Origin: Stictocephala bisonia
Taxonomy: Eukaryota; Arthropoda; Insecta; Hemiptera; Membracidae
Reading direction: 5' to 3'
Length of the DNA: 64,000 nt
NCBI GenBank assembly: GCA_035578905.1
Contig: JAQJVL010002605.1
Coordinates: forward strand, 1-64,000
Position 1 is the stretch's first letter; each line of letters begins with the position of its first letter. Below the pieces are notes generated by a model. It did not search any database. It had not been told where the DNA came from and saw nothing but the letters and a program-made list of their open reading frames with translations. Below are positions 1-64,000 of the stretch, piece after piece. A program made the position numbers and the translations under genes.

Positions 1-1360
1 AAAATTTATCAAATTGGAAAGAATATGACAAGCATTAGCAAAAGAGTGCGATCGTATTGAAGAACCTGTCAGAACTTGATAAAAAACTGATTCAAGTGGA
101 TTATAAGTTTCTTTTAACGCAAGTAGATCCATTATAAAAAGATAATAATAATAATCATAATAACAATAGAGTCCTATGCACTAAAACTGGTGTAATACAT
201 TCACATAATTGAGTAAAATGTAAAATAATCAACTTATTAGATACCAAATATTATTTGTTTAAGAATAATACAACAAAAATAGACTAGGAATTTACAAAGA
301 ATGCTTTAATACTAAATTCAGCTGATTTAATTGTTATACATATTTGGTCTGTTGTAAATCGACAGCACAAGTTACTTAATATACGAAGAGTATCGTATTT
401 TTATAGTTTATAAATTGTCTCAAAGTCAACATCTACTTTCTTACCTGTGGTATATATGCTGCAAATGACCTTGAAAGAAGCCAAGACCTGAAAAGGGCTA
501 CCTCTGATGGAGTAGCTGAAGAAGAAATCTGTTTCATACTGAAACACAAATATATTTTTATATATTTCTCAGCATACAACCAATCTTACATTAAATATAT
601 TTCAGATTTATTGTAAAAACATTTCCAATAGAACAAACTCCTCTAAACTTAAGGCAACAATGTGTATCCTGCAACATTAATATTGCTACTTCTACAGAAC
701 TTTTATCTTTAAAGATACTGTTTTGGCAGAGTAAGACAATGGGAGCCTTTAAAACATTATTATTTTCCATTGTCATAAAAATAAGCACAATATGAATTTT
801 ATCAGTGTCATGGATTTTGTTTGAAATATATAACCACAATAGCTCAAGTAAGAAGAAAACATGATAAAAGCTGATATCAACTTTATTAACTTTAGTTATA
901 TTATTAAAACTAACAGAATTTTTTGGTTACAAGTTAAAATTTAAGCTAATTGAAAATTGCCAACTTGTTTTGCTTGTTTGTATAACTGAACAAAAAATTT
1001 AGGTATAAAAATAAAAAAAAGTATCAATAATAACTTTGAGATTATTACAATAGAAAAAAATTTTTAAAGTTTTAGGGGGAAAAAAAAAAATTTTTTAAAG
1101 TTTGGTTAATGGGGTTTTTTCCGGGGTTTTGAAATTTTGGGGGTTTAGTGGTTAAATGAAATTTATTGGAAAGGGGGGTGTGGGAGGGCATTTTAATTAT
1201 TTCGTTTTTGTTTAAAGTGGCAAGGATGAATATTTTGGGTGGGGGGAGGGTATTTAAAAAGGGAAATAGGTAGGTGGGTTTTGGGTTAATTTAATTTTTT
1301 AAAAGAAATTTTTTTTTGGAAGGGGAAAAATTTTAATATAATAGGTTTGGGTGGGTGGGT
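1..1360. other. AT-rich DNA without a supported gene
   Basis: No convincing coding region is visible. Minus-strand frames at 591-839 and 445-538 are open. The second is bounded by an AG acceptor (539-540) and a GTAAG donor (440-444), so it could be an exon. The first contains Leu-Gln, Lys-Phe and Phe-Thr-Ile-Asn-Leu spacings loosely like the last exons of insect gustatory receptors, but the match is weak. From about 1060 the sequence becomes poly-G/poly-T rich and looks like badly degraded or poorly assembled satellite. Confidence 0.4.
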
Positions 1361-1840
1361 GGTAAAATTTGCACTTAAGGGTGTTTAAGGTTGTAAGGGT
1401 AAGGGACGGTTATATGAAGTGAAAAGGTGGAAGGATAAGGGCACTTTACTAAAAATTTGGGGTTTTGGAAGGATCAATAGAACTATAAATTTTAAGTTAT
1501 AAATTGGGGGGAATAAATTTGGCCCCTTTTTCTATATTCGTTTGAAGGGGGAAAGGGGTTTCAAGGGCACTTTACTACTAGTTTGTTTGGAAAAAAGGGC
1601 CCAAAAAATTTTAATACATCCGTTTGAAGGGGGAGGTTCTTTTGAAAAGAAACAATGTTCGTTTGTGGGTGGAAGAGTCAATTTCACTGTACTATGTCCA
1701 TGGGGTTGTCGGGAGGGTCAATAGCACTATACTATGTATGTTTGTGTTTTGAAGTGGTCTATGGCACTGTACTATGTACGTTTTTGGTAGTAAGGGTCAA
1801 TTGCAGTGAATTATGTCCGTGGGTAAGTGGGAAGGTCAGT
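1361..1840. repeat. 39-bp satellite, degenerate left arm
   Basis: Diverged copies of the 39-bp unit found intact further right. Recognisable pieces include GGGCACTTTACTA near 1565, AATTTCACTGTACTATGTCC near 1680 and GGCACTGTACTATGTACG near 1763. The right end, GTCAGT at 1835-1840, abuts Mav-1 and is one copy of its target duplication. Confidence 0.7.
1835..1840 (+). repeat. Mav-1 target-site duplication, left copy
   Basis: GTCAGT, next to the AGTAGACAAA terminus. The right copy at 21361-21366 reads GTCAAT. The satellite consensus here is GTCAAT, so the left copy has probably mutated. Confidence 0.75.
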
Positions 1841-2442
1841 AGTAGACAAATACTGGGGGTTTGAGGCTCACTTTTCTGGCCTCTGATTAGTCGAGAGCGG
1901 TCACGTGACTTTTTCAAGATGGCGGCGCAGTGGTACCAACCCCCCGTGGGAATTTTCCCTCCCAAAATTTCCCTCAAATTCCTAAATTTCCCTCCAAATT
2001 CCCACATCATACTATATAACATACACTCTTAACCTAACTTTTTCCATGTTATACTATATAAAATGAACTTTTTTGTCTAATATGAACGTCTTTCCCTTCC
2101 TAAAATTCCCTCCAAACACCCTCATCCAAGATGGCGGGCCTTTATACTATAAAAGTACACTATAGTAAATGGCTAACGCGTCGTCTGCTGGCCGAGCGCG
2201 CATGCGCGTTGTTACTCTAATCATATATACACTATAAACAAATTTAATATTTCATATACTCTATGAAGCGCATGTGCGGAGACTTGTGCTCGGTGGACAA
2301 GCGCGTTACGTAACCACCTCATCATACAGCCGGCTGCGAAACTCGGGTATAAGACTCCAGACGCCAGACTGGTTTTTCCTGTCGCGACACTCAAGGTTGC
2401 CCTTGGACGGGCATGCGTGGGAACTGACCAACAGCTGTGCGC
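1841..2442 (+). repeat. Mav-1 left terminal inverted repeat
   Basis: Reverse-complement match to 20772-21360 with scattered substitutions and small indels. It contains CACGTGAC, two AAGATGGCG motifs (YY1-like), TATATAA-type boxes, and a distal part ending near the CAGCTGTGCGC sequence. The block of runs of AAATTTCCCTCC and the boxes CATACTATATAA is shared with the Mav-2 TIRs, so the two elements are related. Confidence 0.93.
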
Positions 2443-2489
2443 TCCTACCAACACTCCTAGCAGCGAAACAAAAATATATATTAAACAAA

Positions 2490-2720
2490 TTAGATAAAAA
2501 GCTATCAACCCCCCGTGGTCCAGTGGATAGCGTACCCGACTCGACAAAGAGGTGTTGGTCTATGTCCGTAAGTAATTCAAGATGTACGTCTGTCATTTTT
2601 AACATGGAATTCCATGCCAGTCGGATGCGGAACCACTCGGACACAAGGTTGTTTTTTAATTCGATTGAATTGTGTTCAATTCATAACTAATTGACTCATA
2701 AACAAACGAACCAAGAAAAT
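2490..2720 (-). pseudogene. Junk junction: tRNA-like piece, PolB fragment, promoter fragment
   Basis: Three pieces sit in a row just inside the left TIR. 2505-2540 reads like the 5' half of a tRNA (GTGGTCCAGTGGATAGCG, an A-box). About 2541-2630 is a minus-strand copy of the PolB segment at 18495-18605, with residues SMLKMTDV and LLTDIDQHLFVESG. About 2655-2695 resembles the integrase promoter of Mav-2 (34390-34425; AATTCATAACT). No intact frame results. This looks like filler DNA from aberrant replication or end joining; the tRNA assignment is tentative. Confidence 0.6.
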
Positions 2721-3097
2721 TTACAATTAAAAAATAACAAATGTTGATTTTTACTCTGTGCAAATGCACACCTGGTGGCAAAACATTTAACTACTGTAAG
2801 ATTTATACATTGGTCCTAGCATGCGCTCTGATCAGGTTTCCACACTACCCATAAGGTACTGATAACAGTGCGTAGACTCAAAGTTCCACACCACCCAAGA
2901 GGTACGAGTTCCGGCGCGTTAGGAGAATTTTTATGGGCTCCTTCCCCTATAGGCATATCCCAAAAAAAAAGACGTAACCGAAAATAAAAAAAATAAAATA
3001 AAAATAAAAAACTTACAATAAAAAAACAAGTCAGATAAAAAAAAATAAAATTTAAGTATAAGGTATACTACACCACATTGTTTATTCTTCACCTCAA
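2721..3097. other. Intergenic block with CCACAC(C/T)ACCC modules
   Basis: No gene seen. It holds two copies of a motif TTCCACAC(C/T)ACCCA followed by GGTA (about 2839 and 2883), also found at 5462, 24213 and 24506 upstream of the double hairpins. A TCCCC-AGGCATA-ATCCC-like tail near 2940 matches the same module. A long A-rich tract occupies 2955-3050. Confidence 0.5.
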
Positions 3098-4631
3098 TCA
3101 AAAGGAAATCCTCTCGACGCTGGTGATTACCTCCCTGCAGAGGTGACACGTAGTGATCCTAGGGTGACACCTTGGACACACTACGTGGTGGCAGGGAAGC
3201 ATAAGAAGCGTCGGGAGGTTCTCCAGACAGACTGCACATCGCACAGTCCTTGCCTGGCTTAACGGTGCCTCGTTATCGACTAGTTCGCACTGAAACACAA
3301 AATAAATAATGTAATACCGAAAACACACACACACAAGAATCGCATAAACAAAAACAAATATAAAATGTTACTAACATCCACAGCATGACTGGTCGATGGC
3401 TGCGGTTGTCGACTAGTTGACGGTTGTGGCTCACCGTTCTGTAAATAAAAAATAATTTGTGTTAAGATTTGTTTGATTAGAAGTTTTCGAAAAATATGTA
3501 TATTTTTATGGAGTCACACCTACCAAGTCGATTGAGGCGTTCCGCCGCTCGTTAGGCCACGAGCGAGATATGTCTGTGTATGATGGCGGGGACGAGTAGG
3601 TCAGGTCAATGAATTGCCGATGGTGTTAGATCGGCCTCCCTGTAGGTCCACTCCAACGCATCATCGTTGGAGTTCTGAAAACGATAATCACTTTTACATC
3701 ACGAAATTATGCATGTGTACTAATAAAAATTTGTTCGAAATACTTTAACTTACCCCAATTTCACTTGCCGTTTCACTCGAATCTGACGCTACATCATTCT
3801 GAAAAAATAAAAAAATTTGTATAAATTTATTATCTATTATTTCATAAAATTAAAAATAATTTTTGTTAATTCGTTATATATTATTTATTTAGTAGAAGTC
3901 TAATAATATAATATGCTAACCGGCTCGGGACCGTGTGATGAGACCGGCCGTCCTTCTAAGGAAGGGTATGATCAGTCACAATGAATGATGATATATTCTC
4001 CCCAAGATTGGCAATCGCATCTTCATACTCCTCCTGAAACATTTGTATTCGCTATTTTATAATTTTAAAACAGTAATATTCTATTGATTTTTATTTTTAG
4101 AAAGCAACATATAACGCCAATTACCTCAGTCAGTGGTGTCCGGCCAGCCAGTTCCTTAGAGGGGGTTTGGATCATTCTGAAACAATTTAAACTACTTATA
4201 AAATCTAAAAAAACGTAATATACTTGGAAAATTAAACATCTTTACAAATACGTCGTCAAGTATTTGAAGGATTTCGTTCCCTCTCAGAACCGTCGTGGTG
4301 GAAGTGGATTGGCTAGTGCAGGACTATCATTATCAGTCGCCACTACTCCTCCTCAGTGATGGAGGAAACCTGAGAGAGGAATATCCCCCAGGTCTAACTC
4401 ATCATGAGTAGTCGAGGTGTTTGGATTGGCTTTGAGTCTGAAAATACACATGCATTTACTTTAACACAGTCAAATAAACTTGTTGTATATTTAAATCACA
4501 CAAAGGTATTGTTACTTACTAGAGTTGGCTAGTGCATCATCATCACTGTCAGATGGCTAACCGCCATCGACAGAAGAGTGGAGAGGACGAAAATGCTGTT
4601 CATAGTGACGAAGAATGCACACTGAAGAACT
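3098..4631 (-). CDS. Eight-exon RING-finger protein gene (one or more lesions)
   Basis: Eight exons can be laid out, every intron GT-AG and 75-122 bp: 4520-4631, 4252-4437, 4125-4176, 3921-4033, 3754-3798, 3524-3676, 3376-3438 and 3098-3289. The last four are 45, 153, 63 and 192 nt and join in phase 0. A possible start ATG lies in exon 3 (MIQTPSKEL). The middle exons encode a Ser/Pro/acidic low-complexity region. The last exon encodes a C3HC4 RING (CAVCLENL, PCHHVVCPRC, CHLC) at the C terminus, as in IAP-type E3 ubiquitin ligases. Lesions: a TAA at 3626-3628 and a length of 113 nt in exon 3921-4033 that shifts the frame. Expected role, inferred: host protein ubiquitination. The exon model needs transcript support. 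Confidence 0.65.
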
Positions 4632-4663
4632 GATGTTGTGCAGTATTGCAACTTGCATTTTAT
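4626..4663 (-). promoter_or_regulatory. Core promoter of the RING gene
   Basis: On the minus strand GATAAAATG (box T at 4662) is followed 31 nt later by the A of TCAGTT (4631). The spacing matches other promoters in both elements and places the start site immediately before the first predicted exon. Confidence 0.55.
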
Positions 4664-5543
4664 CAAACTGCAGCAAGCAGGTCACCTCCCACTCCCCCTC
4701 CAGACGCAAAGGTCAAGTTTGATTGGTTCAATTCCCACCACTTGCAAGTCCCTGCGCATGGATCACCCTACCCATTACGTCATCCCTGCTCCTTCCAATG
4801 CACATTCACTTGTTCAGTGCAGTTCATACACCATGGTTCTCTCACTGTACCAACTGTGTCTTACCAGATACACGACTCAATTTGATAACCTTCGCGACAT
4901 TCTGTCAGCTATACACGGACAAGTCCCCCGTACTATCCGTTGGGATATAACACGAGAACACAAAGCTACATGTACAACCGTAGTCATAAGATACTTTATG
5001 TGGCGAGTGAGGATATTTTGTGAGGATTGTATAGAGATGCAAGGCAATTTTTATTACTATGGAGAGATGGCGAAACAATTTCTATATCTATAATGACGAT
5101 CAGGTACACACATCCATCTTCGACCCATGCACGAGAGAGAGTGTTTGGAACGATTAACCGGAACTGATAACTAAAAGTCAAAATTGGTGATAAAAGTCTC
5201 CTTATTAAGTATTGCATGTTGTATGTGTTTTGAAAACACTTCTACCTATCCTTCAGATTCTAGACTCCCGGTGGATCCCTGGTGAATATTTTTTCTATTC
5301 TAAATTTTGACACTCTGTCACTTCATTTTATTTTTTGAAATTTTTTAATTTTTAGGAGATGGCAACTAGTGTGATTTTTCGGGAAGGCCATCACTTTCTG
5401 CAGCGGTGGAGGGGGCTGCAAATTAAAAAAAAACCCTTTTCCAATTGATTAGATGATCCAGTTTCCACACCACCCAGAGAGGTAGGATCTCGGTGCTCCC
5501 CAGTAGGGCCTAGTCTCACTAGCCGTGAGAACGGCTGTTTATT
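4664..5543. other. Intergenic, no gene recognised
   Basis: Several short overlapping open frames exist on both strands (e.g. 4638-5093 plus) but none has a recognisable motif, promoter or counterpart in Mav-2. Around 5462 a CCACACCACCC module precedes the first double hairpin. Confidence 0.4.
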
Positions 5544-5603
5544 GTAACTTGCCCCATCCATCGCAAGTTACGGTGGTAGCCACTCCATAACAAAATTGCT
5601 ACC
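5544..5603 (-). ncRNA. Double-hairpin element, copy A
   Basis: Stem 1 is GTAACTTGC (5544-5552) with GCAAGTTAC (5563-5571), nine Watson-Crick pairs around loop CCCATCCATC. Stem 2 is GGTAGC (5575-5580) with GCTACC (5598-5603). The same architecture recurs with other stem sequences elsewhere in both Mavericks. It is assigned to the minus strand because mismatches in sister copies are G-U there. Function unknown. Confidence 0.6.
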
Positions 5604-6030
5604 GTCCCACTATTATTTTTGTAATTTATTTTTTTATACTTTTTTTGGGTCCCTCTGTAAGTAAAGACATCACTTTAACTCAGAGAAGCCTTTCAATGTG
5701 ACGACAAACTTACAAAGGGGTTTTTGCAGTACCATGATTATGTAATACAAACATCTCACACCCTGGGTTTACGGGTTTTAAGCCTACCATAGAGTGTTCC
5801 ATCAACTAAACTGTACGAGGGGGGCCCATTGCATACTAGATTGCATCTGCGACTCGAGGTCTTACGGGGAAGTAGCCCAGCCCCAAGCTGCAGGAACCGC
5901 CTCAGGTCTTACGCGTTTTATACGGGCTGCCTTAGAGAACAGTCCGGGGCGATTTTTTATTGAATTTGGCCGCCCTCACCTCGACAGTTCATGTCCTGTA
6001 CTTACGGTGTTTAGCCAGCCATAGGACGCA
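5604..6030. other. Conserved non-coding block shared with Mav-2
   Basis: Matches 24660-25064 of Mav-2 over roughly 400 bp, including AGAAGCCTTTCAATGTGACG, CATAGAGTGTT, GCCCATTGCATACTAGAT and TAGAGAACAGTC. Open frames are short and out of register between the two copies, so the conservation is not protein-coding. It lies directly after a double hairpin in both elements. It could be a cis-acting replication, packaging or UTR element. Confidence 0.6.
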
Positions 6031-6262
6031 CATTCACACAGAGATTATCTGTATTACATACACGGTTATAATGTTTAATGTAAAACGCTCCACTTACGTT
6101 TTGATACAGCATTTAGAGACATAATGTCCAAACTAAAGTTTGGACAGTCTTTTATACTCTTGCTGTGCTGCTCTAAAGGTGCACTTGAAGTTACAATTAG
6201 CGTGTATAGGTAATATGCAAGCGTTTGAACAAGTATTTGAACAATCTTTCGGTTATTTCAAA

Positions 6263-6579
6263 TCACGTTATGGATGAAATTCTTTTAAAAAATTGACTTT
6301 TTTCCAACCCTTGACTATAAATTTTAGTAAAAGGTTTACAAAGTGTTCGAATTAGATTTTCATCGTATTCTATACTACCCTCTTCCCACTTTATTCCGTG
6401 CAAGTGTCGTATCAACCATCTAGCTGACCTTTTTTTGTTTTTCATCAAGTGCACACTTGCAGTAAGGTGACTTGAAAACGATTTGTGTTTGAAAATGTTC
6501 GCTTACTATTGCCAATTCTGTTCACTATAAAGACGGTTATTATTGTCAGTAAGGCTTGAAATTCAACTACCGCAGCCAT
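6263..6579 (-). pseudogene. Broken copy of the Mav-2 25231-25692 gene
   Basis: Residues around KWEEGSIEYDENLIRTLCKP, IYSQGLEKSQFF align with ILWEEGCVP, LLKPFDIVYTKGSEKK of the Mav-2 gene. An upstream ATG (6577-6579) opens AAVVEFQA, like AVVEFHGF at the start of the Mav-2 protein. Frameshifts and stops separate the two parts and the C-terminal Cys/His part is missing. Similar proteins with the IY-x-KG-x-EK motif are, to my recollection, common in invertebrate Mavericks; no function is known to me. Confidence 0.65.
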
Positions 6580-6762
6580 TGACTCTATTAATTTCACAAG
6601 TGTAATCTGTTAAAAATGTGCGGAGATGGGACTGTTGAATCCCCCACAGAGATATTGTTTTAGTAAGGTCTTCCTCGTAAAACAACTCTCTCAATTCCAA
6701 CTGTATAGCGGAAGGTTGGATAGAAACTTGCGCCCAAGTCGCCCGAGTTATGTGACAAAGTG

Positions 6763-7162
6763 CTACCCGGGCGTGTTGGGAGTAAACTGAGCTTGCTCGC
6801 TCGGATTAAGTGTTAAAGTACTTCCCAGGAAAACATGCGGTGTCCCAAAGATCGATAAAACTTTAACAACTTCTTTTTCGTTGATTTCCAAATAAATCTT
6901 TTTATTATCTTTGAGGGCTTTGGAAATGTTATTAAAATTTACACAAAACTGATTAAATACATCAAATGACCAGTAAACGTAGTCGTGTCTTCCATTGAAC
7001 ATTACTCCGAGACCGTAGTTTTGGTTTTTAAAAATCCCAACGGTAACTGATTTGGAAAAGTTTTCATTTAGAAAGAAAACACGTTTTAGAAAAATACCGT
7101 TTAACATGTCGGATGGGCTCCAAGAGCTTAGGCAGCGTGAGATACTCACCAGACGGCTCCAT
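6763..7162 (-). pseudogene. Homologue of the Mav-2 209-aa protein, frameshifted
   Basis: The ATG at 7160-7162 opens a short frame (MEPSGEYLTLP) that must shift to continue into VTVGIFKNQNYGLGVMFNG. That segment parallels FVTVGLFNEFLFQVGILFHK of the Mav-2 gene at 26707-27336, and both sit next to the major capsid gene. Function unknown. A GGTGAGTATC splice-donor-like string overlaps the 5' end, so an alternative is a spliced first exon of 13 nt. Confidence 0.5.
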
Positions 7163-7239
7163 AATCTCGACTGAATTTGGAAATCTCAAATTCTAAACCG
7201 TTTCGAGTGACTAATTAACTTCATGCTTTTTACTAAACG

Positions 7240-8380
7240 TTAGTCAGTAAAGGTGTACATCAGGTGCGAATCATGAATTATTAAGACAGTAAGCTGTAGT
7301 CTTGTCGGGTATGTTATTTTTAAATTAAAATTCGATGCGTACATCAACAGGTCCAGGACTTTGATTGAATCATTCTGCTTGGAGCAGTCGATTACAAAGA
7401 TCGGACATTTCGATTTAAAAGTATCCAATTCCATGATGGGTGAATTGGAAACACCGTAGTAGGAAGACTGAAATTTCGCGTACATTTCATAGAATAAACT
7501 CCAATCACCTCGGATATTGTCGTAAGGATAGTACTGTGAGTTGAGGTATAACTTGATATCCATTAAATCACAAGGGTCAAAACCCGACATGTCCTTTTTT
7601 ATGTTATTTTTCCTATCAGTTTTGAAACGCCAGTATCACATAGCGGGGGTTTTTTCTAGTCTGCGATGACGTTTTTTACAGTCCAATATGTCCTCTTTTG
7701 CTTGTGGGAGCGTGGGATACTCGTGACACTCCCACGATCTATAAGGTGAGATGAATTGGGGTGTCCTTATTAACGAGTTTTAAAAGTTTTTTCTTTGTAA
7801 CTATCGGGAAACAGTCAAGTGTGGGACAAACCGCCCAGTACTAAGTCGTTAATTCCACACTGTGTGTTTACCGCATCCTCTATAACAACACGTCCGTGTC
7901 ATTGGCTGAACGCAACAGGTATCAGCTCTTGTTTTACATTTACAATAATTTTTCTGTAATCTTCCATGAAACCAAAGAGCAATTTTAATGGAATGGTAAA
8001 AGTAAACTCGGTTGTTGTTTGTGATGTCCCTGGTCCGAACCAACAAGCATTTTTCAATGCATTTGTTTCATTCTGTCTCAGTGACAGTAAATTCTTAATA
8101 GTTGATACAACAACCAAGTTTTTAGTACGGTCCACTGTTATACCAGAAATTTCGTATCTAATATCTTCAAACAAGTACGCCATAGCGTTGTTAATCAGAG
8201 ATACATCTACGACTACAAAGCCTTTTTGGCTGTAATTTTACCAGAAATATGCAGAGAACTTTCAAACGGAGCAGTAATAATGTCCTGTTGACTGACGGCG
8301 ATACGTATTTCATCATTGTTTTTGAAAGTGGAAGGAGGCGTACGGTTTGTGTGTGTGATACTCACAGCTTGTAATAACAT
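7240..8380 (-). pseudogene. Major capsid protein (double jelly roll), broken
   Basis: Homologous along its length to the Mav-2 capsid gene. N-terminal part: NNDEIRIAVSQQD and SLHISGKIT (8230-8330). Middle: IPLKLLFGFMEDYRKIIVN (about 7960-8000). C-terminal part: LNSQYYPYDNIRGDWSLFYE and FVIDCSKQ (7240-7590). These are Polinton hexon-type signatures. The frame changes at about 8184-8235 and again between 7590 and 7899, so no full-length product is possible. Order after the penton gene is as in Mav-2. In a working element this protein forms the icosahedral shell. Confidence 0.8.
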
Positions 8381-8544
8381 CGCTGTATTTCGACTTTTCC
8401 CTCAATTTCCAACAGTTTGTAATTTTATTTTAAATCCTAAGGATCTTAAAAACTTTGTATTGCTCGATGTTAACACCTCGAGTGTTTTGGGGTCTAATGA
8501 CCTTTTGTGACACAGTTGTTTCCCTAAATACTAATCACATTGCT

Positions 8545-9215
8545 TCGCTTTAGGTGTAAGCGTAATGAATTTGTTTCGTTTCTAAAGTTTTATCAACTGT
8601 CCTTGTTGATCTCTCAGCTCACAAGTAATGTAATTCAAAACTTGCACACTCACAGATAAATAAATCACGTTGTGAGGCGTTTTTCAATTATTTTGTAGCC
8701 AGGTGGAACTGACGGATAAAATTCGTGTATTATATGAACTTTCCTGACCGTTCTGATACGAGCCTCTTGCCACGTTTACATGTGACTCGAACGACATTTA
8801 CTGAGTTAATGTTAACTTCATTCTCAGACATGTGAGTTTTATTGGCTTCGTATACAACTTTATTAAAACCGAGTAAGGTAGCTAGACTGTTTTCTGTTTC
8901 AAAGTGAATGGGCTCGCTACAAGTAATTTCTACTTTCAAAGTACTGTTGTATGGTTTTAAACTGAATTTTACACCAGTTTTAATGTTATTGTTAATGTAA
9001 TTCTCTAAATCGCTAATCTCGTAGGAGCCAGTCGGAATTTTTATTACAGAGTCTCCGTAGTGGAATGTGTCGTTTACATTTTCTTCTACATTCGGTATTG
9101 AGTTGTACGATTGTGGAGATCGATCAAACCAATCTTCCCATTCACCTGTCGATAAATCGATCGAAGGAAATATGTCACAACATAACGTTGAACTCTGTCC
9201 ACTAAGGCAAAACAT
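8545..9215 (-). pseudogene. Penton (minor capsid, single jelly roll), broken
   Basis: MFCLSGQSS starts the frame; YNSIPNVE, FHYGDSVIKIPTGSYEI and LLGFNKVVYE match the intact Mav-2 penton. After about 8735 the frame shifts; the rest (EFYPSVPPGYKIIEK, LNYITCELRDQQGQ) is readable in another frame and contains a stop. A small change near 9130 also replaces the expected WEIGLVDF-like region. The penton would close the capsid vertices. Confidence 0.8.
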
Positions 9216-9604
9216 TATCAACGAAGAACTCTAAACACAAGTGCCCGCAGAAGTACTGAGTCAAAACTCTGTTGTCTTTCGTTATTATACTTTTATATTA
9301 ACACTGGGACCCAATACTTGATCAATTCCATAGGAGGACGCAAGTTACCAAAACTGTCATAGTACAACACATTATTACCACGCTTTTTATAACAAACCCA
9401 ATGTGTACCTTCCCCTTGTATACTGTCAAAATTAATAATTGCGCTTTCGTTCAATCTAGATTTATTCGGAAGTGTGTCCCTCATGTAGACAACTCGAAAG
9501 TTTGGATTATTTAATTTTTTAGCGTAATTAACGAGTTCGTGATTTGTGAGGGCGTGTTCAGGAACGTAGCTTATTTTGAAGTTTTTTTTTTCTAAGAAGA
9601 ACAT
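9215..9604 (-). pseudogene. Adenain-type capsid maturation protease, broken
   Basis: The frame from ATG 9602-9604 contains the His motif GEGTHWVCYKK and the acidic motif YYDSFGNLRPP. It stops at 9293 before the catalytic Cys. FCGHLCLEF, carrying that Cys, is encoded at about 9230-9252 in a shifted frame. The family (C5/adenain-like) cleaves capsid precursors during virion maturation. A run of ten A follows the start codon closely, at the junction with the preceding gene. Confidence 0.8.
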
Positions 9605-9619
9605 TTCTTCTTGTTTTTA

Positions 9620-10110
9620 GGTGCTTTTTTAACACCTCTCCCTGTAGTTTTATTCCAGGGTCATAGATACAAACCCTTACCCTTCTTTTGTTTACGTGTT
9701 TTTCTCTTATGAGAGCCACCCAACTTTGCTTTCGCCTTCATGGCTGTTGTAACTGCCCAAGCTGCGGCTTTCTCGCCTATAGACGAATCTGTAGCCTTAA
9801 ACCTTTGCCAAGCTCGTTCGGGCCAAGTCTTTGTCCGCTTGCGCTCTCCGCGCTGTGTCCTGAATACTGGGAGTAGGCTATGTCGTGAGCCTTGCAGGCT
9901 TCGTCCAAACCGTTTTATTCCCTTGTCATCCTCTGGCTAATCTTCTTCTTTAATTTGGTCCCAGGTCCACAGTACCTGTAGCCTAGCAGGTGAGCTTCCC
10001 AAGGTAGTAGATCTATACCCTTTATTTATGGCTGTTCCAGCTAAACTTCCAATTCCTTCGAGTGCACTAGATACAAGTCCTCTTCCGCAGCGTGAAGTTT
10101 TCTTTTTCAT
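9620..10110 (-). pseudogene. Phospholipase-A2-like basic protein, broken
   Basis: Start MKKKTSRCGRGLV (ATG 10108-10110). The calcium-loop motif YRYCGPGTKLK and the catalytic motif LDEACKAHDIAYSQYS are present but in different frames, with a stop after KKK. The C-terminal part (GEKAAAWAVTTAMKAK) matches the Mav-2 copy. In parvoviruses a similar VP1 PLA2 domain breaches endosomal membranes; here the role is inferred from that family. Confidence 0.7.
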
Positions 10111-10209
10111 CAAAGTAGATGTGTCCTCTTACGAAGGTTAGTTAAAGAATGGAGAAACTTTATCCCTATTCCACATTATATTCCTCCTGATTCCCTCATT
10201 GTATGGATG

Positions 10210-11133
10210 TTAGAGGAAACAGCTTGTGTTACCGAATATTTCTTCCCAGTTTATGTAGTTATCGGCGGTCAATGGTTCTGCCCTCCTCCCTTGTGTGCCC
10301 ACCATGAATATGGGAAAAGAGTAACTGGCCGAATTTTCTAAGTTGATATCAGGTTTAACACTGTTTCGATAAAGTTTTCCCTTCCAGCGCAATAACCGTC
10401 TCTTTAACACCATTCAGACCCTCAGTAAGTGATGTCGAGCAATGTACCTACACCGTTGTTGTATGTTGACCTAACATTTCCAAAATATGCGATTTTGTTT
10501 CCGTTAACACTTTTAAGTTTACGGCCTCGTCCATTTCTTTCGCATCTCTAACAGATTTTAATTCCCATATTATGAAAGTCCAAGTTGTCTTTGTGTTTCT
10601 TTGGACAGTTTGCCAGTAGATATGACTTGGTTTACAGCATCTTGATTATTATGTGGGTCAGCTACAGAAACTAAACGTCGCTTTTCAAAACTCCAATAAC
10701 TACTAGTTTTAACAGGAACGGCAGCATCTACGTAACGTTTGGTTGCTGCATGGTCCGGACCTGTAGGGTCCTTTACCCTTGTTATAAGCCTATCTCCTAC
10801 GTTGACTGTTTTTTTTTGTTGGTACAGTACACATTGTTCACCTATAGTTTTTAAATTCACGGGCATCTCCGAGCTCCTTTGGCGATGCTAAATTTTCTGT
10901 TCTTTTGTTACGCGCAGAATAGCTGTTTTGTAAGTTTGGCATTGTGTTAGCCTCAAAGTATGTTTCTCGTAACAACATCGTTGTCTGCTATGGGTAACAC
11001 CGACGTTAACCATTCGTTTATTATCAATATCATAGTTTCCTTCGGGTGTTAGTTTAAAACCTTCACCCGGTGGTCCTTTGCCAATGACATTACCGTCAGA
11101 GGGCAAGACACGTCCAAACTTGTCTACAGACAT
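10210..11133 (-). pseudogene. Tail-fibre-like repeat protein, broken
   Basis: Pieces of the intact Mav-2 gene 30375-31181: MSVDKFGRVLPS and GFKLTPEGNYDIDNKRMVNV at the start (ATG 11131-11133), then GEQCVLYQQK, VKDPTGPDHAATKRYVDA and VADPHNNQDAVNQV in another frame, then a 3' remnant near 10210-10413. The D-P-x(4)-D-A-x-x-K-x-Y/V-x repeats resemble phage tail-fibre repeats. At least two frameshifts. Confidence 0.7.
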
Positions 11134-11164
11134 AATCTAACTGATGAAATCAGACTGTGTCTGT

Positions 11165-11677
11165 TTATATATACATATAAAAATAACTAAAATACTTTTT
11201 TAAGCATGAATCTAAATTTATAGGAAAAGAGTAGTATCGGTCATGTCTATTTTCGTCCCAATGATGTAAGGAATCTCTATATTTGTTTCTTCCATTTAAA
11301 TAAACTTCCCTATAATGACAATCGTCAAAGTAATTGTCGATCCCCCATTCATCTTCGAATCGCCAATCACACATACATGATGTTTGCGGGACTATAATAC
11401 CAATGATTTTTTCGTTTTGTTTAATAAAAGACGAAATATGGTCAGATTCTACTATTTCGGGGTTCAAACTTATAAATGCATATAGTTCTGTATGGTTTTG
11501 TATGTATTCGTTATACCAAAAGGGGTCCAAAGATAACACTGTATGTAGTTCTGTCCAAAAGGGGTCCAAAGATAACAGTCCATGTAGTTCTGTTTCGTAT
11601 AGTGGTGGTACTTGTCTTTTTAATCTGTAATATATCCCCGCTGTTGTGTTTGTCTTAGATATTGCCAACTGTAAATC
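11165..11677 (-). CDS. Unknown protein, possibly the C-terminal half of the F-box gene
   Basis: An open frame of about 167 residues without a clear ATG. Rich in aromatic residues, no membrane segment. A 36-bp direct duplication (around 11518-11590) creates a repeat LLSLDPFW/VLSLDPFW. It follows the F-box frame directly and differs from it by one nucleotide of register, so the two may once have been one gene split by an indel. No family recognised. Confidence 0.4.
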   Translation of the reverse strand, partial: DLQLAISKTNTTAGIYYRLKRQVPPLYETELHGLLSLDPFWTELHTVLSLDPFWYNEYIQNHTELYAFISLNPEIVESDHISSFIKQNEKIIGIIVPQTSCMCDWRFEDEWGIDNYFDDCHYREVYLNGRNKYRDSLHHWDENRHDRYYSFPINLDSCLKKYFSYFYMYI

Positions 11678-11693
11678 GACTTTCTTTCCGATG

Positions 11694-12065
11694 TCATTTT
11701 CCGATCACTTTGGAAAACGTGAGATAGAATTTTAAAGAATAACTGTGTTTACCCTCCTTTTTTAAAAAAATATGAAACCAACGAGGTTCGTCACTTTCTA
11801 CTTTGAAATGTACTGTTTGGAAGGTCTCGTCAATATGACCGAGGTATAAGGCTTTACCATACAGTGACGTCACATAGTCACATTGTCCAAGAGTACGGTT
11901 GATTGTATAGTTTGCCAAACAAGAAAACTGTTTAAACTTTTTATTACTGTGTGAGTGTAATTTCTCGTAAAGAAACCAAAAATATGAGTCTGTAATGAAA
12001 CTAACTTGTTCAATTGGTAGGTTAAGTAAAATCTGCATTTTAACCTCAATTGGTAAAGTATCCAT
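11694..12065 (-). CDS. F-box-like protein (123 aa)
   Basis: ATG at 12063-12065. The N terminus MDTLPIEVKMQILLNLP is a good match to the start of an F-box (LP-x-E-x-x-x-x-I-L-x-x-L), followed by an aromatic-rich region. F-box proteins recruit targets to SCF ubiquitin ligases; viral F-box proteins often redirect host degradation. No counterpart is seen in Mav-2. With the RING and BIR genes it suggests that Mav-1 carried a ubiquitin/apoptosis module. The match covers only about 30 residues. Confidence 0.5.
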   Translation of the reverse strand: MDTLPIEVKMQILLNLPIEQVSFITDSYFWFLYEKLHSHSNKKFKQFSCLANYTINRTLGQCDYVTSLYGKALYLGHIDETFQTVHFKVESDEPRWFHIFLKKEGKHSYSLKFYLTFSKVIGK

Positions 12066-12081
12066 TTTTACTAGTCGAATC

Positions 12082-13050
12082 TCAACCGACTAATGATTTG
12101 TAACGGCTATTGCCAGCTCCTAATATAATTTTAGCTTCTTTTAAGTCTTCGATTATGTTTTGAATTTCGTTCCTATGGTTAGCATTTCCGGCCTCTGTTG
12201 AAGCTATAATTAGTTTCAATCTATCACATAATTCGTTTGGATTGTCCCAATAGGAAATGTCACGTGATCCAATGTCTTTTAGCCCTCTACCGTACATTTG
12301 TTGGGGAAATAATACGGAAATTATATTTTTATATTTTATGGAATTTGTCGGTCGGTTAATGTGATTATGAGGTAAATAACCTTTTTTATGCGCATTCATT
12401 TTTATCAGTACATCTTTATAAGCGTCCAAGTCATCTTGTGTGTATAAATTTTCGTCGGGTTGTCTTTTAAATAATAATTCGTAAAGACCTTCGGTTCGTT
12501 TGTACTGCACATTGTTCAAATGAATGTTTCCTTCGTTGTCGAATGTAAGCAGTTGATTACCAACCATTAATTTATCACTGTCTATATGTGGCCCGTAAAT
12601 ATTGTCCATTTTATTCCTAACACCAGCCTCGTCTTTCAAAAGTTTTAACACGTATTTTTGTGTAATGGGTGCGTTGAACGTCTCTAAAACGTACTGTGAA
12701 GCCTCGTGAAACTTTGCGGGGCTTTGTATCTATTGACTAACTGAGGGTGGGAGGGAAGATGATTCAAACACTTGTGTGTCTTGAATAAACGACGGTCCTT
12801 TAGGCGTAGACATGTAGTCTGGCTTAAAATTATCCTGCTCGTCCGCACTGAGGTCCATAGGTTCCTCCTTTGGTTTAGTTTCCATCTCTGTTCTCTTTCT
12901 AAGTTCAGTCAAAATTGGTTTGTACTGTTTTTCTAATGTTTGCTCGGTATACATGTTACCCAACTTGAAAGCGCGATACTTGCGGCGAACAGCATCTTGC
13001 AACTGTACAATTCTTCTCGTAAGAGATTGATGTTTACTGTTTCGTTGCAT
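12082..13050 (-). pseudogene. Coiled-coil structural protein, split
   Basis: Homologue of Mav-2 31193-32161. The N-terminal half (12730-13050, IVQLQDAVRRKYRAFK, TLEKQYKPILTELRKR) is a predicted coiled coil that ends in a stop at 12730. The C-terminal half (12082-12651) holds GNIHLNNVQYKRTEGLYELL, SIKYKNIISVLFP and YWDNPNELCDRLKLIIAS, all conserved in Mav-2. I associate the GT-x-GLxELL...KYKNIIS pattern with the DUF8207-type domain of arthropod Maverick proteins, from memory. Role in the virion is inferred from its position among structural genes. Confidence 0.7.
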
Positions 13051-13104
13051 GTTTATAAATGATTAAAAATTTTCAAAGTTTGTTCTTTTGTAAAAGAAAG
13101 GATA

Positions 13105-13281
13105 TCAAAGTCCAGGACGTGGGTAACCACGTCCATTAATGTAAGCTAAAAGCACCGGACGTATAATTCTTTCAACATCATGAATCCTACGTTTAAAACA
13201 GTCTCTATCCTGTTTTAACATTTCCTTGGGAATATAAAACACAGTTACTGTGTCATTAAAATGAACCTTTTTCTTTACCAT
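13105..13281 (-). CDS. Small PPP1R15/GADD34-like protein (58 aa)
   Basis: Its ATG (13279-13281) overlaps the stop of the upstream 83-aa gene as TAATG. The N terminus carries KKVHFNDTVTV, an RVxF-type protein-phosphatase-1 docking motif in the same context as GADD34 and herpesvirus ICP34.5 (KVxFSxxVxV). It is followed by DRDCFKRRI and a downstream Pro-Val-Leu-Leu, the pattern DRxRFxRRI...L-x-P-x-L of the PPP1R15 core. The linker is shorter than usual (16 residues against about 29 in GADD34). Known members bring PP1 to phosphorylated eIF2alpha and restore translation. The homologue in Mav-2 occupies the same place after the ATPase. Confidence 0.6.
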   Translation of the reverse strand: MVKKKVHFNDTVTVFYIPKEMLKQDRDCFKRRIHDVERIIRPVLLAYINGRGYPRPGL

Positions 13282-13532
13282 TAGGGTAGTTCAACTTGTC
13301 TAAAGAATAACGCTCGTTTTTTATTTCTTCTCAAATAACGAATTATCTGTTTTAAGGAAACACCTTTACCATCAAAGTCCAGACCCTTGTAATATCGTCT
13401 CACTCGAGTGTCAAACCACTTAATGACTTCTCTTCTGTTTAAGTCCTTGAATATATAAGTTCGCTTCCAACCGTGTCGCCATTGTGGAACTTCAGCTACA
13501 GTATACTCGTCGTTTTCAATAGTTTTATCCAT
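13281..13532 (-). CDS. Unknown basic 83-aa protein
   Basis: ATG at 13530-13532, stop overlapping the next start. Rich in Arg/Lys and Trp (WRHGWKRTYIF, VRRYYKGLDF, LRRNKKRALFF). No family recognised and no counterpart seen in Mav-2. Tight packing with its neighbours supports a real gene. Confidence 0.5.
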   Translation of the reverse strand: MDKTIENDEYTVAEVPQWRHGWKRTYIFKDLNRREVIKWFDTRVRRYYKGLDFDGKGVSLKQIIRYLRRNKKRALFFRQVELP

Positions 13533-13541
13533 AAATGATTT

Positions 13542-14427
13542 TCATCTCTGTATAGGCTTACTGTCAACACCATGTAGGTCTATAAGATAAGAGTTCAATA
13601 ACCAGAACTCTGTCAGATTAGCACCAGTAAAGTTACGCCACTGTTCGTAGAGTTCATGATTTGTAATTGTATTCAAGCTAATACCGAATTTATTACAATG
13701 TTTAGCGAGCGTAGGTAATGCATGATTTAGAAACTCTACAGTATACAGTCCTTTGGCTAGGTTGTTTGCACCAGCAAATGGTTTTTTCCTTGTACCATCT
13801 GGTAGGCCAGACGGCTGTGTGGCAAAAGAAACATTATAGCTCACATTCAAATAGCAATTGGACTTAATTAACTGCTCGTAAATCCTCGTGGGGGAGCGGA
13901 TGGGAATTGTTCTCATCCGTCACGTGCACACATCTGCTAGCATGTGGGAGTTTGCATGAGTAATCTAACAGCTGCATGTACACATGTGCAAAATTTAAGC
14001 TTCCATGACGGTCAGCCAGTGGTAGAGCGACATAGTTAAATATATCAGGGAACGGTCTAAATCTTGAAATCATATTTTGAGGTTGTCGAACCGTACAGTT
14101 TAACATGTTCTCATGGTAAATAACTAGTTGAAAGTGTACTCCTTGCTCTTCACTTTTTGTTAAAAACCGTATCCACAAGTCACGATTGTACATTCTTTCA
14201 CTCAGGAATATCATTAATAGTACAACCACGGGTGTTTGTAAAATTGTATGTTTGTTTCTCCAACATCTGTTGTTAAATTTACTCAACTTTCTACTACAAT
14301 AATTTCCACAAAACCTTTTTTTATCCGCGTAATACTTTGTGCATAAATTTGAACTTATGCGTGTCTTTACCTTACACTCTGGTTTCTTAAACTGGGCAAC
14401 GTCGTTATAATAGTAGAAGCGCACCAT
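13542..14427 (-). pseudogene. Branching-glycosyltransferase-like protein, frameshifted
   Basis: The frame from ATG 14425-14427 runs through VVVLLMIFLSERMYNRDLW, LVIYHENMLN and RCVHVTDEN, then shifts near 13890 into TIPIRSPTRIYEQLIKSN and FAGANNLAKGLYTVEFLNHA. The C-x-x-V-T-D/S-E-x-x-x-P-I-R-x-x-x-x-I-Y arrangement resembles the core-2/I-branching beta-1,6-GlcNAc transferase and DUF266 group. The Cys-rich N-terminal third (NRCWRNKH, CGNYCSRK) is unassigned. Absent from Mav-2. Family call is by pattern only. Confidence 0.4.
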
Positions 14428-14479
14428 TTTGTAACCTGTCACTAACTGATGTTGTAAATTAAAGTTGACCGTATTTATA

Positions 14480-15163
14480 TTACGAGACTAAAAACTTGTC
14501 AAAACCAATTCTGTATCTCCCTTTATCTAATTCACAATCATTACTAATACAAATAAAACTATAATTATCTTTCCAAGCTAAAGCGCACATTTCTTTAAAC
14601 TTTTCAAAACTCATGTCTGTATTTACATGGTCATTGTACACATGTTTGAGATTTGTTTCGTCCTGTTTGAATAAAATAATCAAGTTTGTATTATCTCTCA
14701 CTAACTGTTTAGGTATCCTACTGTAGGTTTGTCCTATATAAAAGGAATCAATGTTATTATGTCGACCCATGGTAAAGTAGTTGCGTATATTATCGTGTTT
14801 TTCACACGCAATGTCGTCAAAAATCATAATACAATTGTTTTTAGCTTCTTTAGGTGGTAAGACTTTAGTGTTTTCATCAAATACAAAGTATCCAATTTCC
14901 TTGGGTAAAACACTTTTTAAAAATTGATACTTGGGTTGGTGTAGAGACTTTGAAAAAATGTAAACATTTTCAAACCTTAATCCGTTTGGATCGAACAACA
15001 TGTTGAACACAACGTTTGTTTTGCCACAATTACTTGGTCCAGCCACTATACACCTTATAGTGGATGGTAATAATGGACCATGTTTAATGCCACTACCTGT
15101 GCGTATAGTGTACATGTCAAAGTTTTCAACTGGAAGTTTAGTCGTCTGTTCAATAACACGCAT
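14480..15163 (-). CDS. FtsK/HerA-type DNA-packaging ATPase, intact
   Basis: Start ATG 15161-15163 (MRVIEQTTKL). Walker A is GPSNCGKTN at about residue 42 and Walker B is CIMIFDDIA; a Q-rich sensor GQTYSRIPKQL and an FKQDETNL segment follow, as in the A32-like packaging ATPases of Mavericks, adintoviruses and large DNA viruses. About 227 residues, the usual length. It pumps the genome into the capsid. It follows the integrase with its own promoter in the intergenic gap. Homologue: Mav-2 32719-33423. Confidence 0.93.
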   Translation of the reverse strand: MRVIEQTTKLPVENFDMYTIRTGSGIKHGPLLPSTIRCIVAGPSNCGKTNVVFNMLFDPNGLRFENVYIFSKSLHQPKYQFLKSVLPKEIGYFVFDENTKVLPPKEAKNNCIMIFDDIACEKHDNIRNYFTMGRHNNIDSFYIGQTYSRIPKQLVRDNTNLIILFKQDETNLKHVYNDHVNTDMSFEKFKEMCALAWKDNYSFICISNDCELDKGRYRIGFDKFLVS

Positions 15164-15170
15164 TGTCACG

Positions 15171-15207
15171 GAATGATTGTCAATTGAACGTACGAGTCAT
15201 TTTTATA
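15171..15207 (-). promoter_or_regulatory. Core promoter of Mav-1 ATPase
   Basis: TATAAAAA on the minus strand (T at 15207) and TCATTC with A at 15174, 33 nt apart, 11 nt before the ATG. The box overlaps the integrase stop region. Confidence 0.55.
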
Positions 15208-16132
15208 CAAGTTCATTCCTATTTATCCATGTATTGTGTTTACCATCGTACCCTAACCACTTTACAAGTAATTTGTCTCCTTTTTTCCTTATTACTTTTT
15301 CTACCAAGTATACATCATCTGTTTTGGATTTCTGTAGCTCTTTTTCATAGAAACTTCCTTTAATAACGTCACCGGTATGGTCTTTAAAGAGGTAGGTTGT
15401 AGGAATAGTAGTTTGGACTTTGTACACAGTAAATATCTCGTTAGTCCAGTTGGGTAGGTATCCTTTGTCAAAGACTTTTTTATACTTATTTATCCTCACC
15501 TTGTCGCCTACTTTAAAACGGACCTTTTTATCCACTGTATTGTACCTTTGTCTGTTTTTATTAATGTTTTTTCTGACTATGTTTTCATTTCTTTTGGTCA
15601 CATGACTTGGAGCCATGCCAATAGTTTTGTGTTTTCTTGTGTTGTATTCTTCCAACAAAGAAGGTAGCATCTTGACCCACCGATACTTACCTTGCTCTGT
15701 GAACTTTCGCCACATTAATGCTTTGAGACTGCGGTTGAACCGCTCTACGATGGACGCCTTCTTGTCACTGTAGCTCGAGTAATGGTTTATACCATATTTT
15801 TTCATCAACTTTGTAAATCCTGCGTTGTAAAATTCTTTACCCACATCAGTTTGTAAGTGTTTCATTTTATTCGACTTTAATATGGGTGTAATGGCTTTAA
15901 CGATTTCTGAACCAGTCTTATCTTTTAATGGGACAGCAAAGGCGTATTTGCTAAAACAGTTTATTATTGTTAAGATGTACTTGTACCCTTGGCTTTGTTT
16001 AGAATAGGGTATCATTCCAACCAAGTCCGCTTGGAACAAGTCTTGTATTCCCTTAACTTCTACAGGTCTGGTAGGGAATCTTTTTCTAACTGGAGCATGT
16101 AGCTCTCTTGCTATCTGCTCTCTTACACTCAT
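15203..16132 (-). CDS. Maverick integrase with chromodomain, intact (309 aa)
   Basis: ATG 16130-16132. The retroviral-type DDE core is complete: D in FQADLVGMIPYSK, D in HLQTDVGKEFYN and E in ASIVERFNRSLKALMWRKF, 35 residues after the second D-type motif. A C-terminal SH3-like strand (VGDKVRINKYKKVFDKGYLP) and a chromodomain (VEKVIRKKGDKLLVKWLGYD) follow. The enzyme inserts the element at 6-bp staggered sites; the chromodomain may steer it to marked chromatin. 308-aa homologue in Mav-2. One of the few uninterrupted Mav-1 genes. Confidence 0.95.
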   Translation of the reverse strand: MSVREQIARELHAPVRKRFPTRPVEVKGIQDLFQADLVGMIPYSKQSQGYKYILTIINCFSKYAFAVPLKDKTGSEIVKAITPILKSNKMKHLQTDVGKEFYNAGFTKLMKKYGINHYSSYSDKKASIVERFNRSLKALMWRKFTEQGKYRWVKMLPSLLEEYNTRKHKTIGMAPSHVTKRNENIVRKNINKNRQRYNTVDKKVRFKVGDKVRINKYKKVFDKGYLPNWTNEIFTVYKVQTTIPTTYLFKDHTGDVIKGSFYEKELQKSKTDDVYLVEKVIRKKGDKLLVKWLGYDGKHNTWINRNELV

Positions 16133-16188
16133 AATGGAAGAATGGAAGGGTTTAGGTAAAGTTTAACAATTTATTTGGTTTTTTTGGT

Positions 16189-16259
16189 GTATGGAGCCCC
16201 ATCCTCGCTCCATACGGTGGCAGTCGACCATAAAAATAATATAAATATAGTTCACTGCC
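16189..16259 (-). ncRNA. Double-hairpin element, copy E
   Basis: Stem 1: GTATGGAGC (16189-16197) with GCTCCATAC (16207-16215), loop CCCATCCTC. This is a different stem from copy A with the same loop type. Stem 2: GGCAG (16219-16223) with CTGCC (16255-16259) around a longer AT-rich loop. On the minus strand it precedes AATAAATT and the integrase start, as in Mav-2. Confidence 0.6.
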
Positions 16260-16350
16260 TCCCTGCCAATTCTAAACCCTTTCACACACCCTGGACCTAC
16301 GGATACTATCCAGCCATAGAGTGTCCTTTCACACACTCATTTAATCTAAC

Positions 16351-16490
16351 GAGCACTCACATTCGCTTTTGGATACGGGTTTTTACACCTCAGAGCCACA
16401 TTCGCTTTTAGATACGGGTTTTTACACCCCAGAGCCACATTCGCTTTTGGATACGGGTTTTTACACCCCAGAGCCACATTCGTACAGTCA
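16351..16490. repeat. About 43-bp tandem repeat, three copies
   Basis: Three copies of CATTCGCTTTTGGATACGGG plus TTTTTACACC(C)CAGAGCCA between the BIR gene and the double hairpin. No function evident. Confidence 0.8.
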
Positions 16491-16560
16491 GCTAATCCAT
16501 CTCATTCAGACCGTAAAAGGGTTTAGTTGTTTCCACATACATCTCTACCAGCAAACTGAA

Positions 16561-17013
16561 TTAAAGGTAGGCCATTAACAAAATACAGTTTGGAGAGTAT
16601 TTTTTATGCTCATCAAATGGAACATCACCCTCTTCCCAACATCCAATATGTATACCACATGAGAAACAGCGAACTGCATCGCTATAATTTAAATAATAAA
16701 AGCCGGATTTTGCCATTACATGTGGGTTGAGGAATGGGACTGGCCAATTTAGAAAAGTGTCCAGCCGCACGTTTTCAAAGTGATACTGTGGTGGACCGTC
16801 TTTTTCACAAAAGTAAATTTGTATCAAGTTCTGTTGGATTGATTTTGGAAGGACTAATTGTTTAATTTCAAAAAAGTTATTAAAGTTTTTACATAGTTCC
16901 ACTGCAGCGAGAGAAGCAAGTGAACCGATTGGCGCCATTAGTGCAAGTGACGCAATAAGAACAGGATGTGGGAAAGGAAGGAGTGGTGGGGGAAGGGAGT
17001 TGTGGACAGTCAT
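16561..17013 (-). CDS. BIR-domain (IAP-like) protein, 150 aa
   Basis: ATG 17011-17013. A baculoviral IAP repeat occupies about residues 77-146: R-x-D-T-F-x-N-W-P, GFYYLNYSDAVRCFSCGIHI and CWEEGDVPFDEHKKYSPNC. The zinc ligands have the exact C-x2-C-x16-H-x6-C spacing. The N terminus (about 50 residues) is hydrophobic and Pro-rich. There is no RING in the same frame, unlike most viral IAPs; a RING gene lies separately at 3098-4631. Such proteins bind caspases or IAP antagonists and block apoptosis. Located 28 bp after the polymerase gene; absent from Mav-2. Confidence 0.85.
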   Translation of the reverse strand: MTVHNSLPPPLLPFPHPVLIASLALMAPIGSLASLAAVELCKNFNNFFEIKQLVLPKSIQQNLIQIYFCEKDGPPQYHFENVRLDTFLNWPVPFLNPHVMAKSGFYYLNYSDAVRCFSCGIHIGCWEEGDVPFDEHKKYSPNCILLMAYL

Positions 17014-17041
17014 GGAGAGGATGGAGTAGGGCTAAAACGAC

Positions 17042-20000
17042 TTACGTCAAGATGAGTTTGCTTTTATATTTATTTTGTAAGGTACGTTTTAATTTTAGTT
17101 TTGGTTTTTTAGTTGTGTAATCATGGTCGTGTTCTAAAGCTCGTTTTTTGTTAATTAAATGGTGTCCGTAGGCCAAAGTATCAATACCGTTTTCCAAAAT
17201 GTAGCGTTTGTCGTCAAAGGGGGAAAGTGATAATTTTGAAATGTGTTGTGTGTAAATGTTATGTTTTTCACTACGGATGTTTAGAGCGGATGTTGTTTTT
17301 GTCAAATGATTTAAAAGACAGTCTTTGTACATTTCGTGTTTCAATTGTTTTTTTATCGCGACTCGGGGGACGCCTTTGGCTACCTTCTTTTCCTCTAGAT
17401 TAGAATTTAGAACGGAGTAGCATTTCGCTCTCAAGCCAATTATTTCCCTAGCCGGATTTGAGTTTAGTTCATCTTTAAATTTTCCTAACGCTTTTTTGTT
17501 TACATTACAATAACATGGGTGGCTAGGTGGATAGTCAGACGTATCGAAAAGGTGTAATTCATTTTTCATATCTGCGTAAACTTCAGGAGTATATACGTTG
17601 TAGAATAGTGAGTCTGTGTCAGTCATACAAAGTTTTATGTTTTTCCCATACTTTGTAATTGCCCAGTTGTAGTGAAAGTTGTACATTATTAATTTTGAAA
17701 TTTCCAATACTAAAAAATCCAACATAAATGGGTCTGTTTAAAAAGATCGTTTGTTTTTTCAAAGCCAATCCCGCGATATCTTTATTGTAAGCAAAGAAAG
17801 TCTTGAGTCTAGGACTAGCTGACCATTTAACCAATTGTTTCTCATTATTTACAAGTTTAAAGTCTATCCTAGATCTTACATTTTCCAATGATTTCCCGTA
17901 CGTAGCGTTATTCATTAATTTGAAAAAATCTTTTTCAAAGTTATTTTTAGACTGTTTTCTTTTTTCGGTATTGAAGTTAATAAATGGGGCTAACCAGGCA
18001 GACTGTTTAAAACTTAGAGCTCTGTGGATTTTAGTCTGTACAAGTCCAAGTTCGATGTAAAGTTTCACAGTGTGGTAGTGTACATCGTACTTGGTTTTGT
18101 CAGAGAGAGTAGTCAGTAGTTTTTCAGTCTTGGCGGGTTTATAGTCGAATTCGTCTAGCAAGTCCCTACAGTATGTCGATAGCATGTCATATGTCACCAC
18201 TTTTCGTTCGGGGGCCAGTGGAAAGTCAGAATGTAAGTCGTGTAAATGGTCTGGGTAGTGTAAGTCAACCTCTAAAATGTAACCTATGTCAGAGTCGTCA
18301 GGTACTTTTGTAATGTCAATGTCCTGTGGGTCGATCCATTTGAAATCGGACTCTGGGAGTCTATCAGACAAATTGGTTCCGTAAAAATTGTTACAGTCAA
18401 GATAAAGGAGATAGTTGGTTGGTTTTGTGTTGACAAAGTGTGGTAAGTAAGGATTGTTGGCCTGAGCGTACCGGTTAGGTATCATGGAGACACCGCCCCG
18501 GATCCCAGACTCAACAAACAGGTGCTGGTCAATGTCAGTAAGTAGTTCAAGTTTTACGTCTGTCATTTTTAGCATGGAATTCCATGCTAGTCCGGGGGCA
18601 GAGTAGACGTTACACGGGTCAATACCGTAGTAAGTCATACTTGTCGTCCTAAAATTTTCAAACACGTCGGCAAGTAATAACACGTCTGTGAGTAAGTACA
18701 GGTCATGGTACTCTTTCATAGAAGTCATGTCAAAGGTTGTCCATACAGTTTGGGCGTGTGTGTAGTCGTCATCAGTGATAGGTGTTTTGGTTAAGTCGTT
18801 GTAGAACGCCTCCTTGGGAGGCAGTTGGGTCTCGTTAAATTTTGATTTGTCTGTCATTTAAGTGTAGGGAAAGACGCCTTTGCGTAGAAGTAAGTCTGTG
18901 TTGGTCATACACTGTCCTAAAATTTTGAATTTGGAAGCCCCGTCAGTAACTAAGTTGGACACGAGTGTGTCCAAAGAAGCGTTAAGGAATTGGAGTGAGT
19001 CAAAAAATCGTAAAGATTCAAGGGTGACTGAAATGTACCGCTCACTGGTTGTAGCGATACATGACAGTTTTTCTTTTTTGAATTTACCTAACCCTTGGAT
19101 CAAGTGGTGGCAGTCATAACCTCTGAGGTTATGGAAAAAGACTGGAATGTGATTGGGAACTTTATAGTTTAAGTTACATGAATTGTGGGCGGGTCCCAAG
19201 AACTGTCCCGTTAAGTGGTTATGGTTGGCCACTTTGTCTCCGTCTAAAGGTTTTTGACAAAGGTGACAGGTGGTAGCGTTTTGGAAAATAATTTTGTCTT
19301 GCGGAGACATTTTAATAGGAATGTTTTTATGAATAATTGGTAAGAGCTCTTTAGACTCCTCAATCAAACAATTTAGAAAAGTATCAACAACATCGGGGCC
19401 GCTATAGACTTTAGGTTGTTTCATTGGTTTGCCATTACTGTCAATGATTACATAACAAAAACCAGAGGGGACGTGATGGGCAGTGTTTGTGGTATGTGAA
19501 GTAGTAGGGTTATTCAGTGCTGTGTCGATTGGAACAACGAAGAACTCGAAGTCACAGTAAATGGTGAAGGGGACTTTGTGTGTAAGTGTATAGTTTGTGA
19601 AGGACATGTATTTTTCGTCATCAGTAGGAAGTCTGGTCTTTTGTGCACCGTGTGGTGAACACAAAGGTAAGTGGTTAGTAAGTAAGTCTTTAGTCCAAAA
19701 TCTGTGTAGGCAGTAGTCACAGTAGAACATAGCTGAACGATGTTTAGTCAAGTGAGCTAAAATTCGGGACAAGTCAGTAATCAGACAGTAGTGGGAGGTA
19801 GTGTCAGTAGTCAGTAGTAACAAGTTGATGTGGTGAGCTCTAAATTTTTCTTTGGTTATTCTTAGGGGGTAAATTTCATCGTTTTCAAATCCAAAGACAT
19901 TTACAGATAAAGCAGAGTTCAATTTTTCAAATTTATCTAAATCGGTAATTTTGACAGGATAGCTAATCCCAGACATATTTAATTTATTTTCAAGTTTTTT

Positions 20001-20537
20001 GTAGTAGCTTATTCGTCTATTTCGGTCAGGGAACAATTGGGCAAGTACAGAGTACAGGAAACATTTTTGATCGTAATTTCTAATATTTACAATTCCCTGT
20101 TTGGAATGGTTAATTTTTTTCGGGTTGGGTATGTAAGAAGAAGAGTACAAAGGTTGAAATTTAATAATGAACAGATCTAGGCGTAAAACGTTTTAAAGTA
20201 CCCACCCACTACCCTGGCTAACCCACTTAGCCACGCTTTCTAAAATTTTGCCAATAGCTTCAGAGTATTGAGTATCTAGAGAATCGGAAGGTAGCAAAGG
20301 ACGGGTTTTACCGTGAAAGAAAGGTGAAGTGGAAATTTCCTCGTTGTTTATTGTTTTGGTGAATTTAATTTGGACTGCAATGTACTATTTAACTCCCCCG
20401 AGCCTGTTAAGATGTTTATTTATTTCAGACATAATTTTATTTTTATGTTCAGTAAGTACGTTAAGGAGATCGGAACCGGAAGTGTCGAATCGACGGGATA
20501 TGGTGACCAGGTTATCGTTAATGGCAAAGGATTCCAT
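17042..20537 (-). pseudogene. Protein-primed DNA polymerase B, broken
   Basis: About 1,160 codons from ATG 20535-20537 (MESFAINDNLV). Exonuclease motifs: TIYCDFEFF, FHNLRGYDCHHL, LTDVLLLADVFENF. Polymerase motifs: YLDCNNFYGTNL (A), KLMNNATYGKSLENV (B), MTDTDSLFY (C). Breaks: TAG at 20385-20387, TAA at 20190-20192, TAA at 18858-18860, and a frameshift in a T run near 17712-17725. It is shorter than the Mav-2 enzyme and lacks the N-terminal zinc fingers. The family replicates linear genomes from a protein primer bound at the TIR ends. Confidence 0.92.
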
Positions 20538-20771
20538 GGTTAGGATGTGATTGAATTTACTTTAAATTGATTAAAAAATAATTATTAAATTAAAGTAAAA
20601 CAAAGGGTACAAAATACCGTACAGAGAACGGTGCTCAAAATATAAATTACAAGATAATTGTATTTAATATCGAGTAGGAGCAAAGTGAAGACACGTCTAA
20701 TCAGTGCGAGCGCAAGAGTAGAAGTGAGAAAGATTACTTGTGGTAGGTAGGGAGGGAGGGAGTAGAGCGCG
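20538..20771. other. Mav-1 polymerase upstream region
   Basis: No gene. It contains ACCGT(A)C-AGAGAACGGT near 20617, similar to the sequence at 40062-40078 in the Mav-2 polymerase leader, so a common leader or regulatory site is likely. Confidence 0.4.
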
Positions 20772-21360
20772 GCGCACAGCTGTTGGTAGTTCCCACGCAT
20801 GCCCGTCAAGGGCAACCTTGAGTGTCACGACAGGAAAACCAGCCTGGCGTCTGGAGTCCTATACCCGAGTTTCGCAGCCGCTGTATGAGTGGTTACGTAA
20901 CGCGCTTGTCCACCAAGCACAAGTCTCCGCACATGCGCTTCATAGAGTATATGAAATATTAAATTTGTTATAGTGTATATATGATTAGAGTAACAACGCG
21001 CATGCGCGGTCGGCCAGCAGACGACGCGTTAGCCATTTACTATAGTGTACTTTATATAGTATAAAGGCCACCATCTTGGATGAGGGTATTTGGAGGGAAT
21101 TTTAGGAAGGGAAAGACGTCATATTAGACAAAAAAGTTCATTTTATATAGTATAACATGAAAAAGTTAGGTTAAGTGTCTATGTTATATAGTATGATGTG
21201 GGAATTTGGAGGGAAATTTAGGAATTTGAGAGAAATTTTGGGAGGGAAAATTCCCACGGGGGTTGGTACCACTGCGCCGCCATCTTGAAAAAGTCACGTG
21301 ACCGCTCTCGACCAATAAGAGGCCAGAAAAGTGAGCCTCAAACCCCAGTATTTGTCTACT
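20772..21360 (-). repeat. Mav-1 right terminal inverted repeat
   Basis: Partner of 1841-2442, 589 bp. Ends CCCCAGTATTTGTCTACT, immediately followed by the satellite. Confidence 0.93.
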
Positions 21361-22229
21361 GTCAATGGCACTATACTATGTACATTTGTGGTTAGAAGGG
21401 TCAATTTCACTGTACTATGTCCATGGGTGGGTGGGAGAGTCAATGATACTATACTATATTTGTGGGTGGTTGGAGGAATTGTATTACACTATACAAAGTA
21501 CAGTGCCATGTATAAAATGGTACTGTACTTTGTACTTTTGTGGGTTGAAGGGTCAATGGCCCTGTACTATGTACGTGTGTGTGTTGAAGGATCAATGGCA
21601 CTATACTAAGTATGTTTGTGGGTGGAAAGGTCAATTGCATTGTTCTATGTACGTTTGTGGATGAAAGGGTCAATGGCACTGTAATATGTACGTTTGTGGG
21701 TAGAAGGGTCAATGGCACTGTAATATGTACATTTGTGGTTGGAGGGGTCAATGGCATTGTACTATGTATATTTTTGGATGGAAGGGTCAATGGCACTGTA
21801 CTATGTACGTGTGTGGTTTGAAGAGTCAATGGCACTGAAAAATGTATGTGTTTTTTTTGAAGAGTCAATGGCACTGTACTATGTACGTGTGTGGTTAGAA
21901 GGGTCAATGGCACTGTACTATGTACATTTGTGATTGGAAGGGTCAATGGCAATGTACTAAGTACGTGTGTGGCTGGAAGGGTGAATGGCGCTGTACTGTG
22001 TATGTTTGTGGTTGGAAGGGTCAATGGCACTGTACTATGTACGTTTGTGGTTGGAAGGATCAATGGCACTGTACTATGTACGTTTGTGGTTTGAAGGGTC
22101 AATGGAACTGTACTATATACGTTTGTGGTTTTAAGTATCAATGGCACTGAACTATGTACGTTTGTGGTTTAAAGGATCAATGGTACTGTACTATGTACGT
22201 GTGTGGTTGGAGGGCTGAATGGCGGTGTA
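21361..22229. repeat. 39-bp satellite, segment B
   Basis: Tandem 39-bp units built on GGTCAATGGCACTGTACTA followed by TGTACGTTTGTGGTTGGAAG. Includes a short internal inversion at 21490-21540 (CAAAGTACAGTGCCA facing TGGTACTGTACTTTG). It lies between the two Mavericks and ends in GGTGTA, the Mav-2 target. Because 39 is a multiple of three, long open frames appear in several frames on both strands; none should be read as genes. Confidence 0.95.
22224..22229 (+). repeat. Mav-2 target-site duplication, left copy
   Basis: GGTGTA, identical to 42670-42675. The undisturbed satellite paralogue GGCGGTGTACTATG is present at about 43327-43340. Confidence 0.93.
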
Positions 22230-22766
22230 AGTAGTAGGGTTATGGGGGTTGACAAACGTCCGATGGCGAGTTTTCGTCCAAGGGCGAGTCGAGGGTGGGG
22301 GGTTTTAATTGATTTTTAATTGACCTTAATGAGTTTTTAATTGACCTTAATGAGTTTTTAATTGACCTTAATGAATTTTTAATTGACCTTAATGAGTTTT
22401 TAATTGGTGCTAATGGGACTGGGTGGGGGAAGTCACGTGACCACCCCGAGCTCTGATTGATGACGTCATCAAATATGGCGGCTCCCGCCAAATTTCCCTC
22501 AAATTCCCAAATTTCCCTCCGAATTCCCACATCATACTATATAAAATACACTCTTAACCTAACTTTTACCACGTTATACTATATAAAATACACTATTAGC
22601 CTTGTTATACTATATAAAATACGATTATTTCAAGATGGCGACGTCATCCAAGATGGCGGCTCCCGCCAAAACAGCTACAGGTCTACAGCATGCACAAACA
22701 TATTACGTAGATACTCACCCTGTATGGTCGGTAGAATGTCAGTGCAAAAGCCTCTGAAGGAACGTC
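22230..22766 (+). repeat. Mav-2 left terminal inverted repeat
   Basis: 537 bp, matching 42154-42669 in reverse complement, almost identical. It has one extra 21-bp unit (GACCTTAATGAGTTTTTAATT; four here, three at right), which explains the length difference. Contains GTCACGTGACC, TGACGTCA (CRE palindrome), ATGGCGGCTCCCGCC twice and three TATATAAAAT boxes at 22538, 22580 and 22611. Confidence 0.95.
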
Positions 22767-22877
22767 AACCTCCTCTACCATCTCAGAGGTCACACTTTTT
22801 GATTTTTTTAAGGGTAAACAAAGAGGCTCCCACAGGTCTAGACCATATACCCCTGTGGTACGGAGAAACAAACCCTT

Positions 22878-22926
22878 GTAATGAGCCCCATCCATCGCTC
22901 ATTACGTTGGTAGCCACACTGCCACC
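22878..22926 (-). ncRNA. Double-hairpin element, copy D1
   Basis: Stem 1: GTAATGAGC (22878-22886) with GCTCATTAC (22897-22905), loop CCCATCCATC. Stem 2: GGTAGC (22909-22914) with GCCACC (22921-22926); the single A-C clash is a G-U pair on the minus strand. Confidence 0.55.
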
Positions 22927-23138
22927 TTACCATAGAGATTTACGTAAAGCATGCAAAGATACTCACCTTGTATGGTCGGTAGAATGTCAGTGCAAAAGCC
23001 TCTGAAGGAACGTCAACCTCCTCTACCATCTCAGAGGTCACTCTTTTGATTTTTTTTAAGGGTAAACAAAGAGGCTCCCACAGGAATGCACAGAGTGCAA
23101 TGACCATATACCCCTGTGGTATGGAGAAACAAACCCTT

Positions 23139-23187
23139 GTAATGAGCCCCATCCATCGCTCATTACGTTGGTAGCCACACTGCCACC
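23139..23187 (-). ncRNA. Double-hairpin element, copy D2
   Basis: Same as D1, 261 bp further on; stem 1 at 23139-23147 and 23158-23166. Confidence 0.55.
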
Positions 23188-23399
23188 TTACCATAGAGAT
23201 TTACGTAAAGCATGCAAAGATACTCACCTTGTATGGTCGGTAGAATGTCAGTGCAAAAGCCTCTGAAGGAACGTCAACCTCTTCTACCATCTCAGAGGTC
23301 ACTCTTTTGATTGTTTTAAAGGGTAAACAAAGAGGCTCCCACAGGAATGCACGGAGTGCAATGACCATATACCCCTGTGGTACGGAGAAACAAACCCTT

Positions 23400-23448
23400 G
23401 TAATGAGCCCCATCCATCGCTCATTACGTTGGTAGCCACACTGCCACC
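23400..23448 (-). ncRNA. Double-hairpin element, copy D3
   Basis: Same as D1; stem 1 at 23400-23408 and 23419-23427. Confidence 0.55.
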
Positions 23449-23461
23449 TTACCATAGAGAT

Positions 23462-23644
23462 TTACTCTAGATGTTTATAGTAAACCTCGTAGACCATGTA
23501 ACTTGCGAACAAAATACATGGTACGAAGATCAATGGGATGCAGCGTCCTTTCCTGTTTTCTTCTAATGTCTTGCAGTATCTGCAGTCGTGTCCTTGATCT
23601 TCCAGCTTCTTGAAACACCTACACATCTTGCAGCAATGCCCCAT
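23462..23644 (-). CDS. Small Cys-rich protein with a membrane segment (60 aa)
   Basis: ATG 23642-23644, 4 nt after a TTTCAG acceptor (23649-23654). Residues 1-25 are Cys/His rich (MGHCCKMCRCF, HDCRYC), then CIPLIFVPCILFASYMVYEV forms one hydrophobic helix. It overlaps, in another frame, the short second exon of the gene upstream. Reading choice would depend on splicing or leaky initiation. No family recognised. Confidence 0.4.
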   Translation of the reverse strand: MGHCCKMCRCFKKLEDQGHDCRYCKTLEENRKGRCIPLIFVPCILFASYMVYEVYYKHLE

Positions 23645-24022
23645 CTTTCTGAAACAATAACAGCACACATAAGAAAAAGAAAACCTCAAACAAAAGAACT
23701 CGTTACTTTTCCCTCAAGTTAACGTACATACCTGGAAAACATGTACAGCAGACGTGGATCCAACTTCTTTGATCAGTACCAAGTTGTCCGGTATTGATTC
23801 TCCCTCATGCAAAGTGTCGACGTATCTTCTAGGTAGAAACACCTTGATGTCCTCCTCCAAATGTGGATCAAACAGTATCGCAACGAGAGTATCACCGTAT
23901 TTCGTACTTATGCGTGTAATACTTTTGACTGGATACTGGATGTTGGATGACAAATCTCCAACCTTGACAGTAATGTAGTTCATCGGAGTAGCAGCGTTGA
24001 AACGTTCGACAAAAGACGCCAT
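23619..24022 (-). CDS. OB-fold-like small protein, two exons
   Basis: Exon 1 is 23732-24022 (97 codons, MASFVERFNAATPMNY...). It ends in CCAG|GTATGT. Exon 2 starts at 23648 after TTTCAG and adds nine codons (KDGALLQDV) before a stop at 23619-23621. Without splicing the frame ends a few codons after the donor. TRISTKYGDTLVAILFD and VFLPRRYVDTL recall small proteins with a TRYG...V-FLPKR pattern that I remember from invertebrate Mavericks, possibly ssDNA-binding; unverified. A TATA/TCAGT promoter lies just upstream. Confidence 0.5.
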
Positions 24023-24027
24023 GATAG

Positions 24028-24062
24028 ACTGAGAAGAAAGCCGAAATACAAGTCCTTTTATA
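24028..24062 (-). promoter_or_regulatory. Core promoter of the OB-like gene
   Basis: TATAAAAGG (T at 24062) and TCAGT (A at 24030), 32 nt apart; the ATG follows 8 nt after the initiator. Confidence 0.75.
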
Positions 24063-24314
24063 CTCACCGTTGACCTTGAGAGCCAGTCGTAGCGCCTGTC
24101 CTTGCATTCCCAGACAGGGCGTGGTCATTGCACGCAGGTGGCCTCGCATTGCGATGCACAGAGTGCAATGACAGAACATGCCTGTCCAGACAAGTCTGTG
24201 ACCTTGACCCAAGTTTCCACACCACCCAAGGGGTATAGGGATTGCACTCTGTGCAATGGCGCGTTTTTTATTATAGTGGGTGTCCCCAGTAGGCATAATC
24301 CCACTTACTTTAAT
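24063..24314. other. Intergenic with CCACACCACCC module
   Basis: No gene. From 24212 a module CCACACCACCCAAGGGGTAT...GTGGGTGTCCCCAGTAGGCATAAT (broken here for length) leads into hairpin copy B; a nearly identical module at 24505-24600 leads into copy C. On the minus strand AATAAA follows each hairpin by about 50 nt. A 17-bp stretch CATTGCACTCTGTGCAT is shared with the 261-bp units. Confidence 0.5.
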
Positions 24315-24374
24315 GTAACTTGCCCCAACCATCGCAAGCTACGGTGATAGCCACTCCATAACAAAATTGCTACC
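24315..24374 (-). ncRNA. Double-hairpin element, copy B
   Basis: Stem 1: GTAACTTGC (24315-24323) with GCAAGCTAC (24334-24342). Stem 2: GATAGC (24346-24351) with GCTACC (24369-24374). Each stem has one A-C clash on the plus strand, which is G-U on the minus strand. Confidence 0.6.
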
Positions 24375-24602
24375 TCCCAGTCACAAGATTACTCATATAC
24401 AATGATGTTTTGAGTGCTCTAAACAATATTCTCGACGAAATCAGGTCCCAATTGGGTAAAATGAGAAGCCTGAAATGGTACATTGCTGTCCGTGTAACCA
24501 TTTTCGACCCAAGTCTTCACACCACCCAATGGGTATAGGGTCATTGGCGCGTTTTTTATTATAGTGGGTGTCCCCAGTAGGCATAATCCCACTTTCCGTA
24601 TT

Positions 24603-24662
24603 GTAACTTGCCCCAACCATCGCAAGCTACGGTGATAGCCACTCCATAACAAAATTGCTATC
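24603..24662 (-). ncRNA. Double-hairpin element, copy C
   Basis: Stem 1: GTAACTTGC (24603-24611) with GCAAGCTAC (24622-24630), one minus-strand G-U. Stem 2: GATAGC (24634-24639) with GCTATC (24657-24662), fully paired: a compensatory change relative to GGTAGC/GCTACC of copy A. Confidence 0.6.
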
Positions 24663-25064
24663 TCCCAGTATTATTTTTGTGTTTTTTATTTTATACTTTT
24701 TTTTGGAACCCCCTATAAGTCTAGCCGCCACTTTACTTGGAGAAGCCTTTCAATGTGACGCACAAACTTACAAAGGGCTTTTATTTTTTATTATTTTTTT
24801 CTTGTTACTAAAACATCCCTAACTCACACCCTGGACTTATAGAGTTTAAGCCAACCATAGAGTGTTACACACATCCAGATACACGTACCGTACGAGGGCC
24901 CATTGCATACTAGATGCATCTGCGACTCAAGGTCTTACGGGGATTAGCCCAGCCCCAAGCTGCAGGACTGCCTCAGGACTTATGCGTTTTACGGCTGCCT
25001 TAGAGAACAGTCGGGCTTTTTTATTGAATTTGGGCCGCCCTCACCTCGACGTTACGGTGATTGC
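24663..25064. other. Conserved non-coding block, Mav-2 copy
   Basis: Counterpart of 5604-6030 in Mav-1, in the same orientation and also directly after a double hairpin. No protein frame is conserved between the two. Confidence 0.6.
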
Positions 25065-25094
25065 ACCCTGTGCAAATACGCACTCTGTGCAAAT

Positions 25095-25097
<3 letters not shown>

Positions 25098-25179
<82 letters not shown>
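25098..25179. repeat. (AC)n microsatellite
   Basis: About 41 uninterrupted AC dinucleotides between the conserved block and the 153-aa gene. Confidence 0.99.
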
Positions 25180-25182
<3 letters not shown>

Positions 25183-25230
25183 CTAGGGATACGATAGTAA
25201 CAATTTTTATCAAAGTTTTCCACAGTAAAA

Positions 25231-25692
25231 CTATACACATTTAAAAGCACGCGACTTATTGTAGTAAAACTGAGCACTTACTAAGGCGCACTTGCCATCA
25301 CTAGCATGTTGCGGTAAACAACAAGGTAAAAACGTATACATGTCAGGAACTGTCCAAGACTCGTCGAGTTCCTGAACATTCCCGTGAAATTTGGAAAGAA
25401 ATAACTTTTTCTCCGACCCTTTGGTATAGACTATATCAAAAGGTTTTAGTAAACTACGAACTAGTTTGAAGCTAAAAGGTACACATCCCTCCTCCCAAAG
25501 TATTTTGTGAAACTTACGCTCACACCAATTGTTAGCTTTCCGAGCAGCACTATTCAACTTACTTTTAGGATAAGGAGACTTGAAAACTATATTTACATTT
25601 ACAAAAGGACCCACAATGACAAATTCTTTAACGATAAATCTATTGCGATTGTTTTTGAACCCATGAAACTCCACCACAGCCGGTGTCGACAT
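25231..25692 (-). CDS. Conserved Maverick protein of unknown function (153 aa)
   Basis: Start chosen at ATG 25690-25692 (MSTPAVVEFHGFKNNRNRF). Features: WEEGCVPFSFKLVRSLLKPF, IVYTKGSEKKLFLSKF, and a C-terminal Cys/His cluster C-C-L-P-Q-H-x(5)-C-A that could bind zinc. A broken homologue is at 6263-6579. I recall similar proteins with H/x-G-x-x-W...IYVKGxEK in many invertebrate Maverick-like loci, without known function. Upstream TATAAG (25727-25733) and CACAGT suggest its promoter survived the adjacent LINE insertion. Confidence 0.7.
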   Translation of the reverse strand: MSTPAVVEFHGFKNNRNRFIVKEFVIVGPFVNVNIVFKSPYPKSKLNSAARKANNWCERKFHKILWEEGCVPFSFKLVRSLLKPFDIVYTKGSEKKLFLSKFHGNVQELDESWTVPDMYTFLPCCLPQHASDGKCALVSAQFYYNKSRAFKCV

Positions 25693-25744
25693 GGTTATGA
25701 TCAACCTACTGTGGGCTTTGTCTTCTTATACCAAACAATCTCGT

Positions 25745-26715
25745 CATGCAAACGGTCAGCGTCCCAACCGTTTACTTGCTGTGGTGGGGGAACATAGACC
25801 GAATCACTACCATAGACCAAAAATTTCACCAGAACTTAATATTGTCATGTTTGCTGATGATTGCTCCAATTGTGTTTCCAAAGAATCTCAAACCTCTGTT
25901 GTATCTACCACTAATAATCTTCTTGACGCCCTTCATAAATGGTTTTCTGCAAACAAACTCAAATTAAACATCAGCAAAACTAATTTCATCCAATTTCATC
26001 TGGGTAGCTCCAAAAAGACACATTACCAAGGACAAATCAGATTGGGCTGTGAAGAAGCAAAACAGAAATCATCTGTCAAATTCCTTGGTGTTCATATTGA
26101 TGAGAGGCTAAATTGGAACATCCATGTTGATCAGGTTTGTAAGAGACTACGCAACATGTGCTACGCTCTCAGCCACTTAGCTAAGGTGTGCAGCCCTGAG
26201 ATTTTAAGGACTGTATATTTCTCTCATGCTGAATCGATTATGCGTTACGGGATTATTTTCTGGGGTCCATCAAGTTTATCAAATTTCACAAGAGTGTTTG
26301 CCCTTCAAAAATGGTGTGTGAGAGCCATAGCAGGGCGAGCAAGACTGAACTCTTGCAAGCCACTTTTTTGTGAACTCCGAATTCTATCTTTGGCTGGCCT
26401 GATTGGTTATGAGGCATGTATTTTTGTCAAGAAACACCCAAATATTTTTGTTGAAAATGGTACATTTCATCAATATCCCACTCGGACTAGAGAGATGTTG
26501 ACAGTATTGAAGCACAACACAACTTTGTTTGAAAAAGGGCCTTACTATGTTTGCACTACTGTATACAACAAACTGCCATTGAATATTAGAGATGAGAGAT
26601 CATTCTCAGTTTTTAAATCTAAAGTTAAACATTATTTCTTGGACAAGTGTTATTATAAATTTAGTGATTTATTGTAACACTATTTTAATTTTAATTTAGT
26701 TTTAATTTAATTTAG
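25745..26715 (+). mobile_element. 5'-truncated non-LTR retrotransposon fragment
   Basis: Plus-strand frame with the RT motif FADD (MFADDCSNCV near 25850), then VKFLGVHIDERLNWNIHVDQ, FSHAESIMRYGIIFWG and a C-terminal YNKLPLNIRDERSFSVFKSK, typical of jockey-clade RT C-termini. About 280 codons remain; the rest of RT and the endonuclease are absent. The 3' end is AT-rich (TTTTAATTTAATTTAG). It sits between two Maverick genes and probably removed the natural 3' end of the 209-aa gene. Left boundary uncertain by about 80 bp. Confidence 0.8.
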
Positions 26716-27336
26716 TATTATACATATTTTTAGAATAGACGTGTTTGTACAAATATAAAATGTTTCAAACGAATAAAGATGAATAATGAATAAACTACGC
26801 ATAACCCGATCAATGTGTTCAATCAGGTAAGGCTCGACACAGGTCAACTGTTCAATGTACCGTGAAATGCAAGGCAATAAGCTGACAAAGGTCAACCATT
26901 CGTCTTTAGTGAAAAGTATAGCGGTTTCATTATCTTTGTCGAAAAGTTCTACATAAGGTTTGTTGAAAATGTTACGGATAGTGTATTTAATGTCCACTTC
27001 AGTGAATCTCTTTTGTTGATCCTTATGACACAGAGCATAGGTAATTGAAGGTTCCATTTCTTTCAACTTTGAAAACTGTGCGTTGTTTAGTAAAACGTAC
27101 TTACGCATGCCTTGCTTGTGAAACAAAATGCCCACTTGAAAGAGAAATTCATTAAAGAGGCCGACAGTGACAAATTTAGTAAAATCCGAGTTGAGATTGT
27201 ACATTACCTTGAGAAAAGCTGTCAGATCCTGTTTGTCCGGTACCGGCACCAGAGTAGGTACACCTTCCTTGTCAACCAGTGGAAATTCTACTATAGAGAC
27301 ATCAGTGTCTGGAACAGCGGAGGATGATGATGCCAT
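26707..27336 (-). CDS. Unknown Maverick protein (up to 209 aa, 3' end altered)
   Basis: ATG 27334-27336 (MASSSSAVPD). VTVGLFNEFLFQVGILFHK is shared with the Mav-1 frame at 6763-7162. Acidic/basic mixed, no membrane segment before residue 175. The last ~30 residues are hydrophobic and probably derive from the LINE junction. It lies directly beyond the capsid gene and has a strong TATA/TCAGT promoter. Function unknown. Confidence 0.6.
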   Translation of the reverse strand: MASSSSAVPDTDVSIVEFPLVDKEGVPTLVPVPDKQDLTAFLKVMYNLNSDFTKFVTVGLFNEFLFQVGILFHKQGMRKYVLLNNAQFSKLKEMEPSITYALCHKDQQKRFTEVDIKYTIRNIFNKPYVELFDKDNETAILFTKDEWLTFVSLLPCISRYIEQLTCVEPYLIEHIDRVMRSLFIIHLYSFETFYICTNTSILKICIILN

Positions 27337-27353
27337 GGCGGTGGTGGAGCAGC

Positions 27354-27391
27354 GACTGAGACCGAGTGGGTGCTGAGCTTCCTTTTATAGG
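27354..27391 (-). promoter_or_regulatory. Core promoter of the 209-aa gene
   Basis: CCTATAAAAGG (T at 27389) and TCAGT (A at 27357), 32 nt apart. Lies just past the stop codon of the capsid gene. Confidence 0.78.
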
Positions 27392-27403
27392 GCTCGAACG
27401 ACA

Positions 27404-28587
27404 CTAGAGAACTCTGTTGACAGTTCCAGTAAGTGGACTGTACTCGACTAGGGCGTCGTGAATAATCAAACAGTAGGCAGTTGTACCTTTTGGAAAAGCG
27501 GTGGAAGATTCAAATTCAAGGCGGACGTCTACAGGTCCTGATTTGAGGTTCTCAGACTGTTTGGAACAGTCGATTACAAAAACGGGAAGGAATAAAAAGC
27601 TGTACGATTCATAATGGGACTGGGTGAACTCGACCCGTAGTAGGAAGATTGAAACCTTGCGTACATTTCATACAACAGAGCGTCATCACCACGTATGTTA
27701 TCATACGGGTAGTACTGAGAGTTTAGAAAGAGCTTTACATCCGACAGTGAACACTTGTCAAAGATACTAGCGTCCTTGGTTAAATCATTTTTCCTACTCG
27801 TTTGAAAGGCTAATATGACGTAACGCGGCTTTTCCAGTTGTGAAGAAGTCTTGATGGTCCAAGATTGTCTCGTACTTGTGGGAAGTTCAGGAAACTCGTG
27901 CACCTCCCACGACCTGAAAGGCATTTCCAATACACGATCCTGTTCCAGCACCCGTAGTAATGACAACTTCATATCATCAGACACTTTAACGTAGGGAACC
28001 CGCCAGTAAATCTTATCAATCGTAAACTTGAAATCAGTGGCCGCAACCTCCTTGTACAAGGCATTCTTAACATTCGAAGACAAGAGCAAAATCAATTCCT
28101 GTCTTTGGTTGACAATGATTCTTTTGTAGTCCTCAAAGAACCCCATTAACAATTTCAAAGGAATACAAAAAGAAAACTCCTTCACCGTATTCTATGATCC
28201 TTTTCCAACCCAACTAGCGTTCATCAATCGCTTCTCATCGTCTGGAGTTAGGGTTACTAAATTCTTAATAGTGGATGTTATACCAACATTTTTAGATCGA
28301 TCGACAATTACACCGCCAATTTCATATCTAATCTCGTTAATCAGAAACGCCATGGCATTGTTGACTAGATGTAAACTATCATACTGTGTCTGACCATCAG
28401 ATTTTGTCAATCTACCAGTCACGTGTAAGTAACTCTCACAAGGGTATGTAAACCCATCCTGCTGTTGAATAGAAATACGCACCTCATCGTCCGGATTAAA
28501 AGTTGTCAATGTAAAAGGTGCATGAGTACGGTACTCGTACTCTGTTACACTTTCATCAAATTGCGCTTTACTACTTACGGACAACAT
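27404..28587 (-). pseudogene. Major capsid protein (double jelly roll), two breaks
   Basis: About 394 codons from ATG 28585-28587. Signature segments: DDEVRISIQQQDGF, IPLKLLMGFFEDYKRIIVN, EKPRYVILAFQTSRK, LNSQYYPYDNIRGDDALLYE and VFVIDCSKQ, all shared with Mav-1 and characteristic of Polinton/adintovirus hexon-type capsids. Breaks: an in-frame TAG at about 28192-28194 and a frameshift in a T run near 27590-27600. C terminus ends at 27404-27406. The protein would form the capsid lattice. Its promoter overlaps the end of the penton gene. Confidence 0.88.
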
Positions 28588-28654
28588 ATTGAAGACCGAG
28601 AGACTGTAAAAACTCCTTGTTCTTTGATGTTAACCGTTTCACACGTAACAGGCG

Positions 28655-28692
28655 ACTGATTGATTTTGTCCTGTGTCCATCCAATTTATTGA
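28655..28692 (-). promoter_or_regulatory. Likely capsid-gene promoter, AATAAAT type
   Basis: CAATAAATT (T at 28688) and TCAGTC (A at 28657), 31 nt apart. The box includes the penton stop codon TAA. AATAAA could equally be the penton poly(A) signal, or serve both purposes. Confidence 0.5.
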
Positions 28693-29369
28693 AAATCAGA
28701 CCCATCCTTACGTTTCAAGTGAAGTCTAACGTTGACCACTTCGTCCCCCAGATTTATCAAACGATTGTCTTGATCGGAGAGTCTAACTGTTATGTTTTCC
28801 AACCTCTTGACACTTACTGGCAAGTAAATGACGTTACGGGGCGTTTCAACAATTTTAAACCCAGGAGGTACGGCAGGGCAAAACTCGTGAATGACGTGTC
28901 CTTCTGTACCGTTTTGATAAGAACCTCTAACCACGTTACATTCGACTCGTATGACATTCACTTTAATAATGGCAACTGGAGTGTCTGACACGTGCCATTT
29001 ATTTGGTTCAAGAATCGATCTTGAATAGCCCAACAGTGAACCTATGCTGTCTTCCTGAGAGAAATCAATCACCTTTTCACCGTAAATTTCCACTTTAAAC
29101 GTATTGTTGTTGCCTCTAATCTTTAAATTCGGATCGTTGATTTTGTGTTCGATAAGTTGTGTAATGTCGTCAATTTCATAAGAACCAGTCGGTATGTCGA
29201 CAATTTTATCACCGTAATGGAACAAATTATTGACTCCCTTCTCAACGTTTGGTATAGAGTTGTATGTTGTAAAGTCTACCAATCCAATTTCCCAATCGCC
29301 TTCAGAAAGGTCTATTGCAGGAAAAATATTACAGCCAAACACTGAACTATTTCCACTCACACAAAACAT
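28686..29369 (-). CDS. Penton (minor capsid protein), intact, 227 aa
   Basis: Start chosen at ATG 29367-29369 (MFCVSGNSSVFGCN). DWEIGLVDFTTYNSIPNVE, FHYGDKIVDIPTGSYEIDDI, LLGYSRSILEPNKWHV and a C-terminal VSVKRLENITVRLSDQDNR match the single-jelly-roll penton of Mavericks and adintoviruses in sequence and length. Occupies vertices of the capsid. Starts 22 bp after the protease stop. A TAA at its own end is shared with the next promoter box. Confidence 0.9.
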   Translation of the reverse strand: MFCVSGNSSVFGCNIFPAIDLSEGDWEIGLVDFTTYNSIPNVEKGVNNLFHYGDKIVDIPTGSYEIDDITQLIEHKINDPNLKIRGNNNTFKVEIYGEKVIDFSQEDSIGSLLGYSRSILEPNKWHVSDTPVAIIKVNVIRVECNVVRGSYQNGTEGHVIHEFCPAVPPGFKIVETPRNVIYLPVSVKRLENITVRLSDQDNRLINLGDEVVNVRLHLKRKDGSDFQ

Positions 29370-29391
29370 AATGCTGCTCACTCTCTAAAAG

Positions 29392-29781
29392 TCAGACACA
29401 TACTAAAGTTGATTCATCAAAAACTAAACATAAATGACCGCAAATGTTGGAGCCAAAAGTCTGACGTGGAGTGTAGTTGTACAACACTTTACATCCTTGA
29501 AAATACTCTAAAAGGTCAGGTGGTGGTTGTAGGTTTCCAAAACTATCGAAATACGTCACTACGTTGTCCACTTTTTTATAACACACCCAGTGAGTACCCC
29601 TCCCACTGTTTGAATCTAAATTAACAATGGCATTTTCCTTCTTCCAAATATTCTGTGGTAAGGCGTTTCTCATAAAAACACCTCGAAAATGTGGTATTCT
29701 AAATTTACGTGCATATCTGTCCAGGTCAAAATTTGTAAGAGCCCGATCCGGCAAGTGTTTTAACGCAAACTTTTTTTTTTC
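29392..29781 (-). CDS. Adenain-type maturation protease, start unclear
   Basis: All catalytic parts are in one frame: His in GRGTHWVCYKK, acidic in TYFDSFGNLQPP, Gln/Cys region TFGSNICGHLCLVFD. The frame has no ATG before the conserved LTNFDLDRYARKF. It opens at 29781 inside a run of ten A (29771-29780), in which the upstream PLA2-like frame also ends. Mav-1 has the same A10 run but with an ATG just before it. Either an ATG was lost here or expression uses slippage on A10. About 125 residues. Cleaves capsid precursors. Confidence 0.85.
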   Translation of the reverse strand, partial: EKKKFALKHLPDRALTNFDLDRYARKFRIPHFRGVFMRNALPQNIWKKENAIVNLDSNSGRGTHWVCYKKVDNVVTYFDSFGNLQPPPDLLEYFQGCKVLYNYTPRQTFGSNICGHLCLVFDESTLVCV

Positions 29782-30332
29782 TTATGTACGACTTTAGGTG
29801 ATCCATTTCCCTGCTTGTACGGCTTTAAGTAGTATCCCTCCCCCTTTTTGTAAGGCTTTAAATAGTAACCTTTACCTCGCCGCTTTGCGATCTTTTTCTT
29901 TTTACATACGCGTCGTCTCTTCATTGTACCTCCCAGCTTTTTCTTGGCATTCATAGCTGTTGTCACGGACCAAGCTGCGGCTCGTTCTGCTAACGAAGCG
30001 TCTGATGATTTAACCCTATTCCAAGCCTTATCGGCCAGCTGTTGATCCGGCAGTCTACGGTGTTGATTGTCACTATATTTGGAATATATAATGTCGTGCT
30101 CCTTACAGGCCTCGTCCAACTTGTTATTTCCCCGATCACCACGAGCTAACCTCTCCTTTAATTTGGTACCTGGACCACAGTACCTGTAACCTCCTGGCAG
30201 ATGAAGTTCAACTGGTAGTAGAACGATCCCTTTGTTGAGAGCTGAACTGGCAAAACTACCGACTGTCTCTAGTAGTCCGCACCCTTTGACTGTTGAATGA
30301 CGACTGATTTTTTTCTTGTTAACTCTCGGCAT
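29760..30332 (-). CDS. Phospholipase-A2-like, basic virion protein (190 aa)
   Basis: Start chosen at ATG 30330-30332 (MPRVNKKKISRHS). Calcium-loop motif YRYCGPGTKLK and active-site motif LDEACKEHDIIYSKYS (Cys-x-x-His-Asp) are intact, as in parvovirus VP1 PLA2. The C-terminal third is strongly basic (MKRRRVCKKKKIAKRRGK) with two KGYYLKPYKK/Q repeats and could bind DNA. In parvoviruses the enzyme permeabilises endosomes; the same is inferred here. Ends across the A10 run into the protease frame. Confidence 0.82.
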   Translation of the reverse strand: MPRVNKKKISRHSTVKGCGLLETVGSFASSALNKGIVLLPVELHLPGGYRYCGPGTKLKERLARGDRGNNKLDEACKEHDIIYSKYSDNQHRRLPDQQLADKAWNRVKSSDASLAERAAAWSVTTAMNAKKKLGGTMKRRRVCKKKKIAKRRGKGYYLKPYKKGEGYYLKPYKQGNGSPKVVHKKKKSLR

Positions 30333-30374
30333 TATAAAGATTAAATGACTGTCTCTATTCAAATTCAAGGGTTT

Positions 30375-31181
30375 TTATTCGTGTGATCTAACTCTAGTAG
30401 CTTCGTTTAAGAAATACGGTCGTACAATATGTTTGTCGGTCCACTCCTCTTTAGACAAACTGTGGATCTGATCTTGAGGTGGTAATATACGATAGTATAT
30501 ATCGTAAAGTAATGCGCTCATTGCTCGTACAAGATAATTTATAGTTACAGCGTCTTGCATCGTGACTGGATCACCCACAGAGGAAAGCTTTTTATCTCCG
30601 AAACCCCACTCATTAGCGGTCTGTTTAGGAATCCACTTTTCCCGTACCATGTTAAGAGATCCTGACAGGTAGTTTTGAGTCACTGCATCTTGAGGTTCAA
30701 CAGGATCTTTGACTGACGTTAATCGCATATTGTCAAACCCCCACCCGCTTTTAACCCTTTTCGGGATATTAGCCGTCAGGTATTTCTTTGTAACTACGTC
30801 TACATCATCTATTGGGTCGGCCACCTCAACCAACCGTTTTTTCCCAAAGTGCCAAAAGGTGCCGTATCTAGGTGGAACAAGAGAGTCTGCGTACAATTTA
30901 GTTGCAGCATCTTTTGCTTCAATAGGATTCTGAACATTTGCTATATACCTGTTTTTAGCATTAATGTATTTATCCTCGAATAATACACAATGTTCACCTA
31001 CAATCTTTAGACTGACTGCATCATTTTCACCTATTGCATCGCCTATATTTGCTAAAACTCTATTTTGCATATCATAGTTTCCTTCAGGAGTCAATTTAAG
31101 TCCTTCACCTCGTGCTCCTTTAGGCATAGCAGCAGCAGCACCTTTTTGAACTAACTGACGTCCGAACTTGTCGATAGACAT
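30375..31181 (-). CDS. Tail-fibre-like repeat protein (268 aa)
   Basis: ATG 31179-31181 (MSIDKFGRQL). After GLKLTPEGNYDMQNRVLANI come five repeats of the type (N/S)V-x-D/N-P-x(4)-D-A-V/A-T-x-x-Y-L, for example VKDPVEPQDAVTQNYL and VGDPVTMQDAVTINYL, spaced about 35-45 residues. This repeat is typical of phage and virus trimeric tail fibres. Likely an elongated surface or vertex protein for host binding, by analogy. No transmembrane segment. Broken homologue in Mav-1. Confidence 0.7.
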   Translation of the reverse strand: MSIDKFGRQLVQKGAAAAMPKGARGEGLKLTPEGNYDMQNRVLANIGDAIGENDAVSLKIVGEHCVLFEDKYINAKNRYIANVQNPIEAKDAATKLYADSLVPPRYGTFWHFGKKRLVEVADPIDDVDVVTKKYLTANIPKRVKSGWGFDNMRLTSVKDPVEPQDAVTQNYLSGSLNMVREKWIPKQTANEWGFGDKKLSSVGDPVTMQDAVTINYLVRAMSALLYDIYYRILPPQDQIHSLSKEEWTDKHIVRPYFLNEATRVRSHE

Positions 31182-31192
31182 TACGATAATGG

Positions 31193-32161
31193 TTACAAAA
31201 TAAAGTTATCAAAGTCTTTTATAATATCCGCCTCCTTGAGCTCCTCCAGAATGGCGATAATCTCATTATTGTGACCACTGTTACCTGCTTCTTTAGATGC
31301 TAACAACAGACGCAAACGATCAACCAATTCATTAGGGTCATCCCAGTACCGGTAGTCGACTTTGGATTTCTCAACTTCCATTAGCAAACCCTCTCCCAAC
31401 TTTGTTCTCTTGATAAATGGTGATAGTGGTTGACTTGGTCTTTTTCTAGACGCTGGAGAAGCATGTAGTAAGGGTAGTTTCTTCTTATTTTTTGGTGGAA
31501 ACATATTTGATATAATATTCGTGTACTTGTAGCCTCTGTTGGATTTTATTCCTCTGCCATCTTCACGCTTGTGAACACCAGTTGCCTCCAACATTTGCTT
31601 GTACACTTTTAAATCATTGTCGTTGAACGATCCACTCTGCGGATGTTTCTTGAAAATCAACTCAAACAGTCCAGGTGTTCCCTTGTATTCAACTCCATTT
31701 ATAATTATATCGTTATCGGAAAAGCTTACCGGATACGATCCCATTTTCCACTCGTTGCCATCATAGTGAATGCCGTAAGTGAAATCAGCTTCTTCCTTAT
31801 CGTCCGTTTGAATAAACTGAAGGTAGGTGCTTAACATGTCTCCAATGTTGTTTGCACGAATAAATGCGTCAAACTCTGACGCTAAAGACGGTCTTCCAGA
31901 TGCCTGCTCAGGCTCAAAAACCTCCTCCTCCCGCTCCTCCTCCACTTCCTCTTCATTCTCCTCTTTGGGCTCTTGCTTGATCTCTTTGGTAGCAACGACC
32001 TTCTTTGTCAACTGTTTTATTGGGTCAATCAACGGTTTGTACTGTACTTCCAACGAACGTTGTGTTTGAATTGAACTGCTTTTAATATCGCGCAACTTTT
32101 GCCTTATACTATCCTGCAACATCTTTATTTCTCGTATAAGATGTTCATCCTTGAACGTCAT
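31193..32161 (-). CDS. Coiled-coil plus conserved Maverick domain (322 aa)
   Basis: ATG 32159-32161. Residues 1-75 are a coiled coil (REIKMLQDSIRQKLRDIKSS). A Glu-rich stretch of about 30 residues follows. Residues ~125-215 hold the conserved domain WKMGSYPVSFSDNDIIINGV, YKGTPGLFELIFKKHP and RGYKYTNIISNMFPPK. The tail has YWDDPNELVDRLRLLLASKE. Both parts are shared with Mav-1. I associate the middle part with DUF8207-type proteins (from memory). Probably a structural protein. Confidence 0.78.
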   Translation of the reverse strand: MTFKDEHLIREIKMLQDSIRQKLRDIKSSSIQTQRSLEVQYKPLIDPIKQLTKKVVATKEIKQEPKEENEEEVEEEREEEVFEPEQASGRPSLASEFDAFIRANNIGDMLSTYLQFIQTDDKEEADFTYGIHYDGNEWKMGSYPVSFSDNDIIINGVEYKGTPGLFELIFKKHPQSGSFNDNDLKVYKQMLEATGVHKREDGRGIKSNRGYKYTNIISNMFPPKNKKKLPLLHASPASRKRPSQPLSPFIKRTKLGEGLLMEVEKSKVDYRYWDDPNELVDRLRLLLASKEAGNSGHNNEIIAILEELKEADIIKDFDNFIL

Positions 32162-32204
32162 CTTGTCGAATAACTAATTTCGAACATCACTTCCTTATTT
32201 ATTG

Positions 32205-32320
32205 AGTTTTCACAGTCCCTCCCCGCTGCATGCTTCAAGGAAGCTTTTACGGTAAGTGAATGCGACTCTGACGCTAAAGCCGCACTCTTGTGCTCCCATC
32301 CATATTCTTACGAAATCCCC
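32205..32320 (-). ncRNA. Double-hairpin element, decayed copy I
   Basis: CACAGTCCCTCCCCGCTGC (32209-32227) keeps the loop and one side of stem 1 of copies F-H. Downstream TCTGACGCTAAAGCCG and TGTGCTCCCATCC match copy F. Pairing is lost. Lies between the PPP1R15-like and coiled-coil genes. Confidence 0.4.
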
Positions 32321-32329
32321 TCAGGTTAT

Positions 32330-32545
32330 TTTTCTGTTTTCATGTTTTCCTGTTTTCCTGTTTTCCTGTTTTCCTGTTTTCCTGTTTTTCTGTTTTTCTG
32401 TTTTTCTGTTTTTCTGTTTTCCTGTTTTCCTGTTTTCCTGTTTTTCTGTTTTTCCGTTTTTCTGTTTTCCTGTTTCCCTGTTTTTCTGTTTTTCTGTTTT
32501 CATGTTTTCATGTTTTCCCGTTTTCCTGTTTTTCTGTCTTCAAGT
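32330..32545. repeat. TTTTCCTG/TTTTTCTG microsatellite
   Basis: About 25 imperfect 8-bp units. Its right edge supplies the last codons (KTEKQENGKT) of the PPP1R15-like gene. Confidence 0.97.
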
Positions 32546-32735
32546 CTTTCTGTTTCGCAATATGCAGCAAAAGAAGTGGGCCCAAAACTGTTGCTTCCAA
32601 CGTATCTATTCGCCTTTTAAAACGTAGCCTGTCTAACGTCATTTTTTGCACAATCAATGATTTACGATCCTCATTTATCGGTAGGTGGTACTCTCTAGTC
32701 ACAAGAGGCTGACTAAAACTAACCTTCAGCATCAT
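32508..32735 (-). CDS. PPP1R15/GADD34-like protein (75 aa)
   Basis: Start at ATG 32733-32735 (MMLKVSFSQPL), overlapping the end of the ATPase by 17 nt. The PP1-docking motif KVSF is at residues 4-7. After 27 residues comes DRLRFKRRIDTLEATVLGP, which matches the PPP1R15 core DRxRFxRRI-x(4)-E-x-x-L-x-P, at nearly the same distance from KVxF as in GADD34. In animals and in herpesvirus/asfarvirus relatives this core recruits PP1 to eIF2alpha-P and reverses translational shut-off. The C-terminal tail comes from the adjacent microsatellite. Homologue in Mav-1 at the same position. Confidence 0.65.
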   Translation of the reverse strand: MMLKVSFSQPLVTREYHLPINEDRKSLIVQKMTLDRLRFKRRIDTLEATVLGPLLLLHIAKQKDLKTEKQENGKT

Positions 32736-33423
32736 GTTGTAAAACTTTGACAAACTCGTCGAGTCCGACGCGGTATCTACCATCGTTGATGTTACGTTCT
32801 TTGTCCACTACAACGAACTTGTTCTTACCACTGTTCCATGCGGTGGCACACAACTCTTTGAATCCCCCATAAGACATGTCCGTATTTATATGATCATCGT
32901 ATATGTGTCTTAGATTTCTGTCATCTTGCTTAAACACAATAATAAAGTTTGCATTGTCTCTAATCAGCTGTTTGGGTATTCTACTGTATGTTTGACACAG
33001 GTAAAAAGTATCAACATTCTGGTGTCGTCCCATTGTAAAGTAGTTTCTGATGTTGTCTTGCTTTTCACATGCGACATCATCAAACACCATCACAGAGTGT
33101 TCCATCACCTCGTTTGGATGAATCACCTCACCGTTGTCTGTGAAAGGGAAATATCCTATACCGGGTATAGTCAGTAGTACCTTCTCTAGCAACTTATACT
33201 TTGGCTGATGGAGTGATTTTGAAAACACGTAGACATTTTCAAACTTTATTCCATTTGCATTAAACAACAAGTTTAACATTACATTAGTCTTGCCGGAATT
33301 TGAAGGTCCGCACATGATACATCGAACATGGTTTGGCAGCAGATCACTGTGTTTACTCCTTTCCTTCATATCTCCTCCACAGTATGTGTCATAGTTTACG
33401 ATAGGCAATTTGGGTGTTTTCAT
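32719..33423 (-). CDS. FtsK/HerA-type DNA-packaging ATPase, intact
   Basis: Start chosen at ATG 33421-33423 (MKTPKLPIVNYD). Walker A GPSNSGKTN, Walker B SVMVFDDVACEKQ, then FTMGRHQNVDTFYLCQTYSR and FKQDDRNLRHIYDDHINTDM. 234 residues, colinear with the Mav-1 ATPase. Genome packaging into preformed capsids. Its promoter lies inside the 3' end of the integrase gene. Confidence 0.94.
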   Translation of the reverse strand: MKTPKLPIVNYDTYCGGDMKERSKHSDLLPNHVRCIMCGPSNSGKTNVMLNLLFNANGIKFENVYVFSKSLHQPKYKLLEKVLLTIPGIGYFPFTDNGEVIHPNEVMEHSVMVFDDVACEKQDNIRNYFTMGRHQNVDTFYLCQTYSRIPKQLIRDNANFIIVFKQDDRNLRHIYDDHINTDMSYGGFKELCATAWNSGKNKFVVVDKERNINDGRYRVGLDEFVKVLQHDAEG

Positions 33424-33440
33424 CTTAATGTCTAAGCTCA

Positions 33441-33476
33441 AACTGAGTAATTCACACAAGTTCACTTTTATTTATC
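33441..33476 (-). promoter_or_regulatory. Likely promoter of Mav-2 ATPase
   Basis: TAAATAAAAG (first T at 33474) and TCAGTT (A at 33444), 30 nt apart, within the last codons of the integrase. Confidence 0.5.
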
Positions 33477-34378
33477 CACGAATTGTGAGTACCATCAAAG
33501 CCGAGCCACTTAACCAGCACTTTGTTACCCTTTCTCCTCAACACCTTTTCCACCAGGTATACGTCTCCGTGTCTGGTCTTGAGCAGTTCTTTTCCGTAAA
33601 AGCTTCCTTTAAGCATGTTGTTGCGGTAATCCTTTAGGTGATACGTAGTCGGTACAGTTGGACGTACCGCTTCCACAGTAAAAATCTCGTTTGTCCAGTT
33701 GGGTAGGTATCCCTTGTCGAAAACCTTTTTATACTTGCTTATCCTCACTTTGTCACCCACTTTAAACTCGATCTTTTCCTTCTTCTTATATTTTTGTCTA
33801 TTCTTGTTAATGTTTCGTCTGACCAAATCCTCGTTCTTTTTGTTCACCTCAAAAGGTGCCATGCCAATTGTTCTATGTTTCCTCGTGTTGTACTCTTCCA
33901 ACAGGTCGGGTAGGATTTTAATCCATTGGTAGTTGCCCAGTTCTGTGAATTTTCTCCACATTAGAGACTTGAGACTACGATTGAATCTCTCCACTATGGC
34001 TCCCTTCTTCTCGCTGTACACAGAGTAATGATTAATGTTGTGTTTCTTCATTAGCTTGGCGAATCCAGCGTTGTAAAACTCTTTTCCCATGTCGGTTTGC
34101 AGGTGCGTCATCCGATTCTCCTCCAAAACAGGTTGTATGGCCTTGACGATTTCCTGTCCAGACTTGTCCTTGACTGGTATTGCGTAAGCGTATTTGGTAA
34201 AGCAGTTGATTACTGTAAGAATGTACTTGTAACCCTTGTTAAACTTTGAGTATGGTATCATCTCCACCAAGTCAGCCTGATACAGATCGTCTATTCCTTT
34301 GACTTCCACAGGTCTGGTGGGAAATGTTCTTCTAGCTGGAGCGTGCAGCTCTTTGGCGATGATTTCTCTCACGTTCAT
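33452..34378 (-). CDS. Maverick integrase with chromodomain, intact (308 aa)
   Basis: ATG 34376-34378. DDE residues in YQADLVEMIPYSK, HLQTDMGKEFYN and GAIVERFNRSLKSLMWRKF. SH3-like VGDKVRISKYKKVFDKGYLP and chromodomain VEKVLRRKGNKVLVKWLGFD follow. Same length and layout as the Mav-1 enzyme. Responsible for the 6-bp target duplications seen at both elements. Confidence 0.96.
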   Translation of the reverse strand: MNVREIIAKELHAPARRTFPTRPVEVKGIDDLYQADLVEMIPYSKFNKGYKYILTVINCFTKYAYAIPVKDKSGQEIVKAIQPVLEENRMTHLQTDMGKEFYNAGFAKLMKKHNINHYSVYSEKKGAIVERFNRSLKSLMWRKFTELGNYQWIKILPDLLEEYNTRKHRTIGMAPFEVNKKNEDLVRRNINKNRQKYKKKEKIEFKVGDKVRISKYKKVFDKGYLPNWTNEIFTVEAVRPTVPTTYHLKDYRNNMLKGSFYGKELLKTRHGDVYLVEKVLRRKGNKVLVKWLGFDGTHNSWINKSELV

Positions 34379-34406
34379 AATTTGTATTAGATTGTGTCCA
34401 ATTCAT

Positions 34407-34442
34407 AACTGATTGAAATTGTTGTAAACCAAAGTATTTATT
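34407..34442 (-). promoter_or_regulatory. Likely integrase promoter, AATAAAT type
   Basis: AATAAATA (T at 34440) and TCAGTTATG (A at 34410), 30 nt apart. The same core is duplicated at 35267-35302. AATAAA could alternatively be the poly(A) signal of the 139-aa gene. Confidence 0.5.
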
Positions 34443-34455
34443 GGTTTTTAAGGGA

Positions 34456-34560
34456 TTCCACAGCCCCTCCCCGCTGCGGAAAGTGGATGCGTCTCTGACG
34501 CTAAAGCCGACCTTCTTCTTCTATTTGCTACCTCCTGCACTCCTGTGCTCCCATCCGTCT
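34456..34560 (-). ncRNA. Double-hairpin element, copy F
   Basis: Stem 1: TTCCACAGC (34456-34464) with GCTGCGGAA (34473-34481), loop CCCTCCCC; the single A-C clash is G-U on the minus strand. Stem 2 is displaced by an insert (GATGCGTCTCTGACGCTAAA). On the minus strand it precedes AATAAATA by about 14 nt. Confidence 0.5.
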
Positions 34561-34603
34561 TCTTACTCCACCATTACCTCACTCCTTGTTAATTTTAAGA
34601 TTT

Positions 34604-35023
34604 TTATTCCTCCATATCCCCCTCCCCCTCACTCGATTCAGAATCTGATGTTTCTTCCACAATAGGCGAATCTATATCAAAGTGATTAATTCTTTCCAGC
34701 GCTTTATTAGCATACAGGTCGCTATATAGCTTCAATGTGTTGATGTTAGTCAAATCCAGAGAGTGTTTAAAACAAACACACGACTGAGAAACCTTTATAC
34801 TATATTCATCCTCATTTATGCTCTGTTTGACATTCGGTAAAAAGCCATAAGCTAGAATATCCACTCTATCGTATTCGGATACATCAATCGTTCTGGAGTA
34901 CCTGTACACTGAAACAGTATCGACATTTTCCCCGTTCTTGTAGAACCTTAGGAGATTCGCATCATCACTACTGAACCCCTCAGTAGGATCGGGATTATTT
35001 AACACGATAAACACTTGACTCAT
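34604..35023 (-). CDS. Unknown acidic-tailed protein (139 aa)
   Basis: ATG 35021-35023 (MSQVFIVLNNPDP). No family recognised. Predicted beta-rich body with Tyr/Arg (VYRYSRTIDVSEYDRVD), then a strongly acidic tail (SDSESSEGEGDMEE) as in many DNA-mimic or nucleic-acid-associated viral proteins. The ATG overlaps the stop of the truncated integrase frame as ATGA, so translation may be coupled. No counterpart in Mav-1. Confidence 0.6.
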   Translation of the reverse strand: MSQVFIVLNNPDPTEGFSSDDANLLRFYKNGENVDTVSVYRYSRTIDVSEYDRVDILAYGFLPNVKQSINEDEYSIKVSQSCVCFKHSLDLTNINTLKLYSDLYANKALERINHFDIDSPIVEETSDSESSEGEGDMEE

Positions 35024-35238
35024 CTTGTGATGTTTACTCCTTCGTGTCTCAACTGGAAATGAGTACAGGTTGCTGAGATCGTGTATGTATAATCGAGTAT
35101 TACATCATCCTCTAGCAACGCAGGTGAACCTGAGTTAACCTTACGTGGGTTAATAAAACCCGGGTTTACAGGTCTGGTGGGAAATGTTCTTCTGGCTGGA
35201 GCGTGTAGCTCTTTGGTGATAATTTCTCTCACGTTCAT
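35020..35238 (-). pseudogene. Duplicated integrase N-terminus fused to new sequence
   Basis: The first 23 codons (MNVREIITKELHAPARRTFP...) and 140 bp of upstream sequence duplicate the integrase promoter and start at 34310-34450, with few changes. After FPTRPV the frame runs into unrelated sequence and ends at the ATG of the 139-aa gene. The result is a second integrase-type promoter in front of that gene with a 72-codon leader frame. Confidence 0.75.
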
Positions 35239-35315
35239 AATTTGTATTGGATTGTGTCCAATTCATAACTGATTGAAATTGTTGTAAACCAAAATATTTA
35301 TTGGTTTTTAAGGGA

Positions 35316-35372
35316 TTCCACAGCCCATCCCCGCTGCGGAAAGTGGTAGCCGACCTTCTTCTATTTGCTACC
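35316..35372 (-). ncRNA. Double-hairpin element, copy G
   Basis: Stem 1: TTCCACAGC (35316-35324) with GCTGCGGAA (35333-35341), one minus-strand G-U, loop CCCATCCC. Stem 2: GGTAGC (35345-35350) with GCTACC (35367-35372), perfect. Confidence 0.6.
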
Positions 35373-35403
35373 TCCTGCACTCCTGTGCTCCCTCAAGTGT
35401 GTT

Positions 35404-35844
35404 TTATTTTTTATAAAAAGTGAAGGAAACTAGAGAATGAAATTTTTTCCGCAGTCTCTTTTCTTGCACCATGTGTTTTTCCATTTCTAAATCTGCAAGT
35501 TTTCTTTTGCGACAGTTCCTGTTGTAATGAATGCCACGTACAAAGTTCTTTAGGTCCATCCAATCCACAGTGTCGAGGTACGCCTGGAGATAATCCTGTT
35601 CCGAACTTATCGACTTCCAATGCTCCTCAATTATTGGATTTACTTCACTCATAAACTTCATGTCCTCTTCGTGCCATTTCCATTCGTATTCGTCACGTGG
35701 TTGAGCATACCATCTATTTCCAATGCCATGTTCTCGCCACATAAAGTCCTTGTAGAGTTCCCACCCGTCTTGCTTGACGACTGGGTTGTAGTCACCGTCC
35801 AGGATGGGTGCTTGTTCAGAAGTAGCGTCGGATTCTCCGTACAT
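35404..35844 (-). CDS. Unknown protein with basic C-terminus (146 aa)
   Basis: ATG 35842-35844 (MYGESDATSEQAP). Trp-rich middle (FMWREHGIGNRWYAQPRDEY), helical acidic part (EDMKFMSEVNPIIEEHW) and a basic tail (RKRKLADLEMEK, KRLRKKF) that could be a nuclear-localisation or DNA-binding region. No family recognised. Its promoter is nearly identical to that of the polymerase, so it is probably expressed at the same time. Confidence 0.6.
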   Translation of the reverse strand: MYGESDATSEQAPILDGDYNPVVKQDGWELYKDFMWREHGIGNRWYAQPRDEYEWKWHEEDMKFMSEVNPIIEEHWKSISSEQDYLQAYLDTVDWMDLKNFVRGIHYNRNCRKRKLADLEMEKHMVQEKRLRKKFHSLVSFTFYKK

Positions 35845-35862
35845 GTTGATAGCCTCTGGGAC

Positions 35863-35897
35863 ACTGACGATCGCTGTGAGTGAGGTGTATTTATACC
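35863..35897 (-). promoter_or_regulatory. Promoter of the 146-aa gene
   Basis: GGTATAAATACACCTCACTC (T at 35895) with TCAGT (A at 35865), 30 nt apart. The stretch from the box to CTCACA is shared with the polymerase promoter at 41202. Confidence 0.78.
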
Positions 35898-36007
35898 TGG
35901 TATTCAACCTGGAAGGTTGATTGGGCGTTGCCGGTTTTTGAAGGTCGATTGGGCGTTGTCGGTTCTGGAAGGTCTATTGGGCGTTGCGGGTCATTGCTTT
36001 TACGGGA

Positions 36008-36064
36008 TTCCGCAGCCCCTCCCCGCTGCGGAAAGTGGTAGCCGACCTTCTTCTATTTGCTACC
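36008..36064 (-). ncRNA. Double-hairpin element, copy H
   Basis: Stem 1: TTCCGCAGC (36008-36016) with GCTGCGGAA (36025-36033), nine Watson-Crick pairs, loop CCCTCCCC. Stem 2: GGTAGC (36037-36042) with GCTACC (36059-36064), perfect. Located between the end of the polymerase gene and the 146-aa gene. Confidence 0.62.
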
Positions 36065-36094
36065 TCCTGCACTCTTGTGCTCCCACCCATCTCC

Positions 36095-39000
36095 TTACTC
36101 CACTATCAGCGCGTCTAAGACGGCTCGGTCTAGCATCACTTCTTTATCAATTAAATAATGTCCCCAGGGTAGGGTCTTGACACCCCCTTCCAGGATAAAT
36201 CGCTTATCATCGTGAGCAGATAGGGCAATTTTGTTGAGCTCCACGGTATATACATTGTGCTTGAAACTCCGGATCATTTTCATCGTGCGGTAGTCTTTAG
36301 AGCTGTGATCTTGCTTCACCCCAAGTGTTATGTCCAGTGCGCTGTATTTTTCGGCGAATTCTTTCATACAGTCCTTGTAATCTTGGAAGGTAATATCTTT
36401 TTTTATTACGCACATCTTTACACCCTTGCTCTTTTTAATTTCCCCGTCATCTTTGTCGTCCTTTTTTTCTGAGTGACTCGCATACATCTTCGAGCGAAGC
36501 CCAACATGCTCATACATCACTCGACCATTTAGTTCATCCTTGAACTTACCAATCACCTTTTTGTTTACGCTTGGGATGTTGTATCGATTCGGCTGGGGAT
36601 AGTCACTTGTGTCGAAGAAGTCTATCATTTGCTTCATATCCTTGTAAAAGTGTTCAGTCTCGATGAGATATGTCAGAGAGTCGGTGTCGGTGTACTGAAG
36701 TTCAGCCTTGTTTTCATATTTCCTCTTGATGACGTTGTAGTGGAAGTCGAACATTAGGGTTTTGGATATATCAAGGATGCTCATTCCTACGTAGATGGCC
36801 TTATTAAACAACAATTTGGTTTTGGACATATGAACTGCTGCTAGCTGCTCAGTGAAGATGGTTCTGCTTTTGAAATTTGGTTTTGCCAGCCATCTTTGGA
36901 CTTGTCGTTCCTTTGTTGCCAGGCGAATGTCGACTCGGTTTCGGATGTTTTCCATAGTCTTCCCAAACACCGAATTGTTCATCAGTTTGAAGAAGTCTTT
37001 TTCAAAGTCGTTTTTTGTGTGGGTTCTCATATCGGTATTTAGGTCTATGTATTTCTTCAGCCATCTGCTTTGGTTAAAGCAGATGGCTCGATGCACTTTT
37101 GTCAGCTTCATCCCCAGCGACAAGTACTGCTTCAAGTTGCGGTAGTGTACTACGTATTTCTCCTTGTCGTGGAGGGTGAGAAGCAGCTTGCTCTCCTTAG
37201 CTCCCGGCGGTATACGTTGCTCTGGGGCGAGGGGGAGGTCAGAATGCGAGTCGTGGAGCTCTTTGGGGTACTCCAAATCCACCTCCAAGATGTATCCCAT
37301 GTCATCATCGTCTGCTACATCCATAATATCAATGTAGCCGTACCCGTTACCTTCCCACTCGAACTCCATAGGCTCCACCCACTTGAGACCACCGTAGGGC
37401 ATGTGCTGGCTCATCGCCCACCCGTATAAATTGTTGGCGTCCAGGTAGGTGAGGTAGCTGGTAGGTTTCTCCTCATCGTAGTCCTCGGTGTACGGGTTGT
37501 TGGCCTTGGCGTAGCGGCATGAGACTTGGGAAACTCCTCCTCGAATTCCTTTGCCAATCATCAGGCTCATGTTGTAGTCAGAGAGCAACTCCAGCTCGAT
37601 GTTAGTGACCTTGAGCATGGCGCTCCAGGTGAGTCCAGGTGCGGTGAAGTACCAGGCTGGATCAAGTTGATAGGTCTGGAGGCACACGTCTTGGAAGTTC
37701 TCCATGATGTCGGCCAATAGAAGCACATCTGTCTTGTTGTAGAGCTCCGTATATTCCTGCATGTTTTTGATGTTGAATGTAGTCCAGATCTTCCGCGCAT
37801 GCTCGTAGTCTTAATCGGAGATTCCAGCCATATTTAATTTGTTGTAAAAGTTTTCTTTTGCTGGTAGAGATGTCAACTCGAACTTTTCTAGGGAGTCCAT
37901 AAAGTCATAGGGGTAGATCCCCTTTTTTGTAAGCAACTGAAGTTGCTCTCCAATGTAGAATTGTGAGGTGTGTTTGAAGTGTTCGGGTGCGAGGTTCTTT
38001 ACCAATTTATCGAGACTCGAAGCCATGAACCGGCACGAGTCGAGGAATCGCAGCTTCACCCCACCCTCAATCTCGACGGTGTACGAGATGTAGCGTTCTT
38101 CATTGTTAGGTACGACGCTGATGGTCTCGTCGTTCAACCCAAACATTTTGATAAATAAATGGGTGTCGTACCCACTCAAGTTATGAATAAAGATGGGTAT
38201 AAAATTTGGTTTCCGAAACTTGAGGTTGCAGAGGTTGTGGGCTGTGCCTCTAAACTTTCCGGTGAGGTGATCGTGATCACGAACCTTGTAGTCATCTGGG
38301 TTGGTAAAAGGCTTTTCACAGATGTGGCAGTTGGTAGCCGTGATAAATTCCTGCTCGTCGTCCGCAGTTAGCTGCATCGGGATGGCTGCAGCGGTGGAGT
38401 AGAGTTGGTGAATCTTCCTCGACTCATCTAGTAGACGTTTTACGAAGACCTGGGCGGCATCCTCTCCAAAGTAGCTGACGGGGTGGGCGTAGTCTCCATC
38501 GGTATACACGATGTAGTAGCAGAAGCTGATGGCCTAATGCTTCTGGTACTTCTCGGTATAGCATCTTCTCGGTCCAATTGGCTGATCCTCGTTCTCCTCG
38601 ATGGGTGTGAGCATGCACTCAAAGTCCGCGTACATTGCGAACGGGACTCGCATCTTCTTCTGCCCCTCTTCAAACTTGATGGTGCTTCCCTCCGGTGGCA
38701 TAATAATCTTGACGGCTTCGTGCTCGTTGCAGTCCTCCGTGTGACGGTTGAGTAGGTCCTGCGTTCCAAAGTGTAGCAGGCAGCGACGACATATCCAAGT
38801 CTTACAGTTATGATTAGTAGTCTGGGACCTAACGAGTCGGCTGAGGTCTCTAATGAGACAATAATGCGTGTTGTCTCCGTCTTTGATGTATAGGAGGTCG
38901 ATATGGATTTGTTTCTCTGCATTTGTTACCAGCGGCAGGTATACGATGCACTTTTCGTCGTAGGCGTAGACGTTGATGGAAAATCCGCTCCTCTTCTCGA

Positions 39001-39997
39001 ATAGCGTGATTTTATCAAGGGTGACGGGGAAGTTGATTCCTTGGAGATGTTGATCCAGCTCGTGTTCGAATGGTAGATAGTAGTGGATACGGCGAGGTTG
39101 ATCTTGCCATGAGACGGGATGGAGAGCCGCTAACACAGACCAGAGGAAGCATTTCTGATCAGTGTTTTGTATATTTAGAACAGCCTTCTTGTCGCTGATC
39201 TTCTTTGGAAGCTCGATGTAGGTTGAAGCGTGAATGGGATCGTATCGGTTAACTCTAAGCTCCAATCCAATGATCTTTGCTAAGGTCCAGCCAGAGCCTT
39301 TAGCGTAGAATTCATCCATCTCCTTCAAAAGCTTCCCCTCAGCATCCTCCACATAGGCCAAGATGTTTACGGTTGGGAGTATAACCACGTTCTTGGTCTT
39401 AAAGTTCATCTCTTTGTCCTCTACCTTGTCTCCAATCGGCTTCTTATACTTGACAAGGAAGACGAGGTTCGTCTTGATGTTCTTTTCCCTCGCATTCTCC
39501 TCGATCTTGCCTTTAACCAATTCACGAGCTTGTTGTAGAAATCCAGCGGGGTCCTTTATGTTAGGCTTGTTATCGATGGAGTACGTCTTCATTCGCCCCT
39601 TAAATGCCTTCTCGATTTCGATAATCTCCAATTGTTTATGTCCTCCGATGAGATGTCCCACTGTCTCCTTGACCGTGTTGTATGCTGACACGATCGAGGA
39701 GCGCACGTTGTTGATGATTGATGACGAGCTCGTTGATGGCTGAGGCTCATCATCCATGCGGGCGGTCTTGGAGTTAGATGGGATAGGGTTCCCAGCCTTC
39801 CTCTTGAGGTGAGCTGGGCTGCACTTCTTGAGGTGCTTGCTGCGGTTGGAGAGGGTAATCATTACTCCGCAAGCCGGACAGGGACGTTGAGGCTCCCGAG
39901 TCGTTGTAGGCCCGCTGCAGCTCTTGAGGTGGCGGGCTATGTGGTCCTTGGATATGGTCTTGCTGCATCTGGGGCATGCAATTTGGTTGGGGTTCAT
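36095..39997 (-). pseudogene. Protein-primed DNA polymerase B, two nonsense codons
   Basis: One frame of 1,300 codons interrupted only by TAG at 38534-38536 and TAA at 37811-37813. Two N-terminal zinc fingers (CPRCSKTISKDHIARHLKSC and CPACGVMITLSNRSKHLKKC). Exonuclease motifs FAMYADFECML, HNLSGYDTHLF and YNKTDVLLLADIMENF. Polymerase motifs YLDANNLYGWAM (A), KLMNNSVFGKTMENI (B) and YTDTDSLTY (C). It would replicate the element from a protein-primed TIR end. Upstream is a spliced non-coding leader. Either a recently dead gene or assembly errors at two sites. Confidence 0.93.
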
Positions 39998-40002
39998 GAT
40001 GA

Positions 40003-41172
40003 TCTGGAACAGTTGAACAATTTATATTAGTAACATGATCATTAAGGTCATCTTTGCAAATACCGTAAAGAGAACGGTAATCTAAGTCTAAAGTTTGCTT
40101 AGGGGTACTAGGGTTACGGAAATGCTACAGTAATGATGTATGGGTGCTTAAATGTATTAGATGGGTGCGGTTGCCGTAGGAAGACGAATTAAAGTGATGG
40201 GGTGGTAGTATGTTTTTTGCGAGGTTGGCTGATCTGCAACAAATGAAACACAATATCGTAAAACTCTCAATATCTATCTACTCGGGTATGTATAATACTA
40301 GAAATGCCTGTAGAAAATGTTTTTCAATATCTTGGTGAAGGTGAGATAGGTTAGGTTATGTCTCTAGAGAGTAAAATGAATTTATAGGTTATGTATACTT
40401 ACTGTACGGTTGCAATATATGCGTTGTAAATAGCGGAGCTGCTAGATGTGTCTCGTTCAAAAGTGTGACACTGACTGTGGTTTGGTCTGAAATCATCGAA
40501 ATATATATATATTACTACGTGAATCAAAGTATTATTTTACTAGATGCTACTACGTTAGTCAAGAAAGTAACAAAGTTCCAACTATATTTTAGGTTATGTT
40601 AAAAAAGTGAGGTTATGTTTGATATTTATGAAGACTTACTTTACTGATGGAGATAGCAGAGATGTTGCCAATTTGAATCTCGTAGGCTGACTAAGGTTTG
40701 GTCTGAAATCATCGAAATATATGGGTTAGTATACTACTACGTAAATCAAAGTATTATTTTATTAGATGCTACTACGTTAATCAAAAAAGTAACAGGGTTC
40801 TAAGTATATTTTAGGTTATGTTTGAATGATGTATCCTAGTTGGATTGTAAACTAGATTTATGGTAAAAAATAGGGTTTATATAGAGTTCCTTGAATGTGA
40901 CGTAATGTTGGGTGTTTTTACTAACACAATTGTATCATAATAGGCTAAGGTTGTGAGCGAGTGGTATGGGTTTTTAGTATTCTACACCTGACGTGACTAT
41001 GTTAAGGACTAATACAGTCTATTATTGAATGTTTTAGTAACTAAATGTGGTTATAAGGTAGTTGTTTAATGTACGTTGGGTACTTACTCAAATTGAAGGT
41101 TCAAAGTTGCGCAGCGGAAGAGCGGTGTACAGGCAGGTAGATACTCGATGGTCCACAATGGGAAGGCACACT
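40003..41172 (-). other. Spliced non-coding 5' leader of the polymerase gene
   Basis: Predicted exons: 41088-41172, 40640-40702, 40403-40486, 40064-40233 and the coding exon from 40003. Donors read GTAAGT in the first three cases; acceptors are TTTCAG|ACC twice, TTGCAG|ATC and TTCCAG|ATC. Exons 2 and 3 start with ACCAAACC and their downstream/upstream introns share GCTACTACGTTA(A/G)TCAA, so the exon-intron unit was tandemly duplicated (period about 216 bp). The last small intron (60 bp) is the least certain. Confidence 0.55.
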
Positions 41173-41204
41173 GGCAGCCGTTGTGAGTGAGGCGTATTTA
41201 TACC
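41170..41204 (-). promoter_or_regulatory. Promoter of Mav-2 polymerase transcript
   Basis: GGTATAAATACGCCTCACTC (T at 41202) and CCAGTG (A at 41172), 30 nt apart. Nearly the same core as at 35863-35897. Confidence 0.72.
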
Positions 41205-41337
41205 CAGCTAAAGTGACCGCACCCGCCCAGACAAGGCTGGGAAAGGCGACCAAACCCAACCTTGAGCAAGGTTAGCCACACCCGACACGCCTAACCGGAC
41301 TCTGGACTCAGTGGCTGTATGTGTTATATCACATAGG

Positions 41338-41880
41338 AAGTCCGGAAGTATCATCCCGGAAGTACCATCGCGGAAGTCCAGAAGTATCATCCCGGAAGTT
41401 GACCGGAAGTGGACCGGAAGTAAACCGGAAGTCCGGAAGTATCTTCCCGGAAGTGCCATCCCGGAAGTGGACCGGAAGTGGACCGGAAGTAAATCGGAAG
41501 TCCGGAAGTATCTTCCCGGAAGTGCCATCCCGGAAGTGGACCGGAAGTGGACCGGAAGTAAACCAGAAGTCCGGAAGTATCTTCCCGGAAGTGTCATCCC
41601 GGAAGTGGACCGGAAGTAAACCGGAAGTCCGGAAGTATCTTCCCGGAAGTGTCATCCCGGAAGTGGACCGGAAGTGGACCGGAAGTAAACCGGAAGTCTG
41701 GAAGTATCTTCCCGGAAGTGCCATCCCGGAAGTGGACCGGAAGTGGACCGGAAGTAAACCGGAAGTCCGGAAGTATCTTCCCGGAAGTACCATCACGGAA
41801 GTGGACCGGAAGTAAACCGGAAGTCTGGAAGTATCTTCCCGGAAGTTTCATCCTGGAAGTGGACCGGAAGTGGACTTGGA
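41338..41880. repeat. CCGGAAGT minisatellite
   Basis: More than 40 copies of CCGGAAGT or one-base variants, grouped in blocks of about 60-75 bp (GTGGACCGGAAGT, AAACCGGAAGT, CCGGAAGTATCTTCCCGGAAGT). ACCGGAAGT is the ETS transcription-factor consensus. Open frames here are artefacts. Lies just upstream of the polymerase promoter. Confidence 0.95.
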
Positions 41881-41959
41881 GTACCTATCTGGCATTACAT
41901 GTTACATTATTTCGTGTCTGTCACCGATCATTGAGTGGTACGTAACATTTTCATGTCTG

Positions 41960-42115
41960 TCTTTGACTCAAGGTCGGGTGTCTAGACACCAGGTGTTCAC
42001 GCAAGGTTGCCCGCCAAGGCGGTCGAGGTCCGGTGTCTAGACGACAGGTGGCCTTTCTCGAGGTTAACCGCTAAGGAGGACGTGGTCGGGTGTCTAGACG
42101 CCAGGTGTGTATGCA
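41960..42115. repeat. TGTCTAGACA-centred repeat, three copies
   Basis: Three copies of GGTGTCTAGAC(A/G)(C/A)CAGGTG separated by about 55 bp of similar sequence (GGT(T/C)...AAGG). The first copy is a near palindrome. Confidence 0.75.
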
Positions 42116-42153
42116 AGGTCGTGTTGCGTAACCTTTTCATGTCTGTACATGCA

Positions 42154-42669
42154 GACGTTCCTTGAGAGGCTTTTGCACTGACATTCTACCGACCATACAG
42201 GGTGAGTATCTACGTAATATGTTTGTGCATGCTGTAGACCTGTAGCTGTTTTGGCGGGAGCCGCCATCTTGGATGACGTCGCCATCATGAAATAATCGTA
42301 TTTTATATAGTATAACAAGGCTAATAGTGTATTTTATATAGTATAACATGGTAAAAGTTAGGTTAAGAGTGTATTTTGTATAGTATGATGTGGGAATTCG
42401 GAGGGAAATTTGGGAATTTGAGGGAAATTTGGCGGGAGCCGCCATATTTGATGACGTCATCAATCAGAGCTTGGGGTGGTCACGTGACTTCCCCCACCCA
42501 GTCCCATTAGCGCCAATTAAAAACTCATTAAGGTCAATTAAAAACTCATTAAGGTCAATTAAAAACTCATTAAGGTCAATTAAAAATCAAATAAAACCCC
42601 CCACCCTCGACTCGCCGTTGGACGAAAACTCGCCATCGGACGTTTGTCAACCCCCATAATCCTACTACT
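42154..42669 (-). repeat. Mav-2 right terminal inverted repeat
   Basis: 516 bp, partner of 22230-22766. Its inner end includes ACCATACAGGGTGAGTATC, the splice-donor region of the 261-bp unit. Confidence 0.95.
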
Positions 42670-44088
42670 GGTGTACTATGTATGTTTGTGGTTGTAAGGG
42701 ACAATGACACTGTAGTATGTCCGTGTGTGGTTGGAAGGGTCAATGGTACTGTACTGTGTACGTGTGTGGTTTGAAGGGTCAATGGCACTGTACTATGTAC
42801 ATTTGTGGTTAGAAGGGTCAATTTCACTGTACTATGTCCGTGGTTGGGTGGGAGGGTCAATGATACTATACTATATTTATGAGTGAGAGGAGGAATTGTA
42901 TGGCGCTATACAAAGTACAGTGCCATACATACAATGGCACTGTACTTTGTACTTTTGTGGGTTGAAGGGTCAATGGCCCTGTACTATGTAAGTTTGTGGT
43001 TGGAAGGGCCAATGGCAATGTACTAAGTACGTGTGTGGCTGGAAGGGTTAATGGCGCTGTACTGTGTATGTTTGTGAATGGAAGGGCAATGGCACTGTAC
43101 TATGTACGTGTTTTGTTTGAAGAGTCAATGTCACTGTACTATTCACGTGTGTGGTTAGCAGGGTCAATGGCACTGTACTATGTACGCTTGTGGTTGGAAG
43201 GGTCAATGGCACTGTACTATGTACGTTTGTGGTTTTAAGGATCAATGGCACTGAACTATGTACGTTTGTGGTTTAAAGGATCAATGACACTGTACTATGT
43301 ACGTGTGTGGTTGGAGGGCTGAATGGCGGTGTACTATGTATGTTTGTGGTTGTAGGGGCCAATGACACTGTAGTATGTCCGTGTGTGGTTGGAAGGGTCA
43401 ATGGTATTGTACTGTGTACGTGTGTGGTTTGAAGGGCCAATGGCACTGTACTATGTACGTTTATTGGTGGAAGGGTTCAATGTCATTGTACTATTCACAT
43501 TTGTGGTTGGAAGGGTCAATGCACTGTACTATGTACGTTTGTGGTTTTAAGGGTCAATGGCACTGTACTATGTACGTTTGTGGGTGGAAAGGTCAATTGC
43601 ATTGTACTATGTATGTTTTTGAATGGAAGGGTCAATAGCATTGTACTATGTACGTGTGTGTTTTGAAGGGTCTATTGCACTTAACTATGTACATGTTTTG
43701 TTTGAAAAGGTAATGGCACTGTACTATGTACGTGTGTGGTTAGAAGAGTCAATGGCACTGTACTATGTACGTTTGTGGGTGGAAAGGTCAATTGCATCGT
43801 ACTATGTATGTTTTTGAATGGATGGGTCAATAGCACTGTACTATGTACGTGTGTGGTCTGAAGGGTCTATTGCACTTAACTATGTACATGTTTTGTTTGA
43901 AAAGTTAATGGCACTGTACTATGTACGTGTGTAGTTAGAAGGGTCAATGGCACTGTACTATATACGTTTGTGGTTGGAAGGGTGAATGGTGGTGTACTAC
44001 GTATGTTTGTGGTTGTAAGGGTCAATGGCACTGTAGTATGTACGTTTGTGGTTTGAAGGGTCAATGGCACTTTACTATGTATGTTTGT
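42670..44088. repeat. 39-bp satellite, segment C
   Basis: Starts with GGTGTA, the right target duplication of Mav-2. It repeats in the same order the features of segment B (inverted CAAAGTACAGTGCCA at 42910, then GGCGGTGTACTATG at about 43327), so B and part of C are paralogous blocks. Interrupted at 44089 by a LINE. Confidence 0.95.
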
Positions 44089-45306
44089 ACTATTAGAGCC
44101 GACTGTGATCCGGTCAATGTGGAATTGCGCTTGCATTCATGTGGTGGTCAGCAGGGGTGTGTGGTGTGTGAATGCGTTCAGATTGTATCTGAATATAAGT
44201 ATTTAGGGGTCGTTTTTGACAACCGCTTGAAATGGAATGTTCATGTATCATACTTAAATGGCTGACTTCGAAAATTTATTTATATTTTTTCTTCACTTAG
44301 TAAAGTACTTTCACCTGATTTGATAAAAATAGTTTATTATGCTTACATTCAATCGTTGTTGCAATACGGTAATCTGGCATGGGGTGGGTGTTACCGAAGC
44401 ATTCTCTCTCCATTAGAAATTACTCAGAAATCAATAATTAAAGCTGCTTTGCAGAAAAACTTACGTTTCCCCACAGACTTACTATTTGAAGAATTTAAAG
44501 TGCTCAATATCTCTCAACTTTATCTAAGAACAATTATTTCATACATTTTTAAAAGTAAAGAAAACTTATTTAACGAAATAACACATCCGTACTCAACGAG
44601 AGCCGCGTTAAATATTGGTTTCCATCCACCTATATTGTTCAAAACTATTACGTCAACCTCATCACATTACATTGTCAACACTGTTTATTCCAAACTACCT
44701 CCGCATTTAAAAAATTCACACCCTTGCAGTTATAATACGTATAAAAAATTTATTAATCATTGGTTGTTAGAACTGGGAAGAGATCATGTTAATTCATTTT
44801 TTTATTCACAGTACAGATAATAGATCGCCCTGTTGCGTGGAGCTGATTAATGTATGTACCCTTTTTTTTTCTTTTTTTTCCTCTTGTCGTGCGTATGTAG
44901 GGCTTGGATGAGTGTGTGTATATTGGAGTGAATGCGAGTGTGTAAGGAGTGTGAGGAGGGTATGTTTGCTTACCCAAATCTCTGTGAGATGGATTTAGTT
45001 TTTTTCTTTCACAGTCAAACATGAGTTTCCTCTAACTTATAAACATATGTATAATGTTGACTCTTAACTATGTATTTTATTATATAAATATTATTATTGT
45101 TTAAATAGATACTTATAAATTGAATATCCTTTTCAAATTATTATAATTTAATTACGAATTTATTAGCTGATATAGAGCTCATTCCCCACCCACAGGCTGT
45201 ATAGCCCATGTGGGGAATTTTTCAAGTTATTTTTTTTTCATATGTATTCTGTATTGTATTAGTAATTTTTACTGAAATAAACGGATTTTCATTTCATTTC
45301 ATTTCA
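44089..45306 (+). mobile_element. 5'-truncated LINE
   Basis: Flanked by TTTGT (44084-44088 and 45307-45311) inside the satellite. Two frames with RT C-terminal sequence: YKYLGVVFDNRLKWNVHV (about 44190-44260) and, after a stop and frame change, YIQSLLQYGNLAWGG, YSTRAALNIGF and VNTVYSKLPPHLKN (to 44820). The 3' UTR ends in AATAAACGGATTTTCATTTC and (CATTT)n. Related to jockey-clade elements; catalytic part missing. Confidence 0.85.
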
Positions 45307-46914
45307 TTTGTGGTTGTAATGGGCAATGGCACTGTACTCTGTACGTTTGTGGTTTGAAGGGCAATGGCACTTTACTATGTATGTTTGTGGTTGTAAGGGG
45401 TAATGGCACTGTACTATGTACGTTTGTGGTTGTAAGGGTCAATGGCACTGTACTATGTACGTTTTGTGGTTTAAGGGTCAATGGCACTTTACTATGTATG
45501 TTTGTGGTTGTAAGGGGCAATGGCACTGTACTATGTACGTTTGTGGTTTGAAGGGTCAATGGCACTTTACTATGTATGTTTGTGGTTGTAAGGGTCAATG
45601 GCACTGTACTATGTACGTTTGTGGTTTAAGGGTCAATGGCACTTTACTATGTATGTTTGTGGTTGTAAGGGTCAATGGCACTGTACTATGTACGTTTGTG
45701 GTTTAAGGGTCAATGGCACTTTACTATGTATGTTTGTGGTTGTAAGGGGCAATGGCACTGTACTATGTACGTTTGTGGTTTGAAGGGTCAATGGCACTTT
45801 ACTATGTATGTTTGTGGTTGTAAGGGTCAATGGCACTGTACTATGTACGTTTGTGGTTTGAAGGGTCAATGGCACTTTACTATGTATGTTTGTGGTTGTA
45901 AGGGTCAATGGCACTGTACTATGTTCGTTTGTGGTTTGAAGGGTCAATGGCACTTTACTATGTATGTTTGTGGTTGTAAGGGGCAATGGCACTGTACTAT
46001 GTACGTTTGTGGTTGTAAGGGTTAATGGCACTGTAATATGTACGTTTGTGGTTGGAAGGGTCAATTGCACTGTACTATGTACGTGTGTGGTTGGAAGGGT
46101 GAATGGTGGTGTACTATGTATGTTTGTGGTTGTAAGGGCCAATGGCACTGTAGTATGTCCGTGTGTGGTTGGAAGGGTCAATGGCACTGTACTGTGTATG
46201 TGTGTGGTTTGAAGGGTCAATGGCACTGTACTATGTATATGTGTGGTTAGAAGGGTCAATGGCACTGTCCTATGTACGTTTTTGGTTGGAAGGGTCAATG
46301 GCACTGTACTATGTACGTGTGTGGTTGGAAGGGCGAATGGTGGTGTACTATGTATGTTTGTGGTTGTAAGGTTCAATGGCACTGTAGTATGTCCGTGTGT
46401 GGTTGGAAGGGTCAATGGTACTGTACTGTGTATGTGTGTGGTTTGATGGGTCAATGGCACTGTACTATGTACATGTATGGTTTGAAGGGTCAATGGCACT
46501 GTACTATGTACGTGTGTGGTTGTAAGGGTCAATGGCACTGTACTATGTACGTGTGTGGTTTGAAGGGTCAATGGCACTGAACTATGTACGTGTTTTGTTT
46601 TAAAAGTCAATGGCACTGTACTATGTACGTTTGTGGTTTGAGAGGTCAAAGGCACTGTACTATGTACGTTTGTGGTTTGAAGGATCATTGGCACTGTACT
46701 ATGTACGTGTGTGGTTGGAAGGGTGAATGGCGGTGTACTATGTATGTTTGTGGTTGTAAGGGTTAATGGCACTGTTCTATGTACGTGTGTGGTTGGAAGG
46801 GTGAATGGCGGTGTACTATGTATGTTTGTGGTTGTAAGGGTTAATGGCACTGTAGTATGTCCGTGTGTGGTTGGAAGGGTCAATGGCACTGTACTGTGTA
46901 CGTGTGTGGTTTGA
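45307..46914. repeat. 39-bp satellite, segment D
   Basis: Well-preserved tandem 39-bp units, many alternating between TGTACG and TGTATG forms (78-bp period). Open frames of up to 405 codons on either strand are satellite artefacts (13-residue periodicity). Ends with GGTTTGA, one copy of the next insertion's target duplication. Confidence 0.97.
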
Positions 46915-47113
46915 AATGAAATGAATGAAATGAATGAAATGAATGAAATGAATGAAATGAATGAAATGAATGAAATGAATGAAATGAATGAAATGAATGA
47001 AATGAATGAAATGAATGAAATGAATGAAATGAATGAAATGAATGAAATGAATGAAATGAATGAAATGAATGAAATGAATGAAATGAATGAAATGAATGAA
47101 ATGAATGAAATGA
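46911..47113. repeat. AATGAAATG microsatellite
   Basis: About 21 nearly perfect 9-bp units, the expanded 3' tail of the LINE. Because 9 is a multiple of three it gives a false (Met-Asn-Glu)n frame. Confidence 0.98.
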
Positions 47114-47618
47114 AAAACGTTTTATTTTGTGAGGCAAAGTTAGGACCATTACGTCCTCTTTTACACTTAACCTCATAAAGAAAAAATAATACATATCTAA
47201 AATGAGTATATCTAAAGAGTTCTTACGTGTTCACTGCTGCTGAGCAAATTATTAATAAGTTGAACAACAATTTTAAAAAATCAGAGTTTTAAGATAATTA
47301 AAACTAAACAAATTAAGCATAAAACATGAAAGAACATAAAACAAAGAAGAAAATAAAAACTATTACTTACATGAAAAAATAAATAAATAAATAAAATAAA
47401 ATAAATAAACAAATAAAAAAATATATAATGAATAAAATAATAACAAATAAAAAGTATTCCATGATCACAACAAACATACATCACACATACACTCAGTCCA
47501 GCATTGACAGCACGGCTAAGGCCTACAACCCCCACGAATCCGCCGACAACCACTCCCTTAGTGCCGCAACAAACCTAGCTCGACTATCAATATTTCGAGT
47601 TGAAGGATCAATTTTATT

Positions 47619-50471
47619 CTACAATCTGCAGGCAGTGACAGTAAAAGATCTATTGTAAAGTGCTGTTCGATAAGCTGGAATAGTTACCATTGAAGAACCC
47701 TGACGCGTGTCCCGATTACTTATGCTGAAGTTAAACACAACATTTGAAGCTAAATAAGAAGGATTTTTGGATTGAAGAACATTGTACAGTAAAGATAAAA
47801 TTTTGACCTTTCTGTACTCAAGTAACTTTAGTAAATTTAGCCGTCTGAAGTAAGGAGTGATATGTTCATCTCGATTGAGATTGAAAATATAACGTAGACA
47901 GTAGTTCTGCGCTCGTTGAAGTTTATCAGAAAGATGGGTAGGCATGTCATTGATGACAATGTCGCAGTAGTCAAAGTGGGGAAATACAAGAGTTTTCACT
48001 AGCATAATCTTAACATCTAAAGGTAAACAGTTATAATATCTCTTAAGAGTGTGAATACCAGCAAAACCCCTATTACATGTTAAAGATACATGATCAGACC
48101 ATGTAAGTGTAGTATTCATAAGGAGTCCCAAGTTCTTAATTTTGTCACAGTAGTTAAGTGAATTATTATCAATAGAGATACGGGGTACTGTATCAAGATC
48201 AATCTGTGCCATCAGTCTGTTATGTTTAATAATAATAGGTTGAGTCTTGTTGTTGTTCAGTCTTAAGCTGTGCCTGAACGCCCAGTCACCAATAGATTTA
48301 ATGTCAGAATTCATTCTATTAACCCCTTCATTTAAGTCTGATACATCAACGTGAGAGTATATTTGTAAATAGTCAGCATAAAGGTGATATTTACAGTGAG
48401 AAATGCTGTTGGACAAGTCATTGATGTACAAAGTAAACAGTAGAGGTCCAAGTACAGAGCCCTGAGGGACACCTTTGGTTACACTTCCCCAATTAGAGTA
48501 TTCGTTATTCACATGTACACGCTGACGCCTGCCAGTCAGATAGGACTCAAACCAGGAAATACTGTCAGACGAGAAACCAAGATAAGAAAGTTTGACTTTG
48601 AGCAGTGGATGATAGACACAATCAAACGCTTTAGAAAAATCAAACAGAGTGAGCAATATCACTTGTCTTATGTCCATAGCTTTTCGAATATCCTCAGTGA
48701 TATATAGAAGTGCAGTGGTGGTACTGTGATTTCTCCGAAAACCTGACTGAAACTTACTAAGAAGATCATTACTAGAAAGATAATTACATACTTGTTGGTG
48801 AACAATCCTCTCAAGACATTTAGAGAGCGCAGGTAAGATACTGATTGGTCGATAATCAGATGGGGAAGATGGAGAGGACGTCTTGGCGATTGGCCGAACA
48901 ATCGCTGATTTCCAGGCAGATGGGAATATTGAGGTTGCAAGTGATTTGTTCAGGATTGTCATGATAACAGTTAAAACTGCGGGGATTATAACTTTTAATA
49001 ACTTCATAGAAATGTTGTCTGCCCCAATCGCATTACTTTTAATCATCATAATGGATTTATAGACCTCATTCTCATTTGTCATAGTTAAAGTAAAATATGA
49101 ATCACGAGGAGTTGGAAGCTGAGATCTTAGATGATCTGAAAATACAATAGCCTCAGTGTTATCAACAGGGAGATTAATATAGTAATTATTAAGCTCATTA
49201 AGATTTACTGAGATGGGACTATCAGGTTTAATCCTGGACACCCCCAAATTCTTGATCATACGCCAGCGTTCAGTAGAAGATTTATTTTCAGTGAAATATG
49301 TATATATGTACCTAGCTCTTGAATTTCGCATTTCTTGTTTAACTCTATTTCGTAGATGTTTATAGACATTTCTATCAATGAGGTCCTTAGTCCTCTTAAA
49401 TTTCCTATGGATAGAGTCACGCTGGGCCATTAAATGACGTATGGCAGGAGTGATGCAAGGGGAAGGTTGCCTAGTTATTCGTTTGGTTACAACGGGGGTA
49501 TGTTTGTCCAGTAGATTGACAAAAATATCATTGAAGTTGTCGACCGTAATGTTAACATCATTAGCACCTAAAACTGTGTCCCAATTCAAATTTCTAGCAT
49601 CTGCTAAAAGGATAGCAGGGATAATGCTTTTAAAATTTCGAAAAGAAACAAACTTAGGTACGTGCTGTGGCGATGTGATTTTATAGACACAGTACAGAAG
49701 GTCATGTTTTGATATCCCTGGGACAGACAACTGGCCATGATGTGCAATTCGAGTTGAGTCACTAACTGCTAGCATGTCAATCAAGGTGTCAGAGTGGTCA
49801 GTGTGGTGAGTGGGCTGAAAAGGGAGTAAAGTTAAGTTACTTGAGTAAAACATAGTGGTAAGTTGTCGTTTGTCATACGTGTCTCGTCCCAGTAAATCAG
49901 TATTAAAATCACCCGTCACAATGACATGACTATACCGAGGCATCAGTCTTAACAGGAAACTTTTGAATTCTGCCAAGAAGCCCACTTTAGGTGGTCGGTA
50001 ACAAAGTCCAAGGAGCATATGAACACCATTAAGTGATATATCCATAAACATCCACTCAGGTCGAAATGGTCTTGAGGTGTCAGAGATCTCCAATACCTTA
50101 GTAGTAATAGAGGACCTGATGTAAACCGCTGTGCCCCCACCTCCAGAAAACAGACGGTCATTACGATAGAGAGTGTATCCTGGTATGTCTACAGAAGCTG
50201 AGGGTATTTGAGGCTTGAGCCACGATTCGGATATAAGAATACAATCACAAAATGGAGTTCTAAATAGTGAGCGGATTTCATCAATATGACAAGGTACAGA
50301 CTGAGCGTTAATATGAACTATCTTGCAGAAACGGCGATAAGGTGATAAGGAATGATAGAGAAGTTGCTCAGTGGAGACGTCGGGCCCGGGCGCGTCGGGG
50401 TCGTCATGACCCTGTACCAAAGAAAAGTGCGACGGACCACGGGGCACCACAGACCACAGTCGGCAGTACAA
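47619..50471 (-). CDS. LINE ORF2: endonuclease and reverse transcriptase, active site altered
   Basis: About 950 codons, open throughout; no ATG before the endonuclease domain. Endonuclease-exonuclease-phosphatase motifs: VHINAQSVPCHIDEIRS, LISESWL, YRNDR, VTGDFNTD and SDTLIDMLAV. RT motifs: LFDFSKAFDCV, GVPQGSVLGPLLFTLYINDL, then HLYADYLQIY where YADD is expected: the second catalytic Asp is Tyr (codon at 48369-48371). The C-terminal part has FPHFDYCDIVINDMP and LQRAQNYCLRYIF. Jockey/CR1-like arrangement. With this change the RT should be inactive, although the frame is otherwise clean, suggesting recent loss. Confidence 0.9.
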   Translation of the reverse strand: MYCRLWSVVPRGPSHFSLVQGHDDPDAPGPDVSTEQLLYHSLSPYRRFCKIVHINAQSVPCHIDEIRSLFRTPFCDCILISESWLKPQIPSASVDIPGYTLYRNDRLFSGGGGTAVYIRSSITTKVLEISDTSRPFRPEWMFMDISLNGVHMLLGLCYRPPKVGFLAEFKSFLLRLMPRYSHVIVTGDFNTDLLGRDTYDKRQLTTMFYSSNLTLLPFQPTHHTDHSDTLIDMLAVSDSTRIAHHGQLSVPGISKHDLLYCVYKITSPQHVPKFVSFRNFKSIIPAILLADARNLNWDTVLGANDVNITVDNFNDIFVNLLDKHTPVVTKRITRQPSPCITPAIRHLMAQRDSIHRKFKRTKDLIDRNVYKHLRNRVKQEMRNSRARYIYTYFTENKSSTERWRMIKNLGVSRIKPDSPISVNLNELNNYYINLPVDNTEAIVFSDHLRSQLPTPRDSYFTLTMTNENEVYKSIMMIKSNAIGADNISMKLLKVIIPAVLTVIMTILNKSLATSIFPSAWKSAIVRPIAKTSSPSSPSDYRPISILPALSKCLERIVHQQVCNYLSSNDLLSKFQSGFRRNHSTTTALLYITEDIRKAMDIRQVILLTLFDFSKAFDCVYHPLLKVKLSYLGFSSDSISWFESYLTGRRQRVHVNNEYSNWGSVTKGVPQGSVLGPLLFTLYINDLSNSISHCKYHLYADYLQIYSHVDVSDLNEGVNRMNSDIKSIGDWAFRHSLRLNNNKTQPIIIKHNRLMAQIDLDTVPRISIDNNSLNYCDKIKNLGLLMNTTLTWSDHVSLTCNRGFAGIHTLKRYYNCLPLDVKIMLVKTLVFPHFDYCDIVINDMPTHLSDKLQRAQNYCLRYIFNLNRDEHITPYFRRLNLLKLLEYRKVKILSLLYNVLQSKNPSYLASNVVFNFSISNRDTRQGSSMVTIPAYRTALYNRSFTVTACRL

Positions 50472-50832
50472 AGCCGGACTCTACAAGCACACATACATTC
50501 AGCACAATCATACAGCAAATTAAAAGAAATGAATATATAACATAAAACTTAGAATAAATGTGCACACAGAGCATGTATTATACTGGCACGCTTAGGTGAC
50601 ATTAGCTTGTACTCCTGTATGATGACATATCAGTGTTAATCTACTTGCATAGTGTTATACACATACATTACAATATTTACACAATAAACGTAATAATAAT
50701 ATACGTATAAATGTTACTAAAATAATTCGTAGACCTCACTCGGTAACAAATTACAAAATATTATTTAAGTATAAACAATAAAGCAAACACATGGACTATG
50801 AATTATAATGTGAAGAAATGAAATCCTTAATT

Positions 50833-51081
50833 AGGGCGAGCCGGTGGCCGAGTGGTCTAAGGCGTCAGGACTTTGAGCTTGGGTTAGAGATAGCGCTGGT
50901 TCGAATCCGGCCTAGACTGAAAGATTTATCAGTAATATTCACCTTGTACTGTACAGGTTCGCCCCCTTACTCTGACTGAATAAGTTCCTCGCACAGATCA
51001 ATGGTCTATGGGGAATCGTGAGAGTAAGGTTAAGGAGGGAGATCGGCCTTTCCTTAAAAAAAAAAAAGAAAAAAAAAAAGA
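50833..51081 (+). mobile_element. tRNA-derived SINE
   Basis: Head GCCGGTGGCCGAGTGGTCTA (A-box TGGCCGAGTGG) and GGTTCGAATCC (B-box) about 50 bp later, a tRNA-Ser/Leu-like start. A unique body follows (ATGGTCTATGGGGAATCGTG, GGAGGGAGATCGGCCTTTCC) and an A-rich tail. Not a functional tRNA: the acceptor stem does not close. It lies inside the LINE's 5' region. Confidence 0.82.
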
Positions 51082-51850
51082 AAATAAATGAAATACAGAA
51101 TGAATGATTGTATAGCTAAAGACTAACAGTTGAAATTAATTTTAATTGCCAAAAAGGACTAAATAAAAATATATCTTAAACATATACAGACCCACATTAC
51201 TCCTATATATACTAAATAAAAATAATATATAATGTAAGGAAAACTAAAAAGTATAAACTAAAAACAATTAGTAAAATAATCAAAGGCAATCAGTTGATAT
51301 TTACTTTAACTTTCAAAATTACCAGTGACTGATGTTGTTTATGACAATAAATTATGTATATTTGGGTAATTTAATTTAATTTAATTTTAATTTAAGGTAA
51401 TTTAATATGAACAAACATTGATTACACATAATTACACATAACAATTATGAAACAAATAATAAACCAAAATATGTAATTTAATAACTTTATATAAACTTGT
51501 TTCATTGATTATATGTATACTTAGTAAAATAATATTGAACAAATAACATATTTAAATTACATTTTAGCAAAATAAGACAAGAAATATATGTACTTAATTC
51601 AGTATAAGATGTGTAATACTGCATTTTAAGAAGAATAATGAAAGAAAAATTAAATAAAACTAAACAACTGAGTAAGACAGTACACATGTAAGAAAATAAA
51701 ATAATAATAATACTGCAATAGTTATATAAAAATAAAATAAAATAACAAGTAATGATGAATGATGACATATAGTTTTATATACAGTACTAAAAATTCTAAA
51801 TTGAGATCTTATATATAATAACACCCAATTATATATCAGCTTTATCTGCT
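51082..51850. other. AT-rich LINE 5' region, no gene
   Basis: More than 75% A+T by eye, rich in TAATTTAATTT. No supported frame. Confidence 0.6.
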
Positions 51851-53835
51851 GGTTTGAAGGGTCAAAAGCAGTGTACTATGTATGTTTGTGGTTGTAAGGG
51901 TCAATGGCACTGTATTATGTCCGTGTGTGCTTAGAAGGGTCAATGGCACTGTACTGTTTACGTGTGTGGTTTGAAGGGTCAATGGCACTGTACTATGTAC
52001 ATGTATGGTTTGAAGGGTCAATGGCACTTTACTATGTATATTTGTGGTTGTAAGGGTCAATGGCACTGTACTATGTATGTTTGTGGTTGTAAGGGGCAAT
52101 GGCACTGTACTATGTACGTGTGTGGTTTGAAGGGTCAATGGCACTGTACTATGTATGTTTGTGGTTGTAAGGGGTAATGGCACTGTACTATGTACGTGTG
52201 TGGTTGTAAGGGTCAATGGCACTGTACTATGTATGTTTGTGGGTGGAAGGGTCAATGGCACTGTACTATGTATGTTTGTGGTTGTAACGGTCAATGGCAC
52301 TGTACTATGTATGTTTGTGGTTGAAAGGGTCAATGGCACTGTACTATGTATGTTTGTGGTTATAGGGGGCAATGGCACTGTACTATGTACGTGTGTGGTT
52401 TGAAGGGTCAATGGCACTGTACTATGTATGTTTGTGGTTGTAAGGGGCAATGGCACTGTACTATGTACGTGTGTAGTTTGAAGGGTCAATGGCACTGTAC
52501 TATGTATGTTTGTGGTTGTAAGGGGAAATGGCACTGTACTATGTACGTGTGTGGTTGTAAGGGTCAATGGCACTGTACTATGTCCGTGTGTGGTTTGAAG
52601 GGTCAATGGCACTGTACTATTTACGTTTGTAGTTGGAAGGGTCAATGGCACTGTACTATGTACGTGTGTGGCTTGAAGGGTGAATGGCGCTGTACTGTGT
52701 ATGTTTGTGGTTGGAAGGGTCAATTGCACTATACTATGTACGTTTGTGGTTTGAAGGATCAATGACTTTGAACTATGTACGTTTGTGGTTTGAAGGATCA
52801 ATTGCACTGTACTATGTACGTGTGTGGTTGGAGGGCTGAATGGCGGTGTACTATGTATGTTTGTGGTTGTAAGGGTCAATGGCACTGTAGTATGTCCGTG
52901 TGTGGTTGGAAGGGTCAATAGCACTGTACTGTGTATGTTTGTGGTTTGAAGGGTCAATAGCACTGTACTATGTACATGTATGGTTTGAAGGGTCAATTGT
53001 ACTTTACTATGTATGTTTGTGGTTGTAAGGGGCTATGGCACTGTAGTATGTCCGTGTGTGGTTGGAAGGGTCAATAGCACTGTACTGTGTATGTTTGTGG
53101 TTTGAAGGGTCAATAGCACTGTACTATGTACATGTATGGTTTGAAGGGTCAATTGCACTTTACTATGTATGTTTGTGGTTGTAAGGGGCTATGGCACTGT
53201 ACTATGTACGTGTGTGGTTTGAAGGGTCAAAGGCACTGTACTATATACGTGTTTTGTTTGAAGAGTCAATGGCACTGTACTATGTACGTTTGTGGTTGGA
53301 CGGGTCAATGGCACTGTACTATGTACGTGTGTGGTTGGAAGGGTGAATGGTGCTGTACTATGTATGTTTGTGGTTGTGAGGGTCAATGGCACTGTAGTAT
53401 GTCCGTGTGTGGTTGCAAGTGTCAATGGCACTGTATTGTGTATGTGTGTGGTTTGAATGGTTAATGGCACTGTACCATGTACATGTATGGTTTGAAGGGT
53501 CAATGGCATTTTACAATGTATGTTTGTGATTGTAAGGGGCAATGACACTGTACTATGTACGTGTGTGGTTTTAAGGGTCAATGGCACTGTACTATATCCG
53601 TGTGTGGTTGGAAGGGTCAATGGCACTGTACTATGTACGTTTGTGGTTGGAAGGGTCAATGACACTGTACTATGTACCTTTGTGGTTGTAAGGGTCAATG
53701 GCACTGTACTATGTCCGTGTGTGGTTTGACGGGTCAATGGCACCTTACTATATACGTAGTTGGTTGGGAGGGTCAATTGTAATGTACTATGTACGAGGGT
53801 TGGTGGAAAGTCAATGACACTGTACTATTTACGTG
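51851..53835. repeat. 39-bp satellite, segment E
   Basis: Continuation of segment D after the LINE. Contains a local duplication of about 190 bp (52860-53050 and 53030-53200 near-identical). Ends in degenerate units near 53835. Confidence 0.96.
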
Positions 53836-54222
53836 GGTGGGTTGATGGGGCAATACCAGTGTACTAGTGTGGGTGATAGAGTTTATAATACTCCTAACGT
53901 GTATGGGTATGTAGATTTGTCGATACCATTTAATCTAGATGGGTGGTTGGAATATTTTGTCTTTACTATTTTATTTCTAATAATTAATTAAAAATTGGTT
54001 CATGAAATTTGTAATAAGGTAATAAGGCCTTTTAATACCATTTTATATATATTAAACAACATTTATTTTTGATATTACATCAAACAGCTGTAAATTATAA
54101 AATGCAGTAATTAGTACATATCATTTTTACGTGTTAAAGTAAGGCTTTAAAATTGCAACAGTTTCCAATACCATACTTATTAATTTAGTTTTAATTTATT
54201 GCATTATTCTTTTTGTACTCAC
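53836..54222. other. AT-rich intronic or intergenic DNA
   Basis: No gene seen. It directly follows, on the minus strand, the GTGAGT donor at 54217-54222. Confidence 0.4.
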
Positions 54223-54291
54223 CAGGTGTTTAACACTCTGTTCTACTTCCAAGTTCATCAATTTGCTGATGATTGGAGCAGGTTCTTTCAC
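54223..54291 (-). CDS. Candidate gustatory-receptor exon (23 codons)
   Basis: 69 nt between a TTTTTAG acceptor and a GTGAGT donor, phase 0 at both ends, encoding VKEPAPIISKLMNLEVEQ. This looks like the intracellular T/E-x-x-I-x-x-K-L-x-N...L segment near the end of insect gustatory receptors. It does not join in phase to the exon at 57788-58076, so an exon between them is missing or one of the models is wrong. Confidence 0.35.
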
Positions 54292-54844
54292 CTAAAAATG
54301 GTATATAAATGTATAACAATGTATTTTAAACGGATAGTACAGCTATAACTTTATACTTACAGTATTTAGACTGACAAACAGCATACTTCCATAGCATAGC
54401 ATTTCTTGTATTAGACATAATCTTATCATTTATATTTGTAATACTATTTAGAGTTATTGTAAATGTGAATTAATTTAAATAAAGAATAAAATTAGTATAG
54501 TAAAAAACATAATTTTCTTAGTTTTTCATTATTCAACGTCATTACATATAAAAATAGACCCTACCAACTACAGTCAAACTATGCATAATAACTATTTATG
54601 TTAATAAATTTAATATTAATAATAAGTGCATAGTTAAAAAATAAAATTAGAGTTGTGACTTTTCTATTTAATTGGCACGCACATTAGAAAAGTAATAGAA
54701 ATTTATTATTAATAGGTAATGTTGAACTGTACAACAAGTATATACAATGTATTTTTAAAATGAATAGTACTAACAATAGAAGTAATTACAAAATGTAAAT
54801 AAAAACTTAGAAAGATCATAATATTCTCCCCACTCATCGAAAGA

Positions 54845-55180
54845 ATTAAAGATTCATATTTTGACAATATAGTCTTTGAACCAAGGCGGCTGCTGTCGCA
54901 CACGAACTGGTCTTGGAGATCGTTCTGGAATATTAACTTCTATAGGTTGGTGCGGATCAGGATTGTGTCTATGGTCAGAATGTTCTGGAGGTTGGTTCGG
55001 GGATCTTTCATCAGGACGTAATGCAGGTTCTTTCTGACTCCTTGGTACATCGAACGATTGTTCGGGTCCAAATGTTAGTCTATTCTTTTGAAACTAGTGA
55101 TTGTCTCAATTGGTCTATGTGTCTATTGATGTTTCCTCCATTATCCAATGTCACAAAGAAATCTCTTGCCTAACTTCTTC
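54845..55180 (-). pseudogene. Ty3/gypsy polyprotein C-terminal remnant
   Basis: Near 55175-55110 the minus strand reads RDFFVTLDNGGNINRHIDQL, the typical integrase C-terminal 'x-V-x-L-D-G-x-x-x-R-H-x-D-Q-L' motif. After a frame change come PRSQKEPALRPDERSPNQPP and RPVRVRQQPPWFKDYI, a typical gypsy tail. Cut on its 5' side by the Penelope-like element. Confidence 0.6.
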
Positions 55181-55194
55181 CTTATTTAATGTTG

Positions 55195-57510
55195 TAAGAT
55201 GAAACAAACACTCCAGTAAATAAATGTTTAATTTCGTTAGGCCTTTCGGTAACACAATTACCATCTTTAGACAGAAAAACTAAATTAACATTTTTTACGT
55301 TTGATTGATTTAAACAAACATATGATAAAATAAAAATAAAACATACGTAATAATTTAAATAAGAAAATAATAAAAATATATAAAAACAATTGTATAAATT
55401 TAAAGTGATTAAATTGTCTACCAATTTAAACCAATTACTAGTTCAAAATTTATCTTCCAAATATTTCAATGAAGATGAAATCAATCTCTGACAAAATGGG
55501 TCTAAATATTAATAGTCAATCAACAAAAATAAAATAAAAAGAAAACATATTTATCAATGTAGAATCGAATGTAAAATATCTAAAACATAATGAAAAATCA
55601 GCAATTACATATGATGTTTTAAATGCTATAAAACGTAACATTCTGAATACAAAGGAAAGAAACAGTAAATATACAAATATTGTTAAACAGTTAAAAGAAA
55701 AGGATGTTTTTTTATATAACAGCTGATAAAAGTAATACAATTAATTGTGGTACTTAATAAAAATTAATATTTTAGTAGAGTTCATTAAATGTTAAATGAA
55801 GGTCTATACATTAAAAATGAAAGAAACACTCTGATGAAATATATATCATCAACATCATCTAATTTAAAACAATGCAGGAATGTCATTACTAAAGGAAAGT
55901 CAAAAAAGTAACCGTTTCTAATCCAAATATTCCAAATTTTATTGCCTACTGAAAATTCACAAACCTGGCAATAAGATGCGTCCAATAGTTTCATGAATAA
56001 TAGTCCTACATAATTATTATCAAAATGGTTAGTTCAAGAACAACAACAATATACAATTCCTCCAAAATTTTCTGATAAAGATAGATTTCAATTTTTGAAT
56101 ATAACTAAAAATTTAAAATTTGAAGATAATGAATATTAATTTATTTTAATGTGACCTCACTTTACCCAAATTTACCTATAAAAGAAACTATCGATATAAT
56201 AAAAAAACTGTTTAATTTCCATAAACATTTTACAAGTAAAAATTGATGAATATATATTACTAATAAACCTCTGCATGTTACGAAATACTTTTCAAATAAA
56301 TGATGAATATTACAACCAAATAAAAGGAACACCTATGGGCAACCCTTTATCATGTTTCATACCCATATATTCTTAACCAATTTTGAACAAAATAAAAAAC
56401 GTACGTTAAATAACTTCCCTATAACTTGTATTTAAATATGTTGTATTTGTATATGTAGATGATATTTTTGCAGTTTTTAATAGTAATGAGAATCTTCAAC
56501 ATTTTATAAAACATATAAATGCGTTCTATCCAACGATAAAATTTACTTATGAAATTGAAAACAACTATTCCATTCCCTTTTTAAATATCCTTCTTAAAAG
56601 AAACCAAGGATCTGATCATATTAAATTTGATATTTAAAGAAAACCAATTAAAAATTTAAGATTGATACCAATTGATTCATTCTATCCAGCATCTCAAAAA
56701 AGAGCAACATACCATTCATTAATGCATCGTGTATTTAATACATCTTTATCTACCTCAAACTTCAATAAAGAAATTATAAAAATCAAAGAAACCACAATGT
56801 TTAATGGATACAACCCGAATATGATTAGTAGAATATAAATAAGAAAGGACAACAAATTGAAAAAACAAAACCGAACAACAATATTACAAAAAAAAAAAAA
56901 AAAAAAAAAGGAGAGTCAGTTTTGAGAAGTGTTACATATGGATTTTTTTCAAACGTAATGCAAAACAGTTTTAAGAAACACTCTAATCCAAAGGACAAAA
57001 TTAAGAATGAAGAAAAGTCTAGAAGTTATGAAATTGAATGTTACAATTGCAATAACAAATATATTGGTCAAACTAAAAGAAAAATGTCAACAAGATTAAA
57101 AGAACGCAGATATCACTATAAAAATAAAGAGGAGAAATTAGTGATAGCAAAACACTACATCAATTTCAACCATAATTTTACAAAATGTAATTTACTAAAA
57201 GAAGTTGAAAATAAAGAATAATTAGATGCCTATGAAAGCTTATATATAAAAAATTTAAAGAAATTCTTGTTAATGACGAGCCAGGAACAATTGAAAACTC
57301 ACCACTATTACTTTAAATGTTATATATATATATATATATTAATTTTAATTATTCCATGTGTATTATTTGCTTTTTATTGCGTGTTTTTCAAATCAATAAA
57401 TTCTAAACAATGTTAATTTAGTTTGTGTGTCTAAAGATGGTAACTTTGTTACCGAAAGGCCTAACGAAATTAAAAAAAAAAATATTTACTGGAGTGTTTG
57501 TTTCATCTTA
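55195..57510 (+). mobile_element. Penelope-like retroelement, decayed
   Basis: Inverted terminal repeats of about 100 bp: 55195-55297 and 57405-57510, both starting TAAGATGAAACAAACACTCC from outside. Between them decayed RT: VTSLYPNLPIKETIDII, YYNQIKGTPMGNPLSCF, FVYVDDIFAVF and NNYSIPFLNILLKRN, followed by a GIY-YIG domain. These are Penelope hallmarks. Several frameshifts and stops. The terminal repeats contain a conserved hairpin followed by CCGAAAGGCC. Confidence 0.85.
56922..57221 (+). pseudogene. GIY-YIG endonuclease domain of the Penelope-like element
   Basis: YEIECYNCNNKYIGQTKRKM followed by RLKERRYHYKNKEE and AKHYINFNHNF. The first GIY half is replaced by YEI-x-C-x-x-C, as usual in Penelope endonucleases; YIG, the Arg and the H-x-N region are present. 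Upstream (A)n at 56888-56908 interrupts the connection to RT. Confidence 0.85.
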
Positions 57511-57787
57511 GTCGAACTCTTAGTTTCCTGTTCAGGTACAATTCAGTTTCCACGGTATGAACTACAAATATACCAAAATTTATATCGATCGATCAATGAA
57601 TTGTTCTTCGGATGGTGTAAAATAAAACAAAGACAACATGTAAAGTGTCCGGATTACAATACAACCTAAAATTAAATATATTATGTTATGGAAAATTGTT
57701 TCCAAAACTATGTGTACAAAGTTATATCATAATTAAAACTATTTATTCATAAGACATATTTTAACTATATTCTCGTTATCTACTTAC
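57511..57787. other. Short intergenic/intronic stretch
   Basis: No gene recognised; AT-rich. Confidence 0.4.
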
Positions 57788-58076
57788 CACTTTTGTGACT
57801 TGTATTGTGTGGCAGGCCAGATGAATAGGAACAGCTGGGAAACGTGAGGAGTCAGCCATATAATCTGCATGACGCAGAAAGGGGCGTTTTTCGGTTCTAA
57901 GGGCACTAGGAAGAACTGGAAGAGGTTATAGAGAGTAATCAGAATATGGATGAAGGTGTAAAGTAGGGTGACAAACAGCTGACTGCGGTAGAAGAGATTA
58001 GATCGTTGGACGACTTCCGTGAGCTGCCAGTATGTGTCCAGGAAGTCCTGTATCCTGGTTATTGAAGGGACTTCAC
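57788..58076 (-). CDS. Candidate gustatory-receptor exon (about 96 codons)
   Basis: Bounded by a TTTTAG acceptor (58077-58078) and a GTAAGT donor (57782-57787). Open frame with TRIQDFLDTYWQLTEVVQRS, then hydrophobic FYRSQLFVTLLYTFIHILIT and CVMQIIWLTPHVSQLFLFIW, i.e. two or three membrane segments typical of the 7tm_7 (Gr) family. GC content is higher than the surroundings, supporting a coding exon. The host gene would continue on the minus strand to the left, with the transposons in its introns. Confidence 0.45.
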
Positions 58077-58078
58077 CT

Positions 58079-59530
58079 AAAATATAGGTAACTGTTGTAA
58101 AATTAGATGATAATAGAAGTGAATATCTAAAAAATTTACAGCAATTAATTAATCATCAGCAAGTGACTACAGAGCTGATAATTATTTTGAATTTTTATCC
58201 CATCAGAGCAATTTTAAATATGGCACATACTAGCACTTAGTAATTTTTCGGAAAATTTTAATTTTTAACACTGTTTGAAATAGCCTAAAGGTTACTAGTG
58301 GATTCACACTTTACAATTTATATAGTTTTTAATGTTGTGTTAAAATTTGTAAACTTATATAGGCCCTAGTACAATTGTTCACTACTTTTATTTTATCACA
58401 ATGAATAATTTTTAATATTAAAATGTGGATATATTAGTATCTTTTACGCTCTTATAAACGGCGGAACAATTATTTTTGTTTAACTTATCATTAAGTCACT
58501 GTGCTTTACAACATTTAAAATATCTTAAGTGGTATATAATACGAAAATGATGACTACCTCTGGAGACTTAGCAGTTACTTAAGCTTATTAATCTGTATTT
58601 TTAATACCAACAAACCCAACCAATTGTAACAGACTGCAATATAATATATCTATTATTATACCACGTAAACATCGTAAACATTGATGATATTCCAATATAT
58701 TACTTTGCAGGTCAGGGAATATTTAAGCAAGGTTAAAGAAGGTTTTTGGAAAAATTAGTATTAGTGTACTTATTAGACGGAATAAACAGTTTTTGACTAA
58801 TTGGAGTGAGGTTTTGTAAAAGCAGTAAAAGGGTGATTGTTTTTGAGTCAGTGAACAAAGTATATATCCATAATCATACACAAATAAAACCATACAGATA
58901 AGTAGGGAAACACTATGTATTAAATAACAAAAGGATAAAGTCTGGCTGAAAGCAGAATATGTATTTATTTGCAATATACAGTATAAAGCAAACATGTAGT
59001 GTTGGAAAAGATTAACTAACTTAGGTATAATATATGACTAGAGTTAGATATTTTAGAATGTTAAACGTAATATGTAACTTCCTGACGGTCAAGATTTAAC
59101 TTACTTGAATAAGTAAATTGAATCTATATTTTGCCGTTTGCACATTTAGTGGTCGTCTTGAAGATATCCTCTAAAACTTCTGTATGATATACTTTGTGTT
59201 TGTCTCCCTTTTTCCATATTCTTTGTTTATTTCGTTGGCCGTTGGATAGGCTCAGTCGTTTTTTAGCGCTGTTAGCTGTGTTTTTGTGACAGCCTGTCAC
59301 TCTTTGTTTGGCATAGTTTCACTGTGGTTTCTTTTCGCTAGTCTCCAAAAGGTTTCTCAGCTCCAGGGATCCGTGAGGAATGTTGGACCGTCACCTAATT
59401 ACCATTTTACATAGTCCTTTGAAGCGTGTTGACCAATCACCCTTCCCTGCATAGTTTTTGAAAGACATTATTTGCTTAGTAATAAAGCGTTTTAAGACAT
59501 CACTCAATTGTAATGGTAGTAGTATTCTGA
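58079..59530. other. AT-rich DNA without recognised gene
   Basis: No motif-bearing frame. 59150-59460 is less AT-rich but has no convincing ORF. Confidence 0.4.
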
Positions 59531-59539
59531 TTACTATGC

Positions 59540-61735
59540 CTTATCGGATTTGTGGGGGCAATGCAAAGAACTTGCCTGTAGAAAAAAACTAGGAGTACAT
59601 CCACCATATTAACAGCTCTATACCTCCCCCACTTCCCATAGAGCAACAACCCATGTATTTGTGGGGGCGATGCAAAGAACTTGCCTGTAGAAAAAAACTA
59701 GGAGTACATCCACCACATTAACAGCTCTATACCTCCCCCACTTCCCATAGAGCAACAACCCATGTATTTGCGGGGGCGATGCAAAGAACTTGCCTGTAGA
59801 AAAAAACTAGGAGTACATCCACCACATTAACAGCTCTATACCTCCCCCACTTCCCATAGAACAACAACCCATGTATTTGTGGGGGCGATGCAAAGAACTT
59901 GCCTGTAGAAAAAAACTAGGAGTACATCCACCACATTAACAGCTCTATACCTCCCCCACTTCCCATAGAACAACAACCCATGTATTTGTGGGGGCGATGC
60001 AAAGAACTTGCCTGTAGAAAAAAACTAGGAGTACATCCACCACATTAACAGCTCTATACCTCCCCCACTTCCCATAGAACAACAACCCATGTATTTGTGG
60101 GGGCGATGCAAAGAACTTGCCTGTAGAAAAAAACTAGGAGTACATCCACCACATTGACAGCTCTATACCTCCCCCACTTTCCATAGAACAACAACCCATG
60201 TATTTGTGGGGGTGATGCAAAGAACTTGCCTGTAGAAAAAAACTAGGAGTACATCCACCACATTAACAGCTCTATACCTCCCCCACTTCCCATAGAACAT
60301 CAACCCATGTATTTGTGGGGGCGATGCAAAGAACTTGCCTGTAGAAAAAAACTAGGAGTACATCCACCACATTGACAGCTCTATACCTCCCCCACTTCCA
60401 ATAGAGCAACAACCCATGTATTTGTTGGGGCGATGCAAAGAACTTGCCTGTAGAAAAAAACTAGGAGTACATCCACCACATTAACAGCTCTATACTTCCC
60501 CCACTTCCAATAGAGCAACAACCCATGTATTTGCGGGGGCGATGCAAAGAACTTGCCTGTAGAAAAAAACTAGGAGTACATCCACCACATTGACAGCTCT
60601 ATACCTCCCCCACTTCCCATAGAACAACAACCCATGTATTTGCGGGGGCGATGCAAAGAACTTGCCTGTAGAAGACACCAGGAGTACATTCACCACACTG
60701 ACAGCTCTATACCTCCCCACTTCCCATTGAGTAACAACCCATGTATTTGCGGTGGCGATGCAAAGAACTTGCCTGTAGAAGACACCAGGAGTACATTCAC
60801 CACACTGACAGCTCTATACCTCCCCCACTTCCCATAGAGCAACAACCCATGGATTTGCGGGGGCGATGCAAAGAACTTGCCTGTAGAAGACACCAGGAGT
60901 ACATTCACCACACTGACAGCTCTATACCTCCCCCACTTCCCATAGAGCAACAAACCATGTATTTGCGGGGGCGATGCAAAGAAATTGCCTGTAGAAAAAA
61001 ACTAGGAGTACATCCACCACATTGACAGCTCTATACCTCCCCCACTTCCCATAGAGCAACAACCCATGTATTTGCGGGGGCGATGCAAAGAACGTGCCTG
61101 TAGAAAAAAAACTAGGAGTACATCCACAACATTGACAGCTCTATATCTCCCCAACTTCCCATATAGCAACAACCCATGTATTTGCGGGGGTGATGCAAAG
61201 AACTTGTCTGTACAAAAAAACTAGGAGTACATCCACCACATTGACAGCTCTATACCTCCCCCACTTCCCATAGAGCAACAACCCATGTATTTGCGGGGGC
61301 GATGCAAAGAACTTGCCTGTAGAAAAAAACTAGGAGTACATCCACCACATTGACAGCTCTATACCTCCCCCACTTCACATAGAGCAACAACCCATGTATT
61401 TGTGGGGGTGATGCAAAGAACTTGCCTGTAGAAGACACCAGGAGTACATTCACCACACTGACAGCTCTATACCTCCCCCACTTCCCATAGAGCTACAACC
61501 CATGGATTTGCGGGAGCGATGCAAAGAACTTGCCTGTAGAAGACACCAGGAGTACATTCACCACACTGACAGCTCTATACCTCCCCCACTTCCCATAGAG
61601 CTACAACTCATGTATTTGTGTGGACGATGCAATGAACTTGCCTGTAGAAGACACCAGGAGTACATTCACCACATTGACAACTCTATACTTAGGTACCCCA
61701 CTTCCTGTAGAGCAACAACCCATGTACTTTTGGGG
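59540..61735. repeat. 109-bp tandem array, about 20 copies
   Basis: Period 109 bp measured between CCATGTATTT positions 59651, 59760 and 59869. Two subtypes: one with GAAAAAAACTAGGAGTACAT, one with GAAGACACCAGGAGTACATT. The first fills 59540-60660, the second 60660-60950, then the first again to about 61420 and the second to the end. Frames such as CKELACRRHQEY are periodic artefacts. Confidence 0.95.
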
Positions 61736-61739
61736 GGAT

Positions 61740-62960
61740 TTGTCCGTACTTTCTCTCAGAACACATCGCCAATACCTTCTATAGTGACTTTAGACGGTTT
61801 CTCCGTTGAGAATATCTGTGACTCAGCTAGACTTTTCTCAATACTCTCATCCTCGATTTATTTACATCCTGTGTATCCACCACTTACATATGAATTCAAT
61901 GGTCCTTCCATTTTGGGATTTATATATTTCACAGCCTCGGATATCTTAGAACCTTCAGAGCGATTTGATATGAACAAGAGATCAGGTTCTGGTAACCTAA
62001 CTCCATCCTTACTGCACCTCTGTCAATTTTTTATAGCTGAGCCACTAAGGATGATATTCAAGTCATCTATAAGTCAGGGCAATTTCCTTTCCTCAAAGCC
62101 AGTCATATAGTCGTCATCCTGAAGAATGGAAACTCTGCAGAAGTTAAAACTACAACCCTACAACTATTACGTCTTCCATCAGTAAATATTTTGATCAGCT
62201 GGTTATTTCCAAGTTAAAACCCTTTCTGAGCCCTGTTATCGGCATGGCTTCGTCTCGGTGCAATCATCAACGAAAAACTTACTCATTGTTGAAGACTATA
62301 TATTGTCTTCATTTAATAGAGGTAAACAGGTGGATGTTGCTTTAGTCGATTCGCGAAAGCATTTGATAAGGTAGATGACGGCATTTTGACACGTAAATTC
62401 AAAAACTATGGTATTACTGAACCTTTGCTTAGCTGACTGTCTTGGCTTACCGTTGCCTGCTGGGTAAATTTCTGGCTCCTCCTTGGGGAATTTCTTCAAA
62501 CTTCTGGTGTCCCACAGGGCTCACTTCTGAGGGTATCATTCCCAACATTTCCTTTGACATTCACATTGATAATTTGTGTGGTCGTGCCAGTAGACTTCTA
62601 GGCTTCATCTTCAGATCCACTCTAGGTTTGCGCAGTTCTCAAGCACCGAGGTCCCAGTATTGCCCCCTTGTTCGCCAACTCCTTGTATATGCCAGTGTGA
62701 TCTGATCTCCCTACTTAATCGGACATAAACGAAGTCTTAAATCCATCTAATAGAGATTTATTAGACTTGTTGGAGTACGGCAAGGCATACTATAAAGGGA
62801 TGTCCCGATTCATCTACTCCAATTTGAGCTCAATCTCAAGGACTTGCAAGTGCTGGAATTGTATTTATCTTCGAACTCCTCAATGGTTCCATTGACGTCC
62901 CTAACTTGTTTGTTGAAGTGGACCCGACCACAGAAACTCTTCAGTAGAAACTAATATACC
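61740..62960 (+). pseudogene. Dead jockey/R1-like LINE
   Basis: Fragments in several frames: FNGPSILGFIYFTASDILEP, PSLLHLCQFFIAEPLRMIF (pre-RT and RT fingers), FAKAFDKVDDGILTRKFKNY (RT motif A), SGVPQGSLL (motif B) and RASRLLGFIFRSTLG (C-terminal). YADD-containing part is lost. Many stops. Confidence 0.75.
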
Positions 62961-63118
62961 AGACATTTTTAAATCTACAGTCCTATGGTGAGAATGATGC
63001 GAGAATGATGTCAGGTAGTAAAACTTAATTTTCTTATTATCAGATTCCACTAATTTTTAATAGGCCAATATTTATATTTTGTTTTCTTTACAATATAAAG
63101 GTGGGTTGATTGAATATT

Positions 63119-63120
<2 letters not shown>

Positions 63121-63181
<61 letters not shown>
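63121..63181. repeat. (TA)n microsatellite
   Basis: About 30 TA dinucleotides. Confidence 0.98.
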
Positions 63182-63183
<2 letters not shown>

Positions 63184-63352
63184 TTCGACTACCGTTCATC
63201 TTCGACTACGCATACTTTGTAGGATTGTTTGTCAGATCAATACAAGCAAATAATGCATTTTAACATGTGTCCTATTTCGATTCGTTTTCTGTCTGTATGT
63301 GTTTTTTACAAAAAATGTAATATCTCAAAAACGCTTTGACATAAAATACTAA

Positions 63353-63864
63353 ATTTTCGTATGAATGTTGATCTTACAAGATTACTTTTTATGTAAAAAG
63401 CTGAGTGTATATAAATATCAGTTTAAAACTGGTGGCTGTCTAAACATTTCAATGTCAAATATTGAAAAACTACTCATTTTACCCAAAAATTTAGTTAACA
63501 GTATTTGTAGACTACGTTATGCCAAATTCAACAGTATGCCAAATTAAAAGACTGGTTGACAAATAACTGAGAAAACTCATTTTTGTGACTGAAATCATTG
63601 TTATCTGGGTACTTTACTCGGATAATACTGTTTCAGTCACAAAAATAAATTTTCTCAGTTATTTGTCAACCAGTCTTTTAAATTAGCATACTGTTGAATT
63701 TGGCATAACGTAGTTTACAAATATTGTAAATTAATATTTGTTGTAAGGTGAGTAGTTTTGATATTTGACTGACATTTTTAGACAGCCACCGTTTGGAAAC
63801 TGATATAATCTGTCATTCAGCCTTTTTTCGTGAAATATTACTTTTTTAAGATCAACTTTCATAT
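63353..63864. repeat. Foldback element, arms about 240 bp
   Basis: Left arm 63353-63610 and right arm 63620-63864 are inverted copies (shared strings include GACTGGTTGACAAATAACTG and ACGTTATGCCAAATTCAACA) with a short centre. No internal gene; a MITE or snap-back hairpin. Confidence 0.85.
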
Positions 63865-63899
63865 GAAAACTCTGTCTGTCTGGATGTGTTGTTTACATA

Positions 63900-64000
63900 G
63901 TTTATGAAAATGAAATGAAAGGAGTTGAAAAATGGCTTTATTAAATGGGTGAAGTTAGGACTGTAAAGTCCTCTCTAACACTTAACCCCAACATGTTTCA
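63900..64000 (-). mobile_element. LINE 3' end (fragment)
   Basis: GAAGTTAGGACTGTAAAGTC...TAACACTTAACCCC matches 47137-47175 at the 3' end of the 46915-51850 LINE and is preceded by TGAAATGAAA. It continues past the window end. Confidence 0.65.

Follow-up and report, generated by a model that had tools for sequence, protein, structure and literature searches.

A covarying double hairpin at gene borders of Maverick elements in Stictocephala bisonia, a candidate transcript-end cassette

In Mimivirus and the Marseilleviridae, mRNA 3' ends obey a 'hairpin rule', with hairpins located between ORFs and tied to stop codons. According to the accessible portions of the two reports, the Mimivirus hairpins show no nucleotide conservation, and a viral RNase III cuts inside the hairpin before a viral enzyme polyadenylates the product (PMC4402537, PMC5413956). 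In the accessible part of its description, the virophage Sputnik carries hairpin polyadenylation signals at 16 gene ends, the signal being specific to Mimivirus, its giant-virus partner (PMC6723459). Neither Rfam nor the accessible portions of the literature yielded an account of a conserved RNA structure in the transcripts of Mavericks/Polintons. To our knowledge, the division of Maverick gene clusters into transcripts has been little studied. The accessible part of a vertebrate Maverick phylogenomics paper makes no mention of hairpins, stem-loops, secondary structure, polyadenylation, untranslated or noncoding sequence (PMC8097293).

The DNA analysed here, called the window, is a stretch of 64,000 nucleotides from Stictocephala bisonia (contig JAQJVL010002605.1, positions 1 to 64,000). 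It contains Maverick A (1841–21360) and Maverick B (22230–42669), whose terminal repeats have 96% and 94% identity, respectively. The Maverick/Polinton hallmarks are present, namely PolB, a retroviral-like integrase, an A32-like ATPase, a double-jelly-roll capsid and long terminal inverted repeats. The ATPase match of Maverick A and the PolB match of Maverick B are just below the Pfam cut-offs, and the capsid of Maverick A and the PolB of Maverick B were identified mainly via the similarity between A and B. The 3' part of the latter PolB has no Pfam match alone and is 46% identical to a Maverick A ORF matching DNA_pol_B_2. Read on the gene strand, the double hairpin opens with stem 2, which has 6 bp; after a 3-nt spacer comes stem 1, 9 bp long and capped by a G-rich loop. 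An earlier note had reported ten copies, and the hairpin is present at all ten positions; an eleventh was found here, and all eleven are inside Maverick A or B:

5358–5423, plus strand: copy 11 (new), Maverick A; decayed, GATGGC..GCCATC, ACT, then TTCTGCAGC..GCTGCAAAT
5544–5603, minus strand: copy 1, Maverick A; GGTAGC..GCTACC, ACC, then GTAACTTGC and GCAAGTTAC around the loop GATGGATGGG; AATAAA immediately behind, 5538–5543
15203–16132, minus strand: integrase of Maverick A; PF00665, PF00385 slightly below cut-off; copy 2 upstream
16189–16259, minus strand: copy 2, Maverick A; GGCAGT..ACTGCC, ACC, then GTATGGAGC and GCTCCATAC around the loop GAGGATGGG; AATAAA at 16170–16175
22878–22926, minus strand: copy 3, Maverick B; unit 1 of a 261-bp tandem repeat
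23139–23187, minus strand: copy 4, Maverick B; unit 2 of the 261-bp tandem repeat
23400–23448, minus strand: copy 5, Maverick B; unit 3 of the 261-bp tandem repeat, 13 nt behind the stop codon 23462–23464
24315–24374, minus strand: copy 6, Maverick B; GGTAGC..GCTATC (G-U) and GTAGCTTGC/GCAAGTTAC (G-U); AATAAA at 24267–24272
24603–24662, minus strand: copy 7, Maverick B; GATAGC..GCTATC; AATAAA at 24555–24560
33452–34378, minus strand: integrase of Maverick B; PF00665; copy 8 upstream
34456–34532, minus strand: copy 8, Maverick B, upstream of the integrase; stem 1 whole with one G-U, stem 2 broken; AATAAA at 34437–34442
35316–35372, minus strand: copy 9, Maverick B; 31 nt behind the stop of a 146-aa ORF (35404–35844); AATAAA at 35297–35302
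36008–36064, minus strand: copy 10, Maverick B; 30 nt behind the PolB stop (36095–36097); both stems perfect
36095–37810, minus strand: PolB 3' part, Maverick B; gene ending at copy 10, broken by frame breaks

Stem 1 has 9 bp in all ten reported copies, with a single mismatch in 24315, 24603, 34456 and 35316, and its loop is C-rich on the plus strand and G-rich on the minus strand. Stem 2 is GGTAGC/GCTACC, GATAGC/GCTATC, GGCAGT/ACTGCC (16189) or GGTGGC/GCTACC (22878, 23139, 23400), and is disrupted in 34456 by a 17-nt insertion. Covariance-model scores of members are 43.6–76.6 bits, with 13.0 for the best non-member in the window. Model R1, trained on five copies, recovers 36008 (E 1.5e-5), 35316 (6.7e-5) and 34456 (0.3) from outside the training set, as well as the new copy at 5358 (E 1.2e-5). 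A sequence-blind scan of the 64 kb (stem 2, 2–4 nt, stem 1), run without a shuffle control, gave 10 minus-strand matches, 9 of which are family members, and 3 plus-strand matches, none of them a plus-sense member. Rfam, which includes the histone 3' stem-loop and s2m families, gave no match at the gathering cut-off in the 64-kb window. With no Rfam match, nothing was found in favour of a ribozyme, one of the earlier guesses. With E<=5 over 22600–24900, a single weak Rfam match appears at 24768–24870 (E 3.7), outside the hairpins.

It should be mentioned that fewer than ten of these copies are independent: 22878, 23139 and 23400 form one tandem repeat, 24315 and 24603 a duplication, and 34456, 35316 and 36008 share a cassette. 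The region of 5544 is also homologous to that of 24603 over about 450 bp. Additional pairings were considered. A closing stem around the hairpins is not supported: GGGA/UCCC folds in 35316, but clade-B bases before GGGA change without partners, and the clade-A candidate TTGG/CCAA shows one-sided change. A pseudoknot between loop GGGA and the adjacent UCCC was dropped on geometry.

Relatives were drawn from the window's own 1.68-Gb assembly, where a first look gave 5583–6428 integrase candidates per query, and clades A–D were named on integrase identity and flanking sequence. The clade-A sample is 40 of 127 other matches, to which 19 non-A/B matches were added. Searching other Mavericks with a covariance model, as had been suggested earlier, revealed the hairpin in clades A, B and D of this assembly, just upstream of the integrase in 40/40 sampled clade-A loci, 29/30 of clade B (the exception being the damaged copy 34456 of the window) and 3/3 of clade D. 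None of the 16 clade-C loci has it, with no match better than E 1.5. Among 40 stretches at guessed sites 8–12 kb behind clade-B integrases, 30 have matches, that of L047 being only a cut-off partial one (E 0.077); the other 10 are possibly misplaced, cut or lost. That no module lies within the integrase-ATPase-capsid cluster is true in the window only: L018, L019, L020, L034 and L036 have an extra module 0.85–1.4 kb behind the integrase, followed in L018 and L020 by another integrase-like 5' end. Searches of viral contigs gave no matches, and six distant Maverick-like contigs in prokaryote assemblies (L001–L006; best-segment identity 36–49%) scored no better than E 1.7 with R1.

Compensatory changes preserve the fold. 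Alignment A9 holds 90 copies, 55 of them distinct, at a cut-off of E 1e-6 from 61 sources (the window and 60 of 135 loci); left out are 53 clade-B loci (many of them almost the same), all 16 loci of clade C and the six distant contigs. In this alignment, which was fitted to the model structure and hence is biased towards it, 98.2% of cells are paired vs 77.1% after shuffling, and 171 vs 52 cells are changed on both sides. A tree-based null (1000 sets) gives 63.7% paired with a maximum of 81.5%, and 0/1000 sets reach the observed value; same-branch double changes number 14.8 vs a null mean of 0.9 and maximum of 5. Covariation, for which the earlier note had proposed a test, is thus seen for pairing as a whole; in a stricter, home-made R-scape-like test over all 1711 column pairs, no single base pair has E<0.05. 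Clade A taken alone has both-side change in 2 pairs only.

The replacements are evident at the site before the integrase, where stem 1 is GTATGGAGC/GCTCCATAC or GTATAGAGC/GCTCTATAC in clade A, TTCCGCAGC/GCTGYGGAA in clade B and TTCTACAGC/GCTGTAGAA in clade D. Stem 2 at this site varies across clades as GGCAGT/ACTGCC, GGTAGC/GCTACC and GGTGGT/ACCACC, with GACAGT/ACTGTC in one clade-A copy. The loop is G-rich throughout, the spacer is ACC, ACT or AAC in 87/90 copies, and the loop-adjacent stem-1 pairs G-C and C-G are kept in 53 and 54 of the 55 distinct rows. A repeat family of no present function, spread by duplication and gene conversion and with arms that look conserved since the copies are young, would accord with the many identical clade-B hairpins, the mere handful of deep stem lineages and the lack of single-pair significance. 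We regard it as very improbable, since the stems differ widely across lineages yet pair, nulls that keep relatedness do not exceed 81.5%, and at the pre-integrase site clades A, B and D each still have a hairpin, its letters replaced.

The sense strand of the hairpin is the integrase strand in 40/40 sampled clade-A loci and in 58/59 matches around the 30 clade-B integrases. Together with pairing above both nulls, this supports selection on a gene-strand RNA fold, as first proposed. The argument originally offered, that every mismatch is A-C on the plus strand and hence G-U on the gene strand, holds for stem 1 of all minus-strand copies and for stem 2 of 24315 and the 22878 group, but fails for stem 2 of 34456 (U-U, A-A) and for the plus-strand copy 5358 (C-A, U-U). 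Over the 90 copies, gene-strand G-U cells outnumber A-C cells 60 to 8, whereas tree events are about equal, 8 G-U vs 7 A-C. The asymmetry therefore lies in which variants spread and not in their rate of origin, and strand-specific wobble as proof of RNA selection was rejected in its stated form.

Paired stems are equally possible in DNA, and modules are tandemly repeated in several elements. Mavericks presumably replicate through a protein-primed, strand-displacing polymerase, which exposes single strands. A cruciform or single-strand hairpin serving replication, recombination or packaging is nevertheless unlikely. The orientation bias is not predicted for a linear element replicated from both ends, the common G-U states are A-C on the opposite strand, and the location near stop codons and AATAAA would be left unexplained.

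Those locations point to transcript ends. Stem 2 follows the stop by 13 nt for the gene ending at 23462, 30 nt for PolB and 31 nt for the 146-aa ORF; the module start of the T36 type, GGGAGCAC, is 10 nt behind the PolB stop and 11 nt behind that of the 146-aa ORF, and module starts in Maverick B are 10–13 nt behind three gene stops. Four other copies have stem 2 at 30, 30, 30 and 26 nt behind PolB, and the 13-nt distance recurs after a short ORF in two of the 261-bp units. By eye, the gene stopping at 23462–23464 has an apparent intron. A canonical host poly(A) site would have AATAAA 10–30 nt ahead of the cleavage position and a GU-rich element behind it. Six of the ten reported window copies, not five as counted before, have AATAAA within 50 nt, and 54/90 copies have it within 30 nt behind the hairpin, against a gene-strand background of about 0.0015 per nt. 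AATAAA stands at 13–16 nt in 41/41 clade-A-type copies; the 54 cases are mostly one inherited clade-A state. It was not found within 120 nt of 36008 and three 261-bp-unit copies, nor within 60 nt of 15/15 T22-type and 5/15 T36-type copies.

We put at about even the chance that Maverick transcripts carry the double hairpin as a structured RNA element, a shared 3'-UTR/transcript-end cassette. Judged from sequence, its most likely role would be to mark or protect Maverick mRNA ends. Behind the stop codon, the gene-strand transcript would fold into stem 2, a 3-nt spacer starting with A, and stem 1 with its G-rich loop, in many cases followed closely by an AAUAAA poly(A) signal. A viral or host protein may recognise the 9-bp stem by its G-rich loop, and would then promote cleavage/polyadenylation there, or protect or export the mRNA. 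Among the earlier guesses, a 3'-end or UTR role is best supported, with a role in the integrase 5' region as its serious rival.

This rival, a structured leader or promoter DNA element of the integrase and other downstream genes that acts in initiation or translation, is possible though less probable. In clades A, B and D the integrase has the module right in front of it, despite differing upstream sequences. In 44 aligned segments around the starts of clade-B integrases, the conserved part extends from the hairpin across AATAAA into the integrase start, whereas the upstream side is variable. The hairpin and integrase 5' end are duplicated together ahead of another ORF at 35020–35340, following copy 9, and behind the integrase in L018 and L020. 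The module behind the integrase in five relatives and the conservation into the integrase start fit such a 5' element and count against the 3' reading. On the other side, the copies that follow PolB or the 146-aa ORF, like those of the 261-bp units, are tied to stops, no integrase 5' end comes after 36008, and only 57 and 78 nt separate hairpin and integrase ATG in the window, with AATAAA between. Copy 16189 lies between a BIR-domain gene and the integrase, about 300 nt behind the BIR-gene stop, a distance that counts against the 3' reading; it has an orthologue in 40/40 sampled clade-A elements.

Copy 5358 was also considered as a 3' element of the plus-strand ORF 4758–5093. No homologue of or Pfam match to this ORF was found, and 5283–5434 is 87% identical to the integrase-upstream region of a clade-D element, so the 3'-role argument from this copy was withdrawn.

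With a transcript-end cassette as the preferred reading, the likeness to the viral systems, as far as the accessible descriptions go, is that the Maverick hairpins also lie between ORFs, are tied to the upstream stop and have stem letters free to change. A hairpin behind a stop is seen at 23400, 35316, 36008 and in relatives, and is not clear for 5544, 16189, 24315 and 24603; close to 5544, 24315 and 24603 there is no evident gene stop, which also counts against the 3' reading. Unlike the hairpins of Mimivirus, the Maverick module is not a palindrome without sequence conservation: its loop, spacer and closing GC pairs are kept, as is much of stem 2, and it has two stems, often with AATAAA behind. 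RNase III and poly(A) polymerase were not seen either, with no Pfam match in the scanned ORFs, which come from broken elements with some genes maybe spliced and include a subset of the small ORFs. As with Sputnik in its available description, a small virus-like element has hairpins at gene ends, but here no giant virus is known to take part, the Mavericks sit integrated in the genome of a eukaryote, a large one, and many copies are accompanied by AATAAA. The histone mRNA 3' stem-loop and s2m, on the partial descriptions at hand, are likewise short, conserved stem-loops of 3' UTRs that recur behind several genes or viruses; the Maverick module differs in its two tandem stems, G-rich loop and, in several lineages, AATAAA behind. 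Only tentatively, and with some doubt, do we suggest that Mavericks own a structural mRNA 3'-end signal read by an element- or host-encoded factor, as hairpins are in Mimivirus, Marseilleviridae and Sputnik. If true, this would mean an old link in structural 3'-end formation among these DNA viruses, or repeated invention.

The module occupies gene borders, following PolB and accessory genes, preceding the integrase and lying near the capsid cluster end. A covarying module at such borders predicts transcript ends (or integrase starts) and which factor to seek. Different genes precede one and the same cassette, and the module hints at how accessory genes may enter between PolB and integrase along with a ready-made border piece. 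Copies 5544, 24315 and 24603 have a GU-rich stretch like GGGTGGTGTGG behind them, which also occurs without the hairpin at 2838 and 2884.

Two Maverick (Polinton) elements, A and B, lie in the window, with terminal inverted repeats of ~600 bp (96% identity) and ~540 bp (94% identity), respectively. Both have a clear integrase. For PolB, an A32-like ATPase and a double-jelly-roll capsid the evidence is Pfam matches in one or both elements, partly just below cut-offs, together with ORF similarity between A and B. The minus strand carries most of the long ORFs and is referred to below as the gene strand; PolB is split across several frames in both elements. A 39-bp minisatellite flanks both ends of both Mavericks, which appear to be inserted in it.

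Features of the window
1841-21360: Maverick A
22230-42669: Maverick B
1652-1840, 21361-22229, 42670-44088, 45305-46911 and 51850-53866: 39-bp minisatellite
3098-3367 (-): RING-finger ORF near the left end of A
5358-5423 (+): eleventh hairpin copy
16561-17013 (-): BIR-domain (inhibitor of apoptosis) gene next to PolB in A
22841-23465: 261-bp tandem units
29760-30332 (-): ORF in B with a phospholipase A2-like domain (PF08398), which small DNA viruses also have in their capsid proteins
32329-32541: 8-bp TTTTCCTG array within B
34386-35340: duplicated hairpin and integrase 5' end, then another ORF
47619-50051: reverse-transcriptase gene, with the 39-bp minisatellite on each side
59548-61736: 109-bp satellite outside the Mavericks, 20 copies, 94% matches

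The ten double hairpins reported in the earlier note, named here by their start coordinates, all proved real on inspection. On the minus strand the module opens with the 6-bp stem 2 and, after a spacer of 3 nt, continues with the 9-bp stem 1, whose G-rich loop measures 8-10 nt (11 nt in one relative). A covariance model built from five copies recovered 36008, 35316 and 34456, all outside its training set, and found the eleventh copy on the plus strand. A second model, for which the training set was 31 matches, window copies among them, scored the eleven members at 43.6-76.6 bits vs 13.0 bits for the best other match in the window. No member was found in the 24 kb of the window outside the Mavericks. 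A sequence-blind scan of the window for the architecture gave 10 minus-strand matches, nine of them members.

Relatives came from the window's own assembly (1.68 Gb, 11105 contigs) and were grouped into clades A-D by integrase identity and flanking sequence. In clade B the module is present at 30/30 integrase loci, one being the window's own, and lies directly upstream of the integrase in 29; the thirtieth locus belongs to the window's element, where stem 2 of copy 34456 is broken. That copy fell under the threshold of this search, yet was recovered by the second model in the window. Of 59 clade-B matches, 58 share the integrase strand, and the exception (L016:60-119) probably sits in rearranged DNA. 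In stretches lying 8-12 kb downstream of another 40 clade-B integrases, two further module types, T24 and T22 (after 24603 and 22878), occur singly or together in 30/40, one of which was counted on a cut-off partial match. Clade A was sampled at 40 of 127 further listed integrases, which share 83-95% identity with that of A; the module was upstream in 40/40, always on the integrase strand. Clades C and D were reached by searching with a more distant integrase; the module is present in 3/3 loci of clade D, two of them near identical, and in 0/16 of clade C (best E 1.5). A covariance-model search also found it absent from six distant Maverick-like contigs outside the S. bisonia genome. It should be mentioned that each query gave 5583-6428 first-look integrase candidates in the assembly, of which 128-129 were scored, many being near-identical copies; the Maverick load is apparently large and partly recent.

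At the site immediately before the integrase, the stem sequences change between clades while the pairs are kept.

Stem variants
Stem 1, clade A: GTATGGAGC/GCTCCATAC or GTATAGAGC/GCTCTATAC
Stem 1, clade B: TTCCGCAGC/GCTGCGGAA or GCTGUGGAA
Stem 1, clade D: TTCTACAGC/GCTGTAGAA
Stem 2: GGCAGT/ACTGCC, GGTAGC/GCTACC, GGTGGT/ACCACC
Stem 2, one clade-A copy only: GACAGT/ACTGTC

In an alignment of 90 copies (55 distinct; 822 cells scored), 98.2% of cells hold standard pairs vs 77.1% in shuffles, and 171 cells are changed on both sides vs 52. Neither the number of pairs in which both sides have changed (10 vs 8.3, reached by 57/500 shuffles) nor that of further pair types (23 vs 23.6) is in excess. Against a tree-based null, in which the number and kind of substitutions were held on every branch, the observed pairing was reached by 0/1000 sets (null 63.7%, maximum 81.5%), and double changes on the same branch numbered 14.8 vs 0.9 (maximum 5). 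A home-made R-scape-like G-test over all 1711 column pairs was negative, with no single pair reaching E<0.05; its power is low because there are few deep lineages. When the count is limited to the structure's own 15 pairs, the same numbers give four pairs <0.05 by our own arithmetic.

The claim that every mismatch is G-U on the gene strand holds for stem 1 of the window's minus-strand copies, but not for the plus-strand copy, which has C-A and U-U. Stem 2 also has G-U pairs on the gene strand in 24315 and the 261-bp units. Across the 90 copies, 60 G-U cells stand against 8 A-C cells. G-U is widespread within types, in T24 (pair 2 in 14/17, pair 10 in 16/17), T22 (pair 4 in 11/15, pair 12 in 5/15) and T36, the type of 36008 (pair 11 in 10/15), and each A-C state is confined to one or two copies among those listed. 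In tree events, however, the two are nearly equal, with G-U created on 8 branches and A-C on 7, which is not the clean strand asymmetry first claimed. A-C therefore arises about as often but fails to spread. The pattern is consistent with the gene-strand RNA being under selection in active lineages and with dead copies decaying.

Several copies closely follow a stop codon. The 23400 copy begins 13 nt behind that of a gene with a seeming intron, and two of the 261-bp units repeat this spacing behind a 29-codon ORF. That ORF could alternatively be a first exon, since a splice donor there looks good; both units also include a TATA-like stretch, and they are possibly mini-genes repeated head to tail. 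From the PolB stop it is 30 nt to copy 36008 and 10 nt to the module start (GGGAGCAC); from the stop of a 146-aa ORF, the corresponding distances for 35316 are 31 and 11 nt. In four other copies the spacing from PolB to hairpin is 30, 30, 30 and 26 nt. AATAAA follows within 30 nt in 54/90 copies.

Position of AATAAA after the module
Clade-A-type copies: 13-16 nt in 41/41
T36 copies: 14 nt in 8/15; none within 60 nt in 5/15
Clade-D copies: 3 nt in 3/3
T24 copies: 41-44 nt in 16/17; 1 nt in the remaining one, 5544
T22 copies: not found within 60 nt in 15/15

Downstream of three window copies there is a GU-rich stretch, which also occurs without a hairpin at 2838 and 2884. The tightly packed genes that run from the integrase to the capsid have no module between them in the window. 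We give about an even chance to the module being a 3'-UTR or transcript-end cassette. A binding protein, cleavage or stabilisation might act there. The main rival, a role in the 5' region of the integrase, is put forward because conservation around clade-B integrases extends past the hairpin as far as the start of the gene, whereas the flank on the upstream side is exchanged; we consider it possible and rather less probable. Five relatives carry a module 0.85-1.4 kb downstream of the integrase; in L018 and L020, but not in L036, an integrase-like 5' end comes after it. Both roles could hold for a compact border segment at which one transcript ends and the next begins.

Messenger RNAs of Mimivirus and Marseilleviridae end in hairpins tied to stop codons (PMC4402537, PMC5413956), and Sputnik has the Mimivirus hairpins in common (PMC6723459). 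The Maverick module is similar in place to these hairpins. In contrast to them, it keeps its loop and partial stem sequence, has two stems and often precedes AATAAA, a putative poly(A) signal; the module is therefore not classed with them.

It is noted that a similar 8-bp array precedes the module in some relatives (L018, L020, L036). In clade-C elements, a BIR-like coding end was judged by eye to lie immediately before the integrase. The build at 34386-35340 recurs in a number of clade-B copies with different upstream sequence.
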